Assembly (NCBI RefSeq): GCF_014191375.1
Contig: NZ_JACHWN010000009.1
Location: 186,001-250,000 of the forward strand
DNA from: Mesorhizobium sp. RMAD-H1
Lineage (GTDB): Bacteria > Pseudomonadota > Alphaproteobacteria > Rhizobiales > Rhizobiaceae
Reading direction: 5' to 3'
DNA length: 64,000 nt
Positions 1-64,000 of this stretch are shown piece after piece. The position numbers and the translations under genes are program-made. Each line of letters begins with the position of its first letter. Within the stretch, counting starts at the first letter, position 1. Below the pieces are notes generated by a model. It was not told the origin of the DNA. It ran no database searches and was given only the letters and a program-made list of their open reading frames with translations.

Positions 1-231
1 GTGCAGCCGGCAAAGAGCGTCCCGCTGCCGCAGATGGCGCTCTCCAGCACCTCTGTCGCCCGTGCCGTACCGGCCACGAGCCCTGTCCTGCGCAACGATG
101 CGCTGCGCACGGCACCGACGACGGTCTACACCGCCGGCTTCCAGCGCGAGCTGACGTCGGACAAAGCCAACAGATTTTCGGGCAGTGCGGTGACATTCCT
201 GTCCATCGCCAAGTTCTCGGAGACGAATTAG
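1..231 (+). CDS. C-terminal fragment of an unrecognised protein
   Basis: The frame is open from the first base, so the gene very probably begins to the left of the window and only its last 76 or so codons are visible. The fragment is rich in Ala, Ser, Thr and Pro up to about residue 40 and ends in a more ordered-looking tail (AGFQRELTS, then ANRFSGSAVTFLSIAKF). I do not recognise the family. A hairpin terminator follows about 30 bp after the stop, which supports a real gene end here. The GTG at position 1 is probably an internal Val codon. Confidence 0.45.
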   Translation: MQPAKSVPLPQMALSSTSVARAVPATSPVLRNDALRTAPTTVYTAGFQRELTSDKANRFSGSAVTFLSIAKFSETN

Positions 232-257
232 GGCGGTTTCGTCCGAGTGCGGAAAAA

Positions 258-284
258 CAAAGGGGCCTGTGCGGCCCCTTTTTC
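258..284 (+). terminator. Rho-independent terminator, probably bidirectional
   Basis: Perfect 7-bp arms AGGGGCC (261-267) and GGCCCCT (273-279) enclose a 5-nt loop and are followed by a T run. An A-rich stretch on the other side lets it also work for the leftward eda gene, whose stop is at 312. It sits between two convergent genes. Confidence 0.85.
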
Positions 285-311
285 AGCTCGGCAGGAAAGC
301 CAGTCGTTCGC

Positions 312-950
312 TCAAGCCGACAGTTTGGATGCTTCCGAAGCAAGGGCGGTGATCTTTTGCCATTCGCCTGCCTCGACCAGTTCTTTCGGGGCAACCCATG
401 ATCCGCCGACACAGACGACATTGGGCAGGGACAGATAGGTCCCGGCATTGGCGAGGCTGACGCCGCCCGTCGGGCAGAAGAAGGTTCCCGCGAGAGGCGA
501 GGAAAGCGCCTTGAGGAAAGCCGCGCCGCCGGCCTGCTCGGCCGGGAAGAACTTGAGATAGGTATAGCCTTCCTCACGCATCACCATGATCTCGCTCGGC
601 GTGATGGCGGCGGGCAGCAGCGGCACGTCGCTGCCGTTCGCCGCATCGCGGATCGCCTTGGTCGTGCCGGGGCTGACGATGAAGCGCGAGCCGGCCTTCG
701 CAGCTTCTTCATACTGGCGCGCATCGAGGATGGTGCCGGCGCCGACAATGGCTTCCGGAACCTCTTGCGCCACGGCGCGGATGGCATCGAGCGCGGCCGG
801 GGTGCGCAGGGTGATCTCGATGGCGGGCAGGCCGCCCGCCGCAAGAGCCCGGGCGAGGGGAACCGCATCGGCCACCCTGTCCACCAGCAGGACCGGGATG
901 ACCGGCTGGCCCTTGAGGATCGGAAGCAGAAGGTCGGTTCTCTGGGCCAT
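312..950 (-). CDS. eda: 2-dehydro-3-deoxy-phosphogluconate (KDPG) aldolase
   Basis: This cytoplasmic enzyme is the last step of the Entner-Doudoroff pathway: it cleaves KDPG to pyruvate and glyceraldehyde-3-phosphate, and often also acts on 4-hydroxy-2-oxoglutarate. The 212 aa are the usual family length. The catalytic Glu lies in EITLRT at residue 45 and the Schiff-base Lys in KFFPAE at residue 133, the same numbering as the E. coli enzyme. The phosphate-binding GGV motif lies near residue 163. The gene follows the muramidase gene after 37 bp in the same direction, but nothing suggests a functional link. gnd, of the overlapping pentose-phosphate route, is 20 kb away. Confidence 0.96.
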   Translation of the reverse strand: MAQRTDLLLPILKGQPVIPVLLVDRVADAVPLARALAAGGLPAIEITLRTPAALDAIRAVAQEVPEAIVGAGTILDARQYEEAAKAGSRFIVSPGTTKAIRDAANGSDVPLLPAAITPSEIMVMREEGYTYLKFFPAEQAGGAAFLKALSSPLAGTFFCPTGGVSLANAGTYLSLPNVVCVGGSWVAPKELVEAGEWQKITALASEASKLSA

Positions 951-987
951 GGGCGTGTCTCCGGTTATGTTCCAACGTGCAGCCGAT

Positions 988-1632
988 TTAGCCCTGCGTC
1001 ATGGTTTTGTCCACCGCACTGTCGGCAGCCCGACTATCCGGGAGCAGGCGATCGCGATAAATCTTCCAGGCCTTCGCCATCTTCCGATCATAGGCGTATT
1101 GGCGGTAGAGCGGGCCATTGTAGCGGCGGGCGAAACCCGCCCAGTCGTGCCTGTTCAGCACTTCCACCAGGCCGGATTTCTCGATGAAACGCAGCATCAG
1201 GCGTATCTGCCCCGCTACCGAGCTGCGCGCCTCGGCGACGAGTGTATCGACACTGGGATAGCCCAGCCATTGCCAATGCGCGCCCATGACCTGCCCGAGG
1301 CCCCACGAGACGGATTCAAGCGCGGCGCGGCGGTCGAGCCGGATCGCGCGGTGGAGCAATTGCCAGCGCCCGGCCTGCGTTGCCGGGTTCTTGATGCCGC
1401 CGGCCTTCGGCGCGGCCAGTCCCTGCTGGCGTGCCTCGGCCTGCTTCTTGCCGGTGAGCCGCCGGTCGAAATAATGTCCCTCGAAACGGATCAGCGGTTC
1501 GTCGCGGCCGTCGACCTTCGCGGTGGTGCGCCCGCCGCATTCGACCTCCGCCACGGCGAGCAGGGCGGCGGGCTCGACGCCGGCGCGTTCCGCGGTGGCG
1601 ATGATCTCCTGGATTGTTTCCTTCTCGAACAT
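988..1632 (-). CDS. N-acetylmuramidase-domain (phage endolysin type) protein
   Basis: The protein matches the DUF3380 / N-acetylmuramidase family (Pfam PF11860), found mainly in phage endolysins that cut peptidoglycan. Visible features are an early acidic motif AEVECGG (about residues 26-32, likely catalytic Glu), IRFEGHYFDRRL, a Ser/Trp motif ESVSWGLGQVMG and a C-terminal FARRYNG...YAYDRKM segment. The start at 1632 is preferred over the upstream in-frame ATG at 1689 because AGGAAA lies just before it and the family N-terminus (MFEKETIQEI) begins there. No signal peptide is visible. No holin, spanin or other phage gene flanks it, so it looks like a single domesticated gene. About 214 aa. Confidence 0.8.
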   Translation of the reverse strand: MFEKETIQEIIATAERAGVEPAALLAVAEVECGGRTTAKVDGRDEPLIRFEGHYFDRRLTGKKQAEARQQGLAAPKAGGIKNPATQAGRWQLLHRAIRLDRRAALESVSWGLGQVMGAHWQWLGYPSVDTLVAEARSSVAGQIRLMLRFIEKSGLVEVLNRHDWAGFARRYNGPLYRQYAYDRKMAKAWKIYRDRLLPDSRAADSAVDKTMTQG

Positions 1633-1745
1633 GCGGGTTTCCTTTCGCGGGCTTCGGTTTCCTGCCGCGATTGTCGCCCGGTCTTGCATCTGTTGGACAA
1701 AGGATCGCTTGAAATCCTCGGATGTCAGGATTAGTTCGATCGATC

Positions 1746-2663
1746 ATGACCAATGCACCCTTCACCGTCGCCGCCCTTTATCGTTTCGCGCGCCTGCCGC
1801 ACTACGAGATGCTGCGCGAGCCGCTGGCACAGCTTTGCTGCAATCTCGGCATCAAGGGAACGCTTCTGCTTGCCGCCGAAGGCATCAACGGCACGGTGGC
1901 GGGGAGTGCCGAAGCGATCGGGAGGCTGGTCGCGCGGATCGAGGCGGAACCGGAGCTCCAGGGGCTGGAGCTCAAATATTCCCATGCCGGCGAGATGCCG
2001 TTTCACCGCATGAAGGTGAGGCTCAAGAAGGAGATCGTCACCATGGGCGTGCCGGAGATCGATCCCCTGAAAAGCGTCGGCACCTATGTCGCGCCGAAGG
2101 ACTGGAACGGCCTCATCTCCAGTTCCGACACGGTGGTGATCGACACCCGCAATGATTACGAGGTGGCGATCGGCACGTTTCAGGGTGCGATCGACCCTCA
2201 TACCAAGTCATTCCGGGAGTTTCCCGCCTGGTTCGAGCAGAATCGCGATCAGCTCGAAGGCAAGAAGATCGCCATGTTCTGCACCGGCGGGATACGCTGT
2301 GAAAAGGCGACTGCCTTCGTCAAGGGCCTCGGCTTCGACGAGGTCTACCACCTGAAAGGCGGTATCCTGAAATATCTCGAGGAAGTTCCGCCGGAGGAGA
2401 GCCGCTGGGATGGCGAGTGCTTCGTCTTCGACGAGCGGGTCTCGGTCGGTCACGGCCTGCAGGAGGGCGAGACGGGGCTTTGCCGCGCCTGCCGCCACCC
2501 GATCACGCCGGAAGAGCGCCTTTCCGAGTTCTACCAGGAAGGCGTTTCCTGTCCGCATTGCTATCACGAACGGACCGATGAGGATCGCGCGCGCTATGCG
2601 GAACGCCATCGGCAGGTGCTGCTGGCGCAGCAGCGCGGGCAGAAGCGGCATATCGGGCAATAG
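1746..2663 (+). CDS. trhO: tRNA uridine(34) hydroxylase, rhodanese-related (YceA/TrhO)
   Basis: The family installs 5-hydroxyuridine at the tRNA wobble position in a prephenate-independent, oxygen-dependent reaction. The order seen is an acylphosphatase-like N-terminal domain (residues 1-95, with the [13 protein letters not shown] motif), a rhodanese domain with the catalytic Cys in FCTGGIRC (about residue 179), and a C-terminal Cys-rich CRAC...CPHC segment that could bind metal. The ATG at 1746 fits the family N-terminus; an in-frame ATG at 1722 would add eight unconserved residues. It appears to be monocistronic. Confidence 0.93.
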
Positions 2664-2747
2664 CGGAATCTATCCGCTCCTCATTGTATCGGCGCAATCG
2701 CATTCCTAACTCCCCATGGTCACCAATGGCTGAAAGAAGGAACACTG

Positions 2748-3449
2748 ATGCTCGATCCAAAGAAACTGCTCGATGATCTTCTGGGCTCCAAGGTGCCCGG
2801 TTCGCAATCCACCGTCAGCGACGGGATGGGCAAGGTGACGCAATTCGCCAAGGACAATCCGTTGGCCACGGGCGCGATTGCGGCGGTCCTCCTCGGCACG
2901 GGGGGTGGACGCTCCATCACGAAATCGGCGGTCAAGGTCGGCGGCCTCGCGGCGATTGCCGGCCTCGCCTACAAGGCTTATCAGAATTACCAGGCAGGCA
3001 AGGCTCCGGAGCAGCCGGCCGCAAAGGCGGAGCCGGAACTCCTGCCGCCGCCGCAGGGCGATACGTTCAACCCCGCTACGGCGCCGCAGGGTGAGGAGAA
3101 TTTTGCGCTCGTCCTGGTGCGCGCGATGATCGCGGCGGCGCGGGCCGACGGCCATATCGACGAGGCCGAGAAGGCGAAGATCGGGGAGAGGATGAAGCAG
3201 GGCGGCATGAGCGCCGAGGCACAGGATTTCATCAAGAAGGAGCTTGCCGCCCCCGTCGATATTGACGCTCTGGTCGACGAGGCGAAGACGGAGGCGCAGA
3301 AAGTCGAGCTCTACACGGCTTCGCGCCTTGCCATCGAGCCGGAGACGCGGGCCGAGCGCGGCTATCTCGATCTCCTCGCCGGCCGCCTGAAGCTGCCCGA
3401 TGCGCTGGTGGACCATATCGAGGCGACCGTCTCGAACGCGAAAGTGTGA
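2748..3449 (+). CDS. DUF533 family inner-membrane protein (YebE-like)
   Basis: The 233-aa protein has a short N-terminal region beginning MLDPKKLLDDLLG, then a Gly/Ala-rich hydrophobic stretch around residues 40-75 that probably associates with the membrane. A Pro-rich linker (about 85-110) follows, then an acidic helical domain resembling TerB (about 115-230). This is the architecture of DUF533/YebE proteins, whose biochemical role is unknown. GAAGGA lies upstream with acceptable spacing. No partner gene is evident; the next gene starts the molybdate operon after 219 bp. Confidence 0.85.
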   Translation: MLDPKKLLDDLLGSKVPGSQSTVSDGMGKVTQFAKDNPLATGAIAAVLLGTGGGRSITKSAVKVGGLAAIAGLAYKAYQNYQAGKAPEQPAAKAEPELLPPPQGDTFNPATAPQGEENFALVLVRAMIAAARADGHIDEAEKAKIGERMKQGGMSAEAQDFIKKELAAPVDIDALVDEAKTEAQKVELYTASRLAIEPETRAERGYLDLLAGRLKLPDALVDHIEATVSNAKV

Positions 3450-3547
3450 GTTCCGTCACGCATTCGAGCATGTTAGCTCTGGCCAAAAGCGGAACATGCC
3501 GCTAGATTGCATCGCCAAGAGGGGCGGCTTGTGGATGGCCGCCTTTG

Positions 3548-3633
3548 CGTCAAGGGTTTGACGGCAACCGGGCCGCGTTTGCCATCATCATTCCCACCAT
3601 CAGTCGACGAAAGCCGCCGGGAGAAATCCCGGC
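3548..3633 (+). promoter_or_regulatory. Structured leader upstream of modA
   Basis: Two strong hairpins lie in the 219-bp gap before modA. CGTCAA/TTGACG occupies 3548-3563 with a 4-nt loop. GCCGGGA/TCCCGGC occupies 3616-3633 around a GAAA tetraloop. The position suits a molybdate or molybdenum-cofactor sensing leader, or a terminator for the preceding gene, but I cannot match it to the Moco riboswitch consensus by eye. Confidence 0.35.
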
Positions 3634-3668
3634 CGGATTGTGTGTGTTCGGTTGAAACAGGTGGAACG

Positions 3669-4424
3669 ATGAAAAGGCTCTTTCTTTTTCTCTTGCTGGT
3701 ATTCGGTCTCGGGCTCAGCGCGGGGGCGCATGCGGCCGAAAAGGTGACGGTATTCGCCGCCGCGAGCATGAAGGATGTGGTCGAAGAGGCGGCCAGGCAA
3801 TTCAAGGCCGACCATGGCGGGGATGTGACGGCCTCGTTTGCTGCATCCTCGGTCCTCGCAAAGCAGATCGAGGCCGGTGCGCCCGCCTCGATCTTCATTT
3901 CCGCCGACGAGGACTGGATGAATTATCTCCAGGAGCGCAAGTTCGTTTCCGTTCCCTCGCGCCGGATCATCGCCGGCAATGCGCTCGTCATTGCGACGAA
4001 GGCCGGGGCCGGGCGCGCGGGCAAGGCGGCCGACCTGCTCGATGCCGGGCGGTTCGCCATGGGCGATCCCTCCAACGTACCGGCGGGGAAATATGGCAAG
4101 GCGGCGCTGGAAAAGCTCGGCCTCTGGGACCAGGTCGAAAAGAATGCGGTCTTCGCGGAAAATGTGCGCGTGGCGCTGCAATATGTCAGCCGCGGCGAGG
4201 TGAATGCAGCCGTCGTCTATGCTTCCGATCTGGCGGCCGCGCCGGATCTCGAAGAAGCCTTCCGTTTCCCCGCGTCCAGCCATCAGCCGATCCTCTATCC
4301 GGCGGCGCTGGTGGGGGAGGGCTCGGCGGAGGCGAAGGCCTTCCTCGATTTCCTGTCGAGCGGCGCGGGACAAGCGATCATCCGGGCCAAGGGGTTCGTG
4401 CCCGCCGCGGAGGCCGGCAGTTGA
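3669..4424 (+). CDS. modA: Molybdate ABC transporter, periplasmic binding protein
   Basis: ModA captures molybdate or tungstate in the periplasm and delivers it to ModBC. The ATG at 3669 gives a classic signal peptide (MKRLFLFLLLVFGLGLSAGAHA), whereas starting at 3507 would put about 54 unrelated residues in front of it. The mature protein begins with VTVFAAASMKDVVEE, where the oxyanion-binding Ser sits. A second ligand region is AASSVLAKQIEAGAPAS. The length of 251 aa is typical. The stop overlaps the TTG start of modB, so modABC is a translationally coupled operon. Confidence 0.95.
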   Translation: MKRLFLFLLLVFGLGLSAGAHAAEKVTVFAAASMKDVVEEAARQFKADHGGDVTASFAASSVLAKQIEAGAPASIFISADEDWMNYLQERKFVSVPSRRIIAGNALVIATKAGAGRAGKAADLLDAGRFAMGDPSNVPAGKYGKAALEKLGLWDQVEKNAVFAENVRVALQYVSRGEVNAAVVYASDLAAAPDLEEAFRFPASSHQPILYPAALVGEGSAEAKAFLDFLSSGAGQAIIRAKGFVPAAEAGS

Positions 4425-5128
4425 CGGGACCTGGCATGCTGGGGCTGACGGAAGCGGACTGGGGCATTATCCTGTTGTCATTGCGGATCGCGCTCGTCGC
4501 GATCCTCTTCGCGCTGCCGCTCGCCTTCGCCGCGGCCTGGCTGCTGGCGCGCCATTCCTTCCCGGGCAAGAGCCTGCTGCAGGCGATCATCACACTGCCG
4601 CTGGTCTTGCCGCCGGTCGTGACCGGCTATCTGCTGCTTCTGTGGTTCGGGGCGCGGGGGGCGCTGGGAGCACCGCTCAATGAATGGTTCGGCATCAGCT
4701 TCGCTTTCCGCTGGACAGGGGCGGCGCTTGCCGCGGGCGTGATGGCCTTTCCGCTCCTGGTGCGGCCGATGCGCCTTTCCATCGAGAATATCGACCGGGG
4801 CCTCGAAGAGGCGGCGCGGACGCTCGGTGCGGGACGCATCGTGGCGTTCCTGACGGTGACGCTGCCCATGCTTCTGCCCGGTATCATCGCGGGCGCCGTA
4901 CTGGGCTTTGCCAAGGCGCTCGGGGAATTCGGTGCGACGATCACCTTCGTCTCCAATATTCCTGGTGAAACGCAGACGCTTTCGCTGGCCATCTATTCCC
5001 TGATGCAGACACCCGCCGGCGACAGCGCCGCGCTGAAACTTATCCTCGTTTCCGCATTCCTCTCGGTTGCCGCGGTCATTCTCTCGGAATGGCTGCAGCG
5101 CCGGTTTGACACGAGGCGGCCCGGATGA
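4421..5128 (+). CDS. modB: Molybdate ABC transporter, permease
   Basis: The inner-membrane channel subunit of the molybdate importer has five or six hydrophobic segments and the EAA coupling loop (EEAARTLGAG, about residues 128-137), which contacts the ModC ATPase. The TTG at 4421 has a perfect GGAGG seven bases upstream and overlaps the modA stop. An ATG at 4436 would give a version five residues shorter and is the main alternative. It overlaps modC by 4 bp (ATGA). Confidence 0.94.
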   Translation: MTGPGMLGLTEADWGIILLSLRIALVAILFALPLAFAAAWLLARHSFPGKSLLQAIITLPLVLPPVVTGYLLLLWFGARGALGAPLNEWFGISFAFRWTGAALAAGVMAFPLLVRPMRLSIENIDRGLEEAARTLGAGRIVAFLTVTLPMLLPGIIAGAVLGFAKALGEFGATITFVSNIPGETQTLSLAIYSLMQTPAGDSAALKLILVSAFLSVAAVILSEWLQRRFDTRRPG

Positions 5129-6213
5129 GCGAACTCGTCGTTTCAATCGCAGGCCGGAGCGGGGCCTTTGCCGTGAGCGCGGATTTTGCGGCGGCACCCG
5201 GCGTGACCGCGTTGTTCGGTCATTCGGGCGCCGGCAAGACGACGCTCCTGAAGATGATCGCCGGCACGCTTTCGCCCGAGCGGGGGCGGATCGCGATCGG
5301 CGATCACGTGCTTTTCGACAGCCGGACCGGCATCAATCTGGCGCCGGAGAAGCGGCATATCGGCTATGTCTTCCAGGATGCGCGGCTCTTCCCGCATCTC
5401 TCCGTCGGGCACAATCTGACCTATTCGCTTTGGGCGGGGCGCCGCCGGGCGGGAAAGCCTTTCGCGGAGGTGGTCGATCTCCTCGGGCTTTCCGCGCTTC
5501 TCGAGCGGAGGCCCGCCACGCTCTCGGGCGGCGAGCGGCAGCGCGTCGCCATCGGACGGGCGCTCCTGTCCAATCCGTCCCTGCTTTTGCTCGATGAGCC
5601 GCTTTCCTCACTCGACCATGCGAGACGGCAGGAAATCCTGCCCTATCTGGAACGCCTGCGCGACGAGAGCGGCCTTCCGATCGTCTATGTCAGCCATGAG
5701 ATCGACGAGGTGGCGCGGCTTGCCGATACGCTCGTCCTTTTGTCGAAGGGCGAAGTGGTGGCGAGCGGCCCGGTGGCGGAGGTCTTCGCGAAAATGGACG
5801 GCACCGCCGAGGACGCGGGCACGCTTATCGAGGGCTATGTGATCGGCCGGGATCCCCAATATGGCGTGACCTTCATCGATCTTGGCGGCGAAACCTTCCA
5901 GATCGTCGACGAAGCGCTGCGTCCGGGCATGCAGGTGCGGTTGCGCGTCCGCGCCCGCGACGTGTCGCTTGCCCGCCAGGCACCGGAGGCGATCAGTATC
6001 CGCAATGTGCTGCCGGTGCAGATCGTGGCGATCAACGGCAGGGAGGGGACCTTCGCGGAGATGGAACTCTCCTTCGCAGCGCAGAAGCTGCGGGCGAGGC
6101 TGACGCGGAAATCGGTCGCCGATCTCGGGTTGAAGCCAGGCGACCACGTCTTCGCTCTGGTCAAGGCAGTTTCGGTTGACCGCAGTTCGATGCGGCGCGG
6201 AAAGGAGGGATAA
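5125..6213 (+). CDS. modC: Molybdate ABC transporter, ATP-binding protein
   Basis: This cytoplasmic ATPase drives molybdate import. The Walker A motif is GHSGAGKTT (residues 32-40), the signature is LSGGERQR (about 133-140) and the Walker B LLLLDEPLSSLD follows. The C-terminal third (about residues 290-355) is a Mop/TOBE-type domain that can bind molybdate and allow feedback inhibition. The start overlaps modB by 4 bp. The ModC-type length of 362 aa and the gene order make the call firm against other sulfate/iron-type ATPases. Confidence 0.95.
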   Translation: MSELVVSIAGRSGAFAVSADFAAAPGVTALFGHSGAGKTTLLKMIAGTLSPERGRIAIGDHVLFDSRTGINLAPEKRHIGYVFQDARLFPHLSVGHNLTYSLWAGRRRAGKPFAEVVDLLGLSALLERRPATLSGGERQRVAIGRALLSNPSLLLLDEPLSSLDHARRQEILPYLERLRDESGLPIVYVSHEIDEVARLADTLVLLSKGEVVASGPVAEVFAKMDGTAEDAGTLIEGYVIGRDPQYGVTFIDLGGETFQIVDEALRPGMQVRLRVRARDVSLARQAPEAISIRNVLPVQIVAINGREGTFAEMELSFAAQKLRARLTRKSVADLGLKPGDHVFALVKAVSVDRSSMRRGKEG

Positions 6214-6295
6214 AAATCCAGTCCGGCCATGATTTCACCCGTTCCGGTTTTCCTCGATTTGTGCTCCGTTGGCGCCGAAATCATCGGAGGACAGA

Positions 6296-6979
6296 ATGAA
6301 GGATCTGAAAAACTGGACGACCCGGCCCGTTCCCGAGCGCAAGGTGCTCGAAGGCGCCTATGTCCGTCTCGAACCGCTCGACGCGGCAAAGCATGGCGAC
6401 GGGCTTTTCGAGGCGTCGTCCGTGCCGGATGCAGATACCCGCTTTACCTGGCTGTTCGAGGATGCGCCCGCCGACCGGGCGGCATTCCAGCCATGGCTGG
6501 AAAAGGTGCAAGCCAGCAATGATCCTTTGTTCTTCGCGGTCATCGACAAGGCCAGTGGCAAGGTGGCCGGCCGCCAGGCGCTGATGCGCATCGATCCGGC
6601 GCATGGCGTCGCCGAGATCGGCAGCATCTATTGGGGACCGCTCGTCGCGCGTAAAGCCGCGGCGACCGAGGCGCAGTTCCTGTTCGCCAGGTATGTCTTC
6701 GACGATCTGGGCTATCGCCGCTACGAGTGGAAGTGCAACAATGAAAACGAGCCGTCAAAACGGGCGGCGGAGCGTTTCGGCTTTACCTTCGAAGGGGTTT
6801 TTCGCCAGCATATGGTCGCCAAGGGCAGGAACCGCGACACGGCGTGGTTCTCGATCATCGATGGCGAGTGGCCTGCACTGAGAGAGGCCTATGAAAAATG
6901 GCTCGCAGCGGATAATTTCGATGCGGACGGCAGGCAGAAGAAACGGTTGGAAGAACTGCGCGCTGAGCTGTCCGACTGA
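6296..6979 (+). CDS. GNAT-family N-acetyltransferase (RimJ/RimL-like)
   Basis: The protein is about 227 aa and carries the acetyl-CoA-dependent transferase fold used by RimJ/RimL-type and Microcin-C-resistance-type enzymes. Visible features are VRLEPLD near the N-terminus, a central IGSIYWGPLVARKAAATEA segment (acetyl-CoA loop) and the YRRYEWKCNNENEPSKRAAERFGF motif typical of this subfamily (split here for description). The start at 6296 is chosen for GGAGG six bases upstream; the earlier in-frame TTG has no ribosome site. The substrate is unknown. The gene lies 16 bp before the zinc exporter and may be co-transcribed with it. Confidence 0.88.
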   Translation: MKDLKNWTTRPVPERKVLEGAYVRLEPLDAAKHGDGLFEASSVPDADTRFTWLFEDAPADRAAFQPWLEKVQASNDPLFFAVIDKASGKVAGRQALMRIDPAHGVAEIGSIYWGPLVARKAAATEAQFLFARYVFDDLGYRRYEWKCNNENEPSKRAAERFGFTFEGVFRQHMVAKGRNRDTAWFSIIDGEWPALREAYEKWLAADNFDADGRQKKRLEELRAELSD

Positions 6980-6995
6980 CGAGGCAAGGGCCGCG

Positions 6996-8024
6996 ATGGC
7001 ACACGAGCATTCCCACCATGATCACTCCCATGGCGACAGCCATCATGGGCATGACCACAATCATGATCATGACTATAGCGGCCTCGACAAGCGGCGGGTC
7101 TTCATCGCCGCGGTCCTGACGGCGGGGTTCATGGTGGTGGAGGCGCTGGGCGGCCTTTTTACCGGGTCTCTGGCGCTTCTGGCGGATGCGGGACACATGC
7201 TGACCGATTCCGTATCGCTCGGGCTTGCCTGGTATGCGTTCCATCTGGGCGAGCGCCCGGCGACGAACCGGCACACCTATGGCTTCGGCCGGGTGAAGAC
7301 GCTGGTCGCCTACACCAACGGCCTTGCGATATTCGTCGTCGGTGCGTGGATCGTCTATGAGGCCTGGGAGCGGTTCGAACAGCCTTCGGCCGTGCTCGGC
7401 GGGCCGATGCTCGCGGTCGGCATAGCGGGGCTGGTCGTCAATATCGCCGCTTTCCTCGTCCTGCATGGCGGCGACCGGGAAAACCTCAACATGCGCGGCG
7501 CCATCCTGCATGTACTGGGAGATCTTCTCGGATCCGTCGCGGCGATCGCGGCCGCGCTCATCATCCTTTTCACCGGCTGGTATCCGATCGATCCCATTCT
7601 TTCCGCGCTGGTGGCGGTGATGCTGTTCATGAGCGCCTGGCGGCTGACGCGCGACGCGGGGCAGGTGCTGCTCGAGGGCGCGCCCGATGTGCTTGACCGC
7701 GACGATATCGCGCGCGATCTCGAAAAGACTGTGCCGGGGGTGGACAACATCCATCACATGCATGTCTGGTCGCTCGACGGCAAAAGCAATCTGGCGACAC
7801 TTCATGCCCGTATCGCGGATGAGGGCAACGCGGCTGAAGTCACCAGGCTGGTCAAGGAAAGGCTTGCCTCCATGCATGGAATCACCCATGCCACCGTCGA
7901 AACCGAAGCAGGCCCGTGCGCCGACGGATATGGAAGTCACGGTTGCGAGATGGCCGGCAAATCGGCGGGCCGCCGCCATTCACATGAAAAGAGGCAAGGT
8001 GTTGCAGGATCCAAAGACACGTAG
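6996..8024 (+). CDS. Cation diffusion facilitator, zinc/cobalt/cadmium exporter (CzcD/ZitB type)
   Basis: An inner-membrane divalent-metal/proton antiporter. The first 30 residues are extremely His/Asp-rich (HEHSHHDHSHGDSHHGHDH), typical of zinc-exporting CDFs. Six membrane segments follow, with the metal-site motif LADAGHMLTDS (TM2) and a second conserved HxxxD in TM5 (MRGAILHVLGDLLGS). The cytoplasmic C-terminal domain contains HHMHVWSLDG. The start at 6996 places the His tail at the N-terminus; the upstream in-frame ATG at 6891 would run through the GNAT gene. Length 342 aa. Confidence 0.93.
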   Translation: MAHEHSHHDHSHGDSHHGHDHNHDHDYSGLDKRRVFIAAVLTAGFMVVEALGGLFTGSLALLADAGHMLTDSVSLGLAWYAFHLGERPATNRHTYGFGRVKTLVAYTNGLAIFVVGAWIVYEAWERFEQPSAVLGGPMLAVGIAGLVVNIAAFLVLHGGDRENLNMRGAILHVLGDLLGSVAAIAAALIILFTGWYPIDPILSALVAVMLFMSAWRLTRDAGQVLLEGAPDVLDRDDIARDLEKTVPGVDNIHHMHVWSLDGKSNLATLHARIADEGNAAEVTRLVKERLASMHGITHATVETEAGPCADGYGSHGCEMAGKSAGRRHSHEKRQGVAGSKDT

Positions 8025-8208
8025 CACGGTGATCGCCGCCCTTGCCATTCTTCTCGGCTTCGGCATTCTCTGGATTTTGATGCCGCGCATCATGCTGGCG
8101 CTCGGCGCCGAATCGCCAGCGCTGGCGGGCGTGTTCGCCGTGATTTTCGTGCTCGCCTTCTTCGGCGTCTTCTGGTTACGCGCGCGCCAGCAGCGGCGCA
8201 AGGACTGA
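7999..8208 (+). CDS. Small two-helix membrane protein
   Basis: A 69-aa product (74 aa if the ATG at 7984 is used) consists of two hydrophobic helices separated by about eight residues, followed by a positively charged tail (RARQQRRKD). The GTG at 7999 is preferred because AGAGG lies just upstream. It overlaps the end of the metal exporter by 26 bp, which suggests translational coupling with it. I do not recognise a family; a role beside the exporter is inference only. Confidence 0.6.
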   Translation: MLQDPKTRSTVIAALAILLGFGILWILMPRIMLALGAESPALAGVFAVIFVLAFFGVFWLRARQQRRKD

Positions 8209-8220
8209 AGCGCGTTCCGG

Positions 8221-9300
8221 TCAGATCGACAAGGCGGCCGTCAGAAGCAGTATCCCGACGAGGACGATGAAGAGGGCGGCGCCGATCTCGATGATCGCCT
8301 GAAGCTTGAGCGACATCGCGCCGCTATTGGCGAATTTCAGTGCGGCGTTCTTCGCCGTCACCGCGAGCGTGGCAAGGATCGCGACGGTGATGAAGGTTCC
8401 GAGCGCCATGGCGAAGACCGAGAGCACGCCGCCCAGAACAAGTCCGTTCAGGAGCGCAAAGGTGAGCACGATCAGGGCGCCCGAACATGGGCGAAGGCCG
8501 ACCGCAAGAATGGCGGACCAGGCGGTCTTCCAATCGAAGTCGCCGGAAAGCTGCGACGGATCGGGCATGTGGGCGTTGCCGCAGGCATCGCAGATTTCGC
8601 CGCTGCCGATGAAGCTGTGGTCGAAGGTGGCCCGCCCCGGCTGCGAGGAATCATAATTGAGACGGACGGCGCGGCTCTGCGTTTGCGCCCGCGATATGGA
8701 GCCCTCCCAAGCCGTGCCTGCCGGGGCGAAGGCGAGGCTGGCCGGTGCGAATTCCGCCTTTTGCCGGGGCTTGAAGAGGAGTGGCAGCTTGCGCCGGAGC
8801 AGCCACAGGCCGAAGATGATGACGAGGACATAGCTCGCCAGTTCCATATAGCGCGCGGTATCCTTCATCGAGACGCTGGTGCCGCGCAGCACCAGCCAGG
8901 CGAGGCCGACGACGACGATCGCCGAGATTGCCTGGAGGACGGAGGAGACGAAGGAGAGGAAAATGCCGCGCTTCAGCGTCGTCTCGTTGGCGATCATGTA
9001 GGAGGAGATGACGGCCTTGCCGTGGCCGGGCCCGGCTGCGTGAAAGATGCCGTAGACGAATGACAGGCCGACCAGGATGGCCGCTTGCCACGGGTCCTCG
9101 CGCATGGCCTTCAGCGCATTGGTCATGGCCAGATAGAAATTGCGCTGTTCGGTGGCGATCCACTGGATGATGTGGGCGAACGGACCAACCGGCTTCATGG
9201 CGACTTCACTGGCGCCGATGCCCAGCGAGGATTGCGCCCAGACGTGTCCGGCGCATATCAGGCCAGCGGCCAGACTTGCCAGGAAGATCGGTTTCTTCAT
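8221..9300 (-). CDS. Nickel/cobalt transporter, NicO/RcnA family
   Basis: A 359-aa membrane protein with a signal-like N-terminus (MKKPIFLASLAAGLICAGHVWAQ), then the NicO hallmark HAAGPGHGKAV at about residues 89-99. A second conserved motif LRPCSGALIVLTFALLNG lies near residues 268-285. A long hydrophilic insert between these halves contains CDACGNAH, a plausible metal-binding element. It is likely an inner-membrane Ni/Co permease or exporter. The DUF1007 gene 30 bp upstream is a common partner of this family. Confidence 0.88.
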   Translation of the reverse strand: MKKPIFLASLAAGLICAGHVWAQSSLGIGASEVAMKPVGPFAHIIQWIATEQRNFYLAMTNALKAMREDPWQAAILVGLSFVYGIFHAAGPGHGKAVISSYMIANETTLKRGIFLSFVSSVLQAISAIVVVGLAWLVLRGTSVSMKDTARYMELASYVLVIIFGLWLLRRKLPLLFKPRQKAEFAPASLAFAPAGTAWEGSISRAQTQSRAVRLNYDSSQPGRATFDHSFIGSGEICDACGNAHMPDPSQLSGDFDWKTAWSAILAVGLRPCSGALIVLTFALLNGLVLGGVLSVFAMALGTFITVAILATLAVTAKNAALKFANSGAMSLKLQAIIEIGAALFIVLVGILLLTAALSI

Positions 9301-9330
9301 GCGCTGTTTCCTCTTCCCGCGTAGGTTTCG

Positions 9331-10023
9331 TCAGCCTTGTCCGCAGGTGACTTCGAGGCGGGTGGCGAAAATCTTCGACATGTCGTTGCCGGTAGGATCG
9401 TTGAAGAAGGCCTCGGTCAGGGTCGCCTGATTGGCGGCGATCGCCTCGTCGGGATCGGGCCGCACGATCCGGGACGAGCAGCCTTTCGGCAGGCCTGATA
9501 TGTGCATGTCGGAATCGTTGACGTAGTCGATCGCGGTATAGAAGGTCGGGTCATAGACGCCGAAGCTCACCTTGTCGTGGCTGAGCTTCAGAGGCTTGTC
9601 CGGCTTGGATTCGAAGAGGATCAGCAACTGATTGTCCGGAAAATCGGCGACAAGATGCTCCGGCTTCGCCATGGCCACGTCCTTTCCATCGGCAAGGACG
9701 GTCTGGAAATATTTGTATTCGGCAATGGATTCGTTGATCGTCTGGCTCAGCGTATCCAGCTCGCTCTGATCGAGCTTCAGGTCGCCGTTCTTGTCGAATT
9801 CCATGAGCACCGTGCTGGAAAACACATCATCGAAGCGCCAGACATGGGCGAGCTTCTCAACCGTTCCATCCGGCGCGACGGTGACTTCGAGCCGCGCATC
9901 GGCGAAGACATGCGGGTGGGCAGCCGCCTGGAAGGGCAATAAAGCGATCGCTCCGGCTGCAAGCGCCAGCGCGGCGGTTCGCCTCATTCGGCGCTTCGTC
10001 GGGTGATCCTCACACTGAGGCAT
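9331..10023 (-). CDS. DUF1007 family periplasmic protein
   Basis: The first 36 or so residues form a secretion signal (TAALALAAGAIALLPFQAAAHP) with mature start near AHPHVFADARLEV, the DUF1007 hallmark. The mid-region has FDKNGDLKLDQSEL, an EF-hand-like acidic loop. The start at 10023 has AAGGA at good spacing; Met13 (9987) is a possible alternative giving a shorter signal. DUF1007 proteins co-occur with NicO transporters and are thought to help metal handling in the periplasm. The two genes form a leftward operon. Confidence 0.87.
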   Translation of the reverse strand: MPQCEDHPTKRRMRRTAALALAAGAIALLPFQAAAHPHVFADARLEVTVAPDGTVEKLAHVWRFDDVFSSTVLMEFDKNGDLKLDQSELDTLSQTINESIAEYKYFQTVLADGKDVAMAKPEHLVADFPDNQLLILFESKPDKPLKLSHDKVSFGVYDPTFYTAIDYVNDSDMHISGLPKGCSSRIVRPDPDEAIAANQATLTEAFFNDPTGNDMSKIFATRLEVTCGQG

Positions 10024-10088
10024 GATTCGATCCTTGTGATTGCCTGCAATTCAATCGGTGAACTTGGCGAAAGTGGGACCGGCACCCG

Positions 10089-10988
10089 CTATACATGGTC
10101 CCGCTCCTTGAACCATCCGGCGAGATAATCCACGAGAACGCGCACTTTGGCCGGCAGATATCTGCGATGGGGATAGACGGCATAGATGCCGCCATCCTTG
10201 ATTGTGAACTCATCGAGGCCCGCCACCAGCCTGCCGCGCTCAAGCTCCGGCTCGGCGATGAAGCGCGGAAGAATGCAGAAGCCGAGCCCCCTGACCGCTG
10301 CCGCCATGGTGGCCAGCGGCGAGTTGACCTCGATGGGGCCGCTGACGGGAACGGTGAGCAGCGAGCCGTCGGTGTTGCGGAAGTGCCAGTTGTTTCGGGA
10401 GCGGCCGTTGGTATCGACGATGCACGGCCGGTCGTGCAGCCCTTCCGGCCTGTCGGGCATCCCGACTTTTGCAATGAGTTCGGGTGATGCGCACAACGCA
10501 AGGTGAAAGGCTGTCAGACGCCTGGCGATGAGGGAGGAATCCTGGAGCCGGGTGATGCGGATCGCCAGATCGAAGCCTTCCTCGACCAGATCGACAAAAC
10601 GGTCGTCGAGGCGGATATCGAGGACGATTTCCGGATGGTTCGCGCAAAAATCGATAAGCGAGAGGCCGATCGGCGCATCGGCAAAGGTGCGCGGGGCAGA
10701 AAGCTTGATGCGCCCGCGGGCATCGCCGCTCGTCTCGCTGATGGAATCCTGTAAGGAGTCGATATCGCGGATGATCTCGGAGGCGCGCTGATAATAGGTA
10801 TGTCCCGCCTCGGTCATCGAGAACTGCCGTGTGGTCCGGTTGAGCAGTAGGACGCCCAGTTCGTCTTCCAGTTCGCGCACATATTTGGAGAGAAGCGCCT
10901 TGGACCGGCCAATCTTGCGCGCCGCTGCCGAAAAACCCTCGGCCTCGACGACATCGATGAAGGCGCGCATACGGGTAAGCGTATCCAT
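10089..10988 (-). CDS. LysR-family transcriptional regulator (CrgA-like)
   Basis: The winged helix-turn-helix occupies residues 1-60 (MRAFIDVVEAEGFSAAARKI, then RSKALLSKYVRELEDELG and LLNRTTRQ). The effector-binding periplasmic-binding-type domain spans about residues 90-290. Length 299 aa is typical. Target and inducer are unknown. It lies next to the DUF1007/NicO genes in the same direction and is divergent from the ornithine decarboxylase leader, so either neighbour could be regulated. Confidence 0.9.
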   Translation of the reverse strand: MDTLTRMRAFIDVVEAEGFSAAARKIGRSKALLSKYVRELEDELGVLLLNRTTRQFSMTEAGHTYYQRASEIIRDIDSLQDSISETSGDARGRIKLSAPRTFADAPIGLSLIDFCANHPEIVLDIRLDDRFVDLVEEGFDLAIRITRLQDSSLIARRLTAFHLALCASPELIAKVGMPDRPEGLHDRPCIVDTNGRSRNNWHFRNTDGSLLTVPVSGPIEVNSPLATMAAAVRGLGFCILPRFIAEPELERGRLVAGLDEFTIKDGGIYAVYPHRRYLPAKVRVLVDYLAGWFKERDHV

Positions 10989-11149
10989 GAACAGCGGTCC
11001 TCTTTGAAACCTGCTTTTTCGGCCTGCCGCCGGGCTTAGGATTGTTCAGCTCTTGTAGATGATTTGGGCAGGTTTGTTCAGTATCTAAAAAATTTCGTCC
11101 CAGGGCAGATTTGTCATTGATTGGACACACGTTTCACCTTATATCGCGC
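10989..11149. promoter_or_regulatory. Divergent promoter region, LysR gene / ornithine decarboxylase leader
   Basis: This spacer separates the LysR start (10988) from the predicted start of the decarboxylase transcript. A plausible rightward promoter is TTGATT (11117-11122), 17 bp, then TATATC (11140-11145), which would start transcription near 11152. No clear LysR T-N11-A palindrome was identified. Confidence 0.4.
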
Positions 11150-11592
11150 TTGCCCAAAGTCGCACGTGCCTGTGGGTGTCCGCCGACCCTCGAATGGTGA
11201 GGGCAAACGGTAAGGTACCTGGAACTAACCCCTCCAGTCGCTATTCCGGCCAACCGGGAAATGCGAGGACATCTTGAAGCAACGACGGTGCGGGCCTTTC
11301 TGGTGTCTTTCGGCTGTCCAAATGCCGAAATTACTGAAGAGGCACACCTTCATTGCCGGCAGTGCGGATGCGGTTCTCCCAATTCCAAGCCAAGGCAGAC
11401 AAAGCGGAATAACGCGACACTTTAGCGTTGTTCCACCGCCGCATGAATCTTCGCCTGTTTCCAGCGTCTCCAAAGGCTGGCTTCGCGGCGGATGGCTTCA
11501 TGCACTTTGTCCCTTTGCGGCAGCGATCCGGCGGGCAGCCGGCATGCCGCAGCCTTTGCAAAGGCGGCCGGGCCGCCGAACAGGAGAATACG
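11150..11592 (+). promoter_or_regulatory. Long structured leader of ornithine decarboxylase (speF-type leader candidate)
   Basis: About 440 bases without a credible gene precede the decarboxylase. Stems visible: CCCTC/GAGGG (about 11191-11206); GCGGAATAACGC pairing with GCGTTGTTCC (11404-11433); GCATGAA (11440-11446) pairing at long range with TTCATGC (about 11495-11501); and a GC-rich stem GGCGGCC/GCCGCC (about 11563-11577) just before the ribosome site AGGAGA. A conserved cis-regulatory RNA called speF is known upstream of this gene in alphaproteobacteria, so identity is likely by position, but I could not check the covariance model. Likely role: control by ornithine or polyamines. Confidence 0.65.
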
Positions 11593-12726
11593 ATGGCAAC
11601 TCAGCGCATTATCGATTTCCTCAACACCCGACGTCCTAACGGCCCCTGCCTGGTGGTCGACCTCGATGTAGTGCGCGAAAACTACATCGGTTTCGAGAAG
11701 GCGCTGCCGGATTCGCGCATCTTCTATGCGGTGAAGGCCAATCCCGCGCCGGAAATCCTGCGCCTGCTCGCCTCGCTCGGCTCGTCCTTCGATACCGCTT
11801 CGGTCGCCGAGATCGAAATGGCGCTCGACGCCGGCGCGCCTGCCGAGCGCATTTCCTATGGCAACACCATCAAGAAGGAGCGCGACATAGCGCGCGCCCA
11901 TGAGCTCGGCATCCGCCTCTTTGCCGTCGACAGCGTCGAGGAAGTGGAGAAGATCGCCCGCGCAGCTCCCGGCGCCCGCGTCTTCTGCCGCGTGCTGACC
12001 GACGGCGAAGGCGCCGAATGGCCGCTGTCGCGCAAGTTCGGCTGCGTGCCCGCCATGGCGGTGGACGTGTTGCGCCATGCCAAGATGCTTGGCCTCAACG
12101 CCTATGGCGTGTCCTTCCATGTCGGCTCGCAGCAGACGAATCTCTCCGCCTGGGACCGCGCGCTGGGCGATGCCAGGAAGGTCTTCGCGGCACTGGCCGA
12201 GGAAGGCATCACGCTGAAGATGGTCAATATGGGCGGTGGTTTCCCGACGCGCTATCTGCGCGACGTGCCGACCGCGCAGGCCTATGGCCGCGCCATCTTC
12301 GACGCGCTGCGCAAGCATTTCGGCAACCGCATCCCCGAGACGATCATCGAGCCGGGCCGCGGCATGGTCGGCAATGCCGGCGTCATCAAGACGGAAGTGG
12401 TCCTGGTCTCGAAGAAGGCGGACAATGACAATGTCCGCTGGGTCTATCTCGACATCGGTAAGTTCGGCGGTCTCGCCGAGACGATGGACGAGGCGATCCG
12501 CTACCAGATCGTCACGCCGCGCGATGGCGACCACACCGAACCCTGCATCATTGCCGGGCCGACCTGCGATTCCGCCGATGTGATGTATGAGAAGACGCCC
12601 TATCCGCTGCCTGTCTCGCTGACCATCGGCGACGAATTGCTGATCGAAGGGACGGGCGCCTATACCACCACTTACGCGTCGGTCGCGTTCAACGGCTTCG
12701 AGCCGCTCCGATCCTACGTCATCTGA
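11593..12726 (+). CDS. Ornithine/lysine decarboxylase, fold-III PLP enzyme
   Basis: This enzyme decarboxylates ornithine (some relatives also lysine) to putrescine, feeding polyamine synthesis. It is of the eukaryotic-like alanine-racemase-fold group. PLP Lys48 lies in FYAVKANP, the glycine-rich phosphate loop is NMGGGFPTRY, EPGRGMVG follows, and the active-site Cys in GPTCDSAD is near residue 325. The start at 11593 follows AGGAGA and matches the family N-terminus; the frame stays open upstream to 11428 but that part is leader. 377 aa. A hairpin AACCGGC/GCCGGTT follows the stop. Confidence 0.93.
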   Translation: MATQRIIDFLNTRRPNGPCLVVDLDVVRENYIGFEKALPDSRIFYAVKANPAPEILRLLASLGSSFDTASVAEIEMALDAGAPAERISYGNTIKKERDIARAHELGIRLFAVDSVEEVEKIARAAPGARVFCRVLTDGEGAEWPLSRKFGCVPAMAVDVLRHAKMLGLNAYGVSFHVGSQQTNLSAWDRALGDARKVFAALAEEGITLKMVNMGGGFPTRYLRDVPTAQAYGRAIFDALRKHFGNRIPETIIEPGRGMVGNAGVIKTEVVLVSKKADNDNVRWVYLDIGKFGGLAETMDEAIRYQIVTPRDGDHTEPCIIAGPTCDSADVMYEKTPYPLPVSLTIGDELLIEGTGAYTTTYASVAFNGFEPLRSYVI

Positions 12727-12745
12727 ACCGGCCCAAGCCGGTTCA
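12727..12745 (+). terminator. Hairpin after ornithine decarboxylase (weak terminator or attenuator)
   Basis: ACCGGC and GCCGGT arms enclose a short CCAA loop directly after the stop codon. Only a weak T stretch follows, so it may slow polymerase or protect the 3' end rather than fully terminate before the acetyltransferase gene. Confidence 0.4.
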
Positions 12746-12806
12746 TTGGAGCCCGCCCGGCAGGAATGCCGGGCGACGGACGCTGCTTATACGATTGGTC
12801 ACGATA

Positions 12807-13400
12807 ATGAACGCGACAGTTTCCGAAACAGGCAAGGACCTGGAGAAGGCTTTCCTCATCCTCGACGAGGCCGAACATGACGTGCCGGCGCGCGAGGCGC
12901 TGCTCGACCGCGCCATGGGCGAGGGCCGCCGCCGCAAATCGTCGGAGACGCTGCGGCGCGGGCGCATTCCCTCGGCGGGTCTCGCTTTTGCCGCGCGTGG
13001 CGAGGACGGCACCCTGCTCGGTACGGTGCGCCTGTGGGACATACGCGCCGGGCGCGACGGTTCGGGGGTTCCTGTGCCGGCGCTGCTGCTCGGCCCCCTT
13101 GCCGTCGATCCTTCGGCTGAAGGGCTGGGCATCGGTTCGGCGCTGATGCGCCATGCCATCGCTGAAGCCGCACGGCTCGGCCATGGTGCGGTCCTGCTGG
13201 TCGGCGACCCGGAATATTACGCGCGCTTCGGCTTTTCCGGGGAGAAGGTGGCAAGCCTTGCCATGCCGGGGCCGGTCGAGCGGCGGCGCTTCCTGGCGCT
13301 GGAACTGAAGCCCGGCCATCTCGACGGGGCACACGGCATCCTTTCTCCGTCTGGCCGTCGTGCGGCGAGCGAGCCGCAGGCGCTGCGGCTTACGGCCTGA
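12807..13400 (+). CDS. GNAT-family N-acetyltransferase (YhbS-like)
   Basis: The 197-aa protein has the acetyl-CoA-binding motif of YhbS-type acetyltransferases: LGPLAVDPSAEGLGIGSALM (about residues 89-108), followed by VLLVGDPEYYARFGF and the C-terminal LELKPGHLDGAHG. The ATG at 12807 is taken; a TTG four codons upstream is less likely. It lies 80 bp behind ornithine decarboxylase in the same direction, so acetylation of a polyamine or a related amine is a reasonable but unproven guess. Confidence 0.88.
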   Translation: MNATVSETGKDLEKAFLILDEAEHDVPAREALLDRAMGEGRRRKSSETLRRGRIPSAGLAFAARGEDGTLLGTVRLWDIRAGRDGSGVPVPALLLGPLAVDPSAEGLGIGSALMRHAIAEAARLGHGAVLLVGDPEYYARFGFSGEKVASLAMPGPVERRRFLALELKPGHLDGAHGILSPSGRRAASEPQALRLTA

Positions 13401-13410
13401 TCGGAACAAC

Positions 13411-13441
13411 AAAAGGCGGAAGGGTTCGACTTCCGCCTTTT
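13411..13441. terminator. Bidirectional Rho-independent terminator
   Basis: AAAAGGCGGAAG (13411-13422) and CTTCCGCCTTTT (13430-13441) form a perfect 12-bp stem with A and T runs on the two sides. It ends both the rightward acetyltransferase gene and the leftward alcohol dehydrogenase operon. Confidence 0.92.
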
Positions 13442-13445
13442 CTTC

Positions 13446-14618
13446 TCAAAGCTTCCCCTCGATGGAAGCGTCCAAGAGCTCCAGAACGTTCTTCTTCGTC
13501 AGCTTCACCGGATTGCCGCCGGCGGTCGGGTCGACCACCGCCATGTCTGCGATGAGCGCTTTCCGCTTGTCGTCCATTTCCAGGCCCTTGATCAGCCCCG
13601 GCAGCTTGTGCGGCACTTTCAGCTGCTTGCGCAGCTTCAGGACGGCCTTGGCGAAGCCGTCGAAGCCGCCCTTGATGCCGAGATAGCGCGACAGGCGGAC
13701 GATGCGCTCGTCGATCGCCTCGCGGTTGAAGGCCAGAACATAGGGCATGAATACGGCATTGGTCATGCCGTGATGGGTGTCGTAGAGGGCGCCGATCGGA
13801 TGCGACAGGGAATGGATCGCGCCAAGCCCTTTCTGGAAGGCGGTGGCGCCCATGGCGGCGGCGCTCATCATGTTGGCCCGAGCGGTCAGGTCCTTGCCGT
13901 CCTCATAGGCCTTGGGCAGGTTCTCGAAGACCAGGCGCATGCCTTCCACGGCGATACCGTCCGCCATGGGGTGGTAGCCGGGCGCGCAATAGGCTTCCAG
14001 GCAATGGGCAAACGCGTCCATGCCGGTTCCGGCGGTGATGAAGGGCGGCATGCCGACGGATAGCTCGGGGTCGGCGATCACCGTGACCGGCAGCATCCTG
14101 GGATGGAAGATCACCTTCTTCGTGTGCGTCGCCTCGTTGGTGATGACGCCTGCGCGGCCTACTTCCGATCCCGTGCCCGCCGTGGTCGGCACGGCGATGA
14201 TCGGCGCGATGGCGCTCGCGTCGGCGCGCGTCCACCAATCGCGGATATCTTCGAAATCCCAGACCGGGCGGCTCTGGCCGGCCATGAAGGCAATGAGCTT
14301 GCCCAGATCGAGCGCCGAGCCGCCGCCGAAGGCGATCACGCCGTCATGGCCGCCATCGCGGAAGACCTTAACCCCCGCATTGAGATTGGATTCCACCGGA
14401 TTGGGCTTCACGTCGGAGAAAACGCCGTAGGAGACGCCCGCATCATCGAGAAGCTTCAGCGTCATGGCGACAACAGGCAGTTGCGCGAGGCCGGGGTCAG
14501 TGACGAACAGCGGGTTGGCAATGCCGGCGCCGGCCAGGGCATCAGGCAATTCCCGGATGCGCCCCTCGCCGAAAAGCACCGTGGTGGGGTAGTTCCATTT
14601 GGAGAAGAACTTGGTCAT
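13446..14618 (-). CDS. Iron-containing alcohol dehydrogenase
   Basis: This NAD(P)-dependent group III alcohol dehydrogenase is the last gene of the five-gene amine-catabolism operon. The nucleotide loop is FGGGSALDLGK, followed by PTTAGTGSE. The iron-ligand region has GMDAFAHCLEAY, SLSHPIGA and DTHHGM. The start at 14618 gives MTKFFSKWNYPTTVLFGEG, the family-type N-terminus, 390 aa; a longer frame to 14732 overlaps the aldehyde dehydrogenase. The inferred substrate is the hydroxyl end of a gamma-glutamylated amino alcohol such as gamma-glutamylethanolamide. It follows the aldehyde dehydrogenase after 11 bp. Confidence 0.93.
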   Translation of the reverse strand: MTKFFSKWNYPTTVLFGEGRIRELPDALAGAGIANPLFVTDPGLAQLPVVAMTLKLLDDAGVSYGVFSDVKPNPVESNLNAGVKVFRDGGHDGVIAFGGGSALDLGKLIAFMAGQSRPVWDFEDIRDWWTRADASAIAPIIAVPTTAGTGSEVGRAGVITNEATHTKKVIFHPRMLPVTVIADPELSVGMPPFITAGTGMDAFAHCLEAYCAPGYHPMADGIAVEGMRLVFENLPKAYEDGKDLTARANMMSAAAMGATAFQKGLGAIHSLSHPIGALYDTHHGMTNAVFMPYVLAFNREAIDERIVRLSRYLGIKGGFDGFAKAVLKLRKQLKVPHKLPGLIKGLEMDDKRKALIADMAVVDPTAGGNPVKLTKKNVLELLDASIEGKL

Positions 14619-14629
14619 AAAGCTGTCTT

Positions 14630-16015
14630 TCAGATCACTTCGCGCAGGTGGTAGGATTTCGGGCGGGTGAGGTTGGCGTAGCCGATGGCGGAGAGTGCTG
14701 CGCCCTTGCCCGTATCCTTGACGCCGGTCCACACCAGCGCGGGGTCAAGATAGTCGCAGCGGTTCATGAAGACCGTGCCGGTCTCGATCCTGTCGCCGAG
14801 TGCCGCCGCATGGTCGGTGTCGGACGTCCACAGCGAAGCTGTGAGGCCGTAGGGGCTGTCGTTCATCAGCGCCAGCGCTTCCTCGTCACCGCGCACCTTC
14901 ATGATGCCGACGATGGGGCCGAAGCTTTCCTCGCGCATGACGCTCATCTGGTGATCGACATTGGTCAGCACCTCGGGCGCGAGATAGGGCGAGCCTGGCT
15001 GGTCTTCCGCCAACTTCATTTCTATGTGTGCCCTTGCGCCCTTGCGCAGTGCTTCGGCCTTCTGCTCGCGGATCAGATCGGCGAAACGGCTCTGCGCCAT
15101 CGGGCCCATGGTGGTCGCCTGGTCGAGCGGGTTACCGACGACATATTGCTTCGTCAGGTCGATGAAGCCGTCGACAAACTTGTCGTAGAGCTTCTCATGC
15201 ACATAGATGCGCTCGATGCCGCAGCAGCACTGGCCGGTGTTGTAGAACGCGCCATCCACCAGATTTGCGACGGCGTGATCGAGGTCAGCATCGGGCAGGA
15301 CATAGGCCGGGTCCTTGCCGCCCAGCTCCAGCCCCAGCGTCAGGAAGGTGCCGGCAGCGGCTTTCTCGATCGCCTTTCCGCCGCCGACCGAGCCGGTGAA
15401 GTTCACATGGTCGATGCGGCCGGAGGCGAGCAGCCTTTCCGTCTGGGCATGGTTGAGGACGATATTCTGGAACACGCCCTTCGGCAGGCCGGCCCTGTCG
15501 AATGCCTGCTGGAAGCGCTCACCGACCAACAGCGTCTGGGCGGCGTGTTTCAGGAGGACCGTGTTGCCGGCGATCAATGCCGGCATGATGGTGTTGACGG
15601 CAGTCAGATAGGGATAATTCCACGGTGCGATCACCATGACGAGGCCGAGCGGCACATGCTTGACATAGCGGCGGAAGCCGGGCCTGCCATCGGCGACGAC
15701 GGGTTTCAACGCTTCTTCGGCGATCTTCACCATATAGCGCGTGCGTTCCTCGACGCCGCCTTTCTCTCCGCCATAGCGTATCGGGCGGCCCATCTGCCAG
15801 GCGAGTTCCGGCACGATCTCGTCATTCATGGCCAGAAGCGCCTCGAGGGCGGCAAGGCAATAGCGTCCGCGCTCGGCAACCGGCGTTTCGGCCCATGCCG
15901 CTTGCGCTGCCCGCGCTGCCTCGACCGCGGCATCGAGCGCCTTGTCGCTGGCCACGGGCCGCTCCGCGTAAATGGAACCATCGACGGGCGAGACGATCTT
16001 CACCGTTTCGTTCAT
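14630..16015 (-). CDS. Aldehyde dehydrogenase family protein
   Basis: An NAD(P)-dependent aldehyde oxidase of 461 aa. The general-base Glu lies in LELGGKD (residue 230) and the catalytic Cys in GQCCCG (residue 264), with the triple-Cys form also seen in ALDH2. NAD-binding landmarks are APWNYP (130-135) and FTGSVGGGKA (206-215). It sits between the glutamine-synthetase-like gene (15 bp gap) and the iron alcohol dehydrogenase (11 bp gap). The inferred role is oxidation of the gamma-glutamyl aminoaldehyde made by those two enzymes, as PuuC does in putrescine breakdown. Confidence 0.93.
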   Translation of the reverse strand: MNETVKIVSPVDGSIYAERPVASDKALDAAVEAARAAQAAWAETPVAERGRYCLAALEALLAMNDEIVPELAWQMGRPIRYGGEKGGVEERTRYMVKIAEEALKPVVADGRPGFRRYVKHVPLGLVMVIAPWNYPYLTAVNTIMPALIAGNTVLLKHAAQTLLVGERFQQAFDRAGLPKGVFQNIVLNHAQTERLLASGRIDHVNFTGSVGGGKAIEKAAAGTFLTLGLELGGKDPAYVLPDADLDHAVANLVDGAFYNTGQCCCGIERIYVHEKLYDKFVDGFIDLTKQYVVGNPLDQATTMGPMAQSRFADLIREQKAEALRKGARAHIEMKLAEDQPGSPYLAPEVLTNVDHQMSVMREESFGPIVGIMKVRGDEEALALMNDSPYGLTASLWTSDTDHAAALGDRIETGTVFMNRCDYLDPALVWTGVKDTGKGAALSAIGYANLTRPKSYHLREVI

Positions 16016-16030
16016 TCTTAATTTCCTCTT

Positions 16031-17401
16031 CTAATACCGCTCAAATCCGCGATGCAGTTCCCAGTCGGTGACGCGGCGGTCATATTCGAACTGTTCCCAG
16101 CGGGCCGTATGAACATAATGCTCGATCACCTCTTCGCCCAATGCGGATTTCAGCATTTTCGATTTGGCGAACATATCGGTCGCTTCGCGCAGCGTCTTGG
16201 GGATTTCGGTGAGCTGCGCGCCGCCATAGGCATCGCCCTCGAAGGGCTGTTCCAGTTCCAGCTTCTCATCGATACCGGCAAGGCCGGCGGCGATCAGGCC
16301 GGCGAAAGCGAGATAGGGGTTCAAATCGGCGCCGCCAATGCGGCACTCGATACGGATCGCCTTCGACTTCTCGCCGCAAAGACGGAAGCCCGCCGTGCGG
16401 TTGTCCCTGCTCCAGACGATCTTGGTCGGCGCGAAGGTGCCGGCCTGAAAACGCTTGTAGGAATTGATGTAGGGCGCCAGCAGCAGTGTGATGTCACCGG
16501 CATATTTCAATTGTCCCGCCACCCAGGAGCGCATGAGCGCCGACATGCCGTATTCGGCCTTCGGATCATGGAAGAGCGACGTCTTGTCATCGGCGCTCCA
16601 CAGCGAATTGTGCACATGGCTGGAGCTTCCGGCGAGCGAATAATCATATTTCGCCATGAAGGTGATGGCCTTGCCCATCTGGGTGGCGATCTCCTTGCAG
16701 CCGTTCTTCAGGACGACGTGCCGGTCGGCCATCTCCAGCGCCTCGGCGTAGCGGACGTTGATCTCCTCCTGGCCCGGACCCCATTCGCCCTTCGAGTTCT
16801 CGACCGGAATGCCCGCCTCGAACAGCCCGTTGCGGATAGCGCGCATCACCGCGTCTTCCTTGCTCGTCATCTGGATCACGTAATCCTGGATGTAAGGCGA
16901 GGCGGTCGCCATGTTCTTCCAGTGCTTGGCGCGAGCGCTCTCATAGGTCTCGTCGAAGAGATAGAATTCGAGTTCCGAGGCGAAACAGGCGAGATATCCC
17001 CGCTCCTCGAGCAGCGCCAGCTGGCGCTTCAGGATGCCGCGCGGCGAATGCGGCAGATCCTCATGATGGTGATGGTCGAGAATGTCGGAAAGAACGAGCG
17101 CGGTCTTTTCGAGCCAGGGAATGCGGCGGATGGTGGCAAGATCCGGCTTGATGACGAAATCGCCATAGCCCTTCTTCCAGCTTGCCGCCCTGTAGCCCGG
17201 CACCGGCTCCATGTCGATGTCGTTGGCCAGGAGATAATCACAGCCATGGGTTTCGTCATAGGCGGACTCGACGAAATAGCTGGCATGGAAGCGCTTGCCG
17301 ATCAGCCGTCCCTGCATGTCGACGAAGCAGGCCAGAACGGTGTCGATAGCGCCGTCCGCCACTTCCTTTTTCAGTTCATTGAAGGTGAGATTTCCAGGCA
17401 T
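16031..17401 (-). CDS. Glutamine-synthetase-like gamma-glutamyl-amine ligase
   Basis: The protein has the glutamine synthetase catalytic fold but belongs to the group that links glutamate to amines (PuuA, GlnA3/GlnA4 type). Metal- and glutamate-binding landmarks are ASELEFYLF (about 133-141), EWGPGQEEINV (about 206-216), AGSSSHVHNSLW (about 255-266), RDNRTAGFRLCG and the Glu/Arg motif RIECRIGGADLNPYLA. No adenylylation-site Tyr motif is evident, which suits a catabolic ligase rather than ammonia assimilation. 456 aa. Neighbours (permease, dehydrogenases, amidohydrolase) support gamma-glutamylation of an imported amine. The exact amine is not readable from sequence. Confidence 0.88.
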   Translation of the reverse strand: MPGNLTFNELKKEVADGAIDTVLACFVDMQGRLIGKRFHASYFVESAYDETHGCDYLLANDIDMEPVPGYRAASWKKGYGDFVIKPDLATIRRIPWLEKTALVLSDILDHHHHEDLPHSPRGILKRQLALLEERGYLACFASELEFYLFDETYESARAKHWKNMATASPYIQDYVIQMTSKEDAVMRAIRNGLFEAGIPVENSKGEWGPGQEEINVRYAEALEMADRHVVLKNGCKEIATQMGKAITFMAKYDYSLAGSSSHVHNSLWSADDKTSLFHDPKAEYGMSALMRSWVAGQLKYAGDITLLLAPYINSYKRFQAGTFAPTKIVWSRDNRTAGFRLCGEKSKAIRIECRIGGADLNPYLAFAGLIAAGLAGIDEKLELEQPFEGDAYGGAQLTEIPKTLREATDMFAKSKMLKSALGEEVIEHYVHTARWEQFEYDRRVTDWELHRGFERY

Positions 17402-17497
17402 TCCTGTCTCCGGCGGATCGGATGGGGCGGGAAGAATGCACCCGGCCTTTTACCGGCCGGATGCGATGTCGTTTAGGTTTGGCCTGTCTTTTTTGCC

Positions 17498-17540
17498 GCA
17501 TGATCTTGTCCGAAAAGTCTGCAACTTTTCGGGATCATGC
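17498..17540. repeat. Palindromic repeat, copy A
   Basis: GCATGATC...GATCATGC outer arms surround inner arms CCGAAAAGT and ACTTTTCGG with a short loop, 43 bp in total. It abuts the stop codon of the permease gene in the permease-ligase gap. A diverged second copy lies at 47055-47095. Short palindromes of this GCATGAT...ATCATGC kind are scattered in Rhizobiales genomes. As RNA it would form a stable stem-loop between two genes of one operon. Confidence 0.85.
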
Positions 17541-19076
17541 TTACGACGCGACCTTCCCGGTCAGGCCCGCTGTGTCTGATGCGGCCTTGGCGGCTTCGGC
17601 ATGTTCCAGCGCGAATTCCTCTTCCGGCGACAGGATCAGCTTGTGCCGGCCGATGAGAGCGAAATAGGCGATGAACACCGCGAACCAGACGGCGACGCCG
17701 AGAATGCCCTGCCGGTAGACCGGGTCGTTCAGCTGGAAATAGAGCGTGACGAGCGCGATGAGGATGGTGAGCACGGCACTCGGGATGCCAAACGGATTGC
17801 GGAAGGGCCGCTCGATATTCGGCTGGTTCCTGCGCAGCAGGATGAAGGACGCCGCCTGCATGATGTAGCTCAGCATCGCGCCGAAGACCGCCATGTTGAG
17901 GAGCGTGAAGCCGATGGCCGCGCCGCCCCGCTCGGCACCGAGCAGGAACCAGAGCGCGAGGATCACGGCGAGGCCCAGGAGCGCGCCGCCGATCATGGCG
18001 ACATGCGGGGTCCTGCGCGTGCCGTGCGTGACCGAGAGGAAGGTCGGGAAATAGCCGGCGCGGCTCAGCGAATAGATCTGCCGTCCTTGCGCGAAGATGA
18101 TGGTGTGGAACGAGGCGATGAGGCCCAGCACCGCGACCAGCGCCAGCCCCTTGGCGATGCCTTCGCCATAGATCGCCTTAAAACCGTCGAGCAGCGGCTC
18201 GCCGGAGGAGCCGAGCGCGAAGGAGCCGATGCCTGTTACCGCCGGGTTGAGCGTGAGAATGGCGAAGGCGGAGATGATCAGCGTCAGCATGCCGAGGATG
18301 ATGCCGCGGGGCATGTCGCGCTTGGGATCGATCGATTCTTCCGCCGCGAGCGGCAGTTGCTCGATGGCGAGGAACAGCCAGACGGCAAAGGGCAGGGCGG
18401 CAAGCGCGCCGCCGATGCCGTTCGGCAGGAAGGGGCCGTTGCCTTCCGGCAGCTCCACGCTGCCGGGACCGACATTGAGCGCCCAGCGCGAGAAGTCCAC
18501 ATGGCCGATTGCCGAAATCCAGAACACCACGAGGCAGAGCAGCGCCAGGATCGTCACGATCAGCGTCACACGGAAGGAAAGCGCCACGCCCCAGATATTG
18601 AGCCCGAGGAAGACGATATAGGCGACAATCCACCAGACGGGCTGGAATTCCGTCGATGTGCCGAAAATGCCGGTGAGATAAGAGCCGATGAAGAAGACGA
18701 TGACGGCCGGCGTCAGGACATATTCGACATTCTCGGCAAGCCCCGTGAGGAAGCCGCCCCACGGGCCCATGGACGTGCGGGCGAAGGAATAGGCCGCGCC
18801 GGTGTGGGGCAGGGCGGGCGACATTTCCGCGATGGCGAAGGTCAGCCCCAGATACATGATGGCGATGATGATGGTGGCGATGAACATGCCGCCCCAGCCG
18901 CCCTGCAATAGCCCGCCGTTCCAGCCGGAGAAATGGCCCGATATCACCGCGCCCACGCCGAGCGCCCAGAGATGCCACGCATTGGCATGGCGTATGAGCT
19001 GCCGGCTTTCGAAATAGCTCTTGTCGCGCGTCTGGTAAGCGACGCTGCCGACCACTTTCTTGTCTGCACTTGCCAT
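17541..19076 (-). CDS. APC-family amine permease, ethanolamine-permease type
   Basis: About twelve hydrophobic helices in 511 aa mark an inner-membrane amino acid-polyamine-organocation permease. The N-terminal WALGVGAVISGHFSGWNGG and later AIEQLPLAAEESIDPKRDMPRG resemble annotated ethanolamine permeases (split motifs for description). The start at 19076 has AGGGGA upstream. It likely imports the amine used by the adjacent ligase and dehydrogenases. Ethanolamine, propanolamine or a polyamine are the candidates; family resemblance favours ethanolamine. Confidence 0.87.
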   Translation of the reverse strand: MASADKKVVGSVAYQTRDKSYFESRQLIRHANAWHLWALGVGAVISGHFSGWNGGLLQGGWGGMFIATIIIAIMYLGLTFAIAEMSPALPHTGAAYSFARTSMGPWGGFLTGLAENVEYVLTPAVIVFFIGSYLTGIFGTSTEFQPVWWIVAYIVFLGLNIWGVALSFRVTLIVTILALLCLVVFWISAIGHVDFSRWALNVGPGSVELPEGNGPFLPNGIGGALAALPFAVWLFLAIEQLPLAAEESIDPKRDMPRGIILGMLTLIISAFAILTLNPAVTGIGSFALGSSGEPLLDGFKAIYGEGIAKGLALVAVLGLIASFHTIIFAQGRQIYSLSRAGYFPTFLSVTHGTRRTPHVAMIGGALLGLAVILALWFLLGAERGGAAIGFTLLNMAVFGAMLSYIMQAASFILLRRNQPNIERPFRNPFGIPSAVLTILIALVTLYFQLNDPVYRQGILGVAVWFAVFIAYFALIGRHKLILSPEEEFALEHAEAAKAASDTAGLTGKVAS

Positions 19077-19138
19077 TTTGATTCCCCTGTCAATTCATTG
19101 GTTGACGTCAGTGCATTCACGTCCGCCTGACATGGCGG

Positions 19139-19906
19139 CTATAAAACTTCTCCTTGAATCTCTCCCAGGATGCGGGTGAGCCTCTTGCCCCATTGTTTTT
19201 CATCTTCTTCGGTTGCCACGAGATCATTGCGGATCTCGATCATGACTGCCTTCAGCCCGTGCGCCCGCTTGTGGCGCTCCAGCGTGTAATAGACCCGGTC
19301 GGCCGGCGAATAGGGCTGGTTTATGCCGACACAGAGACCCGGCAGCGCCTGCAGTCCGGCAATGACGGGTGCGGCGAGCCTTGTGTCGTCGTCATGGATG
19401 ATGCCGATATGCCAGGGACGCTCCTTGCCGCGATAGACGGGCGTGAACGTATGGATGGCGACGAGAATGGGCGGAATGCCGGCGGCGATGCGCGATGCGA
19501 CGAGCGCCTCGATCGCAGCGTGGTAGGGGGCATGAGCCAAAGCCACCCGCTCGGTGATCTCGGTTTCGCTCAAATGCGTATTGCCCGGAATGTTCGTCAG
19601 TTCGCTTAAGTGCGGCACGAGATCGGGCGCATCGAGGGGACGGTTGCAGTCGACAATCAGGCGCGAGATGCAGGATTCGACGAGCGGCGCGTCGAGGCGG
19701 CGGCTCATCTCGCGCGCCACGCCCAGGGCGCCCGGATCCCATGCGATATGGCGGTGCAGTTCCTCGCGTACCAGCCCCAGCGTGCCGAAGCCTGCGGGAA
19801 CATGGTTCGACGCATGGTCACAGAGCAGCAGCACGGGGCTCCTGCCGCCCCGGTTGGTGATCCTGACCGGATTTCCGACGTCCGCAGCTGCAATCGCGTC
19901 AGCCAT
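19139..19906 (-). CDS. N-formylglutamate amidohydrolase family enzyme
   Basis: The 255-aa protein carries the family landmarks: LLLCDHASNHVPAGFG (zinc ligand and substrate binding), RLIVDCNRP, VAIHTFTPVYRG (zinc ligand His) and MIEIRNDL. N-formylglutamate deformylases (HutG) split a bond to glutamate. Here there are no hut genes; the operon instead makes gamma-glutamyl compounds, so removal of glutamate from a gamma-glutamyl amino acid is the likely job. It is the first gene of the leftward operon and divergent from the RpiR regulator. Ribosome site GGGGAA. Confidence 0.87.
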   Translation of the reverse strand: MADAIAAADVGNPVRITNRGGRSPVLLLCDHASNHVPAGFGTLGLVREELHRHIAWDPGALGVAREMSRRLDAPLVESCISRLIVDCNRPLDAPDLVPHLSELTNIPGNTHLSETEITERVALAHAPYHAAIEALVASRIAAGIPPILVAIHTFTPVYRGKERPWHIGIIHDDDTRLAAPVIAGLQALPGLCVGINQPYSPADRVYYTLERHKRAHGLKAVMIEIRNDLVATEEDEKQWGKRLTRILGEIQGEVL

Positions 19907-19920
19907 TCCATGTTCCCCGA

Positions 19921-19980
19921 GAACTGTACTGTTTGTTACAGCATCTATTTAATTTTCCCGTATCGTATGATTTGATACAT
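19921..19980. promoter_or_regulatory. Divergent control region with two inverted repeats (RpiR operator candidates)
   Basis: Two dyads lie between the amidohydrolase and regulator genes: CTGTA-N8-TACAG (19924-19941) and GTAT-N6-ATAC (19965-19978). The region is AT-rich against a GC-rich background, as expected for paired promoters. Regulation of the operon by the divergent RpiR protein through these sites is inference from layout. Confidence 0.55.
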
Positions 19981-20052
19981 ATCGGCGGGTTTTGTCAAAA
20001 TGAATCTTCGCCCTTGAGGCGGGGAAAACATCAGGGGAGGACAGGCGGGGAA

Positions 20053-20886
20053 ATGAGAGCGAGCATATCCGAGCTGATCAGCGAGAAGATCGCATCGATG
20101 TCGACGAGCGAACGCAGGGCGGCGCAGACGCTGATTGCCCATTATCCGCTGATCGGCCTCAAGACGGTCGCAGATTTTTCAGCACAGGCGGGCGTGAGCT
20201 CTCCCACCATCCTGCGCTTCGTGGCCAGGCTCGGCTTTTCCAGCTATCCTGAATTCCAGGCGGCCCTGCAGGAAGAACTGGCGGCGCAGATCCAGTCGCC
20301 GCTGACACGCAACCTGGCGCCGCAATCAGCCCGGCCGCAGAGCGCCTTCGCGCAGGTGGATGCCACGCTCGACAATATCCGGGAAAGCTTCAGCCACCTG
20401 CCCGAGACGCAGATCACCGAGATCGTCGCCATGCTCGGACGGCAACGCAGTCGCATCCACCTCGTCGGCGGACGGTTCACCGATCCGATTGCCCGCTATA
20501 TGGCGGCGCATCTGCAGATCATCCGCGCTGACGTGTTTCATCTGGAAGGCCAGGAGAGCAACTGGCGCGATCGCCTGATCGACATGGGCAAGCGCGACAT
20601 GCTGGTGATCTTCGACATACGCCGCTATCAGGAAAGCCTGATCCGCCTTGCCGAGAAGGCGCAGGCGCGTGGCGTCGAGATCGTGCTTCTGACGGACCAG
20701 TGGCTTTCGCCCATCGCCCGCGTCGCCCGGCATGTGATCGCCGGGCGCACAGGCGTTCCCTCCGCGTGGGATTCGACGGCTGCCCTCTTCGTCATCGCCG
20801 AAACGCTGATTGCGGAGGTCACGCGCCATACCGAGGAGACCGCCAGCAAGCGCATCCGCGAGATGGAGGAGCTGCGCGGCGAATAG
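20053..20886 (+). CDS. RpiR/MurR-family transcriptional regulator
   Basis: The N-terminal helix-turn-helix (residues 1-75: LISEKIASMSTSERRAAQ, then VADFSAQAGVSSPTILRFVARLGF) is joined to a SIS sugar-isomerase domain (about 125-260, VGGRFTDPIARYM). This is the RpiR layout. The ATG at 20053 follows a GGCGGGG purine stretch; the upstream extension to 19933 runs through the promoter. It probably controls the divergent amine-catabolism operon. SIS domains usually bind phosphosugars, so its effector here is open. 277 aa. Confidence 0.9.
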   Translation: MRASISELISEKIASMSTSERRAAQTLIAHYPLIGLKTVADFSAQAGVSSPTILRFVARLGFSSYPEFQAALQEELAAQIQSPLTRNLAPQSARPQSAFAQVDATLDNIRESFSHLPETQITEIVAMLGRQRSRIHLVGGRFTDPIARYMAAHLQIIRADVFHLEGQESNWRDRLIDMGKRDMLVIFDIRRYQESLIRLAEKAQARGVEIVLLTDQWLSPIARVARHVIAGRTGVPSAWDSTAALFVIAETLIAEVTRHTEETASKRIREMEELRGE

Positions 20887-21036
20887 GCCGTACAAGCCTT
20901 TTCAATTTGCCGCGCGTAAGGCTCTGGTGTCGTTGTCTGCCGCAATAAAATCGCTAAGTTGCGGGTATAACCGAAAACGTGATTCCGGCACGCTCGTGCT
21001 GCCAATCTCCTATTTATATCCCCGAAAGGAAGCGTC

Positions 21037-22458
21037 ATGGAAAAAGCGGATATCGGACTGATCGGTCTTGGTGTCATGGGAGCCAATCTCGCGCTCAACA
21101 TTGCGGAAAAAGGCTACCGCGTCGCCGTCTATAACCGCACCACCGAGAAAACCCACGAATTCCATGAGAATGCCGGGGAACTGAAGGACCGGATCATCCC
21201 GTGCGATACGCTGGAGCAGCTCGTCGGCAGCATCCGCGCGCCGCGGCCGATCATCCTCATGATCAAGGCCGGCGACCCCGTCGACCAGGAAATCAAGGCG
21301 CTGAAGCCGCTCCTGATGCGCGACGACATCATCATCGATGCAGGCAATGCCAATTTCCATGATACGGTCCGCCGCCTGAACAGCCTCGCTGCGGACGATC
21401 CGACCTTTGTCGGCATGGGCGTTTCCGGCGGTGAGGAGGGCGCGCGCCATGGGCCTTCGATCATGGTCGGGGGCACGAAGGAAGCCTATGACCGCATTTC
21501 TCCGGTGCTGACGGCGATCGCCGCCAAATATCAGGGCGAGCCCTGTTGTGCGCTTCTCGGCCCGGATGGCGCCGGTCATTTCGTCAAGACCATCCATAAC
21601 GGCATCGAATATGCCGATATGCAGATGATCGCCGAGATCTACGGCATCCTGCGTGACGGGCTCGGCCTTTCTGCGCCCGCAATCGGCAGCGTCTTTTCCA
21701 AATGGAATGACGGTCCGCTCAATTCCTACCTGATCGAGATCACCGCCAAGGTGCTGCTCGCGGTCGATCCTGACACGGGCAAGGCAGCAGTGGACGTCAT
21801 CCTGGATTCGGCCGGGCAGAAGGGCACCGGGCGCTGGTCGGCCATCGAGGCGCAGATGCTGGGCGTTCCCGCCACCGGCATCGAGGCCGCGGTGGCGGCA
21901 CGCTCGCTCTCGGCGCTCAAGGCGGAGCGGCAGGTGGCGGAGAAGGCCTATCCCTCCGGCGGAACCACGCTTTCGCCAGAAGACCGGGCCCGTTTCATCG
22001 ACGATCTCGAGCAGGGCCTGCTCGCCGGCAAGATCGCGGCCTATGCGCAGGGCTTCGCCGTCATGGCAGCGGCCTCAAAGGAATATCAGTGGGACCTGCC
22101 GCTTGCGACCATCGCCCGCATCTGGCGCGCTGGCTGCATCATCCGCTCGCAATTCCTCGATGTCATCGCCGAGGCGTTCGACAAGGGCTCGCCGGAAAAC
22201 CTGCTGCTTGCGCCCGCCTTCATCGAGCGCATGACCAAGGGCTCGGCAGCGCTGCGCACGGTCGTCTCCACCGCCGCTCTCTCGGGGTTGCCCGTGCCGG
22301 CGCTCAGCGCCGCGCTCAGCTATTTCGACAGCTACCGGCAGGCGCGCGGCACTGCCAACCTCATCCAGGCTCAGCGCGATTTCTTCGGCGCGCACGGCTT
22401 CAAGCGGCTCGACCGGGAAGGCGATTTCCACGGGCCCTGGTCGGATATCGGCGCTTGA
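21037..22458 (+). CDS. gnd: 6-phosphogluconate dehydrogenase, decarboxylating
   Basis: The enzyme oxidatively decarboxylates 6-phosphogluconate to ribulose-5-phosphate in the pentose phosphate pathway and makes NADPH. The dinucleotide fold GLIGLGVMGANLALN is at residues 7-21. Substrate-binding MGVSGGEEGARHGPS and the catalytic Lys/Asn motif GHFVKTIHNGIEYADMQ follow. 473 aa is the standard long form. AAGGAAG provides the ribosome site. A hairpin terminator follows. Confidence 0.97.
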   Translation: MEKADIGLIGLGVMGANLALNIAEKGYRVAVYNRTTEKTHEFHENAGELKDRIIPCDTLEQLVGSIRAPRPIILMIKAGDPVDQEIKALKPLLMRDDIIIDAGNANFHDTVRRLNSLAADDPTFVGMGVSGGEEGARHGPSIMVGGTKEAYDRISPVLTAIAAKYQGEPCCALLGPDGAGHFVKTIHNGIEYADMQMIAEIYGILRDGLGLSAPAIGSVFSKWNDGPLNSYLIEITAKVLLAVDPDTGKAAVDVILDSAGQKGTGRWSAIEAQMLGVPATGIEAAVAARSLSALKAERQVAEKAYPSGGTTLSPEDRARFIDDLEQGLLAGKIAAYAQGFAVMAAASKEYQWDLPLATIARIWRAGCIIRSQFLDVIAEAFDKGSPENLLLAPAFIERMTKGSAALRTVVSTAALSGLPVPALSAALSYFDSYRQARGTANLIQAQRDFFGAHGFKRLDREGDFHGPWSDIGA

Positions 22459-22489
22459 TGCTGGCGTAATAAAGCAGGCAAGTGAAAGC

Positions 22490-22515
22490 AAAGCCGCCCC
22501 GTGGGGCGGCTTTTC
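22490..22515. terminator. Rho-independent terminator between convergent genes
   Basis: AAAGCCGCCCC and GGGGCGGCTTTT form a long perfect stem with a very short loop, flanked by A and T runs. It serves gnd and the leftward ABC transporter operon, whose last stop is at 22517. Confidence 0.9.
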
Positions 22516-22516
22516 T

Positions 22517-23578
22517 TCATTCTCCCAGGACCAGAAGGTCCTTCGCGGCAAAGCTGATCTTCACCTTCTCGCCACGTGCCGGCGGCGGAGAGCCGGGATT
22601 GTTGAACATATCCAAGGAGATGTTGTTCTTGCCGAGCGAGACGCGCGTGCGGATGACCGAGCCCAGGAAATGGACATCGTTGATCGTGCCCTCGATTGCC
22701 GTATCGTGGGCCTTGTGCGGGTCGATGGTCACGGCCTCCGGACGCAGCGCCAGCGCCAGCGTCTCGCCCTTCTTGTGGCCGGAGAGCGGCTGCGCCAGCG
22801 TGATCCGGTTGCCGTCGAGATCGATGACGCCCTTCTGCGCATCGTCTACCTTGCCCTCGAGCAGGTTGAGCGTACCGACGAAGGAGGCGACGAAACGCGA
22901 TGCCGGGCGGTTATAGATATCGAAGGGGGTGCCGATCTGCTCCGCATGGCCTTCCGACATGACGACGATGCGATCGGAAATCGACAGCGCCTCTTCCTGG
23001 TCATGCGTCACGAAAATGGTGGTGATGCCGAGCTTCTGCTGGATCGTGCGGATCTCCTCGCGTAGCGAGACGCGGATCTTGGCATCGAGCGCGGAGAGCG
23101 GCTCGTCGAGGAGAAGCACCTGCGGCTTGGTGGCCAGCGCGCGGGCCAGCGCCACACGCTGCTGCTGGCCGCCCGAGAGCTGATAGGGATAACGGTCACG
23201 GAGATGGCCAAGCCGGATGAGATCGAGCATCTCCGTCACCGTTGCGTCGATCTCCGCTTTTGATTTCCTGGAGACGCGAAGGCCGAAGGCGACATTCTGC
23301 GCCACGGTCATGTTGGGAAACAGCGCATAGGCCTGGAAGACCATGCCGATATTGCGCTGATTGGGCTTGAGGTTGACGACATCCTGGCCGTCGATGCGGA
23401 TGGAGCCCGATGTCGGAACCTCGAAACCTGCCACCATGCGCAGAACCGTGGTCTTGCCGCAGCCGCTGGGGCCGAGGAAGGAAACAAACTCGCCCTTTTC
23501 GATGTCCAGGTTGAAATCCCGGACGACCCTGTTGGTTCCGAAGCTCTTTTGCAGATGGGATATTTCGAGAAAAGCCAT
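22517..23578 (-). CDS. ABC transporter ATP-binding protein (PotA/FbpC type)
   Basis: The 353-aa ATPase has Walker A GPSGCGKTT (about residues 36-44), Q-loop FQAYALFP, signature LSGGQQQR, Walker B LLLDEPLSALD and a C-terminal TOBE domain with LALRPEAVTI. The start at 23578 (MAFLEISHLQKSFG) is the natural family N-terminus; an upstream frame to 23656 runs into the permease gene. It energises uptake with the two permeases and binding protein of this operon. Substrate is not certain: polyamine, iron and aminoethylphosphonate importers share this ATPase type. Confidence 0.93.
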   Translation of the reverse strand: MAFLEISHLQKSFGTNRVVRDFNLDIEKGEFVSFLGPSGCGKTTVLRMVAGFEVPTSGSIRIDGQDVVNLKPNQRNIGMVFQAYALFPNMTVAQNVAFGLRVSRKSKAEIDATVTEMLDLIRLGHLRDRYPYQLSGGQQQRVALARALATKPQVLLLDEPLSALDAKIRVSLREEIRTIQQKLGITTIFVTHDQEEALSISDRIVVMSEGHAEQIGTPFDIYNRPASRFVASFVGTLNLLEGKVDDAQKGVIDLDGNRITLAQPLSGHKKGETLALALRPEAVTIDPHKAHDTAIEGTINDVHFLGSVIRTRVSLGKNNISLDMFNNPGSPPPARGEKVKISFAAKDLLVLGE

Positions 23579-23589
23579 GGGAACCGTTC

Positions 23590-24387
23590 TTAAGCGCTGG
23601 GTACTTTGAATTTGTTGAGACGCGAAACGAGCTGTATCAGCGCCATGCTGAGCCATGTGATCGCGAAGGAAATGACCGCAAGGGCGGAAGGCTCATAGGC
23701 GCGGTTGGCGCCGACGAGCTGAAGATAGGGGCCGAAGGCCGGACGGTTCAGAAGCGAGGCGAGCGTGAATTCGCCAATAACGATGGCGAAGGTGATGAAG
23801 GCTCCGCTCAACACACCGGACAGCACATTGGGGAAGATGACCTTGAACAGGATCCTCGGCCAGCCGGCGCCGAGGCTCTCGGCGGCTTCCGTCAATGTGC
23901 GCACGTCGATGGCGCGCATGGCCGTATCGACGGCGCGGTACATATAGGGCAGCGACAGCGTCACATAGCCGAACATCAGGAGCAGGTCCGTCATCCGGCG
24001 CGAGCCGGTGAAGGGCAGGATGGAGGACGAATTATAGATCCTGAGATAGCCGAAGACGATGACGATGGCCGGGATCACCAGCGGCATGAGCGTGATGAAC
24101 TCGACGATGGGCCGCAGCTGCGGCAGGCGCAGCCGGATCCAATAGGCGGTCGGCACCACCAGCAGCACACCGAAGACAATGGTCATCAGCGCGAGAATGG
24201 TGGAATAGGCGAAGGTCGCCTGAAAGGCCGCGTCTGAGAAGACGACGCGATAGGCGTCGAAGGAATATTCGCCGCGCCGCATGCGCAGCGAGAATTCGAA
24301 TGTGCCGATCAGCGGCACGAGGAAATAGATCGCGCCGATGGCGAAGGCGATCCATGCTCCGATGCGTTCGGGCTTCATTTCAGCCAC
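23590..24387 (-). CDS. ABC transporter permease (PotC type)
   Basis: Inner-membrane channel subunit of 265 aa with six hydrophobic segments. The EAA coupling motif LTEAAESLGAGWPRILFKV lies at about residues 165-183. The gene starts 13 bp inside the end of the upstream permease, so the pair is translationally coupled. The start may be Met1 or Met4 (24378). Confidence 0.91.
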   Translation of the reverse strand: MAEMKPERIGAWIAFAIGAIYFLVPLIGTFEFSLRMRRGEYSFDAYRVVFSDAAFQATFAYSTILALMTIVFGVLLVVPTAYWIRLRLPQLRPIVEFITLMPLVIPAIVIVFGYLRIYNSSSILPFTGSRRMTDLLLMFGYVTLSLPYMYRAVDTAMRAIDVRTLTEAAESLGAGWPRILFKVIFPNVLSGVLSGAFITFAIVIGEFTLASLLNRPAFGPYLQLVGANRAYEPSALAVISFAITWLSMALIQLVSRLNKFKVPSA

Positions 24388-25277
24388 CTTTCCGCGCGCA
24401 TCCGCAGCCAGATATAGAGCACGTTGGAAGCACCCGTGATGACGATCATGCCGAGCGCCAGCGCATAGCCGAGATGCTCATTGTGCAGAACGTCGCCGCG
24501 GATCTGTGCGTAAAGCAGAATGGGCACGATGTTGAGCGACGAACCCGTCAGCGCATAGGCGGTGGCGATCGCGCCGAAGGCGTTTGCGAAAAGCAGCAGG
24601 GTGGTGCCGAGCAGGCTCGGCCACAAGATGGGAAGCGCCACCATGCGCCAATATTGCAGGGAGGTGGCGCCGAGGATGGAGGCGGCTTCACGCCATTCCT
24701 TCTTCAAGCCGTCGAGTGCGGGCGTGAGGATCAGCACCATCAGCGGTATCTGGAAGAAGAGATAAGTGAGCGTCAGACCGAGAAAGCTCAGGAGATTGAA
24801 GCCGGTCGAATAGAGATTGAAGCCCAGATATTTGCTGAGCAGCACGGTGACGAGGCCGGTGCGGCCGAGTGTCGCGAGAAAGGCAAAGGCGAGGGGAACG
24901 CCGGCGAAATTGGATGCCACGCCGGAAAAGGTCAGGACCGTCGGCCGGAGCCAGGAAGGAAGGCCGCCGAGCACGATCGCCCAGGCCAGGAAAAAGCCGA
25001 TGAGAGCGCCGCCGAGCGCCGAGGCGAGGCTGATGCGGATCGAAATCCAGTAGGCGCTGAGTATCGACGGCTGAAAGAGATCGACAATGTTCTGGAATGT
25101 GAAATTGCCGGCCTGGTCCTGGAAGGCGCCGACGATCAGAAACAGCGTCGGCCATATCAGGAACATGATGGCGAAGAGGAAGAAGGGCACCACGCCCAGC
25201 CATTCGAGCGGCAGGCGCCGCGCAAGCGATGGCGTGAAGGTGGTCGGGGACGCGTCCGGGATGCTGCTCATGGGCAA
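24375..25277 (-). CDS. ABC transporter permease (PotB type)
   Basis: A 300-aa permease with a leading hydrophobic helix (WLGVVPFFLFAIMFLIWPTLFL, described in part), a periplasmic loop and the coupling motif REAASILGATSLQYWR (about 206-221). It pairs with the PotC-type subunit to form the heterodimeric channel. The start is 25277 or Met3 (25271). A stem-loop separates it from the binding-protein gene upstream. Confidence 0.91.
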   Translation of the reverse strand: MPMSSIPDASPTTFTPSLARRLPLEWLGVVPFFLFAIMFLIWPTLFLIVGAFQDQAGNFTFQNIVDLFQPSILSAYWISIRISLASALGGALIGFFLAWAIVLGGLPSWLRPTVLTFSGVASNFAGVPLAFAFLATLGRTGLVTVLLSKYLGFNLYSTGFNLLSFLGLTLTYLFFQIPLMVLILTPALDGLKKEWREAASILGATSLQYWRMVALPILWPSLLGTTLLLFANAFGAIATAYALTGSSLNIVPILLYAQIRGDVLHNEHLGYALALGMIVITGASNVLYIWLRMRAERWLK

Positions 25278-25287
25278 TCATGCTCCT

Positions 25288-25325
25288 CCGGCAGGCGGCC
25301 CGTCCTGGAACAGGCTGCCTGCCGG
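25288..25325 (-). promoter_or_regulatory. Intercistronic stem-loop after the binding-protein gene
   Basis: CCGGCAGGC (25288-25296) pairs perfectly with GCCTGCCGG (25317-25325) in the gap between the solute-binding protein stop and the first permease start. There is no T run on the transcribed side. Such stems commonly protect the binding-protein part of the mRNA and lower permease expression. Confidence 0.6.
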
Positions 25326-25335
25326 AAAAGGCTTC

Positions 25336-26439
25336 TTACTGGACGTTTGCGCCGACGACGCTGTCCCAGGACTTCGTGATCACTTCATTGGACGCCTTCT
25401 GGTCGCCGAGCGTCGGGAAGACCGCCTTCTCATAGGCTTCCGCCGGAGGCAGCTTGTCGAGGAGTTCCTGCGGAACCTTGCCGTTCTTGACGAGGTCGTT
25501 GAAGCGGATCGGATGGCAATAGCCCTTCAGCCAGCCGAGCTGGCCTTCGTCGGAATAGAGATATTCCATCCACAGCTTGGCGGCGTTGGGATGCGGCGCA
25601 TAGGCGCTGATCGCCTGGACATAGACGCCGGCGACGACGCCGGATTTGGGAACAACGACCTCGACCTCGGGATTGCCGTTCAGCGTGTCGCGGTCGGCAA
25701 GGGCGTTGTAGTCCCAGCGGATCAGGATGGGCGTGGAACCCTGGGCCAGGGATGCGGCCTTGCCGATAACCGGCACGAAATTACCCTTGGCATTGAGCTG
25801 CTTGAAGAAATCGAGGCCGGCTTCGCCAGCTTTGGCCCCGGCTTCCGCACCGGTGGAGAGACCGGCGGCATAGACGCCGAGAATAGCCTGGTTCGAAGCG
25901 CGCGGATCGCCTGCCAGCGCTACCGAGTTCTTGTATTCGTCCTTCAGCAGGTCAGACCAGTCCTGCGGCACGTTCTGGATGATGTCCTTGTTCACCTCGA
26001 ACGCGAGCACACCGTAATAATCCCCATACCAGTGGCCTTCGGGATCCTTGGCGCTGTCAGGGATCGAATCCCAGGTAGAGACTTTATAAGGCTGCGTCAG
26101 GCCTTCAGCCTTGGCGGAGGGGCCGAACGAGAAGCCGACGTCGATGACATCGGGCGCCTGCGGACCCTTGTTGTCCTTGTTGGCCTTGATCGCCTCGATC
26201 TCGTCGCCCGAACCCGCATCGGGATTGAGCTCATTGATCTCGATGCCGTATTTCTTCTTGAAGCCGGCGATCAGCTCGCCATAACCGCACCAGTCGTGCG
26301 GCAGCGCGATGGTCGTCAGCTGACCCTCGGCCTTGGCGGCGGCGATAAGCTCGGCGGATGGCTCCGCAGCAGCGACGTTGGCACCTACAATGGCGAGAGC
26401 GGTCGATAGAGACAGCAACCGTGCTGAATACCCAAGCAT
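25336..26439 (-). CDS. ABC transporter substrate-binding protein
   Basis: A 367-aa periplasmic protein with a signal peptide ending near VGANVAAAEP. The body (IDVGFSFGPSAKAEG, GHWYGDYYGVLAFEVNKDI, TPILIRWDYNALAD) resembles the SBP_bac_6 / iron-phosphonate-polyamine group. The start at 26439 follows GGGGAG and gives the signal peptide; the frame extends to 26577 but that part is not signal-like. First gene of the importer operon. Ligand not determined. Confidence 0.88.
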   Translation of the reverse strand: MLGYSARLLSLSTALAIVGANVAAAEPSAELIAAAKAEGQLTTIALPHDWCGYGELIAGFKKKYGIEINELNPDAGSGDEIEAIKANKDNKGPQAPDVIDVGFSFGPSAKAEGLTQPYKVSTWDSIPDSAKDPEGHWYGDYYGVLAFEVNKDIIQNVPQDWSDLLKDEYKNSVALAGDPRASNQAILGVYAAGLSTGAEAGAKAGEAGLDFFKQLNAKGNFVPVIGKAASLAQGSTPILIRWDYNALADRDTLNGNPEVEVVVPKSGVVAGVYVQAISAYAPHPNAAKLWMEYLYSDEGQLGWLKGYCHPIRFNDLVKNGKVPQELLDKLPPAEAYEKAVFPTLGDQKASNEVITKSWDSVVGANVQ

Positions 26440-26735
26440 AAATAACTCCCCTGTTTGGAACGGCGAACGCCTTTGGCTCGATTTCAGCATCCGCGCCCTC
26501 CCGATAGTCTCATCGAATGACAATTGGATGACAGTCGCTGCCGGTGCAGGATTTCGCAACGGCAGGAAGTGAACCACTTTTCCAGGGGCTTAGCAATTGA
26601 TCCGTTTTGATAAATCACGGCTTATGACAGAAATATTTCAGATCTGTGACGCAGTGACAGACGCTTCTTGGCGCGTATCGATCGCCAAACCCGTCCCAAT
26701 TTCTTGGGCGCGGCGCAGCCGCATGCGGCTGCCAG
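26440..26735. other. Intergenic region before the ABC importer operon
   Basis: About 296 bp without a credible gene. It must hold the promoter for the leftward ABC operon and the 3' end of the efflux operon. No clear operator or terminator was recognised by eye. A comparatively AT-rich stretch at 26600-26660 could be the promoter. Confidence 0.4.
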
Positions 26736-28322
26736 CTAATGGCCCCCGCCGCCGCCCGCCGCCTTGCCCGGCTTGCGCAGGAGAACGGCGAAGACCGCCA
26801 GGGATGCAAACAGCAGCGTCAGGATGAAGAACACGTCGATGAAGGACATGAGCGTCGCCTGCTGGCGGACCATGGCGGACATCCTGGCCAGAGCGGCGGT
26901 GCTGCCGTCGATGCCGCTGGCGTTGAACCTGGCCGCCATGCTGGCGAGCATGTCCTCGGCTTCGCGATTGCCCCAGCTGACATGTTCCGCCAGGCGGGCA
27001 TAGTGCATGTCGGCGCGATCGGTCAGGACGGTGTTGATGACGGCGAGGCCGACGGCACCGCCGAGATTGCGCGTCAGGTTGAACAGGCCCGAGGCATTCT
27101 TCAGGCGCGAGGGCGGGAGCGTGCCGAGCGCCAGATTGTTGATCGGCACCATGCAGAGCATGAGCGAGCAGCCGCGCAGGATCTGCGGCAGCAGCAGCTC
27201 GTGGAAATCCCAGTCGGCCGTCAGCCCCGTCATCGTCCATGTGCCCGCGGCGAAGCCGAGAAAGCCGATCATCATCATCAGGCGCGGGTCCATGCGATTG
27301 GAGAGGAAGCCCGCAACCGGCGCGGTCATGAACATGGCGAGACCGCTGACGAACAGGGCCTCGCCGATCATCAGCGCGTCATAGCCGCGGATCTGGCCGA
27401 GATAGAGCGGATAAAGATAAGTCAGGCCATAAAGGCCGACGCCCATGACGAAAGAGAAGAGCGAGCCGAAGGCGAAATTGATATTGCTGAAGGCGCGCAG
27501 ATCGACGATCGGCTCCTCGGCGGTAAAGACGCGATAGAAGAAGACGATCGCGCCAACGGCGAGGACGATGCTGAAGAGCAGGATCGTCTCATCCTGCAGC
27601 CAGTCGTTGCGCGGCCCTTCCTCCAGGACGAATTCGAGCGAACCGAGGAAGGCGGCCATGCCGGCCAGGCCCCACCAGTCGAACTTGCTGAGGAGCGAGC
27701 TGTCGCCTTCATCGAAATCGATGAGGTTCCATGCGGCGATCGTCACGAGAATGCCGGGGCCGACATTGACCAGAAACAGCCAGTGCCAGGAAAAGACATT
27801 GCTGAGGTAGCCGCCCACAGTCGGGCCTATGGTCGGGGCGAGCGTGGCGACGAGGCCGATCATCGGCGAGACGATGGAGCGCTTCGAGGGTGGAAAGATG
27901 GTGAATGCGGCCGCAAACACGCTCGGGATCATGCCGCCGCCGATAAAGCCCTGTATCGCGCGGTATACGATCATCTGGTCGATGCTGGTCGCGGTCGCGC
28001 AGAGTACGCTGGCAAGGGTGAAGCCCGCGGCCGAGACGGTAAACAGCACGCGTGTCGACAGGAGCCGTCCGAGAAAACCGGAAAGCGGGATCATGATGAC
28101 TTCCGCGATCAGATAGGAAGTCTGAACCCAGGATATCTCGTCGGAACTCGCGCTCAGCCCCGCCTGGATCTCCTCGAGCGAAGCCGAAACGATCTGGATG
28201 TCCAGAATGGCCATGAACATGCCGAAGACCATCGCCAGGAAGGCAATGGCCTTTTTCGGATCGATGCGATCGTCGGCAGGCGCCTGGGGCGCCGGCATGT
28301 CGGCTGTGGTCGTCGTGGCCAT
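26736..28322 (-). CDS. MFS multidrug efflux transporter, DHA2 family (EmrB type)
   Basis: A 528-aa inner-membrane drug/proton antiporter with about 14 helices. The DHA2 landmarks are FMAILDIQIVSASLEEI in helix 1 (about 36-52), the QTSYLIAE motif, the PLSGFLGR loop and the antiporter motif C region GPTVGGYLS (about 165-173). The neighbouring HlyD-type adaptor gene 41 bp upstream would link it to an outer-membrane channel, as EmrAB-TolC. The last residues are Gly/His-rich (GGGGGH). Confidence 0.93.
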   Translation of the reverse strand: MATTTTADMPAPQAPADDRIDPKKAIAFLAMVFGMFMAILDIQIVSASLEEIQAGLSASSDEISWVQTSYLIAEVIMIPLSGFLGRLLSTRVLFTVSAAGFTLASVLCATATSIDQMIVYRAIQGFIGGGMIPSVFAAAFTIFPPSKRSIVSPMIGLVATLAPTIGPTVGGYLSNVFSWHWLFLVNVGPGILVTIAAWNLIDFDEGDSSLLSKFDWWGLAGMAAFLGSLEFVLEEGPRNDWLQDETILLFSIVLAVGAIVFFYRVFTAEEPIVDLRAFSNINFAFGSLFSFVMGVGLYGLTYLYPLYLGQIRGYDALMIGEALFVSGLAMFMTAPVAGFLSNRMDPRLMMMIGFLGFAAGTWTMTGLTADWDFHELLLPQILRGCSLMLCMVPINNLALGTLPPSRLKNASGLFNLTRNLGGAVGLAVINTVLTDRADMHYARLAEHVSWGNREAEDMLASMAARFNASGIDGSTAALARMSAMVRQQATLMSFIDVFFILTLLFASLAVFAVLLRKPGKAAGGGGGH

Positions 28323-28363
28323 GACGGCTTATTCCATTGAATCCGGCCGCTGGAGCGGCTGCC

Positions 28364-29635
28364 TTATTTCGCCGCCACCTTGCTTTCGTCAGGCGCGGTG
28401 CGGGTATCGACACTGACGATGACGCTGAGGCCGGCGCGGAACTTGCCGGTGGCAAGCGCCTCGGGCGGAATGGAAATGCGGACCGGAACGCGCTGGACGA
28501 CCTTGGTGAAGTTGCCCGTGGCGTTTTCCGGCGGCAGCAGCGAGAAAACCGAGCCGGAGGCCGGGGCTATCGAGGCCACGGTGCCCTCGAATGTCTCGCC
28601 GTCCAGCGCGTCGACGGAAATGCGCACCTTCTCGCCCGGCTTGATGCCGGCAAGCTGTGTTTCCTTGTAATTGGCGTCGATATAGAGGTGATCGACGGGG
28701 ACGAGCGCCGCTATCCTCTGGCCGGCACTGACGAGATCGCCGAGCTTGCCTGAAAGATTGCCGACGACGCCGTCGAAGGGCGCGCGGATCGTGGTGAAGG
28801 AGAGATCGCGATCCGCCTTGTCGCGGGCGAGCTCAAGCGAGCGCAGGCTGCTTTCGGCCTCTTTATATTGCGCCTGCAGCACGCCGATATTGGCATTGGC
28901 CGCCGCGATCTGTGCTTCGGAACCAGCCAGATTGGCGTTGGCCTGATTGAGGGCCGACGTGGCGGTGTCGAGATCCGACTGGGAGGCAAATCGCGTGTTA
29001 TGCAGCTGCTGTGCCCGCTGCATCGTGGCCTTGGCATTGGTCGCCACCGCTTCTGCGGCGAGCTTTGCCGCCTGGGCCTGCTGGAGCGACGCCTCGGCCG
29101 CCTTGATCTGGGCGGCGATGCTCGCCAGCGTCTCGTGCTGGGTTGCGATCCTGGCTTCGGCTTCCTCTTTTGCGATGCGATAATCGCCGTCGTCGAGCTG
29201 AAAGAGCACGTCTCCCGCCTTGACCAGCTGGTTGGCAACCGGGACCTTCTCGATATAGCCGGTCACCTTCGGCGACAAGGCGGCGATATCACCCTGTACG
29301 TAGGCGTCGTCGGTGGTCACCAGAAACCGGCCTTCGGTCCAATAATCATATCCGTACCAGCCGCCGCCGGCGAGCACGGCGGCAAGCAGCAACGGGAGAA
29401 CGACCCGCCTGCCGATCCCCTTCTTTCCGCCCGACTTCGATGATCTGTCGCCGTCCCCGCCGATCTGCGGTTGCGCGGCGGGGGACGCCTGCGGATACTC
29501 CTTCGGCGCCGGCTGCTCGGCATGAACCGGCTCCTGGCGGGCGGCCCCATCTGCGTGCTGCCCCTGCTTGGCTCCAGGAAACGGGCGAACCTCGCCGCTC
29601 TCGTCGGCCTTTGAAGCGGATCTCGATACTGACAT
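28364..29635 (-). CDS. HlyD/EmrA-family efflux adaptor (membrane fusion protein)
   Basis: The 423-aa protein begins with a long hydrophilic Pro/Gln-rich cytoplasmic tail (1-75), then one membrane helix (VVLPLLLAAVLAGGGWYGYDY, about 78-98). The biotinyl-lipoyl half motifs DDAYVQGDIAALSPKVTG and FDGVVGNL flank a long coiled coil (about 155-270), and a beta-barrel end has VRISIPPEAL. It bridges the EmrB pump to an outer-membrane channel. It is the first gene of the leftward efflux operon, downstream of two palindromic operators. Confidence 0.93.
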   Translation of the reverse strand: MSVSRSASKADESGEVRPFPGAKQGQHADGAARQEPVHAEQPAPKEYPQASPAAQPQIGGDGDRSSKSGGKKGIGRRVVLPLLLAAVLAGGGWYGYDYWTEGRFLVTTDDAYVQGDIAALSPKVTGYIEKVPVANQLVKAGDVLFQLDDGDYRIAKEEAEARIATQHETLASIAAQIKAAEASLQQAQAAKLAAEAVATNAKATMQRAQQLHNTRFASQSDLDTATSALNQANANLAGSEAQIAAANANIGVLQAQYKEAESSLRSLELARDKADRDLSFTTIRAPFDGVVGNLSGKLGDLVSAGQRIAALVPVDHLYIDANYKETQLAGIKPGEKVRISVDALDGETFEGTVASIAPASGSVFSLLPPENATGNFTKVVQRVPVRISIPPEALATGKFRAGLSVIVSVDTRTAPDESKVAAK

Positions 29636-29670
29636 GAGAACGATGACTTTCTATAGGTCTCATCGACAAT

Positions 29671-29684
29671 GAACCGATCGGTTC
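29671..29684. promoter_or_regulatory. TetR-type operator 1
   Basis: GAACCGATCGGTTC is a perfect 14-bp palindrome, 35 bp upstream of the emrA-like start. It shares GAACC/GGTTC half-sites with the second site at 29726-29743, which supports binding by the divergent TetR protein. Confidence 0.8.
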
Positions 29685-29725
29685 GATGTTGACTTAGATC
29701 AGAGCAGGCCCCATATCAAGAGGCA

Positions 29726-29743
29726 TCGAACCGTTTGGTTCGA
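29726..29743. promoter_or_regulatory. TetR-type operator 2
   Basis: TCGAACC-GTTT-GGTTCGA is a perfect inverted repeat with the same half-site as operator 1. Centres of the two sites are about 57 bp apart. It lies immediately before the regulator gene, so autoregulation is expected. Confidence 0.8.
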
Positions 29744-29763
29744 AAATTGTGAAGAGTGAAGGA

Positions 29764-30513
29764 ATGAATTGCGAAAATAAAGCCGGGCCGAACCTCACCG
29801 AGAAAGTCGGGGAGGAAAATGAATCCGTTTGCCCGCGCCAGCACAGGCTCGGCGCAGGCCAGGATCCGGCAAAACGCATGCAGATCCTGGAAGGCGCGCG
29901 CCGGGTTTTCATGCGCATGGGCTTCGACGCCGCCAGCATGAACGACATAACGCGCGAGGCTGGTGTCTCCAAGGGCACGATCTATGTCTATTTCAACAGC
30001 AAGGAAGAGCTGTTCGAGGCGCTGTGCGATGAAAGCCGCGCTTCCATGTTCGCCGGCCTCATGGCGGATATCGAACACGGGCTGTCCGGCCGCGAGGCGC
30101 TGATCAAGTTCGGCATCGCGCTCGTGACGCTGATCACCTCGGAACCGGTTATCCGCGCGCAGCGTATCGTGATCGGCGTTGCCGAGCGCATGCCGGAAGT
30201 GGGCGCGCGTTTCTACGAACGGGGCCCGAAGCGCGGAAAGGCGCTGTTCAAGAAATTCCTTGACGAGCAGGTTGCGGGGGGGCATCTGGCGATTCCCGAT
30301 ACGGAGCTCGCCGCCCATCAGCTGTCGGAACTGTTTCTGGCCGGCATCTACCGCCAGCGCCTGTTCGGCGCCATGCCCGAGGAGCCCGGTCCCGAGCAGA
30401 TCCGCAAGAACGTGATATCGGCGGTTAACCTCTTTTTCATTGCCTATGGGCCGCAGCGGGATAAAATTGAAAAAGCTGCGGAAAATGAGGATTTTACAAT
30501 CTCCTGCAACTAG
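29764..30513 (+). CDS. TetR-family transcriptional regulator of the divergent efflux operon
   Basis: The N-terminal helix-turn-helix (about residues 40-85: KRMQILEGARRVFMRMGF, ASMNDITREAGVSKGTIYVYF) and an all-helical ligand domain mark a TetR repressor, about 249 aa. The ATG at 29764 is chosen; a GTG at 29749 would add five residues and neither has a strong ribosome site. The first 35 residues are an unusual hydrophilic extension containing two Cys. Divergent placement and two palindromes between the genes indicate repression of the emrAB-like pair. Confidence 0.87.
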   Translation: MNCENKAGPNLTEKVGEENESVCPRQHRLGAGQDPAKRMQILEGARRVFMRMGFDAASMNDITREAGVSKGTIYVYFNSKEELFEALCDESRASMFAGLMADIEHGLSGREALIKFGIALVTLITSEPVIRAQRIVIGVAERMPEVGARFYERGPKRGKALFKKFLDEQVAGGHLAIPDTELAAHQLSELFLAGIYRQRLFGAMPEEPGPEQIRKNVISAVNLFFIAYGPQRDKIEKAAENEDFTISCN

Positions 30514-30742
30514 CGCTGGCGGTTTGGGTTCGATCGCGTGACAAACTCCGTTGTATTTTGTGCATAAAGCTACGGAAGTTGTTGAATCCGCTTGTAACGC
30601 TAGTTCCTTTTTGCGCCAGTTGCGCGTCTTGTAGCTATGTCGAATATTCGACTCGCTTATAGACGCGATGCCGTTTATGAAACGGCTTGTGAAAGATGAC
30701 CGCTCATATTTCTAGCGGTCTTTCAATGGCTAAGGACGTACA
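30514..30742 (+). promoter_or_regulatory. Upstream region and leader of the vjbR-like gene
   Basis: Three dyads are visible. A perfect 14-bp palindrome GTCGAATATTCGAC is at 30639-30652, and its core TCGAATATTC recurs upstream of ftcR. A hairpin GCCGTTT/AAACGGC lies at 30670-30686. A hairpin GACCGCT/AGCGGTC lies at 30698-30720, followed by TTTC, ending about 20 bp before the start codon. The region is AT-rich. The last hairpin would sit in the mRNA leader and could control translation or act as an attenuator. Confidence 0.6.
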
Positions 30743-31534
30743 ATGAGCCTCGATCTTGTGCATTTTCCCAACTTCAAGAAGGGCTTTTTCGGCGCTTCTT
30801 CCAAGAGTGGCACGTTGGAACTGCTTTGCCGTGTTCGTGATGAAATAGGCTGTCAGCATATTTCGCATGTTTCGCGTACAAGGCTTGACGAGACGGTTCG
30901 GAGCAATCCGTCCGACCTGTCTGTCGTCATGACGTTTCCCACAAGTTGGATACTAAGATATTCTGCAAAAAATTATTTCAGTGTCGACCCCATGGTGCAG
31001 GACGACTCGCCGCTTTTACGCAGCGATGCCGCCGGCACCGTCCGTGATCTCGAGTTGGATGCGGAAGATTGTCCGGAAGTGAAGGAGTTCATTCGAGACG
31101 GACAGAAGCATGGCCTGGGCAATCTCTTCATTGCCGTAGGTACAACCAACGCGCACGGATTCCCCGGCTCCACCTTGTTCACCTTCGATATTGGTGATGC
31201 CGACAGGCAGAAGTTCATCGAAAAGATGCGCCCGCGTCTCGTGAGTGCATCGGGCCTGATCCACAACTCGCTCTATGGAAGCAAGGAAGGCGGGGCCAGT
31301 GCGGCTGCCGCAAGCCTGCTCACCCGGCGCGAGATCGATTGCCTGCGCTGGGCTGCCAGCGGCAAGACGGACGGCGAGATCGCAGAGATCCTCAACATCG
31401 CCCGCTGGACGGTGGTGACCTATCTGCAGAACGCCAAGATCAAGCTCGGCTGCTCAAACCGGACATCGGCGGTGGCGACGGCGTTGTCGCTCGGCATCAT
31501 CGACATGCCGGATTCGACGCATCTCCAGTCCTGA
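30743..31534 (+). CDS. vjbR: LuxR-type quorum-sensing regulator, VjbR orthologue
   Basis: The 263-aa protein has an N-terminal autoinducer-binding domain (about 20-170; [10 protein letters not shown] start, [25 protein letters not shown]) and a C-terminal LuxR helix-turn-helix (about 193-255; [25 protein letters not shown] in outline, then [14 protein letters not shown]). The start, HTH and ending SLGIIDMP closely match Brucella VjbR, which controls virB and flagellar genes including ftcR. No LuxI-type synthase is in the window. It stands at the left edge of the flagellar block, as in Brucella. Confidence 0.88.
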
Positions 31535-31572
31535 TATCGCAATAGACGGCAGGCGACGGTCTCAAGCCGGTT

Positions 31573-32010
31573 TCAGCCTGCCGCCTGTCTCGGTGATCCG
31601 GGGATACGCGCATCGTCGAAGGCGGCCGCGAGACGCTCGGTGTTGCTGGCCGGGTTTTCGCTCGCCTGATCGAAGGTGATGTGGTTGAGGTCGATCTGCG
31701 AGCCTTCGGCATCGATCATGACGCGGAAATAGGCATAGACGCCCCTGTTGCGAAACTCCATGTCGAGCGTGACGCGGGGCAGGCGGTTCCAGTCCAGTTC
31801 GTATTCGCCGCCATGGCCGAATTGCAGGGTCTGCGGATAGAAGTGCAGCTCGGTCGCTGAATTGACGATATCGGCGATATTGGCGAAAAGCTCGCAACGT
31901 ATGAACGCCATATAATCGGCGACGTCGACAAGCCGGAGATCGCGGATGACCTCGCGCATGTGCTCGGCGATGATGGATTCGCGTGTCAGGGAATATTGCG
32001 TGCTTCTCAT
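31573..32010 (-). CDS. Conserved-looking protein of unknown function beside vjbR
   Basis: A 145-aa soluble protein with no signal peptide or membrane helix. It opens with a helical part (ESIIAEHMREVIRDLRLVDVADYMAFIRC) and continues with an alternating, probably beta-rich part (YELDWNRLPRVTLDMEFRNRGVYAYFRVMIDAEG), with an unstructured Pro/Gly tail. I do not recognise the family. It converges with vjbR (38 bp between stops) and lies 91 bp after flhB in the same direction, so it may be read from the motility operon or alone. Codon use matches its neighbours. Confidence 0.65.
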   Translation of the reverse strand: MRSTQYSLTRESIIAEHMREVIRDLRLVDVADYMAFIRCELFANIADIVNSATELHFYPQTLQFGHGGEYELDWNRLPRVTLDMEFRNRGVYAYFRVMIDAEGSQIDLNHITFDQASENPASNTERLAAAFDDARIPGSPRQAAG

Positions 32011-32101
32011 GCTTTCACCGCTTTACGACCGATGACTCAGGGGATGTCTGGTCTTTTCCTGATAAACTTGCCTATTTTATTCTTGTTTTTCTTTCCTCAT
32101 A

Positions 32102-33175
32102 TCATGCGTGGTGTTTCTGTCGCGAATTGATGAACTGTATAAGCTCGGCAACTGCTTTATAAAACTCCGGTGCAATCACCTGGTCTACTTGTATCTGCTT
32201 ATACAGTGATCTTGCAAGTAGAACATCCTCGAAAACGGGAATGTTGTTTGCCTCGGCAATCTCGCGGATTTTCAGCGCGATCAGGTCCTGCCCCTTGGCC
32301 ACGACGACCGGTGCGGAATCCTGCGCGGGACGGTAGCGCAGTGCTACAGAGAAATGTGTCGGATTGGCGACGACGAGGGTGGCGGTCGGCACCGCTGCGA
32401 TCATGCGCCGGCGCGCCCTGTCGCGCCCGAGCGAGCGCAGACGCGATTTCACCAGCGGGTCGCCTTCCGACTGCTTGTGCTCGTCCTTGACCTCCTGTCT
32501 GGTCATGCGCAATTCGCTCCGCCAGTGGATGCGTGACCAGGCGAGATCGAAGCCGGCGAGAAAGGTGATGGCGACGGCGTTGGCGGCGAGCAGCTGGATG
32601 ACGTTCTGCCGGATGAATTCGGGAAGTGCGCGTGGATCGCTGGCGACGGCATCGGTAAAGAGCGCATTGCTCTTGAAGAAGACGAAGAAGACCACCAGGC
32701 TGGCGGCGGAAAGCTTGAACAGGGATTTCAGGAACTCGACCTGACCGGCCCGCCCGAAAATGCGCGTCCAGCCCTTGGCCGGTGAAATGCGCGACCATTG
32801 CGGCCGGATGCGCTCGCCGACCAGGCGCGGCGCATTCTGGAGCGCGGAAGCGGCTATGCCGGCGACCGGTATGATCACCAATATCGGCAGGAGGGCACTG
32901 CCGACGGCAATGGCCAGAACCTGGAAGAGCTGTCCGACATCCTCGCTGCTGTTGAGAAGCCAGTCTTCGGGACGATCGATCAGCTCGGCCAGGAAGGCGG
33001 CAAGCTTCGCGGTACTAGGCGTGGCGATGAACACGGCGATCAGAAGAAAGGCAATGACCGATGCGAGAATCGGCGCCTCCTTGGAAAAGGGCAGGTTGCC
33101 CTTCTCGACGGCATCGCGGATCTTCTGCTCGGTGGCCTCTTCCGTCTTGCTTTCTTTATCGGGAGCTTCGGACAT
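32102..33175 (-). CDS. flhB: Flagellar export switch protein FlhB
   Basis: FlhB sits in the flagellar type III export gate and switches export from rod/hook to filament proteins. The N-terminal part has four membrane helices (first about residues 38-58). The cytoplasmic domain holds the self-cleavage motif NPTHFSVAL near residue 271. 357 aa is the normal length. It is the last gene of the leftward motA-to-flhB unit, 31 bp after fliG. Confidence 0.96.
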   Translation of the reverse strand: MSEAPDKESKTEEATEQKIRDAVEKGNLPFSKEAPILASVIAFLLIAVFIATPSTAKLAAFLAELIDRPEDWLLNSSEDVGQLFQVLAIAVGSALLPILVIIPVAGIAASALQNAPRLVGERIRPQWSRISPAKGWTRIFGRAGQVEFLKSLFKLSAASLVVFFVFFKSNALFTDAVASDPRALPEFIRQNVIQLLAANAVAITFLAGFDLAWSRIHWRSELRMTRQEVKDEHKQSEGDPLVKSRLRSLGRDRARRRMIAAVPTATLVVANPTHFSVALRYRPAQDSAPVVVAKGQDLIALKIREIAEANNIPVFEDVLLARSLYKQIQVDQVIAPEFYKAVAELIQFINSRQKHHA

Positions 33176-33206
33176 GATGCAGCGGCCGAACGGGCTCGAC
33201 CGCCGG

Positions 33207-34250
33207 TCAGGCGGCCGCGCCCTCCGCTTCGAGATCGATCAGGCCCCGCTCGGAGAGCGCGATCGCCGTGCGGGCGATGGCGCGGCGGGCATCGGCGATA
33301 TTCTGCGCCGTCGTGTTTCCCTGCCCGGCGGCAAGTTCGGTCTCCACCATGCGCCGCCCGCGCGCTGAAAGCGAGGAGAGCACCAGCTCCTGCAGCTTCG
33401 GATCGGCACCGCGCAAGGCCGTGGTGATCTGCTCCGTCTGGATGTCATCGAAGAGGAGCAGGCGCGCGCGCTGCGAAAGCCGGACGATATCCTCGAAGGT
33501 GAAGAGCTTCGCCTTGATCCGCGCCAGGTCGTCGGAATTGAGGTCCGACAGGCTGTCGAGCATGTCGTCGATCTCGACCTTGTCAAGCTGGTTCAGGATA
33601 TTGGCGATCTGGCCATGGTTGGCCTGGCTCGCGCCCTTGTCGGTCTTGCCGGTCACCTCGCGCCGCAGAACGTCCTCGAGCATCTCGGATACGGCCGGTG
33701 TCACGGTCCGGATATGGAGCGTGCGCTGGACGACGAGGCTGCGCAGATTGCCCGGCAGGCCGATGAAAAGGCGTGCGGCGATATCGGACGGCAGCTTGGA
33801 GATGATGTAGGCGATGACCTGCGGGTGCTGTTCGGCGAGATAGGCCTGCAGGGTCTCGATCGGCAGGCGGGTCAGCTGGTCCCACACCGATTCCTGCACC
33901 AGCATCTGTCTCGGACGGTCGTCGAACAGCGCCTCGACCTCTTCCTGCGGCAGCGCTTCCCGCAGAAGCCCTTCGAAGCGCAGGCCGGCTTCCGAGAGTG
34001 CTGCGCCATCGGCGAAGGCATCCTCGAATTCCTTGACCAGTTCCTCGAAATCGGCGGGCGATATCGGGTCGAGCCGGCGGGCATGGGTTGCGAGCAGGCG
34101 CAGATCGTCCGGCTGAAAATGCTTGAGGAGACGCGCCGCGGCAGGCCGCCCGATCGCGACCAGAAGGGCCGCGGCCTTCTGCGGGCCGGACAGCGCCTCG
34201 ATGCCCCGCGCCTCTTCCTCGTCTGCGTCTCGCGTCTCTTTCTCGTACAT
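33207..34250 (-). CDS. fliG: Flagellar motor switch protein FliG
   Basis: FliG links the MS ring to the C ring and takes torque from the MotAB stator. The armadillo-like domains contain the EHPQ motif (YLAEQHPQVIAYI, about residues 137-149). The C-terminal charged torque helix includes DDIQTEQITTALRGAD. 347 aa. fliN ends 2 bp before its start, so the genes are tightly coupled. Confidence 0.95.
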   Translation of the reverse strand: MYEKETRDADEEEARGIEALSGPQKAAALLVAIGRPAAARLLKHFQPDDLRLLATHARRLDPISPADFEELVKEFEDAFADGAALSEAGLRFEGLLREALPQEEVEALFDDRPRQMLVQESVWDQLTRLPIETLQAYLAEQHPQVIAYIISKLPSDIAARLFIGLPGNLRSLVVQRTLHIRTVTPAVSEMLEDVLRREVTGKTDKGASQANHGQIANILNQLDKVEIDDMLDSLSDLNSDDLARIKAKLFTFEDIVRLSQRARLLLFDDIQTEQITTALRGADPKLQELVLSSLSARGRRMVETELAAGQGNTTAQNIADARRAIARTAIALSERGLIDLEAEGAAA

Positions 34251-34252
34251 GC

Positions 34253-34603
34253 TTATTTGCCGATGACTTCGGTCAGACTGACGCCGAAGCGCGAGGAATC
34301 ATCTTCCAGCACGATCACCTCGCCCCGCGCAACGACCCGGCCGTTGACCACGATATCGACAGGATCGCCGATCTGCTTGTCGAGAGTGACGACCGCACCG
34401 CGGCCGAGCTTCATCAGATTGGCGACGGGCATGCTGGTGCCGCCCAGCACCACCTGCACGTCCACCGGAATGCCCATGATCAGGTCCAGATTGGGTTTTC
34501 CGCTCCCAGTCTGGCCGCTCTGTCCCGTGCCCGTCGGGCGGCCGGGGCGCGGCTCGTCGCTTTTCAGCGCTTCGATCGCTTCGTCGAGTTCCTTGTCCAT
34601 CAT
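34253..34603 (-). CDS. fliN: Flagellar motor switch protein FliN
   Basis: A 116-aa C-ring subunit with one SpoA/surface-presentation domain (about residues 35-112): IMGIPVDVQVVLGGTSMPVANLMKLGRGAVVTLD in outline, then DIVVNGRVVARGEV. The first 30 residues are acidic and flexible. It forms the C-ring base together with FliM. It lies between the unknown orf162 and fliG. Confidence 0.95.
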   Translation of the reverse strand: MMDKELDEAIEALKSDEPRPGRPTGTGQSGQTGSGKPNLDLIMGIPVDVQVVLGGTSMPVANLMKLGRGAVVTLDKQIGDPVDIVVNGRVVARGEVIVLEDDSSRFGVSLTEVIGK

Positions 34604-34622
34604 CTTTCCTTTGCCTGCACGA

Positions 34623-35111
34623 TCAGGAGTAGGCGTTAACGTTATTTGTCACGGAGGCGCTCGCCACGGAACGCCGCACGAAGACCGGCAGTTTCGACGG
34701 CTTTGCCTGGTTGGGGGTCTGTGCCGGCGCCGTGGCGGCAAGCGGCTGTTGTGGCGCTGCGGCCGCTGCGGTGTCGCGCGCGGCGACCGTGGCACGCAGT
34801 GCGCGGATGTCGCCCTGCAGCTCGGTGCGGATGCGCTCCATCAGATCGACCGAACGGGCGATGTCGCGCCGCGCCTTGGCGGATTCCTCTAGACGTGCAT
34901 CGAGTTTCCTGTTTTCGTCGCGCAGCTCGTCGTGCTCGGCCTGGAGGGCGGTGAGCGCCCGCTCCAGATTGGCGGAAGATGCGGCGATCTGTTCGGCCAT
35001 GGACCTGCCCAGACGGATCATCTCTGCCGCCCTGCGGAGCGCCACGACGACAATGCCGATCGAAACGAGCGACAATATCGCCGAAATCGCATTAACCAGC
35101 AGCAAGTTCAT
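34623..35111 (-). CDS. Membrane-anchored coiled-coil protein between fliM and fliN, function unknown
   Basis: The 162-aa protein has a single N-terminal membrane helix (about residues 5-25, NAISAILSLVSIGIVVVAL). A long predicted coiled coil follows (about 30-115, heptad-rich ERALTALQAEHDELRDENRK), then an Ala/Pro/Gln tail. Its start overlaps the end of fliM by 20 bp and fliN follows 19 bp after its stop, so it is firmly inside the C-ring operon. I do not recognise it as a standard flagellar protein. A single-span anchor or regulator of switch assembly is conceivable, but this is inference. Confidence 0.75.
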   Translation of the reverse strand: MNLLLVNAISAILSLVSIGIVVVALRRAAEMIRLGRSMAEQIAASSANLERALTALQAEHDELRDENRKLDARLEESAKARRDIARSVDLMERIRTELQGDIRALRATVAARDTAAAAAPQQPLAATAPAQTPNQAKPSKLPVFVRRSVASASVTNNVNAYS

Positions 35112-36030
35112 CGATAAGATCCTCTTCTTCGCTGACCGGATCGCTGATCCGCACGGTGAAATTGATGCCTGCCTTGCCGAGCGTGCATTTGAAAAGCGCC
35201 TGATTGCCGCTGCGCAGGCGCACCTGCTCGATGGCGTCCGCGGGCAGCTTCAGCACCTGCCCGGGCTGAAGCTGCGCGATCTCGCCGAGCGTCATCGTGC
35301 CCTGGTTGATATAGGCCTCGATGCCGACCCTGGCGCGGCTTACTTCAAGCCTGATCTTCTTCGCCCATGCCGGATCCGAATGGGCCGACGGGCGGCGCAG
35401 CAGCTGGGCAATTGCGTCCTGCATCGGGCGATGGCAGGTGCGCGGCATCAGGAGACGGACGGTTCCCGTCTTGCCTGCCGCGCGGATGGTGAGGCCGCAC
35501 GCAAAAAGGCGCGACTGGTCCATCTTCTCCACATCGAACTCACCCGTCTCCAGTGGTTCGCCGATGCTGAACATCTGCCGGTCTCCGCTCGCGAAGACAT
35601 GATCGAGGGCGGCCGCCATATGCGTGAAAAGCGTGCCCGCGACCTTGCGTTCAACACTGGTGAAGGCCCTGGCGGCGTCATAACCGCCGAAATTCGCGCC
35701 CGCCCCGAACAGGGCTTCCAGTCCCGAAAAGATGAATGCCCGGTCGGCGACCATGTGGATGGTGCTGCCCCACCGGTCGACCTTGACGGGAACGATCATG
35801 CCGTCGGCGGGAAACAGTGCCGCGATCCGCGCCTTTTCGACGGTCTCCATGCCGGAGACCTCTGTCTCGACGGCAACGGGAGTGAGTTCCTTCAAACGGG
35901 CCGAGAAGGTGACGGCCGCATCCCTGAAGACATGGCCGAGCGATTTCAGATCGTCCACCGAGATTCCGGCGGCGCGCAGGATGCTGTCGGCCAGAACGTC
36001 GGGCTTCCTGTCCCGGGAGAAGGCGGTCAT
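35092..36030 (-). CDS. fliM: Flagellar motor switch protein FliM
   Basis: FliM is the C-ring subunit that normally binds phospho-CheY. The C-terminal SpoA domain (about 240-305) has RARVGIEAYINQGTMTLGEI and LPADAIEQVRLRSGNQALFKC in outline. The N-terminal EIDALL-type CheY-binding peptide is not obvious. The start at 36030 is one base from the motA stop; a longer frame to 36057 overlaps motA. 312 aa, as in other rhizobial FliM proteins. Confidence 0.93.
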   Translation of the reverse strand: MTAFSRDRKPDVLADSILRAAGISVDDLKSLGHVFRDAAVTFSARLKELTPVAVETEVSGMETVEKARIAALFPADGMIVPVKVDRWGSTIHMVADRAFIFSGLEALFGAGANFGGYDAARAFTSVERKVAGTLFTHMAAALDHVFASGDRQMFSIGEPLETGEFDVEKMDQSRLFACGLTIRAAGKTGTVRLLMPRTCHRPMQDAIAQLLRRPSAHSDPAWAKKIRLEVSRARVGIEAYINQGTMTLGEIAQLQPGQVLKLPADAIEQVRLRSGNQALFKCTLGKAGINFTVRISDPVSEEEDLIDELAAG

Positions 36031-36031
36031 T

Positions 36032-36904
36032 TCACGCCGCCTGCTGTGCGGGGACACTGGTCAGCGTTTCCTGCTCGACCACGTCGATCGACGGGCGGTC
36101 GTAGGAGGAAATCGTCTTGCGTCCGTATTCGAGGGCGATCTGCGGCAGCGCGCCGTTCATATAGGCCAGCAGGGTCTGCTTGACGACGATGTAGAGCCGG
36201 TTCTTCTTCTCGCGGGTGGTCTTGATCTTGGTGGCGATGGGGGCGAACACGGCATAGGAGAAGAAGATGCCGGCGAAGGTGCCCACGAGCGCGGCGCCGA
36301 TCAGGTGGCCCAGCACCTCCGGCGACTGGTCGAGCGCGCCCATGGCCTTGATGACGCCGAGCACGGCGGCGACGATGCCGAGCGCGGGCAGGCCTTCCGA
36401 GACGGCGACCATGGCGTTGTAGGACTTCAGCTTGTCGCGGGAGATGGTCTGGATTTCCTCATCCATCAGGGCCTCGATCTCGTGCGAGCGGGCATTGCCG
36501 ATGATGATGAGGCGGCAATAGTCACAGATGAAGTTGGTCAGTTCCTGGTTCTTCAGAACGCTGGGAAATGCCTGGAATATGGGTGATTCCTGCGGATTAT
36601 CGACATGAACTTCGACTTCATTGCGCGATTTTGAGCGCAACTCGCGCATCAGGCTGTAGAGAACGCCGAGAATATCCAGATAATCGCGCTGCTTCGGCAC
36701 GGCGTTGGTGAAGGCCTCCATGCAGGCGCGGCCGGTATCCTTGACCGTGGAAAAGGGGTTGGCGACGAGGAACGTACCAAGCGCGGCACCCAGGATGATA
36801 ACGAATTCCCACGGCTGGATGAGAACGCTGACATGGCCGCCCATGGCGATGAAGCCGCCAAGCATGCAGCCGAGGGTGACGACGAGGCCGATGATAATGC
36901 CCAA
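36032..36904 (-). CDS. motA: Flagellar motor stator protein MotA
   Basis: MotA forms the proton channel with MotB. The family N-terminus [23 protein letters not shown] follows a TTG start at 36904, which has a perfect AGGAGA eight bases upstream; the frame stays open to 37021 but that part is promoter DNA. Four membrane helices are present, with the conserved Pro motif [19 protein letters not shown] (split; about residues 165-183) and a charged cytoplasmic loop ([13 protein letters not shown]). 290 aa. It is the first gene of the leftward motor operon. Confidence 0.95.
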
Positions 36905-36942
36905 AGCACGCTTCTCCTGCGAATATATATTCCATCGCAGCA

Positions 36943-36964
36943 ATAGAGCGGGCGGCTTGCGCGA
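36943..36964 (-). promoter_or_regulatory. Flagellar operon box, motA copy
   Basis: Read leftward, TCGCGCAAGCC is followed directly by GCCCGCTCTAT, ending 38 bp before the motA start. The first half is identical at 10 of 11 positions to the fliF and flhA boxes; the second half is more diverged. A rightward copy lies 24 bp away for the opposite operon. Confidence 0.65.
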
Positions 36965-36987
36965 AGCTTGCATCGGTCTGGCCAGCT

Positions 36988-37009
36988 TCGGGCAAGCTTC
37001 CCGGGCGAC
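36988..37009 (+). promoter_or_regulatory. Flagellar operon box, DUF1217-flgF copy
   Basis: TCGGGCAAGCT is followed directly by TCCCGGGCGAC, ending 42 bp before the DUF1217 start. The first half differs at one position from the fliF/flhA boxes. It faces away from the motA copy. Confidence 0.62.
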
Positions 37010-37051
37010 AAATGCTGCCATCGATTGAAGGGGCTATTCGAGGGCAGCGGC

Positions 37052-37840
37052 ATGGTCGACACAATGACGAGCTATCGCCTGATCGCGTCCAACATGACGC
37101 GATCGCTGGCGCGCGTATCACAGGAACCGCTGGTCGAGCGGGAGACGGCTTATTATCTCGAGAATATCGAAAAGGTGAAATCGATCGACGATTTCATGGC
37201 CGACGACCGCCTCTACCGCTACGCCATGAAGGCCTATGGGCTGGAGGATATGGCCTATGCCAAGGCCTTCATCCGCAAGGTCCTGACCGAGGGCGTGAAG
37301 GATAGCGACAGCATGGCCAACACGCTGGTGGACAAGCGCTACAAGGAATTCGCCACCGCCTTCAATTTCGTGGAGCTGGGCGACAAGACGACCGCATCCA
37401 CCGAGGCGAAGCAGGGCGTCGTGGACAAATATACCCGCCAGACGCTTGAGGAGGAGGCGGGCGAACAGAATGAGGGCGTGCGCCTTGCGCTCTATTTCCA
37501 GCGCAAGGCACCGAAACTCACCAACGCCTATGAAATCCTCGGCGACAAGGCGCTGCTCCAGGTGGTGCAGACGGCGCTCGGCATACCGGCCTCGGTTTCT
37601 CAAGCCAATATCGACAGGCAGGCGGCGATGATCGAGGAGCGTCTCGACATAGCGTCGCTTTCGGATCCGGAAGAGCTGTCGAAATTCCTGACCCGCTTCA
37701 CCGCGATGTACGAGATAAACAACCCCTCAGCGGGCAGCGCATCCTCGATCGCCTCGCTGCTTCTGGGCGGTACGTCCTCGGTGGGGATCTCCACCGATAT
37801 CCTGACGACGCTTCAATCCTTCAAACTCGGCGGCAGGTGA
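37052..37840 (+). CDS. DUF1217 family protein
   Basis: The 262-aa protein matches DUF1217, a family located next to flgF in flagellar clusters of Rhizobiales. It is largely helical and soluble, with SYRLIASNMTRSLARVSQEP at the N-terminus and repeated short motifs of the RLYRYAMKAYGLEDMAYAKAFIRKVL type (in outline) typical of the family. Function is unknown; the conserved position before flgF-fliI suggests a rod or export role. The start at 37052 has AGGG at good spacing; Met5 (37064) is an alternative. Confidence 0.85.
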   Translation: MVDTMTSYRLIASNMTRSLARVSQEPLVERETAYYLENIEKVKSIDDFMADDRLYRYAMKAYGLEDMAYAKAFIRKVLTEGVKDSDSMANTLVDKRYKEFATAFNFVELGDKTTASTEAKQGVVDKYTRQTLEEEAGEQNEGVRLALYFQRKAPKLTNAYEILGDKALLQVVQTALGIPASVSQANIDRQAAMIEERLDIASLSDPEELSKFLTRFTAMYEINNPSAGSASSIASLLLGGTSSVGISTDILTTLQSFKLGGR

Positions 37841-37847
37841 TCGATCC

Positions 37848-38573
37848 ATGCAGAATTCCATCTATGTCGGGCTTTCCTCGCAGATAACGCTGGAGCGCCG
37901 GCTCGACGCCATCGCCAACAATGTCGCCAACATGTCGACGCCCGGATTTCGCGGCGAGGGCACGAAATTCGATACGCTCGTCTCTATGAAGGCGAGCGAC
38001 GATGTTCATTTCGCTTCGGCTGGAAAGAGCTATATCCGCACTGAGCCGGGGCCGGTCATCCAGACGGATAATCCGCTCGACGTCGCGGTGAAGGGCGATG
38101 CCTGGCTGTCGCTCGCCACGCCGCAGGGGCAGGTCTATACGCGCGACGGGCGGATGCGGATGACGCCCGATGGTGAGCTCGTCTCCGTCATGGGCCACCC
38201 GGTCCTCGATCCGGGTGGCCAGCCCATCGTCATCAATCCCAATGGGGGAGCGCCGAAAATCTCTTCTGACGGCGCGATCTACCAGAACGGCGCCCAGGTG
38301 GGCGGCATCGGCCTCTTCTCGATCGCGCCCGATGCGAACCTCACCTATGCCGGGAATTCCGCCGTCATCCCGGATGTCCCGGCGCAGCCGGTGATCGATG
38401 ATGCCGGCGTCGGCGTGGTCCAGGGGGCGATCGAGGGCTCCAATGTCGACGGAGTGACAGAAATGACGCGGCTGATCAGCGTCAGCCGTGCCTTCGAACA
38501 GGTGGATGCGCTCCTTCGCCAGCAGGAAAACACGCTTACTGAAGCGGTCAAGACGCTCGGCTCGAAGGCGTGA
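37848..38573 (+). CDS. flgF: Flagellar basal-body rod protein FlgF
   Basis: Proximal rod component, exported by the type III gate. The N-terminal rod motif is LSSQITLERRLDAIANNVAN (residues 7-26) and the C-terminal coil includes ALLRQQENTLTEAVKTLG. 241 aa fits FlgF. Its stop overlaps the start of fliI (TGATG). Confidence 0.93.
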   Translation: MQNSIYVGLSSQITLERRLDAIANNVANMSTPGFRGEGTKFDTLVSMKASDDVHFASAGKSYIRTEPGPVIQTDNPLDVAVKGDAWLSLATPQGQVYTRDGRMRMTPDGELVSVMGHPVLDPGGQPIVINPNGGAPKISSDGAIYQNGAQVGGIGLFSIAPDANLTYAGNSAVIPDVPAQPVIDDAGVGVVQGAIEGSNVDGVTEMTRLISVSRAFEQVDALLRQQENTLTEAVKTLGSKA

Positions 38574-39946
38574 TGGCAATCGACACCGACGTACTCGCCT
38601 CGACGGCTCGCCTGCCGCTGGAGCGGCTGGCGGCCTTTGTCCGCCGCGAATGCGCCGCGCCTTCGCCGCTTACCGGCATCGGCGGCACGGTCCGCGATGT
38701 CTCGCGTTCGGTGATCGCGGTGCGCGGCATGTCGCATTCGGCAAAGCTCGGCGATGGCGTGCTCATGCGCTGCGGCGACAGGCTGCATCGCGGTGAGGTG
38801 ATCCGCGTTGCCGAAAACCACGTGCTGGTGAAGCCGTTCGACGATCGCGCGGTGCCGGTGCTTGGCGCGCCGGTCTTTCCCGACGGTACATTGCGCATCG
38901 CGCCTTCGCTGGAATGGAAGGGCAGGGTCATCGACGCGCTTTGCTCACCGCTCGACGGCAAGGGACCGCTCGTGCCTGGTGGCGAGCAGATGCCGCCGGA
39001 CCGCCCGCCGCCAGCCGCGATGCAGCGTGCGCGAGTAGCCAAGGCATTGCGCACCGGCGTCAATGTCATCGATATCTTCACGCCGATGTGCTTCGGCCAG
39101 CGCCTGGGCATCTTCGCCGGATCGGGCGTGGGGAAATCGACGCTGCTCGCCATGATGACGAAGGCCGCGGATTTCGACACCGTGGTGCTGGCGCTGACGG
39201 GGGAGCGCGGACGCGAAGTGCGCGACATGCTCGAAGACACCATGGCGGGCAAGCTTGAAAAGACTGTCACGGTGGTCGCCACCAGCGACGAGAGCCCGAT
39301 GATGCGCCGGCTCGCGCCCAACACCGCCACGGCGATCGCCGAATATTTCCGCGACGGGGGCGAGAACGTTCTTCTGATCGTCGATTCGGTGACGCGCTTT
39401 GCGCATGCCGCGCGTGAAGTCGCGATCGCGGCGGAAGAACCGCCCGTCTCGCGCGGCTATCCGCCCGGTGTCTTCAGCCAGCTTCCGCGCCTCCTCGAAC
39501 GGGCCGGGCCGGGCGGGGAAGGTGGCGGCACGATCACGGGCATCTATTCGGTGCTCGTCGATGGCGACGACCATAACGATCCAGTCTCGGATGCCATACG
39601 CGGCACGCTCGACGGCCACATCGTGCTGGAGCGTGGCATCGCGGCGCAGGGCCGCTTTCCGGCGGTGGATATCCCAGCCTCGGTTTCGCGCCTTGCCCAA
39701 CATGGCTGGACGTCCGAGCAGAAGAAGCTCGTCACGCAATTGCGTGGGCTGATCGCCCGTTTCGAGGAGACGCGCGATCTCCGCGCCATCGGTGCCTATC
39801 AGCCCGGCAATGATGCTTTCCTCGATCAGGCGGTGACGCTTGTGCCGAAGATCTACGAAGCCATGCAGCAGACGCCCGATACGCCCGTTTCGACCGATCC
39901 CTACAATGATCTTGCTGCCGCGCTGCGCGGCAAGGAGAGCGCATGA
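38573..39946 (+). CDS. fliI: Flagellum-specific ATPase FliI
   Basis: The ATPase of the flagellar export apparatus, homologous to the F1 beta subunit. Walker A GSGVGKST lies at about residues 183-190, Walker B NVLLIVDSVTRFAHAAREV follows, and the catalytic Glu motif is GERGREVRDMLED. 457 aa. The start at 38573 overlaps the flgF stop and the end overlaps the next gene by 4 bp, so the four-gene unit is translationally coupled. No fliJ follows, although that is the usual partner. Confidence 0.96.
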   Translation: MAIDTDVLASTARLPLERLAAFVRRECAAPSPLTGIGGTVRDVSRSVIAVRGMSHSAKLGDGVLMRCGDRLHRGEVIRVAENHVLVKPFDDRAVPVLGAPVFPDGTLRIAPSLEWKGRVIDALCSPLDGKGPLVPGGEQMPPDRPPPAAMQRARVAKALRTGVNVIDIFTPMCFGQRLGIFAGSGVGKSTLLAMMTKAADFDTVVLALTGERGREVRDMLEDTMAGKLEKTVTVVATSDESPMMRRLAPNTATAIAEYFRDGGENVLLIVDSVTRFAHAAREVAIAAEEPPVSRGYPPGVFSQLPRLLERAGPGGEGGGTITGIYSVLVDGDDHNDPVSDAIRGTLDGHIVLERGIAAQGRFPAVDIPASVSRLAQHGWTSEQKKLVTQLRGLIARFEETRDLRAIGAYQPGNDAFLDQAVTLVPKIYEAMQQTPDTPVSTDPYNDLAAALRGKESA

Positions 39947-40521
39947 GCCGCGAAGAAAAGAAGAACGTTCTGCCGGTTGCCGAATCGGCGCCCTGGCCGG
40001 TCGCACCGGCAAAGAAGATCGATGGCTATCTGAAGGCAGCAGGCGTGGCGCTCGCCGCGGGCTGCGCCATGCTGCCCTTCATCGTCTATCTGGAACGCAG
40101 CGATCCGACACCGCCGCAAAGCGCCGCGCAGAAGGATGTCCGCGATCCGCTGGACAGGTCGAACCAGACGGTCTTTCGCCGGATGAACCCGTTCGCGCCG
40201 TCCGAGACCGCCGCCGCGAAGCCGGAACTCGATCCCAATCCGACAGGGGCCACCATGTCGAACGGCAAGGGACAGCCGCGTACGCCCGGCGCAGACGAAA
40301 CCTCGCCCGAAAAACAGCCTTTCCCGGCAAAGCCGGTGTTCCTGCTGCGCGAGGTGGTCGGCGGCATGGCGATGATCGAGGACAGCACCGGCTACTGGTT
40401 CGTGGAAAAGGGCTCGCTGCTGCCCGATGGCAGCACGCTCGTCGCGGTCAGCCGCAGCGAAGGAGCCGGCACATGGCAGCTCAAGACCTCCACCGGCGAT
40501 GTGATCGAGCAGACGCAGTAG
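39943..40521 (+). CDS. Single-span membrane protein after fliI, function unknown
   Basis: A 192-aa protein with one membrane helix (about 30-49, AAGVALAAGCAMLPFIVYLE), a long disordered Pro/Ala/Lys-rich linker (55-125) and a compact C-terminal domain (about 127-190; LLREVVGGMAMIEDSTGYWFVEKGSLLPDG). The C-terminal part looks like a small beta domain facing the periplasm. It overlaps fliI by 4 bp. I do not recognise it; it is not FliJ, which is a cytoplasmic coiled coil. A role in export or in anchoring near the basal body is inference from position. Confidence 0.75.
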   Translation: MSREEKKNVLPVAESAPWPVAPAKKIDGYLKAAGVALAAGCAMLPFIVYLERSDPTPPQSAAQKDVRDPLDRSNQTVFRRMNPFAPSETAAAKPELDPNPTGATMSNGKGQPRTPGADETSPEKQPFPAKPVFLLREVVGGMAMIEDSTGYWFVEKGSLLPDGSTLVAVSRSEGAGTWQLKTSTGDVIEQTQ

Positions 40522-40601
40522 GACTTGGGGGCGCCTCCATGCGCCCTCGTCCTTCGGGACTCGTTGCGCCCGCAGCTCAGGATCAGGCTCGGCCACAAGT
40601 C

Positions 40602-40623
40602 TCGCGCAAGATTCGGGGCGTAG
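40602..40623 (+). promoter_or_regulatory. Flagellar operon box, flgB copy
   Basis: TCGCGCAAGAT is followed directly by TCGGGGCGTAG, ending 44 bp before flgB. A CtrA-like TTAA-N7-TAAA element follows at 40625-40639. Confidence 0.62.
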
Positions 40624-40667
40624 GTTAACAAACCATAAACGGGGTAACAGGCGGAAGATTCAGAATC

Positions 40668-41048
40668 ATGGGGCCGATTCATCTCTTCGATCTCGCTTCG
40701 CGGCAGGCGCAGTGGCTTTCCGTGAAGGAGGCAGCGATTTCGAGCAATGTGGCGAATGCCAATACGCCGGGCTTCAAGGCACGGGACGTGGATCCGTTCA
40801 GCGATGTCCTGGAAAAGACGCAGCTCAGCATGGCGGCGACCGACCCGCACCATCTGGAAGTCGACGCGACCGGGATCACCGCCATCCAGATGCGCCAGAG
40901 GGATGTGGCCGAGACGACCCATTCCGGCAACACCGTCAGCATCGAGCAGGAAATGATGAAGGCCGGCGAAGTGAACCGCGATTTCTCTCTCAACACCAGC
41001 ATCGTCAAGGCGTTTCACCGCATGATGCTGGCCACGGTGAAGGGCTAA
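40668..41048 (+). CDS. flgB: Flagellar basal-body rod protein FlgB
   Basis: Proximal rod subunit, 126 aa. The N-terminal rod motif EAAISSNVANANTPGFKARD is at about residues 22-41, and the C-terminal helix ends in SIVKAFHRMMLATVKG. First gene of a ten-gene basal-body operon; flgC starts 3 bp after its stop. Confidence 0.95.
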   Translation: MGPIHLFDLASRQAQWLSVKEAAISSNVANANTPGFKARDVDPFSDVLEKTQLSMAATDPHHLEVDATGITAIQMRQRDVAETTHSGNTVSIEQEMMKAGEVNRDFSLNTSIVKAFHRMMLATVKG

Positions 41049-41051
41049 GCC

Positions 41052-41471
41052 ATGGCCGATCCGATCATCAGCGCGTTGAAGGTGGCGGCATCGGGCCTCG
41101 ACGCGCAATCCACCCGGTTGCGCATCGTCGCCGAGAATATGGCGAATGCCCAGTCGACCGGTAAGACGCCCGACGCCGATCCGTACCGGCGCAAGACCGT
41201 CTCCTTCCGGACGGAACTCGAGCGCAGCACGGGCACGCAGGAGGTGCGAGTCGCCGAGGTCGGCACCGATTCCTCGCCCTTCGTCGAGGAATATGATCCG
41301 AGCCACCCCGCGGCGGACGCAAGGGGCTACGTCAAATATCCCAATGTCAACATGGTGGTCGAAATGGCCGACATGCGGGAGGCGAACCGTTCGTATGAAG
41401 CCAATCTCCAAGTGATCAAGCAGGCCCGCGAGATGATCGCCATGACCATCGACCTTTTGAGGAACTCGTGA
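41052..41471 (+). CDS. flgC: Flagellar basal-body rod protein FlgC
   Basis: Rod subunit of 139 aa with [20 protein letters not shown] (about 21-40), the FlgC landmark [16 protein letters not shown] and the C-terminal [19 protein letters not shown]. The stop overlaps the ATG of fliE. Confidence 0.95.
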
Positions 41472-41821
41472 TGATCGATTCTTTGTTGAGTGTTTCCACC
41501 CGTAACGCCCTGTCGAAGCTGTCCGAAAGCGTCAACGAAACGGGATCGAGCGGGATCACCATTGCGCCGGCCAATCCGCCGGCCGTTCAGCCCGCGGTGG
41601 GTGAAGCGTCGTTTGGCGACGTGCTGTCGCAGCTGACGGGATCGATGACCGACAAGCTGAAGAATGCCGAGGCGATGTCTATCTCGAGCATGACCGGCGA
41701 CGTGCCGACCCGCGAGGTGGTCAACTCCGTGATGGAGGCCGAGCAATCGCTCCAGACCGCCATCGCCATCCGCGACAAGATCGTCCAGGCCTATCTCGAG
41801 ATCAGCCGCATGCAGATCTAG
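41471..41821 (+). CDS. fliE: Flagellar hook-basal body complex protein FliE
   Basis: FliE joins the MS ring to the rod and is the first protein exported. The 116-aa sequence has a hydrophilic N-terminus and the conserved C-terminal helices [20 protein letters not shown] and [13 protein letters not shown]. The ATG at 41471 overlaps the flgC stop (TGATG); the GTG one codon earlier is ignored. Confidence 0.94.
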
Positions 41822-41874
41822 GCATTCGGGCTGGGCGCGTCGCCTGATCAGAAACACCATCTCCGGGAAACATC

Positions 41875-42663
41875 ATGAAAGCGCTCACCATCGCCGCGAC
41901 CGGCATGAATGCCCAGCAGCTCAATCTGGAAGTCATCGCCAACAATATCGCCAATATCAATACGACCGGGTTCAAGCGGGCGCGCGCCGAGTTCTCCGAC
42001 CTGATCTATCAGGCGGAACGCACGGCCGGCGTGCCAAGCCGCGCCAATCAGAACATCGTGCCGGAGGGCGCTCTGGTCGGGCTCGGCGTGCAGACGGCGG
42101 CGGTGCGCAACCTGCACATCCAGGGCAGCCTTACCCAGACCGGCAATCCGCTCGATGTGGCGCTGACCGGCAATGGCTGGTTCCAGATCCAGAGCCCGAC
42201 AGGCGAAACGTTCTACACCCGGTCCGGCGCCTTCAACAAGAACGCCGACGGGCAGCTCGTCACCATCGACGGAAATCCGGTCGAGCCGGCGATCACCATT
42301 CCGCCCGATGCGGTGGAGGTGACGATCACGGAATCCGGCCAGGTCTTCGCCAAGCTCCAGGACCAGATCCAGCAGGTCGACCTCGGCCAGCTGACGCTCG
42401 CCAATTTCACCAATGAGGCGGGGCTCGAACCGCTCGGCAACAATCTCTACCGCGAGACGGAAGCCTCTGGCGCGCCGATCGTCGGCGTTCCAGGCGATCC
42501 GGGCTTCGCCACTTTGACACAGCGCTATCTCGAGGCTTCCAACGTCGATCCGGTCAAGGAGATCACCGACCTCATCACCGCGCAGCGTGCCTATGAGATG
42601 AACTCCAAGGTCATCCAGGCGGCGGATGAAATGGCGGCTGTCGTTTCGAAAAACCTGCGCTGA
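41875..42663 (+). CDS. flgG: Flagellar distal rod protein FlgG
   Basis: The main distal rod protein, 262 aa. N-terminal [20 protein letters not shown] (residues 7-26), central [17 protein letters not shown] and C-terminal [20 protein letters not shown] are typical FlgG landmarks. A 53-bp gap after fliE shows no operon box, so it is probably read through from flgB. Confidence 0.96.
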
Positions 42664-42674
42664 GGAGGGCAAAG

Positions 42675-43163
42675 ATGGCTTTGGCGGAAGTGCGGCGGAA
42701 AATGGTTCGGCTCGGAACGGCGGCAACTGCGGTCATTGCAGCATTTATCTGCGCATCCGCCGCCCACGCGGACCGGATCGCGTTCGTGGTGCCGTCGGCC
42801 GTCATCTATCCGGGTCAGGTTGTGGGCGATACGGCGCTTCTGGAAAAGACCTTCACCATCCGCCCGGAAGCGGCGCAGCAATATGCGCTGTCGCCGGACC
42901 AGGTGGCGGGGAAGATCGCGCGGCGCACGCTCCTGCCGGGAAAGCCGATCCTTATCAATGCGCTGAGCGAACCGTCGCTGGTGCAGCGCGGCGTGCCCGC
43001 ACCTCTAGTCTATACCGCCGGCGGGTTGATGATCACTGCCATGGGAACGCCGCTGCAGGCGGGGTCGGCGGGCGATTTCATCAAGGTACGCAATGTCGAT
43101 AGCGGCCTGATCGTCTCCGGGACGGTCATGGCCGACGGCAGGATACGGGTGGGAATGCAGTGA
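42675..43163 (+). CDS. flgA: Flagella basal body P-ring assembly protein FlgA
   Basis: A periplasmic chaperone for P-ring assembly. A signal peptide occupies about residues 1-32 (TAATAVIAAFICASAAHAD) and a SAF domain follows, ending in KVRNVDSGLIVSGTVMADGR and VGMQ. 162 aa, near the short rhizobial form. A strong GAGGAGG precedes the ATG. The stop overlaps the GTG start of flgI. Confidence 0.92.
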   Translation: MALAEVRRKMVRLGTAATAVIAAFICASAAHADRIAFVVPSAVIYPGQVVGDTALLEKTFTIRPEAAQQYALSPDQVAGKIARRTLLPGKPILINALSEPSLVQRGVPAPLVYTAGGLMITAMGTPLQAGSAGDFIKVRNVDSGLIVSGTVMADGRIRVGMQ

Positions 43164-44380
43164 AGCGGCTCTCTACCGCCTTTATCGCGCTTTTGGTTGG
43201 TGTATCGCCACTGCTGGCGGACGAATCCGCGCGCAATGCCCGGGATTTCGATTCCGCCGCCAAGGCCGATGCGGATTGGCTTGGCTCGGGCGGCAGCCCT
43301 TCTAAAATGGCCTATTCCGATCTCGGCAAGGGCGGCGTCGTGGCCCGGCTGAAGGATATCGCCACCATCCAGGGCGTGCGCGAGAACCAGCTGGTCGGCT
43401 ATGGTCTCGTCATCGGGCTGAAGGGATCTGGCGATTCCCTGCGCAATTCGCCCTTCACCGAGCAGTCCATGCGCGCCATGCTCGACAATCTGGGCATCAG
43501 CGCGCCGAGCGGCGCGACGCGCTCAAAGAATACCGCGGCCGTGATCGTGACTGCCAACCTGCCCGCCTTCGCCGGGGCAGGGTCGCGCATCGACGTGACG
43601 GTCTCTTCGCTGGGCGACGCCACGTCGCTGCAGGGCGGTACGCTGGTGATGACGCCGCTGGCGGGGGCGGACGGCGAAATCTATGCCGTCGCGCAAGGCA
43701 ACATGATCGTCTCCGGCTTCACCGCCGAAGGTCAGGCGGAAACGCTGACGCAAGGCGTGCCGACCAGCGGACGCATTCCCAACGGCGCGCTGGTGGAGCG
43801 CGAGGTGAAGGGCAATTTCGGCAGGGAAGGCGAGTTGGTCGTCGAATTGCGCGACCCCGATTTCACCACCGCCATCCGCGTCACCGATACGATCAACATC
43901 TTCGCCAAGCGCCGTTATGGCCAGCCGGTGGCGAAGGAACGCGACGCCAAGTCGATCCGGCTGCGCAAGCCGAAGAACGTGACGGCCGCCCGTTTCCTGG
44001 CGGAGATCGAGGGGCTGCCGGTGGCGACCGACGAGGTTGCCCGGGTCGTGGTCGACGAGCGCACCGGGACGGTCGTGATCGGCGACAAGGTGCGCATCTC
44101 GAAGGTCGCCATCAGTCATGGCAGCCTGACCGTGCGCGTCACCGAGACGCCTGTCATCTCGCAGCCGGAGCCGTTTTCCGATGGCGTGACGGCGCTGGAG
44201 CCGACGACCGATATCACGGCGGAGGAACAGCAGTCGCAGATCGGCGTGCTTTCCGGCACCAATCTGGAGAACCTCGTCAAGGGGCTTAACCAGATCGGGG
44301 TGAAGCCGACCGGGATCATCGCGATCCTGCAGGCGATCAAGACATCCGGCGGGTTGCATGCGGAACTGGTGGTGCAATGA
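43160..44380 (+). CDS. flgI: Flagellar P-ring protein FlgI
   Basis: Forms the P ring in the peptidoglycan layer. The GTG start at 43160 overlaps the flgA stop. A signal peptide (MKRLSTAFIALLVGVSPLLA) opens the 406-aa protein, followed after a longer-than-usual spacer by the family core ARLKDIATIQGVRENQLVGY (about 57-76) and GLVIGLKGSGDS. C-terminal LNQIGVKPTGIIAILQAIK is conserved. Confidence 0.96.
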   Translation: MKRLSTAFIALLVGVSPLLADESARNARDFDSAAKADADWLGSGGSPSKMAYSDLGKGGVVARLKDIATIQGVRENQLVGYGLVIGLKGSGDSLRNSPFTEQSMRAMLDNLGISAPSGATRSKNTAAVIVTANLPAFAGAGSRIDVTVSSLGDATSLQGGTLVMTPLAGADGEIYAVAQGNMIVSGFTAEGQAETLTQGVPTSGRIPNGALVEREVKGNFGREGELVVELRDPDFTTAIRVTDTINIFAKRRYGQPVAKERDAKSIRLRKPKNVTAARFLAEIEGLPVATDEVARVVVDERTGTVVIGDKVRISKVAISHGSLTVRVTETPVISQPEPFSDGVTALEPTTDITAEEQQSQIGVLSGTNLENLVKGLNQIGVKPTGIIAILQAIKTSGGLHAELVVQ

Positions 44381-44940
44381 TGAAGCGGTATAGAAACCCC
44401 TCCCTCAGGTCGCCTTCGCTCGCCATGGAACTGGCGGCGGTGGCGCTGTGCCTGGCGCTGTCGACGACAATGCCGCTGGCGCAGGAAACGGCAGGAATCG
44501 TTCCACAAGCGCCCGCCGGCATCGAGGAAATCCAAAAATATTGCAGCAATATCAGCGATAATGCTGCGGATGCGCGCTACGCCATCCAGACCAAGGAGCT
44601 TTCCGATCTGCGGGCGGAGGTCGATCAGCGCGTCAAGGATCTCGAGGAAAAGCGCAGGGAATACGAGGTCTGGCTGAAGCGGCGCAACGAGTTCATCGAG
44701 AAGGCTCAGGACTCGCTGGTCGAAATCATCTCCAAGATGAAGCCGGACGCGGCGGCGGCGCAGCTTGCGCTCATCGGCGACGAGGCCGCGGCGGCGCTTC
44801 TGCTCAAGCTCAACCCGCGCACATCAAGCGGGATCCTCAACGAAATGCCGCCCGAGAAATCGGCGCAGCTGGCGCGCGTCATCGTCGGCGCGCAGTCGGT
44901 CGGTAAATCTCGGGCGCCAGCGGCAGGCCGGATCCAATGA
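44377..44940 (+). CDS. motE: MotE, chaperone for the periplasmic motor protein MotC
   Basis: The 187-aa exported protein has a signal-like N-terminus (about 12-36), a coiled coil (about 68-110, ELSDLRAEVDQRVKDLEEKRRE in outline) and an MgtE-N-like helical C-terminus (IISKMKPDAAAAQLALIGDE). This is the rhizobial MotE layout; MotE aids folding of MotC. It overlaps flgI and flgH by 4 bp on each side. motC itself lies in the fliF operon. Confidence 0.85.
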   Translation: MMKRYRNPSLRSPSLAMELAAVALCLALSTTMPLAQETAGIVPQAPAGIEEIQKYCSNISDNAADARYAIQTKELSDLRAEVDQRVKDLEEKRREYEVWLKRRNEFIEKAQDSLVEIISKMKPDAAAAQLALIGDEAAAALLLKLNPRTSSGILNEMPPEKSAQLARVIVGAQSVGKSRAPAAGRIQ

Positions 44941-45659
44941 ACAGGCTTTTGAACAAGGCGGGTTTCCTCGCCGCAATCTCGGTGCTCGGTCTTTCCGGCT
45001 GCGCCAGCCCGATCCAGGAAGTCAACCGCACGCCCGATCTGTCGCCGGTGAGGACCGATATCGGCACGTCCTACGGCATGGACGATGCATCGCAATATCC
45101 GAACCGGCCGGAAAACCGGAAATATTCGCTGTGGGACAAGCGCTCGACGAGCTTCTTCCGCGATCCGCGCGCTTCCAATCCCGGCGATGTGCTGACCGTC
45201 ATCATTTCCATCAATGACAAGGCCAATCTGGACAATAAGAGCAACCGGCAGCGCGTATCCTCGGCGCTTTACGGGCTGGGTGGGGAATATTCGACAAGCG
45301 GCGGCTCCGCCGGCGATTTCTCGGGTTCGCTCAAGACGAATTCCGACAGCCGCTCGACGGGGCAGGGCGTGGTCGAGCGCAAGGAAGAGATCAAGCTTTC
45401 CATCGCCGCAATCGTCACCGACATCCTGCCCAATGGCAATCTGGTCATCAGCGGCTCGCAGGAAGTACGCGTCAACAATGAGCTGCGTGTCCTCCACGTG
45501 GCTGGCGTGGTGAGGCCGCGCGATATCTCCGGCTACAATACCATCTCCTACGACAAGATCGCCGAGGCCCGCATTTCCTATGGCGGGCGCGGGCGGATCA
45601 GCGAGATCCAGCAGCCGCCCTACGGGCAGCAGATTCTCGACCAGGTTTCTCCGTTCTGA
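44937..45659 (+). CDS. flgH: Flagellar L-ring lipoprotein FlgH
   Basis: Outer-membrane L-ring protein. The lipobox LSGC puts the lipidated Cys at residue 22. Landmarks are SLWDKRSTSFFRDPRASNPGDVLTVIISI in outline, and SGSQEVRVNNELRVLHVAGVVRP (part). 240 aa is the normal length. Confidence 0.95.
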   Translation: MNRLLNKAGFLAAISVLGLSGCASPIQEVNRTPDLSPVRTDIGTSYGMDDASQYPNRPENRKYSLWDKRSTSFFRDPRASNPGDVLTVIISINDKANLDNKSNRQRVSSALYGLGGEYSTSGGSAGDFSGSLKTNSDSRSTGQGVVERKEEIKLSIAAIVTDILPNGNLVISGSQEVRVNNELRVLHVAGVVRPRDISGYNTISYDKIAEARISYGGRGRISEIQQPPYGQQILDQVSPF

Positions 45660-45666
45660 GGTTGGC

Positions 45667-46158
45667 ATGAGCGACGCGACGAATTCCCGGGGAGAAACGG
45701 AGAAGAGAGGCGGTTCGCTTGTCGGCACGATTGCGGCCGTCGCGATCTTGACCGTGGTCGCCGCCGGTGGCGGGTGGTTCCTCGGCGGCTATATCAGCGG
45801 GGTCGAGCAGGCGCCCGGCGAAGCCGCGGTTGCGGCTGCTTCCGAAAAGAAGGGGCAAGCCCAGCCTCTCGGCGAGGTGGTGGCGCTGAAACCCATCCTG
45901 ACCAATCTGGCCGTGCCGTCGACGACGTGGATACGGCTGGAATCGGCTCTGGTGGCCAAACCGGGCGAGGAGATAGCGCCTGAAGTGGCGATGAACATTT
46001 CCGACGACTTCATGGCTTTCCTGCGCAGCGCCAACCTGATGCAATTGCAGGGTGCGACAGGTCTCGCCTATCTGCGGGCCGACCTTGAGGAGCGTGCCAG
46101 AATGCGTTCGGAAGGCAAGGTGGAGCGAGTGTTCATTTCCTCGCTGGTGGTGGAATGA
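45667..46158 (+). CDS. fliL: Flagellar basal body-associated protein FliL
   Basis: A 163-aa single-span protein that supports the stator. Membrane helix about residues 18-38 (GSLVGTIAAVAILTVVAAGGG, cited in part), then a periplasmic domain ending ERARMRSEGKVERVFISSLVVE (in outline). The start at 45667 lies 8 bp after flgH; the frame open to 45580 overlaps flgH. Its end overlaps fliP by 4 bp. Confidence 0.93.
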   Translation: MSDATNSRGETEKRGGSLVGTIAAVAILTVVAAGGGWFLGGYISGVEQAPGEAAVAAASEKKGQAQPLGEVVALKPILTNLAVPSTTWIRLESALVAKPGEEIAPEVAMNISDDFMAFLRSANLMQLQGATGLAYLRADLEERARMRSEGKVERVFISSLVVE

Positions 46159-46895
46159 GCAGGCGCCTTCTCCTCGTTGCGGGCTTTCTGCTCTTCACCG
46201 CCCAGGATGCGGCAGCGCAGCAGGTCCCTTCGCTCAATACGTTGATCCCGGCGGGCAGCGGCACGGCGAGCGGGCAGATCGTCCAGCTTCTGGGGCTTTT
46301 GACGGTGCTGTCGATCGCGCCTGGCCTTCTGATCATGGTGACGAGCTTCACGCGCTTCGCCATCGCCTTCTCGATGCTGCGCTCGGGGTTGGGACTGCAG
46401 ACGGCGCCGGCCAATCTGGTGATGGTGAGCCTGGCTTTGTTCATGACATTCTATGTCATGGCGCCGGCCTTCGACCGGGCGTGGCAGAACGGCGTGCAGC
46501 CGCTGATGCGCAACGAGATCAGCCAGGATGTGGCGCTGCGCGAAATCTCGTCGCCCTTTCGCGAATTCATGCTGCGGCAGGTGCGCGACAAGGATCTCAG
46601 GCTGTTCGAGGATCTGGCCGATCCCTCCTTCAGGACGGGTGAGAACGGCGTGGTGGACCTGCGCATCCTCATTCCGGCCTTCATGATTTCGGAATTGCGG
46701 CGCGGATTCGAGATCGGTTTCCTGATCGTTCTGCCATTCCTGGTCATCGATCTCGTGGTGGCCACGCTCACCATGTCGATGGGCATGATGATGCTGCCGC
46801 CGACCGTCCTCTCATTGCCGTTCAAGATTCTTTTCTTCGTGTTGATCGACGGTTGGAACATCCTCGTCGGCAGCCTTGTCCGGTCTTTTTCCTGA
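46155..46895 (+). CDS. fliP: Flagellar export gate protein FliP
   Basis: Core of the export gate. It carries a cleavable signal peptide (LLLVAGFLLFTAQDAAAQQ), then GLLTVLSIAPGLLIMVTSFTR in the first helix and RRGFEIGFLIVLPFLVIDLVV in outline, and MGMMMLPPTVLSLPFKILFF. 246 aa. Last gene of the flgB operon; fliQ and fliR are encoded 14 kb downstream and fliO was not found. Confidence 0.96.
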   Translation: MSRRLLLVAGFLLFTAQDAAAQQVPSLNTLIPAGSGTASGQIVQLLGLLTVLSIAPGLLIMVTSFTRFAIAFSMLRSGLGLQTAPANLVMVSLALFMTFYVMAPAFDRAWQNGVQPLMRNEISQDVALREISSPFREFMLRQVRDKDLRLFEDLADPSFRTGENGVVDLRILIPAFMISELRRGFEIGFLIVLPFLVIDLVVATLTMSMGMMMLPPTVLSLPFKILFFVLIDGWNILVGSLVRSFS

Positions 46896-47114
46896 CCGGT
46901 GAAAAAATTTCGCGGCGTTAAAAGAATGGTAATAATTGGCGGATAAAGATCACGGCATGACGGATTTGCCGCGACCTGTCGGCAATAGGCATGATGCCGC
47001 TCCGCCATGCCGGTTTCAGCCCGGCCTGTCCCTAAAAAATCTCAATCCAAAACCGCATGATTCTTCCAAAAAGATTCAACTTTTTGGGATCATGCTCTGA
47101 AAGGGGCAATACCC
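46896..47114 (+). promoter_or_regulatory. Flagellin gene promoter and leader region
   Basis: This 219-bp gap separates fliP from fliC and lacks the tandem flagellar box. An AT-rich stretch at 46905-46950 is the likely promoter area. The 3' part contains palindromic repeat copy B directly before the ribosome site AAAGGGG (about 47099-47105). The flagellin mRNA leader is the known target of FlbT in alphaproteobacteria, so the stem-loop position may matter. Confidence 0.55.
47055..47095. repeat. Palindromic repeat, copy B, in the flagellin leader
   Basis: GCATGAT (47055-47061) pairs with ATCATGC (47089-47095), and inner CCAAAAAG pairs with CTTTTTGG after a slipped base. It is a diverged copy of the 17498-17540 element. 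It ends four bases before the flagellin ribosome-binding site. Confidence 0.82.
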
Positions 47115-47915
47115 ATGGCCAGTCTTCTGACCAATGCTGCGGCTATGACCGCATTGCAGACGCTTACCTCGACCAACAATTCGCTCGCCACGACGCAGGA
47201 CCGTATCGCTACCGGCCGGAAGGTCAATACGGCAGCGGACAACGCTGCTTATTGGTCGATCTCCGTCAGCATGGAGTCGCAGAGCAAGACCGTCGCCGCC
47301 GCGCAGGAAGCTCTCGGCGTCGGCAAGGCAGTCGTTGACGTCGCTGTTACCGGTCTTGAAGAGTCGATCAAACTCGCCGAGCAGATCCAGGCGAAGCTCG
47401 CTACGCTTGGCAGCCCCGGCGTCGATGACGCGATTGTTCAGGCCGACGTTGCAGAGTTGAGCCAGCAGATCGTTGACATCGCAAAGTCCGCCTCGTTCGA
47501 AGGCGAGAATCTTTTGTCGTCGGCTGGCGCGGACGTTACCATCACCACCGGCTACACCTCGTCCGCAGGTGGCGGCACGGCCGCCCTCAACACCATGACC
47601 GTTGCGGCGTATGACCTTGAAGCTGCGTTCACCACGCCGCCGGCGGATGCAATGGCCGCAGAAACCACGATCAAGGCAATGCGTGAGGCTGCCGCTGCAT
47701 TGGGTTCCAAGGCAAGCCGCATCGAGACGCAGACGTCCTTCAACAGCAAGCTGATCGATGCACTCGACCGCGGTGTTGGCGCTCTCGTCGACGCCGACAT
47801 GAACAAGGAATCGGCTCGTCTGTCGGCTCTCCAGGTTCAGCAGCAGCTTGGCGTTCAGGCTCTGTCGATTGCCAATTCCAGCAACCAGAGCATCCTCTCG
47901 CTGTTCCGCGGCTAA
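47115..47915 (+). CDS. fliC: Flagellin
   Basis: Filament protein of 266 aa. The conserved N-terminal D0/D1 region (MASLLTNAAAMTALQTL; NNSLATTQDRIATGRKVNTA) and C-terminal D1/D0 (RLSALQVQQQLGVQALSIAN) are separated by only about 100 residues, so the variable D2/D3 domains are almost absent, as in small alphaproteobacterial flagellins. No signal peptide, as expected for type III export. It is a single-gene unit with its own terminator and has no flagellar box, consistent with late expression and FlaF/FlbT control. Confidence 0.96.
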   Translation: MASLLTNAAAMTALQTLTSTNNSLATTQDRIATGRKVNTAADNAAYWSISVSMESQSKTVAAAQEALGVGKAVVDVAVTGLEESIKLAEQIQAKLATLGSPGVDDAIVQADVAELSQQIVDIAKSASFEGENLLSSAGADVTITTGYTSSAGGGTAALNTMTVAAYDLEAAFTTPPADAMAAETTIKAMREAAAALGSKASRIETQTSFNSKLIDALDRGVGALVDADMNKESARLSALQVQQQLGVQALSIANSSNQSILSLFRG

Positions 47916-47940
47916 GCGGGCTTAAAAAGCGGGGGGCAGG

Positions 47941-47969
47941 GGGACCGTGTGGGGGGCACGGTCCCTTTC
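47941..47969 (+). terminator. Rho-independent terminator after fliC
   Basis: GGGACCGTG (47941-47949) and CACGGTCCC (47958-47966) are perfect arms around a G-rich loop, followed by a short T run. It separates flagellin from the fliF operon. Confidence 0.85.
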
Positions 47970-48015
47970 CGTGTTTATGGCTATTCGTAAGGCGGAACGT
48001 TTCCCACTCTAACTT

Positions 48016-48037
48016 CGCGCAAGCTTCGCTCGCTATG
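48016..48037 (+). promoter_or_regulatory. Flagellar operon box, fliF copy
   Basis: TCGCGCAAGCT is followed directly by TCGCTCGCTAT, an 11-bp-period imperfect direct repeat that ends 30 bp before fliF. In Brucella the fliF promoter is a known FtcR target, which makes this the best anchor for calling the box an FtcR site. Confidence 0.72.
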
Positions 48038-48067
48038 GTCGCCATGAAATGATGGCGGCAGGATGCG

Positions 48068-49798
48068 ATGCAGAAGAATTTCCGGCACTTTATCGAACAG
48101 TTTTCAAGCGCGCTGGCCAAGCTCGGCGCAAGACGGCTGATCGCGCTCGGGATCGTCGGCGCGGCGCTCTTCGGCACCATCCTGTTCGCAAGCTTCTATT
48201 TCAGCCGTCCTCCTTACGAGACGCTCTATGTCGGGCTCACCCGCGACGACATCAACCGCATGGGCATGGCGCTCGGTGAAGCCGGCATCGCTTTTGACGT
48301 GAAGTCGGACGGCACGTCCATCCTCGTTCCCTTCGGCAAGGCCGAGCAGGCGCGCATGCTCCTGGCCGAAAAGGGCCTGCCGACGAGCAACAATGCCGGT
48401 TATGAGCTTTTCGACAATATGGGATCGCTGGGGCTGACTTCCTTCATGCAGGAGATCACCCGCGTGCGGGCGCTGGAGGGCGAGATCGCCCGGACCATCC
48501 AGGCGATCAGGGGGGTGAAGGCGGCGCGCGTCCATATCGTTCTTCCGGAAAAGGGAAGTTTCCGGCGCGCCGACCAGAAGCCCTCGGCATCCGTCGTCAT
48601 CCGCACCGAGGGCGGCTTCGCGGCCGAATCGGCGCAGTCGATCCGCCAGCTCGTGGCCGCCGCCGTCCCCTCGCTCGATGCGGCTTCGGTGACCATCCTC
48701 GACACCAATGGCCGTCTGCTCGCATCGAGCGGCGATCATACCAACGGCGCGGCGATGATGACGGCGACGCTGGAGAGCCAGGTATCGTCCTCGATCGATG
48801 AGAGTATCCGCAAGGCGCTGGCGCCCTATCTCGGCATCGGCCATTTCCAGACCAGCGTGCAGGTGGCGCTCGATACCGATCGCAAGCAGATCAACGAAAC
48901 GGTTTTCGATCCCGAATCACGGGTCGAGCGGTCGGTGCGCGTGGTGCGCGAAAACGGCGCCTCGCAGAATTCCAAGAACGACAATGCGACCGGCGTCGAG
49001 CAGAACATTCCGCAGGAGGAAATCCAGAGCAACAATGGAGAAAGCTCGTCGGAAAAAAACGAGCGGCGCGAGGAACTGACCAATTACGAGATCAACAGCA
49101 AGACCGTCTCGACGATCCGCGACGGCTATTCGATCAAGCATCTTTCGATCGCGGTGGTCATCGATCAGGCTCGGCTTCTCGCTTCGGCGGGGACGACGCC
49201 TCCGCCGGCGAACTTCGTCGACGAGCAGGTGACCAAGATCCGTGATCTGGTCTCGACGGCTGCGGGACTGAACGCGGAGCGGGGCGATGTTATCAATGTC
49301 ACGGCGGTGAACTTCATGGATCCGGTCGGCGACGATATGCAGCCCGTTTCCAAGCCGGTATCGGAACTCATCCTGGGGCAGGCCGGCAGCTTGATCAATG
49401 CCGCGGCGCTGATCGGCGCCGTCGTGCTGATCATCTGGTTCGGCGCCAGACCGCTGATGCGTGAAATGGCCGGCAATCCGGCAATCGCGGCGGGCGAACG
49501 TGAGGCGGGCGAAGTCGCCGTCCCGGATTTCACCGGCACGGGGCAGCTGGCGAATATCGGCGCGGCCGGAGAGACCGCGCTGTCCGGCGCCGATGCCTAT
49601 GCCGCACAGGCGCAGGAGAGTATCGAGGACCTTCGCCAGCGAATGCGCGCACCGGCCCGCTACCGGCTGGAGCAGATGATCGAGATGGACGAAGAGCGCG
49701 TCGCGGCTGTCCTCAAGCAATGGGTGCATGAGGAAATGCGGGTCCCGGCCGAAGCGCGCGTCTTTGCCGGCCAGGCGACAGAACGCAAGGCGGCATGA
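48068..49798 (+). CDS. fliF: Flagellar MS-ring protein FliF
   Basis: FliF forms the membrane ring on which the flagellum is built. Two membrane helices (about residues 25-45 and 440-462) flank a periplasmic ring domain with YETLYVGLTRDDINRMGMAL and AARVHIVLPEKGSFRR. The cytoplasmic tail near the end (LRQRMRAPARYRLEQMIEMDEERVAAVLKQW in outline) binds FliG. 576 aa. First gene of a six-gene operon. Confidence 0.96.
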   Translation: MQKNFRHFIEQFSSALAKLGARRLIALGIVGAALFGTILFASFYFSRPPYETLYVGLTRDDINRMGMALGEAGIAFDVKSDGTSILVPFGKAEQARMLLAEKGLPTSNNAGYELFDNMGSLGLTSFMQEITRVRALEGEIARTIQAIRGVKAARVHIVLPEKGSFRRADQKPSASVVIRTEGGFAAESAQSIRQLVAAAVPSLDAASVTILDTNGRLLASSGDHTNGAAMMTATLESQVSSSIDESIRKALAPYLGIGHFQTSVQVALDTDRKQINETVFDPESRVERSVRVVRENGASQNSKNDNATGVEQNIPQEEIQSNNGESSSEKNERREELTNYEINSKTVSTIRDGYSIKHLSIAVVIDQARLLASAGTTPPPANFVDEQVTKIRDLVSTAAGLNAERGDVINVTAVNFMDPVGDDMQPVSKPVSELILGQAGSLINAAALIGAVVLIIWFGARPLMREMAGNPAIAAGEREAGEVAVPDFTGTGQLANIGAAGETALSGADAYAAQAQESIEDLRQRMRAPARYRLEQMIEMDEERVAAVLKQWVHEEMRVPAEARVFAGQATERKAA

Positions 49799-50448
49799 CC
49801 ATGGGTGCTCCCTCGATCGCCAGCTTTCTTTCCGATTTCTCGCCGCGGCGTATTCCCGACGAGCGGGTGATCATTCTTCCCGCCTCGTCAAAGGAGGAAG
49901 AGCCTGACGAGGAGATAGTTGCGGAACAACCGTTCGAAGAGGTGGTTGACGTCGAACTGCGGGTGAAGCAGGCCTTCGAGGCCGGCCGCGCTGCGGGACA
50001 AGCGGAGTCTGACGCGCTCTATGAAGCGGAAAAGCAGCGCCTGCAGCGGGTGCATGAGGAGGAGACGGCCACGCTGAGGACCACCGTCATGCACGAGACC
50101 GCCGATCGTCTGGTGAAGCAGCTGGGCGAAGGGCTCGCGGCACTCGAGGCATCCTTCTCTCGGCAGATCGCCATGCTTGTCGAGCCGCTCGTCGCTGCGC
50201 ATATGCGCAAGAACGCGGTTGCGGATTTTGCCAGGATGGTCGCCGATTCCGTACGCTCAGCGACAACTGCGGAAATAAGGGGGCCGCGCGACCTGCTCGA
50301 AATATTACGGAGCAGGGATGGTTTTGCGCATGAGCAATTCACGTTCACCGAGGCGGAGCAGGCGGAACTCAGCCTGAAGCTTGGCGAGACGGTTATCGAA
50401 ACGCGGTTAACGCCCCTGTTGGGTGAACTGAAGGCGCTGATCCGATGA
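49795..50448 (+). CDS. FliH-like protein (putative negative regulator of FliI)
   Basis: The 217-aa cytoplasmic protein has an acidic N-terminal part, a coiled coil (about 55-105, VKQAFEAGRAAGQAESDALY) and a C-terminal mixed domain. AGRAAGQAE resembles the GxxxG repeat segment of FliH. It overlaps fliF by 4 bp and motB by 4 bp. FliH is expected near fliF and is otherwise missing here, so a highly diverged FliH is the best reading. Direct similarity is weak and should be treated as inference. Confidence 0.6.
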   Translation: MTMGAPSIASFLSDFSPRRIPDERVIILPASSKEEEPDEEIVAEQPFEEVVDVELRVKQAFEAGRAAGQAESDALYEAEKQRLQRVHEEETATLRTTVMHETADRLVKQLGEGLAALEASFSRQIAMLVEPLVAAHMRKNAVADFARMVADSVRSATTAEIRGPRDLLEILRSRDGFAHEQFTFTEAEQAELSLKLGETVIETRLTPLLGELKALIR

Positions 50449-51632
50449 ATATCGATCCGGAGACCCAACGCGAGATCATCATCGTGCGCCGCGGCCATGA
50501 CGGCGATCACGACGAGCATCATGGCGGCGTCTGGAAAATCGCCTATGCCGATTTCATGACCGCCATGATGGCATTCTTCCTGGTCATGTGGCTGATCAAC
50601 GCCACCAATGAAGAAACCAAGGCGGCGGTGGCGAGCTATTTCAACCCGGTCAAGCTGATCGACAGGCACTCCAGCCGCAAGGGGGTCGAGGATATCGACC
50701 TCAATGAGGGGAAGGTTCGTTTCGAGAGCGACAAGACGGCGGAAGAGGGCACCAAGGTCATCAACGATTCGAAGGCCCAGACGCCTTCGGAGGCCGAAGA
50801 GCGGCTGATGTTCAAGGAGCCCTATGCCGTTCTGGCCGAGATCGCCAACGAGACCGGCGTGATGCAGAACCAGTCGAAAGCGGGAGAGGGCGGGGCGAGT
50901 GCCGCCGGACCGTTGACGGGGTCGGAAGGCGGCGAGGCCTATCGCGACCCTTTCAATCCCGACTACTGGTCGAACCGCGTCGACGACGAGCTTTTTCCCA
51001 CCACGGCGCCCGCCCCGCTGCCGCGCTCGCCAAGCGCGGATACGAAAGAGACCGCGCGCGAGACACAAGCTGCCGAGGCCGGGAAAGCGGCGGCGGAAAA
51101 GGAAAACAAGCCGGCAGAAAAGCCGCAAAATACGCCTGAAGAAGCCAAAAACCGGCCCGACATGAAGGAAAATGCCGAGGCCGAAAAGCTCGCGCAGGAA
51201 ATCAACAGGGCGACCGCCACGACAAAAGGGCAGAACAGCCCGGACATCACTGTCGTGCCTGCGGAGGGCGGCGTGATGATCCAGCTGACGGACAAGATCG
51301 ATTACGGCATGTTCGCCATCGGCTCGGCCAAGCCCGACAAGCGCGTGGTGGAGGTTTTGGAAAAGATCGCCAAGATCATTGCCGGCAGACAGGGCGATGT
51401 CATCATCAGCGGCCATACGGATGCGCGGCCCTTCAAGAGCGATGCCTATGACAATTGGCGGCTTTCGTCGGCGCGGGCGCAGATGGCTTACTACATGCTG
51501 GTGCGCGGCGGGCTCGATGAGAAACGGATATTGCGGGTCGAGGGATATGCCGACCGGCAACCGAAAAAGCCTGACGATCCCTACGCGGCGGAAAATCGCC
51601 GCATCGACATCTTCCTGAAGACGGCGCCGTGA
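50445..51632 (+). CDS. motB: Flagellar motor stator protein MotB
   Basis: MotB anchors the stator to peptidoglycan and carries the proton-binding Asp. The single helix is YADFMTAMMAFFLVMWLINA (residues 34-53), with the channel Asp at residue 36. A long charged linker (60-270) precedes the OmpA domain (VVEVLEKIAKIIAGRQGDVIISGHTDA in outline). 395 aa, longer than the enteric form because of the linker. Operon with motC, as in rhizobia. Confidence 0.95.
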   Translation: MNIDPETQREIIIVRRGHDGDHDEHHGGVWKIAYADFMTAMMAFFLVMWLINATNEETKAAVASYFNPVKLIDRHSSRKGVEDIDLNEGKVRFESDKTAEEGTKVINDSKAQTPSEAEERLMFKEPYAVLAEIANETGVMQNQSKAGEGGASAAGPLTGSEGGEAYRDPFNPDYWSNRVDDELFPTTAPAPLPRSPSADTKETARETQAAEAGKAAAEKENKPAEKPQNTPEEAKNRPDMKENAEAEKLAQEINRATATTKGQNSPDITVVPAEGGVMIQLTDKIDYGMFAIGSAKPDKRVVEVLEKIAKIIAGRQGDVIISGHTDARPFKSDAYDNWRLSSARAQMAYYMLVRGGLDEKRILRVEGYADRQPKKPDDPYAAENRRIDIFLKTAP

Positions 51633-52894
51633 TGAGCAGGTACCGGCGCCCCCTGCGTGCCATGATGCTTGCGCTTGTTCCCTCGGTGGTCATGGCGCCG
51701 GGCAGCCTTTTCTGCGGGCAGGCGATGGCGGCCACCCAGCTGCCGCGCCTGGAGCCGTATCAGCTCGTGCGCTCGCTGCGGATGCTCCAGGATCAGGTGG
51801 TGGCCGGCAAGCCGGAGGCGCTTGTCATGCTGAACCGGGTACTGGTGCGCATTGCGGAGGATTTGCGGGCAAGCCCGCCCGATGTCTGGTCAAAGACGGA
51901 CAATCTTCATGCGGCGGTCATCTATCTCCTGAATGGCGGCAATCCCGATGTGGTCAAGCCCATTCTTGCTGGCGCTCCGCCTGAAGCCCTGCCGTCCCGT
52001 CTCGTCGCGGGGGCTCTCGCCTATGCCGATGCCAATTCGGTCGAGGTCGTGCAGCAGTTCTCCGATCCGCTCCCGCCTGGCCTGCCGGACGAGCTGGTCG
52101 CGTCGATCTATCTCGTCACCTCTCCCCAGCTGGCGGGGAGCGATCCTGCGGCGGCGTTGCAGCGCCTCGATGCGATCCGTCTTTCCATGCCCGGCTCGCT
52201 GTTCGAAGAGGCTGCGATCCGGCGCGGTCTGAAGATAGCGGCCCGGCTTCATGATGCGGGCAAGGTGAAGGTGCTGGCGCGGAATTATCTCCAGCGCTTT
52301 CCCCGCTCGCCCTATACGCAGGATTTCTTCCTGCAGTTCGTCGATGCGATCCTGCAACTGAAGGACAGGATCGGCAATGACGAGATAGCGGAGCTGGCGC
52401 GGTTCGCGAGGCCCGAGGCGCAGCATGCCTTCTATCTGCGCGTGGCGCGTGGCGCGCTTCTCGACGGGCAGATGGAGCGTGCCAGGTTCGCGGCGGCAAA
52501 CGCGGCCGAGCTGGCGCGCGAACTGCATGTGGACGACACCCAGGCCAGGCTCTATTCGGCAGCGAGCAAGGCCGCTTCGATGCGGGCGCAGGATGCCATC
52601 CGCACATTGTCGGAAATCCCGAAGGAGCGTCTGCACGAGCGCGACAAGCGGCTGCTGGAGGCGGCCGAGGCAATGGCCGGGCGGGTCGTCAGTGAGCCCG
52701 TGCAGCTGCCGGCCGGCCCGGCGTCCCCGTCCAGGGCCGAGGCGCTCCCCGTCTCGACCGGCAGTGAAGCCGGTCCGTCCTGGGCACAGGAACAGGAGCG
52801 CCCTGCGCCTGATACGACGATCCAGGAGACGGTGGACGAGACAAAAAAGAAGCTGGCCGAAATCGACCGGCTCCTGGGAAAGGAGACGCAATGA
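51632..52894 (+). CDS. motC: Periplasmic motility protein MotC
   Basis: A 420-aa exported protein needed for motor function in rhizobia, thought to act on MotB. A signal peptide ends near residue 34 (FCGQAMAATQ). Helical repeats follow (LPRLEPYQLVRSLRMLQDQV; PYTQDFFLQFVDAILQLKDR), and a C-terminal coiled coil (ETVDETKKKLAEIDRLLG). The ATG at 51632 overlaps the motB stop. MotE, its chaperone, is encoded at 44377. Confidence 0.9.
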   Translation: MSRYRRPLRAMMLALVPSVVMAPGSLFCGQAMAATQLPRLEPYQLVRSLRMLQDQVVAGKPEALVMLNRVLVRIAEDLRASPPDVWSKTDNLHAAVIYLLNGGNPDVVKPILAGAPPEALPSRLVAGALAYADANSVEVVQQFSDPLPPGLPDELVASIYLVTSPQLAGSDPAAALQRLDAIRLSMPGSLFEEAAIRRGLKIAARLHDAGKVKVLARNYLQRFPRSPYTQDFFLQFVDAILQLKDRIGNDEIAELARFARPEAQHAFYLRVARGALLDGQMERARFAAANAAELARELHVDDTQARLYSAASKAASMRAQDAIRTLSEIPKERLHERDKRLLEAAEAMAGRVVSEPVQLPAGPASPSRAEALPVSTGSEAGPSWAQEQERPAPDTTIQETVDETKKKLAEIDRLLGKETQ

Positions 52895-54216
52895 CGATCA
52901 ACGATATCCTTCCGCAGATGGCACGCCCTCCCGCACGCCAGGCGCATGCAGAGACGCAGAAATCCAAATCCGCGCTCGCATCGACGGACGAGAATGCTGT
53001 TGAAGGAAAGATAGCAGCGAGCTTCGAAACGCTGGTCAAGGAGATCACGGGCAAGGCGGAGAAGCGAAGCGGCCGGACGGCGGAAGTCGAGGATGCCGAT
53101 ACCGGGCATGCCAAAGACGATACTCCGCCCGACTCCAAAGAGCAGGGACCGGTTTCCGCCATTGCCACCCAGGCAATGCTTGCGTTCGGTCCTTTTCGCG
53201 TCAGCCACGCCGAGGCGGCGGTTGCGTCCGGAGATGCGGCGGGTGCGTTGGTTGAAGATGCCCGGAACTCCGGAAAGCGGGAAGCACCGCTTCCGGACAT
53301 GGATGAAGAGATACGGCTCGGCGAAAGCGCCGACACACAGGCACAGAAGGCAAAGGCCGAGGGGGAGACGGGGAAGAACGCCGACATGACGGGGCATTCT
53401 CCCGAGGGCCGGCCTGCGGCCGATCGCCCGGTGCCGGATCCGTCGTCGAGGCCGAATAATGAAGACAAAACGTCCGTTGCGACTGACGCCAAGCCTCCGA
53501 TGGCTCCATCGGCAGGTGGCGACGGAACGCGCGGGGAAGCCGGCGATAAGGACGTCAAGCCTGCCGCCCCGCGGCCGGATGCGGGCGCGGCGACACAAGG
53601 GCGCGGCAGCGAGGCTCCCGATAGCGGGATATTGCAGCAGGCCACGCAGGGCCGCACCAGCGGCGCCGGCAATCCGCCCGGCCCGGCGGATGCGGCAGCC
53701 AATCCGTCAAGGCCGGCCATGCGTATCGCCGATGTCGAAATCGTGTCTGAGCGCAGCTATGGCGCGACGAAGACACTCAATATCCGGCTGCAGCCCGTCG
53801 ATCTGGGGACGGTGACCGCGCGGCTGCGGCTCGTTCCCGACGGCATGCAGGTGGAACTGGTGGCCGACAGGCGCGATACGGCGGAGCGGCTTGCCGCCGA
53901 TCGCGACATGCTCAGCACAGCGCTGCGGACGGCGGGATTCGACGACAAGGCCGTCCTCTCCATCACGGTGACGGAACGCGGGCAATCCTCAATGGCGAAT
54001 ATGTCGGGCAATCAGGCGGGGCAGCAGAATTTCGCCGCGCAGGATCAATCCGCCGGACGCCATGGAGCGCATTCGCAGGCCAACATGCAGGGAGAGGGGA
54101 ATGGCAATCGGGATCAGCGCGGAGGCTGGGGCGCGGACGAGCCGGTGGGGGGCACACCGTCTTCGACCGGCGATGCGCGTGACGGCCGCCCTCTGTCTCG
54201 CGGTCTTGTCGTCTAG
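52891..54216 (+). CDS. fliK: Flagellar hook-length control protein FliK (MotD)
   Basis: FliK acts as the molecular ruler that stops hook growth. Most of the 441 aa are Gly/Ala/Pro/Asp-rich and disordered. The C-terminal hook-length domain (about 280-360) has LNIRLQPVDLGTVTARLRL and the following LRTAGFDDKAVLSITV. In Rhizobiales this gene is historically called motD. It overlaps motC by 4 bp and the next gene by 44 bp. Confidence 0.9.
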   Translation: MTINDILPQMARPPARQAHAETQKSKSALASTDENAVEGKIAASFETLVKEITGKAEKRSGRTAEVEDADTGHAKDDTPPDSKEQGPVSAIATQAMLAFGPFRVSHAEAAVASGDAAGALVEDARNSGKREAPLPDMDEEIRLGESADTQAQKAKAEGETGKNADMTGHSPEGRPAADRPVPDPSSRPNNEDKTSVATDAKPPMAPSAGGDGTRGEAGDKDVKPAAPRPDAGAATQGRGSEAPDSGILQQATQGRTSGAGNPPGPADAAANPSRPAMRIADVEIVSERSYGATKTLNIRLQPVDLGTVTARLRLVPDGMQVELVADRRDTAERLAADRDMLSTALRTAGFDDKAVLSITVTERGQSSMANMSGNQAGQQNFAAQDQSAGRHGAHSQANMQGEGNGNRDQRGGWGADEPVGGTPSSTGDARDGRPLSRGLVV

Positions 54217-54742
54217 CGCCCTTGCGCTCGGTTCAGTGCCGGCGCGGGCGGAAAATGTCTGCGAGCGGGAGATGCACAGGGCCGCCGCCAGATACGGGGT
54301 TCCGATCGGCATCCTCTATGCGGTCGGCCTGACGGAGACGGGGCGGAAGAACTCGCTGCAGCCCTATGCCATGAACATCGAAGGCAAGGCGGAGTTCTAT
54401 CCGACGGCCTCAGCGGCCCTCTCGCGCTTCGAGCAGGTGAGGCGTGGAGGCGCCAAGCTGATCGATCTCGGCTGCATGCAGATCAACTATTATTTTCATG
54501 GAGAGGCGTTCTCCTCGGTTGCAGAGATGCTGATGCCGAGCGCCAATGTCGACTATGCCGCGCGCTTCCTGAAGCAGCTCCGCGCCCGCGAGGGCAACTG
54601 GACCCTCGCCGTCGCCCGTTATCACGCCGGGCCCAACAACGATCCGGCCCAGAAGAGATATGTCTGCCGGGTCATGCAAAACATGGTGGCGACGGGCTTT
54701 GGAAACTGGACTCCCCAGGCCCGGAACTTCTGTCAGGCCTAG
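54173..54742 (+). CDS. Periplasmic lytic transglycosylase (flagellar operon)
   Basis: A 189-aa exported SLT-type enzyme that cuts peptidoglycan glycan strands, probably to let the rod pass. The signal peptide (MRVTAALCLAVLSSSALALG) begins at the ATG at 54173, 44 bp inside fliK. The catalytic Glu lies in VGLTETGRKN, with GCMQINYYFHG and VARYHAGPNN also conserved. It corresponds in position to the orf38-type transglycosylase of rhizobial flagellar clusters. Enteric flagella use FlgJ for this; no flgJ was seen here. Confidence 0.88.
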   Translation: MRVTAALCLAVLSSSALALGSVPARAENVCEREMHRAAARYGVPIGILYAVGLTETGRKNSLQPYAMNIEGKAEFYPTASAALSRFEQVRRGGAKLIDLGCMQINYYFHGEAFSSVAEMLMPSANVDYAARFLKQLRAREGNWTLAVARYHAGPNNDPAQKRYVCRVMQNMVATGFGNWTPQARNFCQA

Positions 54743-54978
54743 CCTGGTAACATATTGTTATGAATCGTGAAAACCGGTGTCCGTTAAAGTTTTATAAAGC
54801 TTTGCGCCCCTATTGATGCGATAGCCGAAGAGCCCTGCTTTTTCTTCTGTCTGTTATTTCGAATATTCTAATACATATCCTCATTAGTTGCTCCCAATAA
54901 ATTGGGATTGCTGCCGAGTCATCGCGCCAGTTAGTTGTTGCTCCCAAGGGGTAACATACTGATTCGGAAGGCGGGCCG
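54743..54978 (+). promoter_or_regulatory. Complex control region upstream of ftcR
   Basis: AT-rich for this window and dense in elements. It holds TAACA-TAT-TGTTA (54748-54760); a CtrA-like TTAA-N7-TAAA (54784-54798); TCGAATATTC (54859-54868), shared with the vjbR upstream region; GTTGCTCCCAA at 54887-54897 and again at 54937-54947; and CCCAAT-AA-ATTGGG (54893-54906). Several regulators appear to meet here. No tandem flagellar box is present. Confidence 0.6.
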
Positions 54979-55662
54979 ATGATCGTGGTTGTGGACGAGC
55001 GCAATCTAGTTACGAGTGGGTATTCTGCCTGGTTCGGGCGGGAAGGAATTTCAACGACGGGCTTCTCTCCGACCGATTTCGGCGATTGGGTCGATACGGT
55101 TCCGCAGAGCGATATTCTTGCGGTTGAAGCTTTTCTGATTGGCGAATGCGCCAATCGCAATCATCTTCCTATCAAGATCCGTGAACGGTGCTCGGCTCCG
55201 GTCATCGCCGTCAGCGAGACCCAGTCGCTGGAGCGCACGCTGGAGCTGTTCCAGTCGGGGGTCGACGATGTGGTCCGCAAGCCGGTCCATGTCCGCGAGA
55301 TCCTGGCGCGTATCAATGCCATCCGCCGGCGTGCGGGCGCGGATGGCTCAAGCGCCCAGGCGGGAACCCAGGTCGGTCCGATCCGGGTCTTCTCGGACGG
55401 GCGCGATCCGCAGATCAATGGGGTGGAATTCCTGCTGCCGCGTCGCGAGCGGCGCATCCTCGAATATCTCATCGCCAATCGCGGGCGCCGGCTGAACAAG
55501 ACGCAGATCTTCAATGCGATCTACGGCATCTTCGACGCGGAAGTCGAGGAGAACGTGGTGGAAAGCCACATCAGCAAGCTGCGCAAGAAACTGCGGGAAG
55601 CGTTGGGATACGATCCCATCGATTCAAAGCGCTTCCTCGGCTACTGCATCAATATCGAGTAG
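54979..55662 (+). CDS. ftcR: OmpR-type flagellar master regulator FtcR (Rem)
   Basis: The 227-aa protein has a degenerate receiver domain (1-115) and a winged-helix DNA-binding domain (about 130-225; [35 protein letters not shown]). The receiver starts [20 protein letters not shown] and lacks the usual Asp at the phosphorylation position, so activity may be controlled by amount rather than phosphorylation. The sequence closely matches Brucella FtcR and is the counterpart of Rem, which activates structural flagellar operons. It is a single-gene unit. Confidence 0.92.
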
Positions 55663-55737
55663 TCGTCCTCCGGCCGGCTGCATATCGGCCGGTCCAAACT
55701 GCTTTCCCAAAAAATGAGTGCTCCCGGAGCGACAGGT

Positions 55738-55759
55738 TCACGCAAGCGTCGTGAGCTAG
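55738..55759 (+). promoter_or_regulatory. Flagellar operon box, flgE copy
   Basis: TCACGCAAGCG is followed directly by TCGTGAGCTAG, ending 35 bp before flgE. Each half differs at only two or three positions from the flhA box. Confidence 0.66.
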
Positions 55760-55794
55760 TCTCGATTCCGGAATCCTCATATCAGGAGATGGAA

Positions 55795-57045
55795 ATGAGC
55801 CTTTATGGGATGATGCGTACCGGCGTTTCGGGCATGAACGCCCAAGTCAACCGTTTGTCGGCCGTCGCTGAAAACATCGCCAATGCCAGTACCGTCGGCT
55901 ACAAGCGCGCCAGCACACAGTTCGCCTCGCTCGTACTGCCCAGCTCCGACGGGCAGTACAATTCGGGAAGCGTCAAGACCGATGTGCGTTACGGGATTTC
56001 CGACCAGGGCGGCATCCGCTCCACGGCATCGTCGACGGATCTGGCCATTGACGGAAACGGTTTCTTCGTCGTCAGCAATGCGGACGGCACGCCTTACCTG
56101 ACCCGCGCAGGCTCCTTCGTGAAGGATGCCGAGGGCAATCTCGTCAACACAGCCGGCTACTATCTCATGGGCTACCCTGTCGTCGACGGCCAGGTGAACA
56201 GTGTCGCCAACGGCTTTCAGGGCCTCGAAAAAATCAACATAGAGCAGATGGATCTGATCGCTGAGCCCAGCCGGACCGGCACGTTCACAGTCAATCTGCC
56301 GGCAAATGCCGAAACCGCCGGCACGCCGCTGCCCACGGACAATGCTGCGGATTCGAAATATACCGCCAAGACCTCGCTTGTTTCCTACGACAATCTCGGC
56401 AATCCCGTTGTCCTCGACGTCTATTTCAGCAAGACCGCCGATAATGAGTGGCAGGTCGCGGTCTATGATGCCGCGGGGCGGGCGGCTAATGGCGGCTTCC
56501 CCTATGCGTCCGGTCCGCTGACGAGCTCCACCATGACGTTCGACGCAACGACGGGCAAGCTCACATCGGACGGCAATCTGGAGATCGACATTCCGGGCGG
56601 CCAGACGCTCGATCTCGATCTCTCGGCAACCAAGCAGCTTGCAGGGGACTATACCGTCTACAAGGCGATAATCGACGGCCGGTCGCCGAGCGCGATCGAA
56701 AGCGTCGACATCGGCGCCGACGGCTCGGTGGTCGCCCGTTACGAGAATGGCACCCAGCGCGAAATCTACCGCATCGCGCTCGGCAATGTGGCCAGCCCTG
56801 ACCAGATGAAGGTCATAAGCGGCAATGTTTTCGCGCCGACCGGCGAATCCGGCGACGTCCAGCTCGGTTTTCCGAAAAGCGGCGGCCTGGGCAGCATTTC
56901 TTCAGGCGCATTGGAGGAATCCAATGCCGATATCGCCGAAGAGCTCACCGAAATGATCGAAGCACAGCGCAGCTACACCGCCAATTCCAAAGCCTTCCAG
57001 ACAGGCGCGGATTTGATGGACGTGCTGGTCAACCTGAAAAGATAG
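55795..57045 (+). CDS. flgE: Flagellar hook protein FlgE
   Basis: Hook subunit, 416 aa. N-terminal GVSGMNAQVNRLSAVAENIA and C-terminal SNADIAEELTEMIEAQRSYT are the conserved axial ends; the middle is variable. The start at 55795 follows AGGAG; the frame open to 55714 would include the promoter box. First gene of a seven-gene operon. Confidence 0.95.
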   Translation: MSLYGMMRTGVSGMNAQVNRLSAVAENIANASTVGYKRASTQFASLVLPSSDGQYNSGSVKTDVRYGISDQGGIRSTASSTDLAIDGNGFFVVSNADGTPYLTRAGSFVKDAEGNLVNTAGYYLMGYPVVDGQVNSVANGFQGLEKINIEQMDLIAEPSRTGTFTVNLPANAETAGTPLPTDNAADSKYTAKTSLVSYDNLGNPVVLDVYFSKTADNEWQVAVYDAAGRAANGGFPYASGPLTSSTMTFDATTGKLTSDGNLEIDIPGGQTLDLDLSATKQLAGDYTVYKAIIDGRSPSAIESVDIGADGSVVARYENGTQREIYRIALGNVASPDQMKVISGNVFAPTGESGDVQLGFPKSGGLGSISSGALEESNADIAEELTEMIEAQRSYTANSKAFQTGADLMDVLVNLKR

Positions 57046-57076
57046 CCCTTCCGATGGGGGCGGGATTGGATAGAGG

Positions 57077-58549
57077 ATGTCACTAAGTTCTGCATTGCTT
57101 ACGGCTCAGAGTTCACTCAGCGCTACGTCGAAGCAGACGGCGCTGGTATCGCGGAACATAGCCGGCGCAAGCGATCCAAACTATGTCAAGCGCACGGGAT
57201 CGCTGGTTTCAGGACCCTATGGCTCGGTCTATGTGAACATCGGCCGTTCGGCTGATGAGGCGCTGCTGACACGCTACATCCAGGCCAACAGCCAGAACGC
57301 ATCGTCGAGCACGCTCGCCGCGGGTCTCGATCGCCTATCCTCGCTCTATTCGGCGGATGATTATTCAGGCTCGCCCGCGGCCCTCATCGGCGATCTGCGG
57401 GATGCGCTGCAGGCCTACGCCACCCAGCCAAGCCAGAGCACGTCGGCTGGCGACGCCGTCATCGACAAGGCCGTGGCGCTCGCCAATGCGCTCAACGAGG
57501 GCACGTCCCAGATCCAGAAGCTGCGGGCCGATGCGGATGCCGACATCGCCACTTCGGTCGACAGCATCAACGAGCTGCTGGCGAAATTCGAAGAGGTCAA
57601 CAGCAGCATCGTCAACGGCACGCGGTCGGGCGCCGACGTCTCGGATTTTCTCGACCAGCGCGATTCGATCCTGAAACAGCTTTCGGGCGAGATCGGCATC
57701 ACCACCATGACGCGGGCCGACAACGACATGGTGATCTTCGCCGAAACCGGCGTGACGCTGTTCGAAAAAACCGCGCGCAAGGTGAGTTTCGAGCCGACGA
57801 CGGCCTTTGCGCCGGGCACCAGCGGCAACAATGTCTATGTGGATGGCGTGCCGCTCTCGCACGGCACCTTCGAACAGCCCTACGGGACCGGACGGCTGAG
57901 TGGTCTGCTGCAATTGCGCGACCAGATCGCGCCGGATTATCAGAGCCAGCTCGACGAGATCGCCAGGGGCCTCGTCACCCTGTTCTCGGAAACGGACCAG
58001 ACATCCTCCGGCCTGCCGTCGATCACCGGCTTGTTCAGCTATTCCGGTTCGCCTGATGTACCGGCGGATGGAACGCTCGTACCCGGCATAGCGGGGACGA
58101 TTCGGGTTCCTTCCGCCTATATCCGTTCCGAAGGCGGCAGTGCGGAGCGGCTGCGTGACGGGGGCGGGCCGGACAACAATCCGGCCTATGTTTACAACAC
58201 GGAAAACGCCGCAGGCTTCTCGGCCCGCCTGCAGCAGCTGATCGGGCTCGTTTCCGAGCCGCGCGCCTTCGACCCTGCAGCCGGCGCGGGAGTGAACTTG
58301 AACATCATAGACTACAGCACGGCTTCGGCCGGCTGGCTCGAAGGCAAGCGCAAGGCAGCTGCGGATAACAGCGCTTATAATTCGACCGTTTCGTCGCGCG
58401 CGGAGCAGGCGCTTTCCAACGCCACCGGCGTCGACATCAACGAGGAGATGGCCCTTCTTCTCGAACTCGAACAATCTTTTCAGGCATCGAGCCGGGTCCT
58501 GACGACCATCGGATCGATGCTCGACGATCTCCTCAATGCGGTGAGGTAA
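57077..58549 (+). CDS. flgK: Flagellar hook-filament junction protein FlgK
   Basis: HAP1, which joins hook to filament. 490 aa. The N-terminal axial motif is SSALLTAQSSLSATSKQTAL, and the C-terminal is VDINEEMALLLELEQSFQAS, then SRVLTTIGSMLDDLLNAVR. flgL starts 3 bp after its stop. Confidence 0.94.
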   Translation: MSLSSALLTAQSSLSATSKQTALVSRNIAGASDPNYVKRTGSLVSGPYGSVYVNIGRSADEALLTRYIQANSQNASSSTLAAGLDRLSSLYSADDYSGSPAALIGDLRDALQAYATQPSQSTSAGDAVIDKAVALANALNEGTSQIQKLRADADADIATSVDSINELLAKFEEVNSSIVNGTRSGADVSDFLDQRDSILKQLSGEIGITTMTRADNDMVIFAETGVTLFEKTARKVSFEPTTAFAPGTSGNNVYVDGVPLSHGTFEQPYGTGRLSGLLQLRDQIAPDYQSQLDEIARGLVTLFSETDQTSSGLPSITGLFSYSGSPDVPADGTLVPGIAGTIRVPSAYIRSEGGSAERLRDGGGPDNNPAYVYNTENAAGFSARLQQLIGLVSEPRAFDPAAGAGVNLNIIDYSTASAGWLEGKRKAAADNSAYNSTVSSRAEQALSNATGVDINEEMALLLELEQSFQASSRVLTTIGSMLDDLLNAVR

Positions 58550-58552
58550 GCC

Positions 58553-59602
58553 ATGAAAGCCCAGTCCGTTTCGTCCTACGCCCTTTCCAACGCCTTGCGT
58601 TCGGTCGTCTCCAAGGCGCAGACGGAATTGCTGAAAGCGCAGCAGGAAGCGACCACAGGCACCGTTTTCGACGTGGGCCTGGCGCTCGGCGCCCGTTCCG
58701 GCCAGACGATATCGCTGCGCAAGGAATACGATCGGCTGACCTCGCTCACCGAGATGAACAACCTGATCTCCGAGCGGATGAAGACCTCGCAGACGGCGAT
58801 CGAAAACGTCGTTGACGGGGCGCAGGATTTTCTGGTGAACCTGACGGGGGCAACCTCGGCCGAGGGAGGAAAGATCACGATCGTCGAGAGCGCCAAGTCG
58901 GCACTCCAGACGACTACCGGTCTTCTCAACAGCACTTACGCGGGCGAATATATCTTTGCCGGTGTGAACACCGACGTCCGGCCGGTCGGCGATTATTACG
59001 CCGACGACAGCGCGGCCCGAACGGCGATCAGGACTGCGTTCGAAACCCATTTCGGATTTGCGATGGACGATCCGCAGGTGGCCGATATTTCCGCCGCCGA
59101 GATGGAAACGTTTCTCGACACGGCGTTCGCCGACGAATTCAACGAGACGAACTGGAGCAGCAACTGGTCCTCTGCCTCGAATACGGTGATCAAGAGCCGC
59201 ATCGCGCCGACAGAACTGGCCGAGACATCGGTCAGCGCCAATGCGGAAGGTTTCCGCAAGACGATGATGAGCTACACCATGATCGCAGAACTCGGCGGTA
59301 TCGGCCTCAATGACAACGCCTTTTCCGCCTTGATCGACAAGGCCCTCGCCACGACGACCGAGGCGATCGGGTTGGTTTCCCAGTCGCAATCGACGCTCGG
59401 CATTGCGCAGGCGCGTACCACCGGTGCCAACACGCGCATCGCGGCCCAGCTCAATATTCTCAACACCTCGGTCCGCGATCTCGAAGCCGTCGACCCCTAT
59501 GAGGCGGCGACGCGCGTCAGCGCGCTGACGTCGCAGATCGAGACCTCCTATGCGATGACGGTCAGGCTCATGGGGATGAGTCTGCTCAACTACTTGAAGT
59601 AA
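58553..59602 (+). CDS. flgL: Flagellar hook-filament junction protein FlgL
   Basis: HAP3, 349 aa, flagellin-like at both ends (YALSNALRSVVSKAQTELLK; AATRVSALTSQIETSYAMTV). A 73-bp gap to flaF follows and contains TTAAC and TTTAAG motifs that might be a separate promoter. Confidence 0.93.
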   Translation: MKAQSVSSYALSNALRSVVSKAQTELLKAQQEATTGTVFDVGLALGARSGQTISLRKEYDRLTSLTEMNNLISERMKTSQTAIENVVDGAQDFLVNLTGATSAEGGKITIVESAKSALQTTTGLLNSTYAGEYIFAGVNTDVRPVGDYYADDSAARTAIRTAFETHFGFAMDDPQVADISAAEMETFLDTAFADEFNETNWSSNWSSASNTVIKSRIAPTELAETSVSANAEGFRKTMMSYTMIAELGGIGLNDNAFSALIDKALATTTEAIGLVSQSQSTLGIAQARTTGANTRIAAQLNILNTSVRDLEAVDPYEAATRVSALTSQIETSYAMTVRLMGMSLLNYLK

Positions 59603-59675
59603 ATTCCGGAAGTAATACTCAAGGAACTTAACGCGAATCTTTAAGTATTGTTTTCCTGCAATACCCGGAGAAGAA

Positions 59676-60020
59676 ATGTATCAACTGCGCTATGAAGATG
59701 TGATGAACGAAGATGCAGCGAGCGCCAAGGAGCGCGAGCGTCTGCTCTTCGATCGTTCCATCGAAATGCTTAAAGCTGCCCGCGAGCACGGCGCATCTTC
59801 ACGGGCAGGCATCGACGCCGGCTATTTCGCTCTGCGGCTATGGACGACGCTGATCACGGATCTGGGCAGCGAAGAAAACGTGCTGCCGAAAGAGCTCAAG
59901 GCGGCCATCATCTCCATCGGCCTCTTCATCCTCAAGGAACTGGAACGGATCAGGCAGGGCGAATCCGACGATTACGATTCCATCATCGATATCACCCGAA
60001 CAATCAGGGATAGTCTTTGA
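59676..60020 (+). CDS. flaF: Flagellin synthesis regulator FlaF
   Basis: A 114-aa cytoplasmic protein of the FlaF family ([40 protein letters not shown]). In alphaproteobacteria FlaF is required for flagellin secretion or synthesis and works opposite FlbT. GGAGAAG precedes the ATG. flbT begins 1 bp after the stop. Confidence 0.93.
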
Positions 60021-60021
60021 G

Positions 60022-60492
60022 ATGGCAAAAGAGAAGGCACCGGCATCCGGGAATATCATGCGCCTCTCGCTGCGGGCGGGCGAGAAAATCTATATCAACG
60101 GCGCGGTGCTGCGCGCCGACCGCAAGGTTTCGCTCGAACTTCTGAATGACGCGACCTTCCTCCTGGAGAATCATGTCCTCCAGCCCGAGCAGACGACGAC
60201 ACCGCTGCGCCAACTCTATTTCACGGCTCAGATCATGCTCATCAATCCGGCGATCGCGGCGCAGGCGCGGGAAACCTTCAAAGCGATGCTGAAGGCGATG
60301 CTGAACACGTTTGAAGATGCGGAGGTCCTTAAAGGGCTGAAGCTTACCGATGAGCTCGTGCATCAGGGCCGGGTGTTCGAAGCACTGAAGACGCTGCGCG
60401 GACTTTATCCCATCGAGGCGCGGATCATGGGCGGGGACGAAGCCCACCGTGAGTCCAAATTTCTGACCCAGGCTTCGGAGGCCGTGGCATGA
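60022..60492 (+). CDS. flbT: Flagellin translation regulator FlbT
   Basis: The 156-aa protein has the FlbT core [20 protein letters not shown] followed by [20 protein letters not shown]. FlbT binds the flagellin mRNA leader; it represses flagellin in Caulobacter and acts positively in Brucella. The likely target is the 47055-47114 leader. It overlaps flgD by 4 bp. Confidence 0.94.
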
Positions 60493-60920
60493 CGACGACA
60501 CCCAGCGTTTTCAATCCCACCACCAACACCAATGCGACGACCAACACCAGCACGTCGGCATCCAGCAGCAACACGGCTGCAGCGGCGGCGACGGCGGATT
60601 ACCAGTCCTTCCTGAAGCTTCTTGTCGCGCAGATGAAGAACCAGGACCCGACGCAGCCGATGGATTCCACGCAATATGTCACGCAGCTCGCGACATTCTC
60701 GAATGTCGAACAGGCGGTGCAGATGAACAGCAAGCTCGATCAGCTTCTAGGCAGCTTCTCGCTTTCGCAAGCCGACGGCCTGATCGGGCGCACCGTCACG
60801 AGCGCCGACGGGAAGATCAGCGGCGAAGTGAAATCCGTCCGTATCCTGCAGGACGGCATGGTCGCGAAACTCGCCGACGGCACCGAACTGCCGATCACGA
60901 CAGGCGTCACGATAAGCTGA
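60489..60920 (+). CDS. flgD: Flagellar hook capping protein FlgD
   Basis: A short FlgD (143 aa) with the conserved N-terminal core [20 protein letters not shown], then [20 protein letters not shown]. It has only the beginning of the C-terminal tudor-like domain, as usual in rhizobia. The Asn/Thr/Ser-rich start (residues 5-35) is low complexity. Confidence 0.93.
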
Positions 60921-60944
60921 GCCGGCACAGCAAAGGGCGGGGCG

Positions 60945-61211
60945 ATGAACGAAGCGGATGCGCTCGACATCATCAATTCGGCAATCTGGACGGTTCTCGC
61001 CGCCAGCGGCCCCGCCGTGCTGGCCGCCATGATCGCCGGCATCGGCATCGCGCTATTCCAGGCGCTGACGCAGGTGCAGGAAATCACACTCACCTTCGTT
61101 CCGAAGATCGTCGTGATCTTCGTGGTGCTGGCCTTTACCGCGCCATTTGTCGGCGCGCAGATCAATGCGCTGACGCTTCTTACCTATTCGCGCATCGAAA
61201 AAGGTTTTTAA
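60945..61211 (+). CDS. fliQ: Flagellar export gate protein FliQ
   Basis: An 88-aa protein with two membrane helices (GPAVLAAMIAGIGIALFQAL; KIVVIFVVLAFTAPFVGAQI) and the conserved TQVQEITLTFVPKI between them. It packs around FliP in the export gate. Last gene of the flgE operon. Confidence 0.95.
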   Translation: MNEADALDIINSAIWTVLAASGPAVLAAMIAGIGIALFQALTQVQEITLTFVPKIVVIFVVLAFTAPFVGAQINALTLLTYSRIEKGF

Positions 61212-61280
61212 GCCGCTCCTTTTCGCGGATATCGAGCGGAAAATCGCTTCGCATTTCCCACCTTCTCCTTGAGCAAATCC

Positions 61281-61302
61281 TCGCGCAAGCTTCGCGAGCT
61301 AT
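61281..61302 (+). promoter_or_regulatory. Flagellar operon box, flhA copy
   Basis: TCGCGCAAGCT is followed directly by TCGCGAGCTAT, ending 27 bp before the flhA start. This is the copy in which the two 11-bp halves are most alike and with the fliF copy it defines the consensus. Confidence 0.72.
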
Positions 61303-61329
61303 TCTCCCGGATCATCACGGGAGAAGAAT

Positions 61330-63420
61330 GTGCAGCAGAGTGCGATCAAATCATTCGGCGAAAAGGGCTTCCTGACGGGCAGCGATATCGGCTTCGCGGC
61401 CGGCATCGTCATCATCCTTACCGTCCTGTTCCTGCCTGTCCCGCCGCTGATCCTCGATATCGGCCTTGCCTTCTCGATCGCCTTTTCGGTGCTGATCCTG
61501 ATGGTTTCGCTGTGGATTCAGCGGCCGCTCGATTTCTCGGCCTTCCCGACCGTGCTGCTGATCGCGACGATGATGCGGCTGTCGCTCAACATCGCCACGA
61601 CGCGCGTCATCCTCACCCATGGCAATGAGGGCTATACGGCGGCGGGCCATGTCATCCATGGCTTCTCGCAATTCGTCATGGGCGGCGATTTCGTCATCGG
61701 CATTGTCGTCTTCTGCATCCTGATCATCGTCAACTTCCTCGTCATCACCAAGGGCGCGACCCGCATCGCGGAGGTGGGCGCACGCTTCACGCTTGATGCC
61801 ATCCCCGGCAAGCAGATGGCGATCGATGCGGACCTTTCCTCCGGCCTGATCGACGAGAAGCAGGCGCAGCACCGCCGGCGGGAGCTGGAAGAGGAGAGTT
61901 CCTTCTTCGGCTCCATGGACGGTGCATCGAAATTCGTCCGCGGTGATGCCATCGCCGGTCTCATCATCACGACCGTGAATATCTTCGGCGGCATCGTCAT
62001 CGGTGTCACCCGCCACGGGATGGATATCTCGCAGGCGGCCGACGTCTTTACCAAGCTTTCCGTCGGCGACGGTATTGTGACACAGATTCCCGCGCTGATC
62101 GTTTCGCTCGCGGCGGGCCTGCTCGTTTCCAAGGGCGGCACGCGCGGTTCGACCGACCAGGCGGTATTCGGCCAGCTTGGCGCCTATCCCAAGGCATTGT
62201 TCATCGCGGCGTTCCTGCTCTTCGTGCTCGGCATATTGCCCGGTCTTCCGGCCTTTCCATTCTTCATGCTGGCTGCTGCAATGGCTTTCGTCGGCTTCGC
62301 CATTCCGCGTCGCCTGGCTCGAAAGCGAGAGGCGGATCTGGCGGAAACGGTGAGGAAACAGCGACAGGCAGAGGAGGAGGAGCGCAATTCGGTCAAGGCA
62401 TCGCTGGAGACCGCGCAGATAGAGCTTTGCCTCGGCAAACAGCTTTCGACGCGGCTCCTCGCCTCGCAGGAGGAGCTTGTCCATCGCGTCAACAAGATGC
62501 GCAAGAAATTCGCGCTCGAATACGGCTTCGTCATCCCGGAGATCAAGGTCACGGATGATCTTTCGCTTGCGCCCAAGGCCTACCGCATCAAGATTCACGG
62601 CACGGCGGTTGCGTCGCATGAGCTGCGTGTGGGCGAAACGCTGGTCGTGCTTGGCGAGCGCACGCCGCCGGACGTACCGGGCGAGGAGATGCGCGAGCCG
62701 GCCTTCGGCATGCGGGCCTATTCCGTGCCGGAGACCTTCGCGGCGGAGCTGAAGCGCGACGGCTACATGACGGTCGACAATCTCTCGGTGCTGCTGACGC
62801 ATTTGAGCGAGATCATCCGCAACAATCTGGCGCAGCTCCTCTCCTACAAGGACATGCGCATCCTGCTCGACAGGCTCGGGCCGGAATACCGCAAGCTGCT
62901 CGACGATATCTGCCCCGGCCATCTTTCCTATTCAGGGCTGCAGGCGGTTCTGAAGCTCCTGCTCGCCGAGCGGGTCTCGATCCGCAACCTGCACCTCATC
63001 CTGGAGGCGATCGCCGAGATCGCGCCGCATGTGCGCCGCTCCGAGCTGATCGTCGAGCACGTGCGGATGCGCATGGCGCAGCAGATCTGCGGCGATCTCT
63101 CCGACAACGGGGTGCTCAATGTGCTGAGGCTTGGCAATCGCTGGGATCTGGTCTTCCATCAGAGCCTCAAACGGGACGCCAAGGGCGAAGTCATCGAATT
63201 CGATATCGATCCGCGCCTGCTCGAGCAATTCGGCTCCGAGGCGAGCGCGGCCATCCGCAAACATCTGGATGGCGGCGAGCGCTTCGTGCTGGTCGCTTCG
63301 CCCGAGGCGCGGCCCTATATCCGCATGATCATCGAGCGGCTCTTCGCCACGCTTTCCGTTCTCTCCCATGTGGAAATCGCCCGCGGCGTCGAAGTGAAGT
63401 CGCTCGGAACGATTTCCTGA
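61330..63420 (+). CDS. flhA: Flagellar export gate protein FlhA
   Basis: The largest gate subunit, 696 aa. Eight membrane helices fill about residues 20-335 ([40 protein letters not shown], the FHIPEP-type signature). The cytoplasmic C-terminal half binds export substrates ([20 protein letters not shown] region). The GTG at 61330 follows GGGAGAAG. Its own box suggests a separate promoter from flgE-fliQ. Confidence 0.96.
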
Positions 63421-63433
63421 GGGCGAAAGCCGC

Positions 63434-64000
63434 ATGCCTTTTTTGTCCGCATTCTCGCTGCCGCTCAACGAAATGGTGCTGACCGCGTTCCTGGTCTTTG
63501 CCAGGGTAGGGGCCTGCCTGATGGTGATGCCCGGAATATCAAGCCCGCGCATTCCGATGCAGGTTCGGCTTTTCCTGGCGCTTGCCTGCTCGCTCATGGT
63601 CGTTCCGCTGCTGGAGCCCCGGGTTGGAACCATGCTGGAGAATGTGCAACCCTGGACGATCTTGAGGCTGATCGCGTCGGAAAGCGTCGTCGGAGGGCTG
63701 ATCGGGATATTGGCGCGGATTTATTTCTGGGCGCTGCAGTTCATGGCAAGCGTCGTCGCGATAGCGATCGGCTATTCCGGTGCACCGGGCGGAGCGATCG
63801 AGGAGACGGAACCGCAGGCGACGATTGCCAACATCATCACGCTTTCCGCACTCTTCCTGTTCTTTGTCACCGACCTGCATCAGGAGGTGTTCCGGGCGCT
63901 GCTGTCCTCCTATTCCGTCATTCCGATCGACAGCGGATTGCGGCCCGACGCGGCTCTGGTGGATATTACCGACGCCTTCTCCCGCGCTTTTATCGGCACA
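63434..64000 (+). CDS. fliR: Flagellar export gate protein FliR, 3' end beyond the window
   Basis: An open frame starts at the ATG at 63434, 13 bp after flhA, and runs without a stop to the last base (189 codons visible of about 250 expected). The reading MPFLSAFSLPLNEMVLTAFL, then FARVGACLMVMPGISSPRIP and VQVRLFLALACSLMVVPLL-type helices, is typical of FliR. SGAPGGAIEETEPQATIANI is the conserved cytoplasmic loop. It is missing its C-terminus only because the window ends. Confidence 0.93.
   Translation, partial: MPFLSAFSLPLNEMVLTAFLVFARVGACLMVMPGISSPRIPMQVRLFLALACSLMVVPLLEPRVGTMLENVQPWTILRLIASESVVGGLIGILARIYFWALQFMASVVAIAIGYSGAPGGAIEETEPQATIANIITLSALFLFFVTDLHQEVFRALLSSYSVIPIDSGLRPDAALVDITDAFSRAFIGT

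Follow-up and report, generated by a model that had tools for sequence, protein, structure and literature searches.

A tandem 11-bp box upstream of flagellar operons in Mesorhizobium sp. RMAD-H1 as a probable composite operator-promoter of FtcR/Rem

Results

Six tandem boxes lie upstream of flagellar operons

The window, i.e., the whole 64-kb stretch of Mesorhizobium sp. RMAD-H1 DNA that was analysed, carries a block of flagellar genes. Pfam names motA, fliM (through its FliN C-terminal domain), fliG, flhB, DUF1217, motB, fliK, flaF, flbT, flgD and fliE; the names fliF, flgB, flgE and flhA come from a preliminary description of this DNA and are consistent with tblastn matches in relatives. That description had placed a box of two adjacent 11-mers before each of six operons, and all six boxes were found in the sequence, five exactly where they had been placed and the fliF box, at 48015-48036, one base further upstream (Table 1 gives full 30-column extents). 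The motA and DUF1217 boxes are back to back in one shared intergenic region, 13 bp apart. Start codons of the six genes were picked by reading frame and ribosome-binding site and are putative; with the starts so chosen, the described gap of 27-44 nt between box end and start codon holds. The gene for an OmpR-type winged-helix regulator, ftcR, sits downstream of the fliF box and upstream of the flgE box and lacks a box within the window. As had been described, neither fliC nor ftcR is preceded in the window by a site scoring 10 or more. Within the window, sites thus stand before class II operons and not at the flagellin gene, which is the distribution expected of an FtcR/Rem class II regulon.

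Table 1. Tandem boxes and the candidate regulator gene in the window, with putative -10 elements and start codons
Feature	Coordinates	Strand	Half-site 1	Half-site 2	Putative -10 element	Matrix score	Putative start	Remarks
motA operon box	36940..36969	-	36969-36959	36958-36948	TA at 36945-36944; last position without T	25.1	TTG 36904(-)	half-sites 8/11 identical
DUF1217-flgF operon box	36983..37012	+	36983-36993	36994-37004	TAnnnT absent at usual spacing	18.9	37052	half-sites 7/11 identical
flgB operon box	40597..40626	+	40597-40607	40608-40618	TAGGTT 40621-40626	24.7	40668	
fliF operon box	48010..48039	+	48010-48020	48021-48031	TATGGT 48034-48039	29.8	48068	
ftcR (Rem/FtcR), OmpR-type regulator, candidate binder	54979..55662	+						Pfam Trans_reg_C 55.7 bits (cut-off 26.2)
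flgE operon box	55733..55762	+	55733-55743	55744-55754	TAGTCT 55757-55762	30.9	55795	
flhA operon box	61276..61305	+	61276-61286	61287-61297	TATTCT 61300-61305	28.7	GTG 61330	

The box joins an 11-bp direct repeat to a TAnnnT element

Over 209 sites in six promoter classes (29 of 30 motA and 19 of 26 DUF1217 sites entered this set after a score threshold), the consensus reads (A/C)AGCTTCRCGC, then AAGCTTCGCnn, two free positions and TAnnnT. The direct repeat previously described is therefore real, although its register lies 4-5 bp further upstream, as AAGCTTCGCGC followed by AAGCTTCGCnn; the closing 'CTAT' that had been assigned to the second half belongs instead to the conserved TAnnnT element. 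In the seven own-genome sites, a shift of 11 bp brings the first eight bases into agreement at 39 of 56 positions; other lags give 4-18. Judged by 9-mer identity, lag 11 also ranked top in every one of the six classes; judged by profile autocorrelation it did so in five, the exception being flgE, where lag 15 exceeded it (0.47 vs 0.36). The mean profile gave an autocorrelation of 0.89 at lag 11 and of 0.02 at the next best, lag 16. Direct half-sites spaced by 10-11 bp are the arrangement of OmpR/PhoB-type tandem operators. The two halves vary by class: half-site 2 of flgE and motA keeps AAG and never has the TT (0/75 and 0/29), and half-site 1 of flhA lacks the A in 17 of 19 sites. CAAG is present in 204 of 209 sites, and the core of the box looks like half-site 1 plus AAG.

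The distance from this core to TAnnnT is fixed. TA lies 10 nt after CAAG in 189 of 209 sites, and in the 132 fliF, flgE and flhA sites, which were selected on the core alone and blind to TA, it falls exactly 10 nt past the core in 126 (37/38, 70/75 and 19/19, respectively). This feature is weaker in two classes, TA being in the usual place in only 5 of 19 DUF1217 boxes of relatives and T25 being kept in only 10 of 29 motA sites. TAnnnT at such a distance is consistent with a -10 element of the housekeeping sigma factor. No TTGACA-like -35 with five or six of six matches at 16-18 nt from the -10 was present in any of the 209 sites, and two had a four-of-six match; a housekeeping promoter with a consensus -35 was thus absent from this set. 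Because TAnnnT stands at fixed spacing and no -35 hexamer accompanies it, operator and promoter appear to form one unit. The promoter reading, which had been set up as a rival to the operator reading, is hence not in competition with it.

Matrix scans single out the six boxes

We trained a 30-column matrix on the 132 fliF, flgE and flhA sites, all from other species; 10 fliF sites with clear boxes were omitted for being too near the start codon for a fixed context. At a score of at least 15, the window contained six sites, which are exactly the six boxes and its top six; the next best (11.4) lies within a coding frame. Across 300 column-permuted matrices, the mean was 0.08 window sites at this threshold and the maximum 2. 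The matrix proposed earlier, built from the six sites themselves, fared less evenly on leave-one-out: flhA ranked 1st in the window, others came 6th, 6th, 7th and 11th, and the fliF site was misplaced through a wrong base. With the -10 columns removed, a coding site at 18081(-) outscored the fliF box (18.9 vs 17.3), so that the -10 is needed for discrimination.

A pattern search of the own genome with one mismatch returned 12 places, namely five boxes and seven others, compared to eight for a reversed control; the DUF1217 box needs two mismatches. Matrix scores were 24.7-30.9 for the five boxes and 4.5-18.5 for the seven others, a site near a mobile-element gene almost equalling the DUF1217 box (18.5 vs 18.9). 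Among the other pattern matches, L115 is within a 447-codon frame, L124 has no long frame beneath it, and L119 is beside a frame that by eye resembles a relaxase.

In 1.56 Mb of relatives' loci, 246 sites scored at least 15 (the 132 training sites included), against approximately three from permuted matrices. A recognised flagellar start follows 204 of them at 20-300 nt, and the other 42 are unassigned; for 10 of the 246, a fliC-like start is the nearest downstream. Fourteen of the 42 come, by position, after flhA, towards the 3' ends of loci of the Brucella, Ochrobactrum and Phyllobacterium types, and correspond in place to a seventh box in our own genome at C9:250607, 607 nt past the window. 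This box reads AAGCTTGCCGT and AAGTTTGGGCG, followed by GG and TAAAGT; its matrix score of 13.8 is under the threshold of 15 and is the best of its 13-kb stretch. Downstream are a Rod-binding domain gene (flgJ-like) and one whose match to FlgN stays below threshold.

The boxes are conserved before orthologous operons in relatives

Conservation in relatives had been proposed as a check, and boxes do precede the orthologous operons there. Relatives were represented by 80 loci, the best 80 of 579, obtained via alignment of FtcR homologues (61-96% FtcR identity); the nearest, Paramesorhizobium deserti, has 96%. We searched their 200-nt upstream stretches for the core TTCRCGCAAG and found it with at most two mismatches at 48/48 fliF, 75/76 flgE and 19/19 flhA genes, of which 38, 74 and 19, respectively, had none or one. 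Shuffled stretches contained the core with none or one mismatch in approximately 1% of cases and with two in approximately 10-14%. The single flgE miss was L046, which, like the other Brucella-genus loci L036, L038 and L043, has the box at fliF. Near matches to the core occurred in 3/56 fliC, 2/80 ftcR and 1/76 flgK stretches. In these upstream stretches, the columns of the box are conserved and the flanking columns are not.

The remaining three classes were scored with the matrix. The motA box scored above 5 in 30/30 relatives' loci and above 18 in 28 of them (33 of 35 genomes had motA, three of them without a locus), and the flgB box scored at least 20 in 29/29 relatives. Of the 26 relatives in which DUF1217 was hit, 19 have its box; in the seven misses, a strong box is still present on the strand opposite motA.

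The box accompanies the FtcR-type flagellar system

Among 199 genomes of the order, our own included, 50 have an FtcR homologue and 146 have FliF. FliF falls into two types, one FtcR-type (E 1e-114 or better, 41 genomes) and one conventional (approximately 1e-60 to 1e-76). An FtcR homologue is present in all 41 genomes with FtcR-type fliF, our own included; FtcR-type fliF is missing from nine genomes in which an FtcR homologue occurs, three of these homologues being weak (E ~1e-21). The exact pattern, counted in any context, matched 21 of the 50 FtcR-bearing genomes and 25 of the other 149; it was too strict, and promoter-centred scoring was used instead.

For this, we scored the DNA upstream of fliF for all 41 genes of the FtcR type and for 29 selected conventional ones; setting aside the seven FtcR-type genes of our own family left 34. 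Twenty-seven of the 34 outscored all 29 conventional genes (Mann-Whitney p 2e-9), in a comparison that is not fully independent, as the training set lies partly outside Rhizobiaceae (e.g., Methylocella). Scores better than all 20 of a stretch's own shuffles were reached by 22/34 FtcR-type and 0/29 conventional genes; five of the 27 did not beat their own shuffles, and one, L244, is doubtful in that its box overlaps the start. The other seven of the 34 have no box at fliF. In 14 cluster stretches (those with fliF lacking a box and some others), there were 34 operator matches, at least two of them training sites, against approximately eight from permuted matrices. TA is off its usual place in several families. 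Seven genomes possess both FliF types, and in the six compared (G035, G143, G119, G149, G175 and G180) the box stands at the FtcR-type copy and not at the other. Such co-occurrence is not proof of regulation by FtcR, since the operons and their box may have passed down together.

FtcR is an OmpR/PhoB-type regulator lacking the usual phospho-acceptor

The receiver domain of FtcR falls below the Pfam cut-off. A structural model from 28 sequences (mean pLDDT 87.5) predicts the fold of OmpR/PhoB regulators, with PrrA, CosR, PhoP, PmrA and HP1043 among the fold matches; whole-chain superpositions were poor (TM ~0.4-0.5), which the variable arrangement of the two domains would lead one to expect. 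By eye, the usual place of the phospho-acceptor reads AVEAFLIG, in agreement with the accessible text of one article, which describes Rem as aspartate-less, active without phosphorylation and a direct activator of class II genes (PMC9812332). The predicted helix 193-209 is as conserved as CAAG in the box and, judging by its place in the model, would be the recognition helix. A by-eye covariation of residue 196 (Ser/Gly) with letters of the box was dropped, since phylogeny confounds it. FtcR was rejected as a CtrA (75.6 bits with the NCBIfam CtrA model, cut-off 350), and no match to VisR in our genome reached the cut-off.

In Brucella melitensis, FtcR binds upstream of fliF, and a mutant has reduced fliF promoter activity and FlgE, according to the available portion of a study that cites Leonard 2007 for the binding (PMC9456535). 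The same portion reports a ChIP-seq motif for FtcR, TGTGGGCA, with EMSA support (PMC9456535). This motif names the same regulator and differs from our box in being an 8-mer without a repeat. We rejected TGTGGGCA as the operator of these operons: the window contains no exact copy, and with one mismatch it occurs upstream of DUF1217 and fliC only, among eight genes examined. The window therefore does not agree with the published motif.

In the portions of the literature that were searchable, this 8-bp ChIP motif was the only operator given for FtcR/Rem; Rotter 2006 or Leonard 2007 may still contain a description. The box did not appear in the accessible parts of PMC9456535, PMC8639532, PMC8429497, PMC10469942, PMC3616915, PMC6180460, PMC9812332 and PMC7617929, nor did those of the S. 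meliloti and agrobacterial start-site papers give starts for these operons. The box did not turn up in the searchable literature and conflicts with the motif published for the regulator presumed to bind it.

Discussion

We consider it very probable that the box is a composite FtcR/Rem operator-promoter of class II flagellar operons. Conservation and the link to the FtcR-type flagellar system support the reading as a class II FtcR operator given in the preliminary description, with FtcR/Rem as the best candidate for the protein that binds it. In the mechanism that we propose, AAGCTTCGCGC and AAGCTTCGCnn would present a head-to-tail 11-bp pair on one face of the helix, and a dimer of the OmpR-type FtcR/Rem would bind both half-sites. 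If TAnnnT is the sigma-70 -10, the half-sites would cover about -36 to -15. With no -35 hexamer present, FtcR would take the place of the -35 contact, recruiting or stabilising RNA polymerase at an otherwise weak promoter, and the effect of the box would presumably be activation.

If the box were instead the promoter of a dedicated alternative sigma factor working unaided by an activator, the AAGCTTCGCGCAAG block serving as -35 and TAnnnT as -10, this would account for the fixed spacing between block and TAnnnT and for the strong own-genome matches all being flagellar. We regard it as very unlikely: the block is an 11-bp tandem, and a conserved block of approximately 14-20 bp that ends 10 nt before TA is long and close for a -35. 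TAnnnT, moreover, resembles an ordinary housekeeping -10, which also speaks against a dedicated factor. Slightly less improbable, though still unlikely, is that the tandem serves a regulator other than FtcR, be it the neighbouring LuxR-type protein, CtrA or MucR. A LuxR-type gene with an autoinducer domain is indeed found beside the flagellar block (30743-31534), but LuxR-type sites are generally inverted repeats. That conventional fliF copies lack the box in genomes that also have FtcR counts against this reading. CtrA does activate flagellar operons in other systems, through sites close to -35, but its full site is TTAA-N7-TTAA, as given in the accessible part of PMC6180460, and the consensus of the box contains no TTAA.

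The box could also reflect chance or a retained, functionless duplicate of upstream sequence, as upstream DNA can be duplicated inside a gene cluster and a single intergenic region holds both the motA and the DUF1217 box. We give this hardly any credence, since conservation stops at the columns of the box, permuted matrices never reached six sites in the window, and the excess over permuted matrices in relatives' loci is 246 to approximately three, training sites included.

A more specific and tentative proposal is that the aspartate-less FtcR/Rem activates from inside the promoter, its dimer occupying -36 to -15, abutting the -10, replacing the -35 contact and perhaps bending the spacer. This geometry would be further downstream than that of known OmpR/PhoB activators, and the published 8-bp motif would not be the flagellar site of the protein. 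We think this possible rather than likely. With the box defined, how an aspartate-less response regulator activates transcription can be tested directly. FtcR/Rem is the flagellar master activator of a large group that includes nitrogen-fixing symbionts, plant pathogens and Brucella relatives, and a sharp, transferable element renders its class II regulon predictable from sequence, with the seventh site as an example.

Several known systems resemble the one proposed here. HP1043 and CosR are orphan regulators that, as FtcR, combine an OmpR/PhoB fold with the lack of a working phospho-acceptor, and the fold search with the FtcR model matched, among others, HP1043 (2hqr) and DNA-bound CosR (8uvk, 8uvx); unlike FtcR, they are not rhizobial flagellar class II activators. 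The pho box of PhoB consists of two direct 11-bp half-sites that replace the -35, as proposed for the flagellar box; its sequence is unlike that of the flagellar box, and it lies farther from the -10 than the flagellar box does by the TAnnnT register. CtrA-dependent flagellar promoters (Caulobacter, Rhodobacter fla2) also use an OmpR-type regulator, and their full site has two TTAA words 11 bp apart, like the period of the box (PMC6180460, accessible part). The same text describes activating sites near -35 and a conserved A at -11, as in the box, and divergent operons with independent sites, as at motA/DUF1217. The CtrA site differs in sequence, being built on TTAA as opposed to the AAGCTTC of the box, and the CtrA sites of Rhodobacter flgB2 and fliI2 have a 6-bp spacing unlike that of the box (PMC6180460, accessible part). 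The box thus belongs to a known kind, the OmpR-type tandem operator joined to a -10, and is sharply defined and widely conserved.

A further box and the divergent pair

A seventh box lies in the same genome just past the window end (table). It reads AAGCTTGCCGT followed by AAGTTTGGGCG, with TAAAGT next, and the genes downstream of it are one with a Rod-binding domain (flgJ-like) and one that may encode FlgN. Within the motA-DUF1217 intergenic region, two boxes face divergently with 13 bp between them; the usual -10 spacing is absent from the DUF1217 box in most relatives.

Additional box and features of the flagellar region
Feature	Position	Strand	Remark
Seventh box	C9 (contig NZ_JACHWN010000009.1):250607-250636; L300 (locus in this genome):1608-1637		607 nt past window end; matrix score 13.8
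motA-DUF1217 intergenic	window 36940-37012		two boxes
ftcR	window 54979-55662	+	
LuxR-type regulator gene	window 30743-31534	+	autoinducer-binding domain; adjoins flagellar block

Regulators and comparison with relatives

Judged by eye, FtcR carries Glu at the usual place of the phospho-acceptor Asp of the receiver, a place occupied by Glu, Gln, Arg or Asp in its relatives. Since VisR had no match above the cut-off in this genome and the LuxR-type regulator adjoins the flagellar block, the cascade may be headed by a quorum-sensing type of regulator instead of by VisNR (VisN and VisR).

Another box, AAGCYYCRCGCAAGCGTC-like, recurs at ~7.5 kb in most of the Sinorhizobium/Ensifer loci (L066-L108), where the downstream start is unassigned. 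Box-like matches precede ftcR by ~136 nt in two relatives' loci (L055 and L056) and fliC in three (L061, L065 and L086), possibly reflecting autoregulation or a different operon order. Such matches occur in a few relatives, and the window differs from these in having none before either gene.
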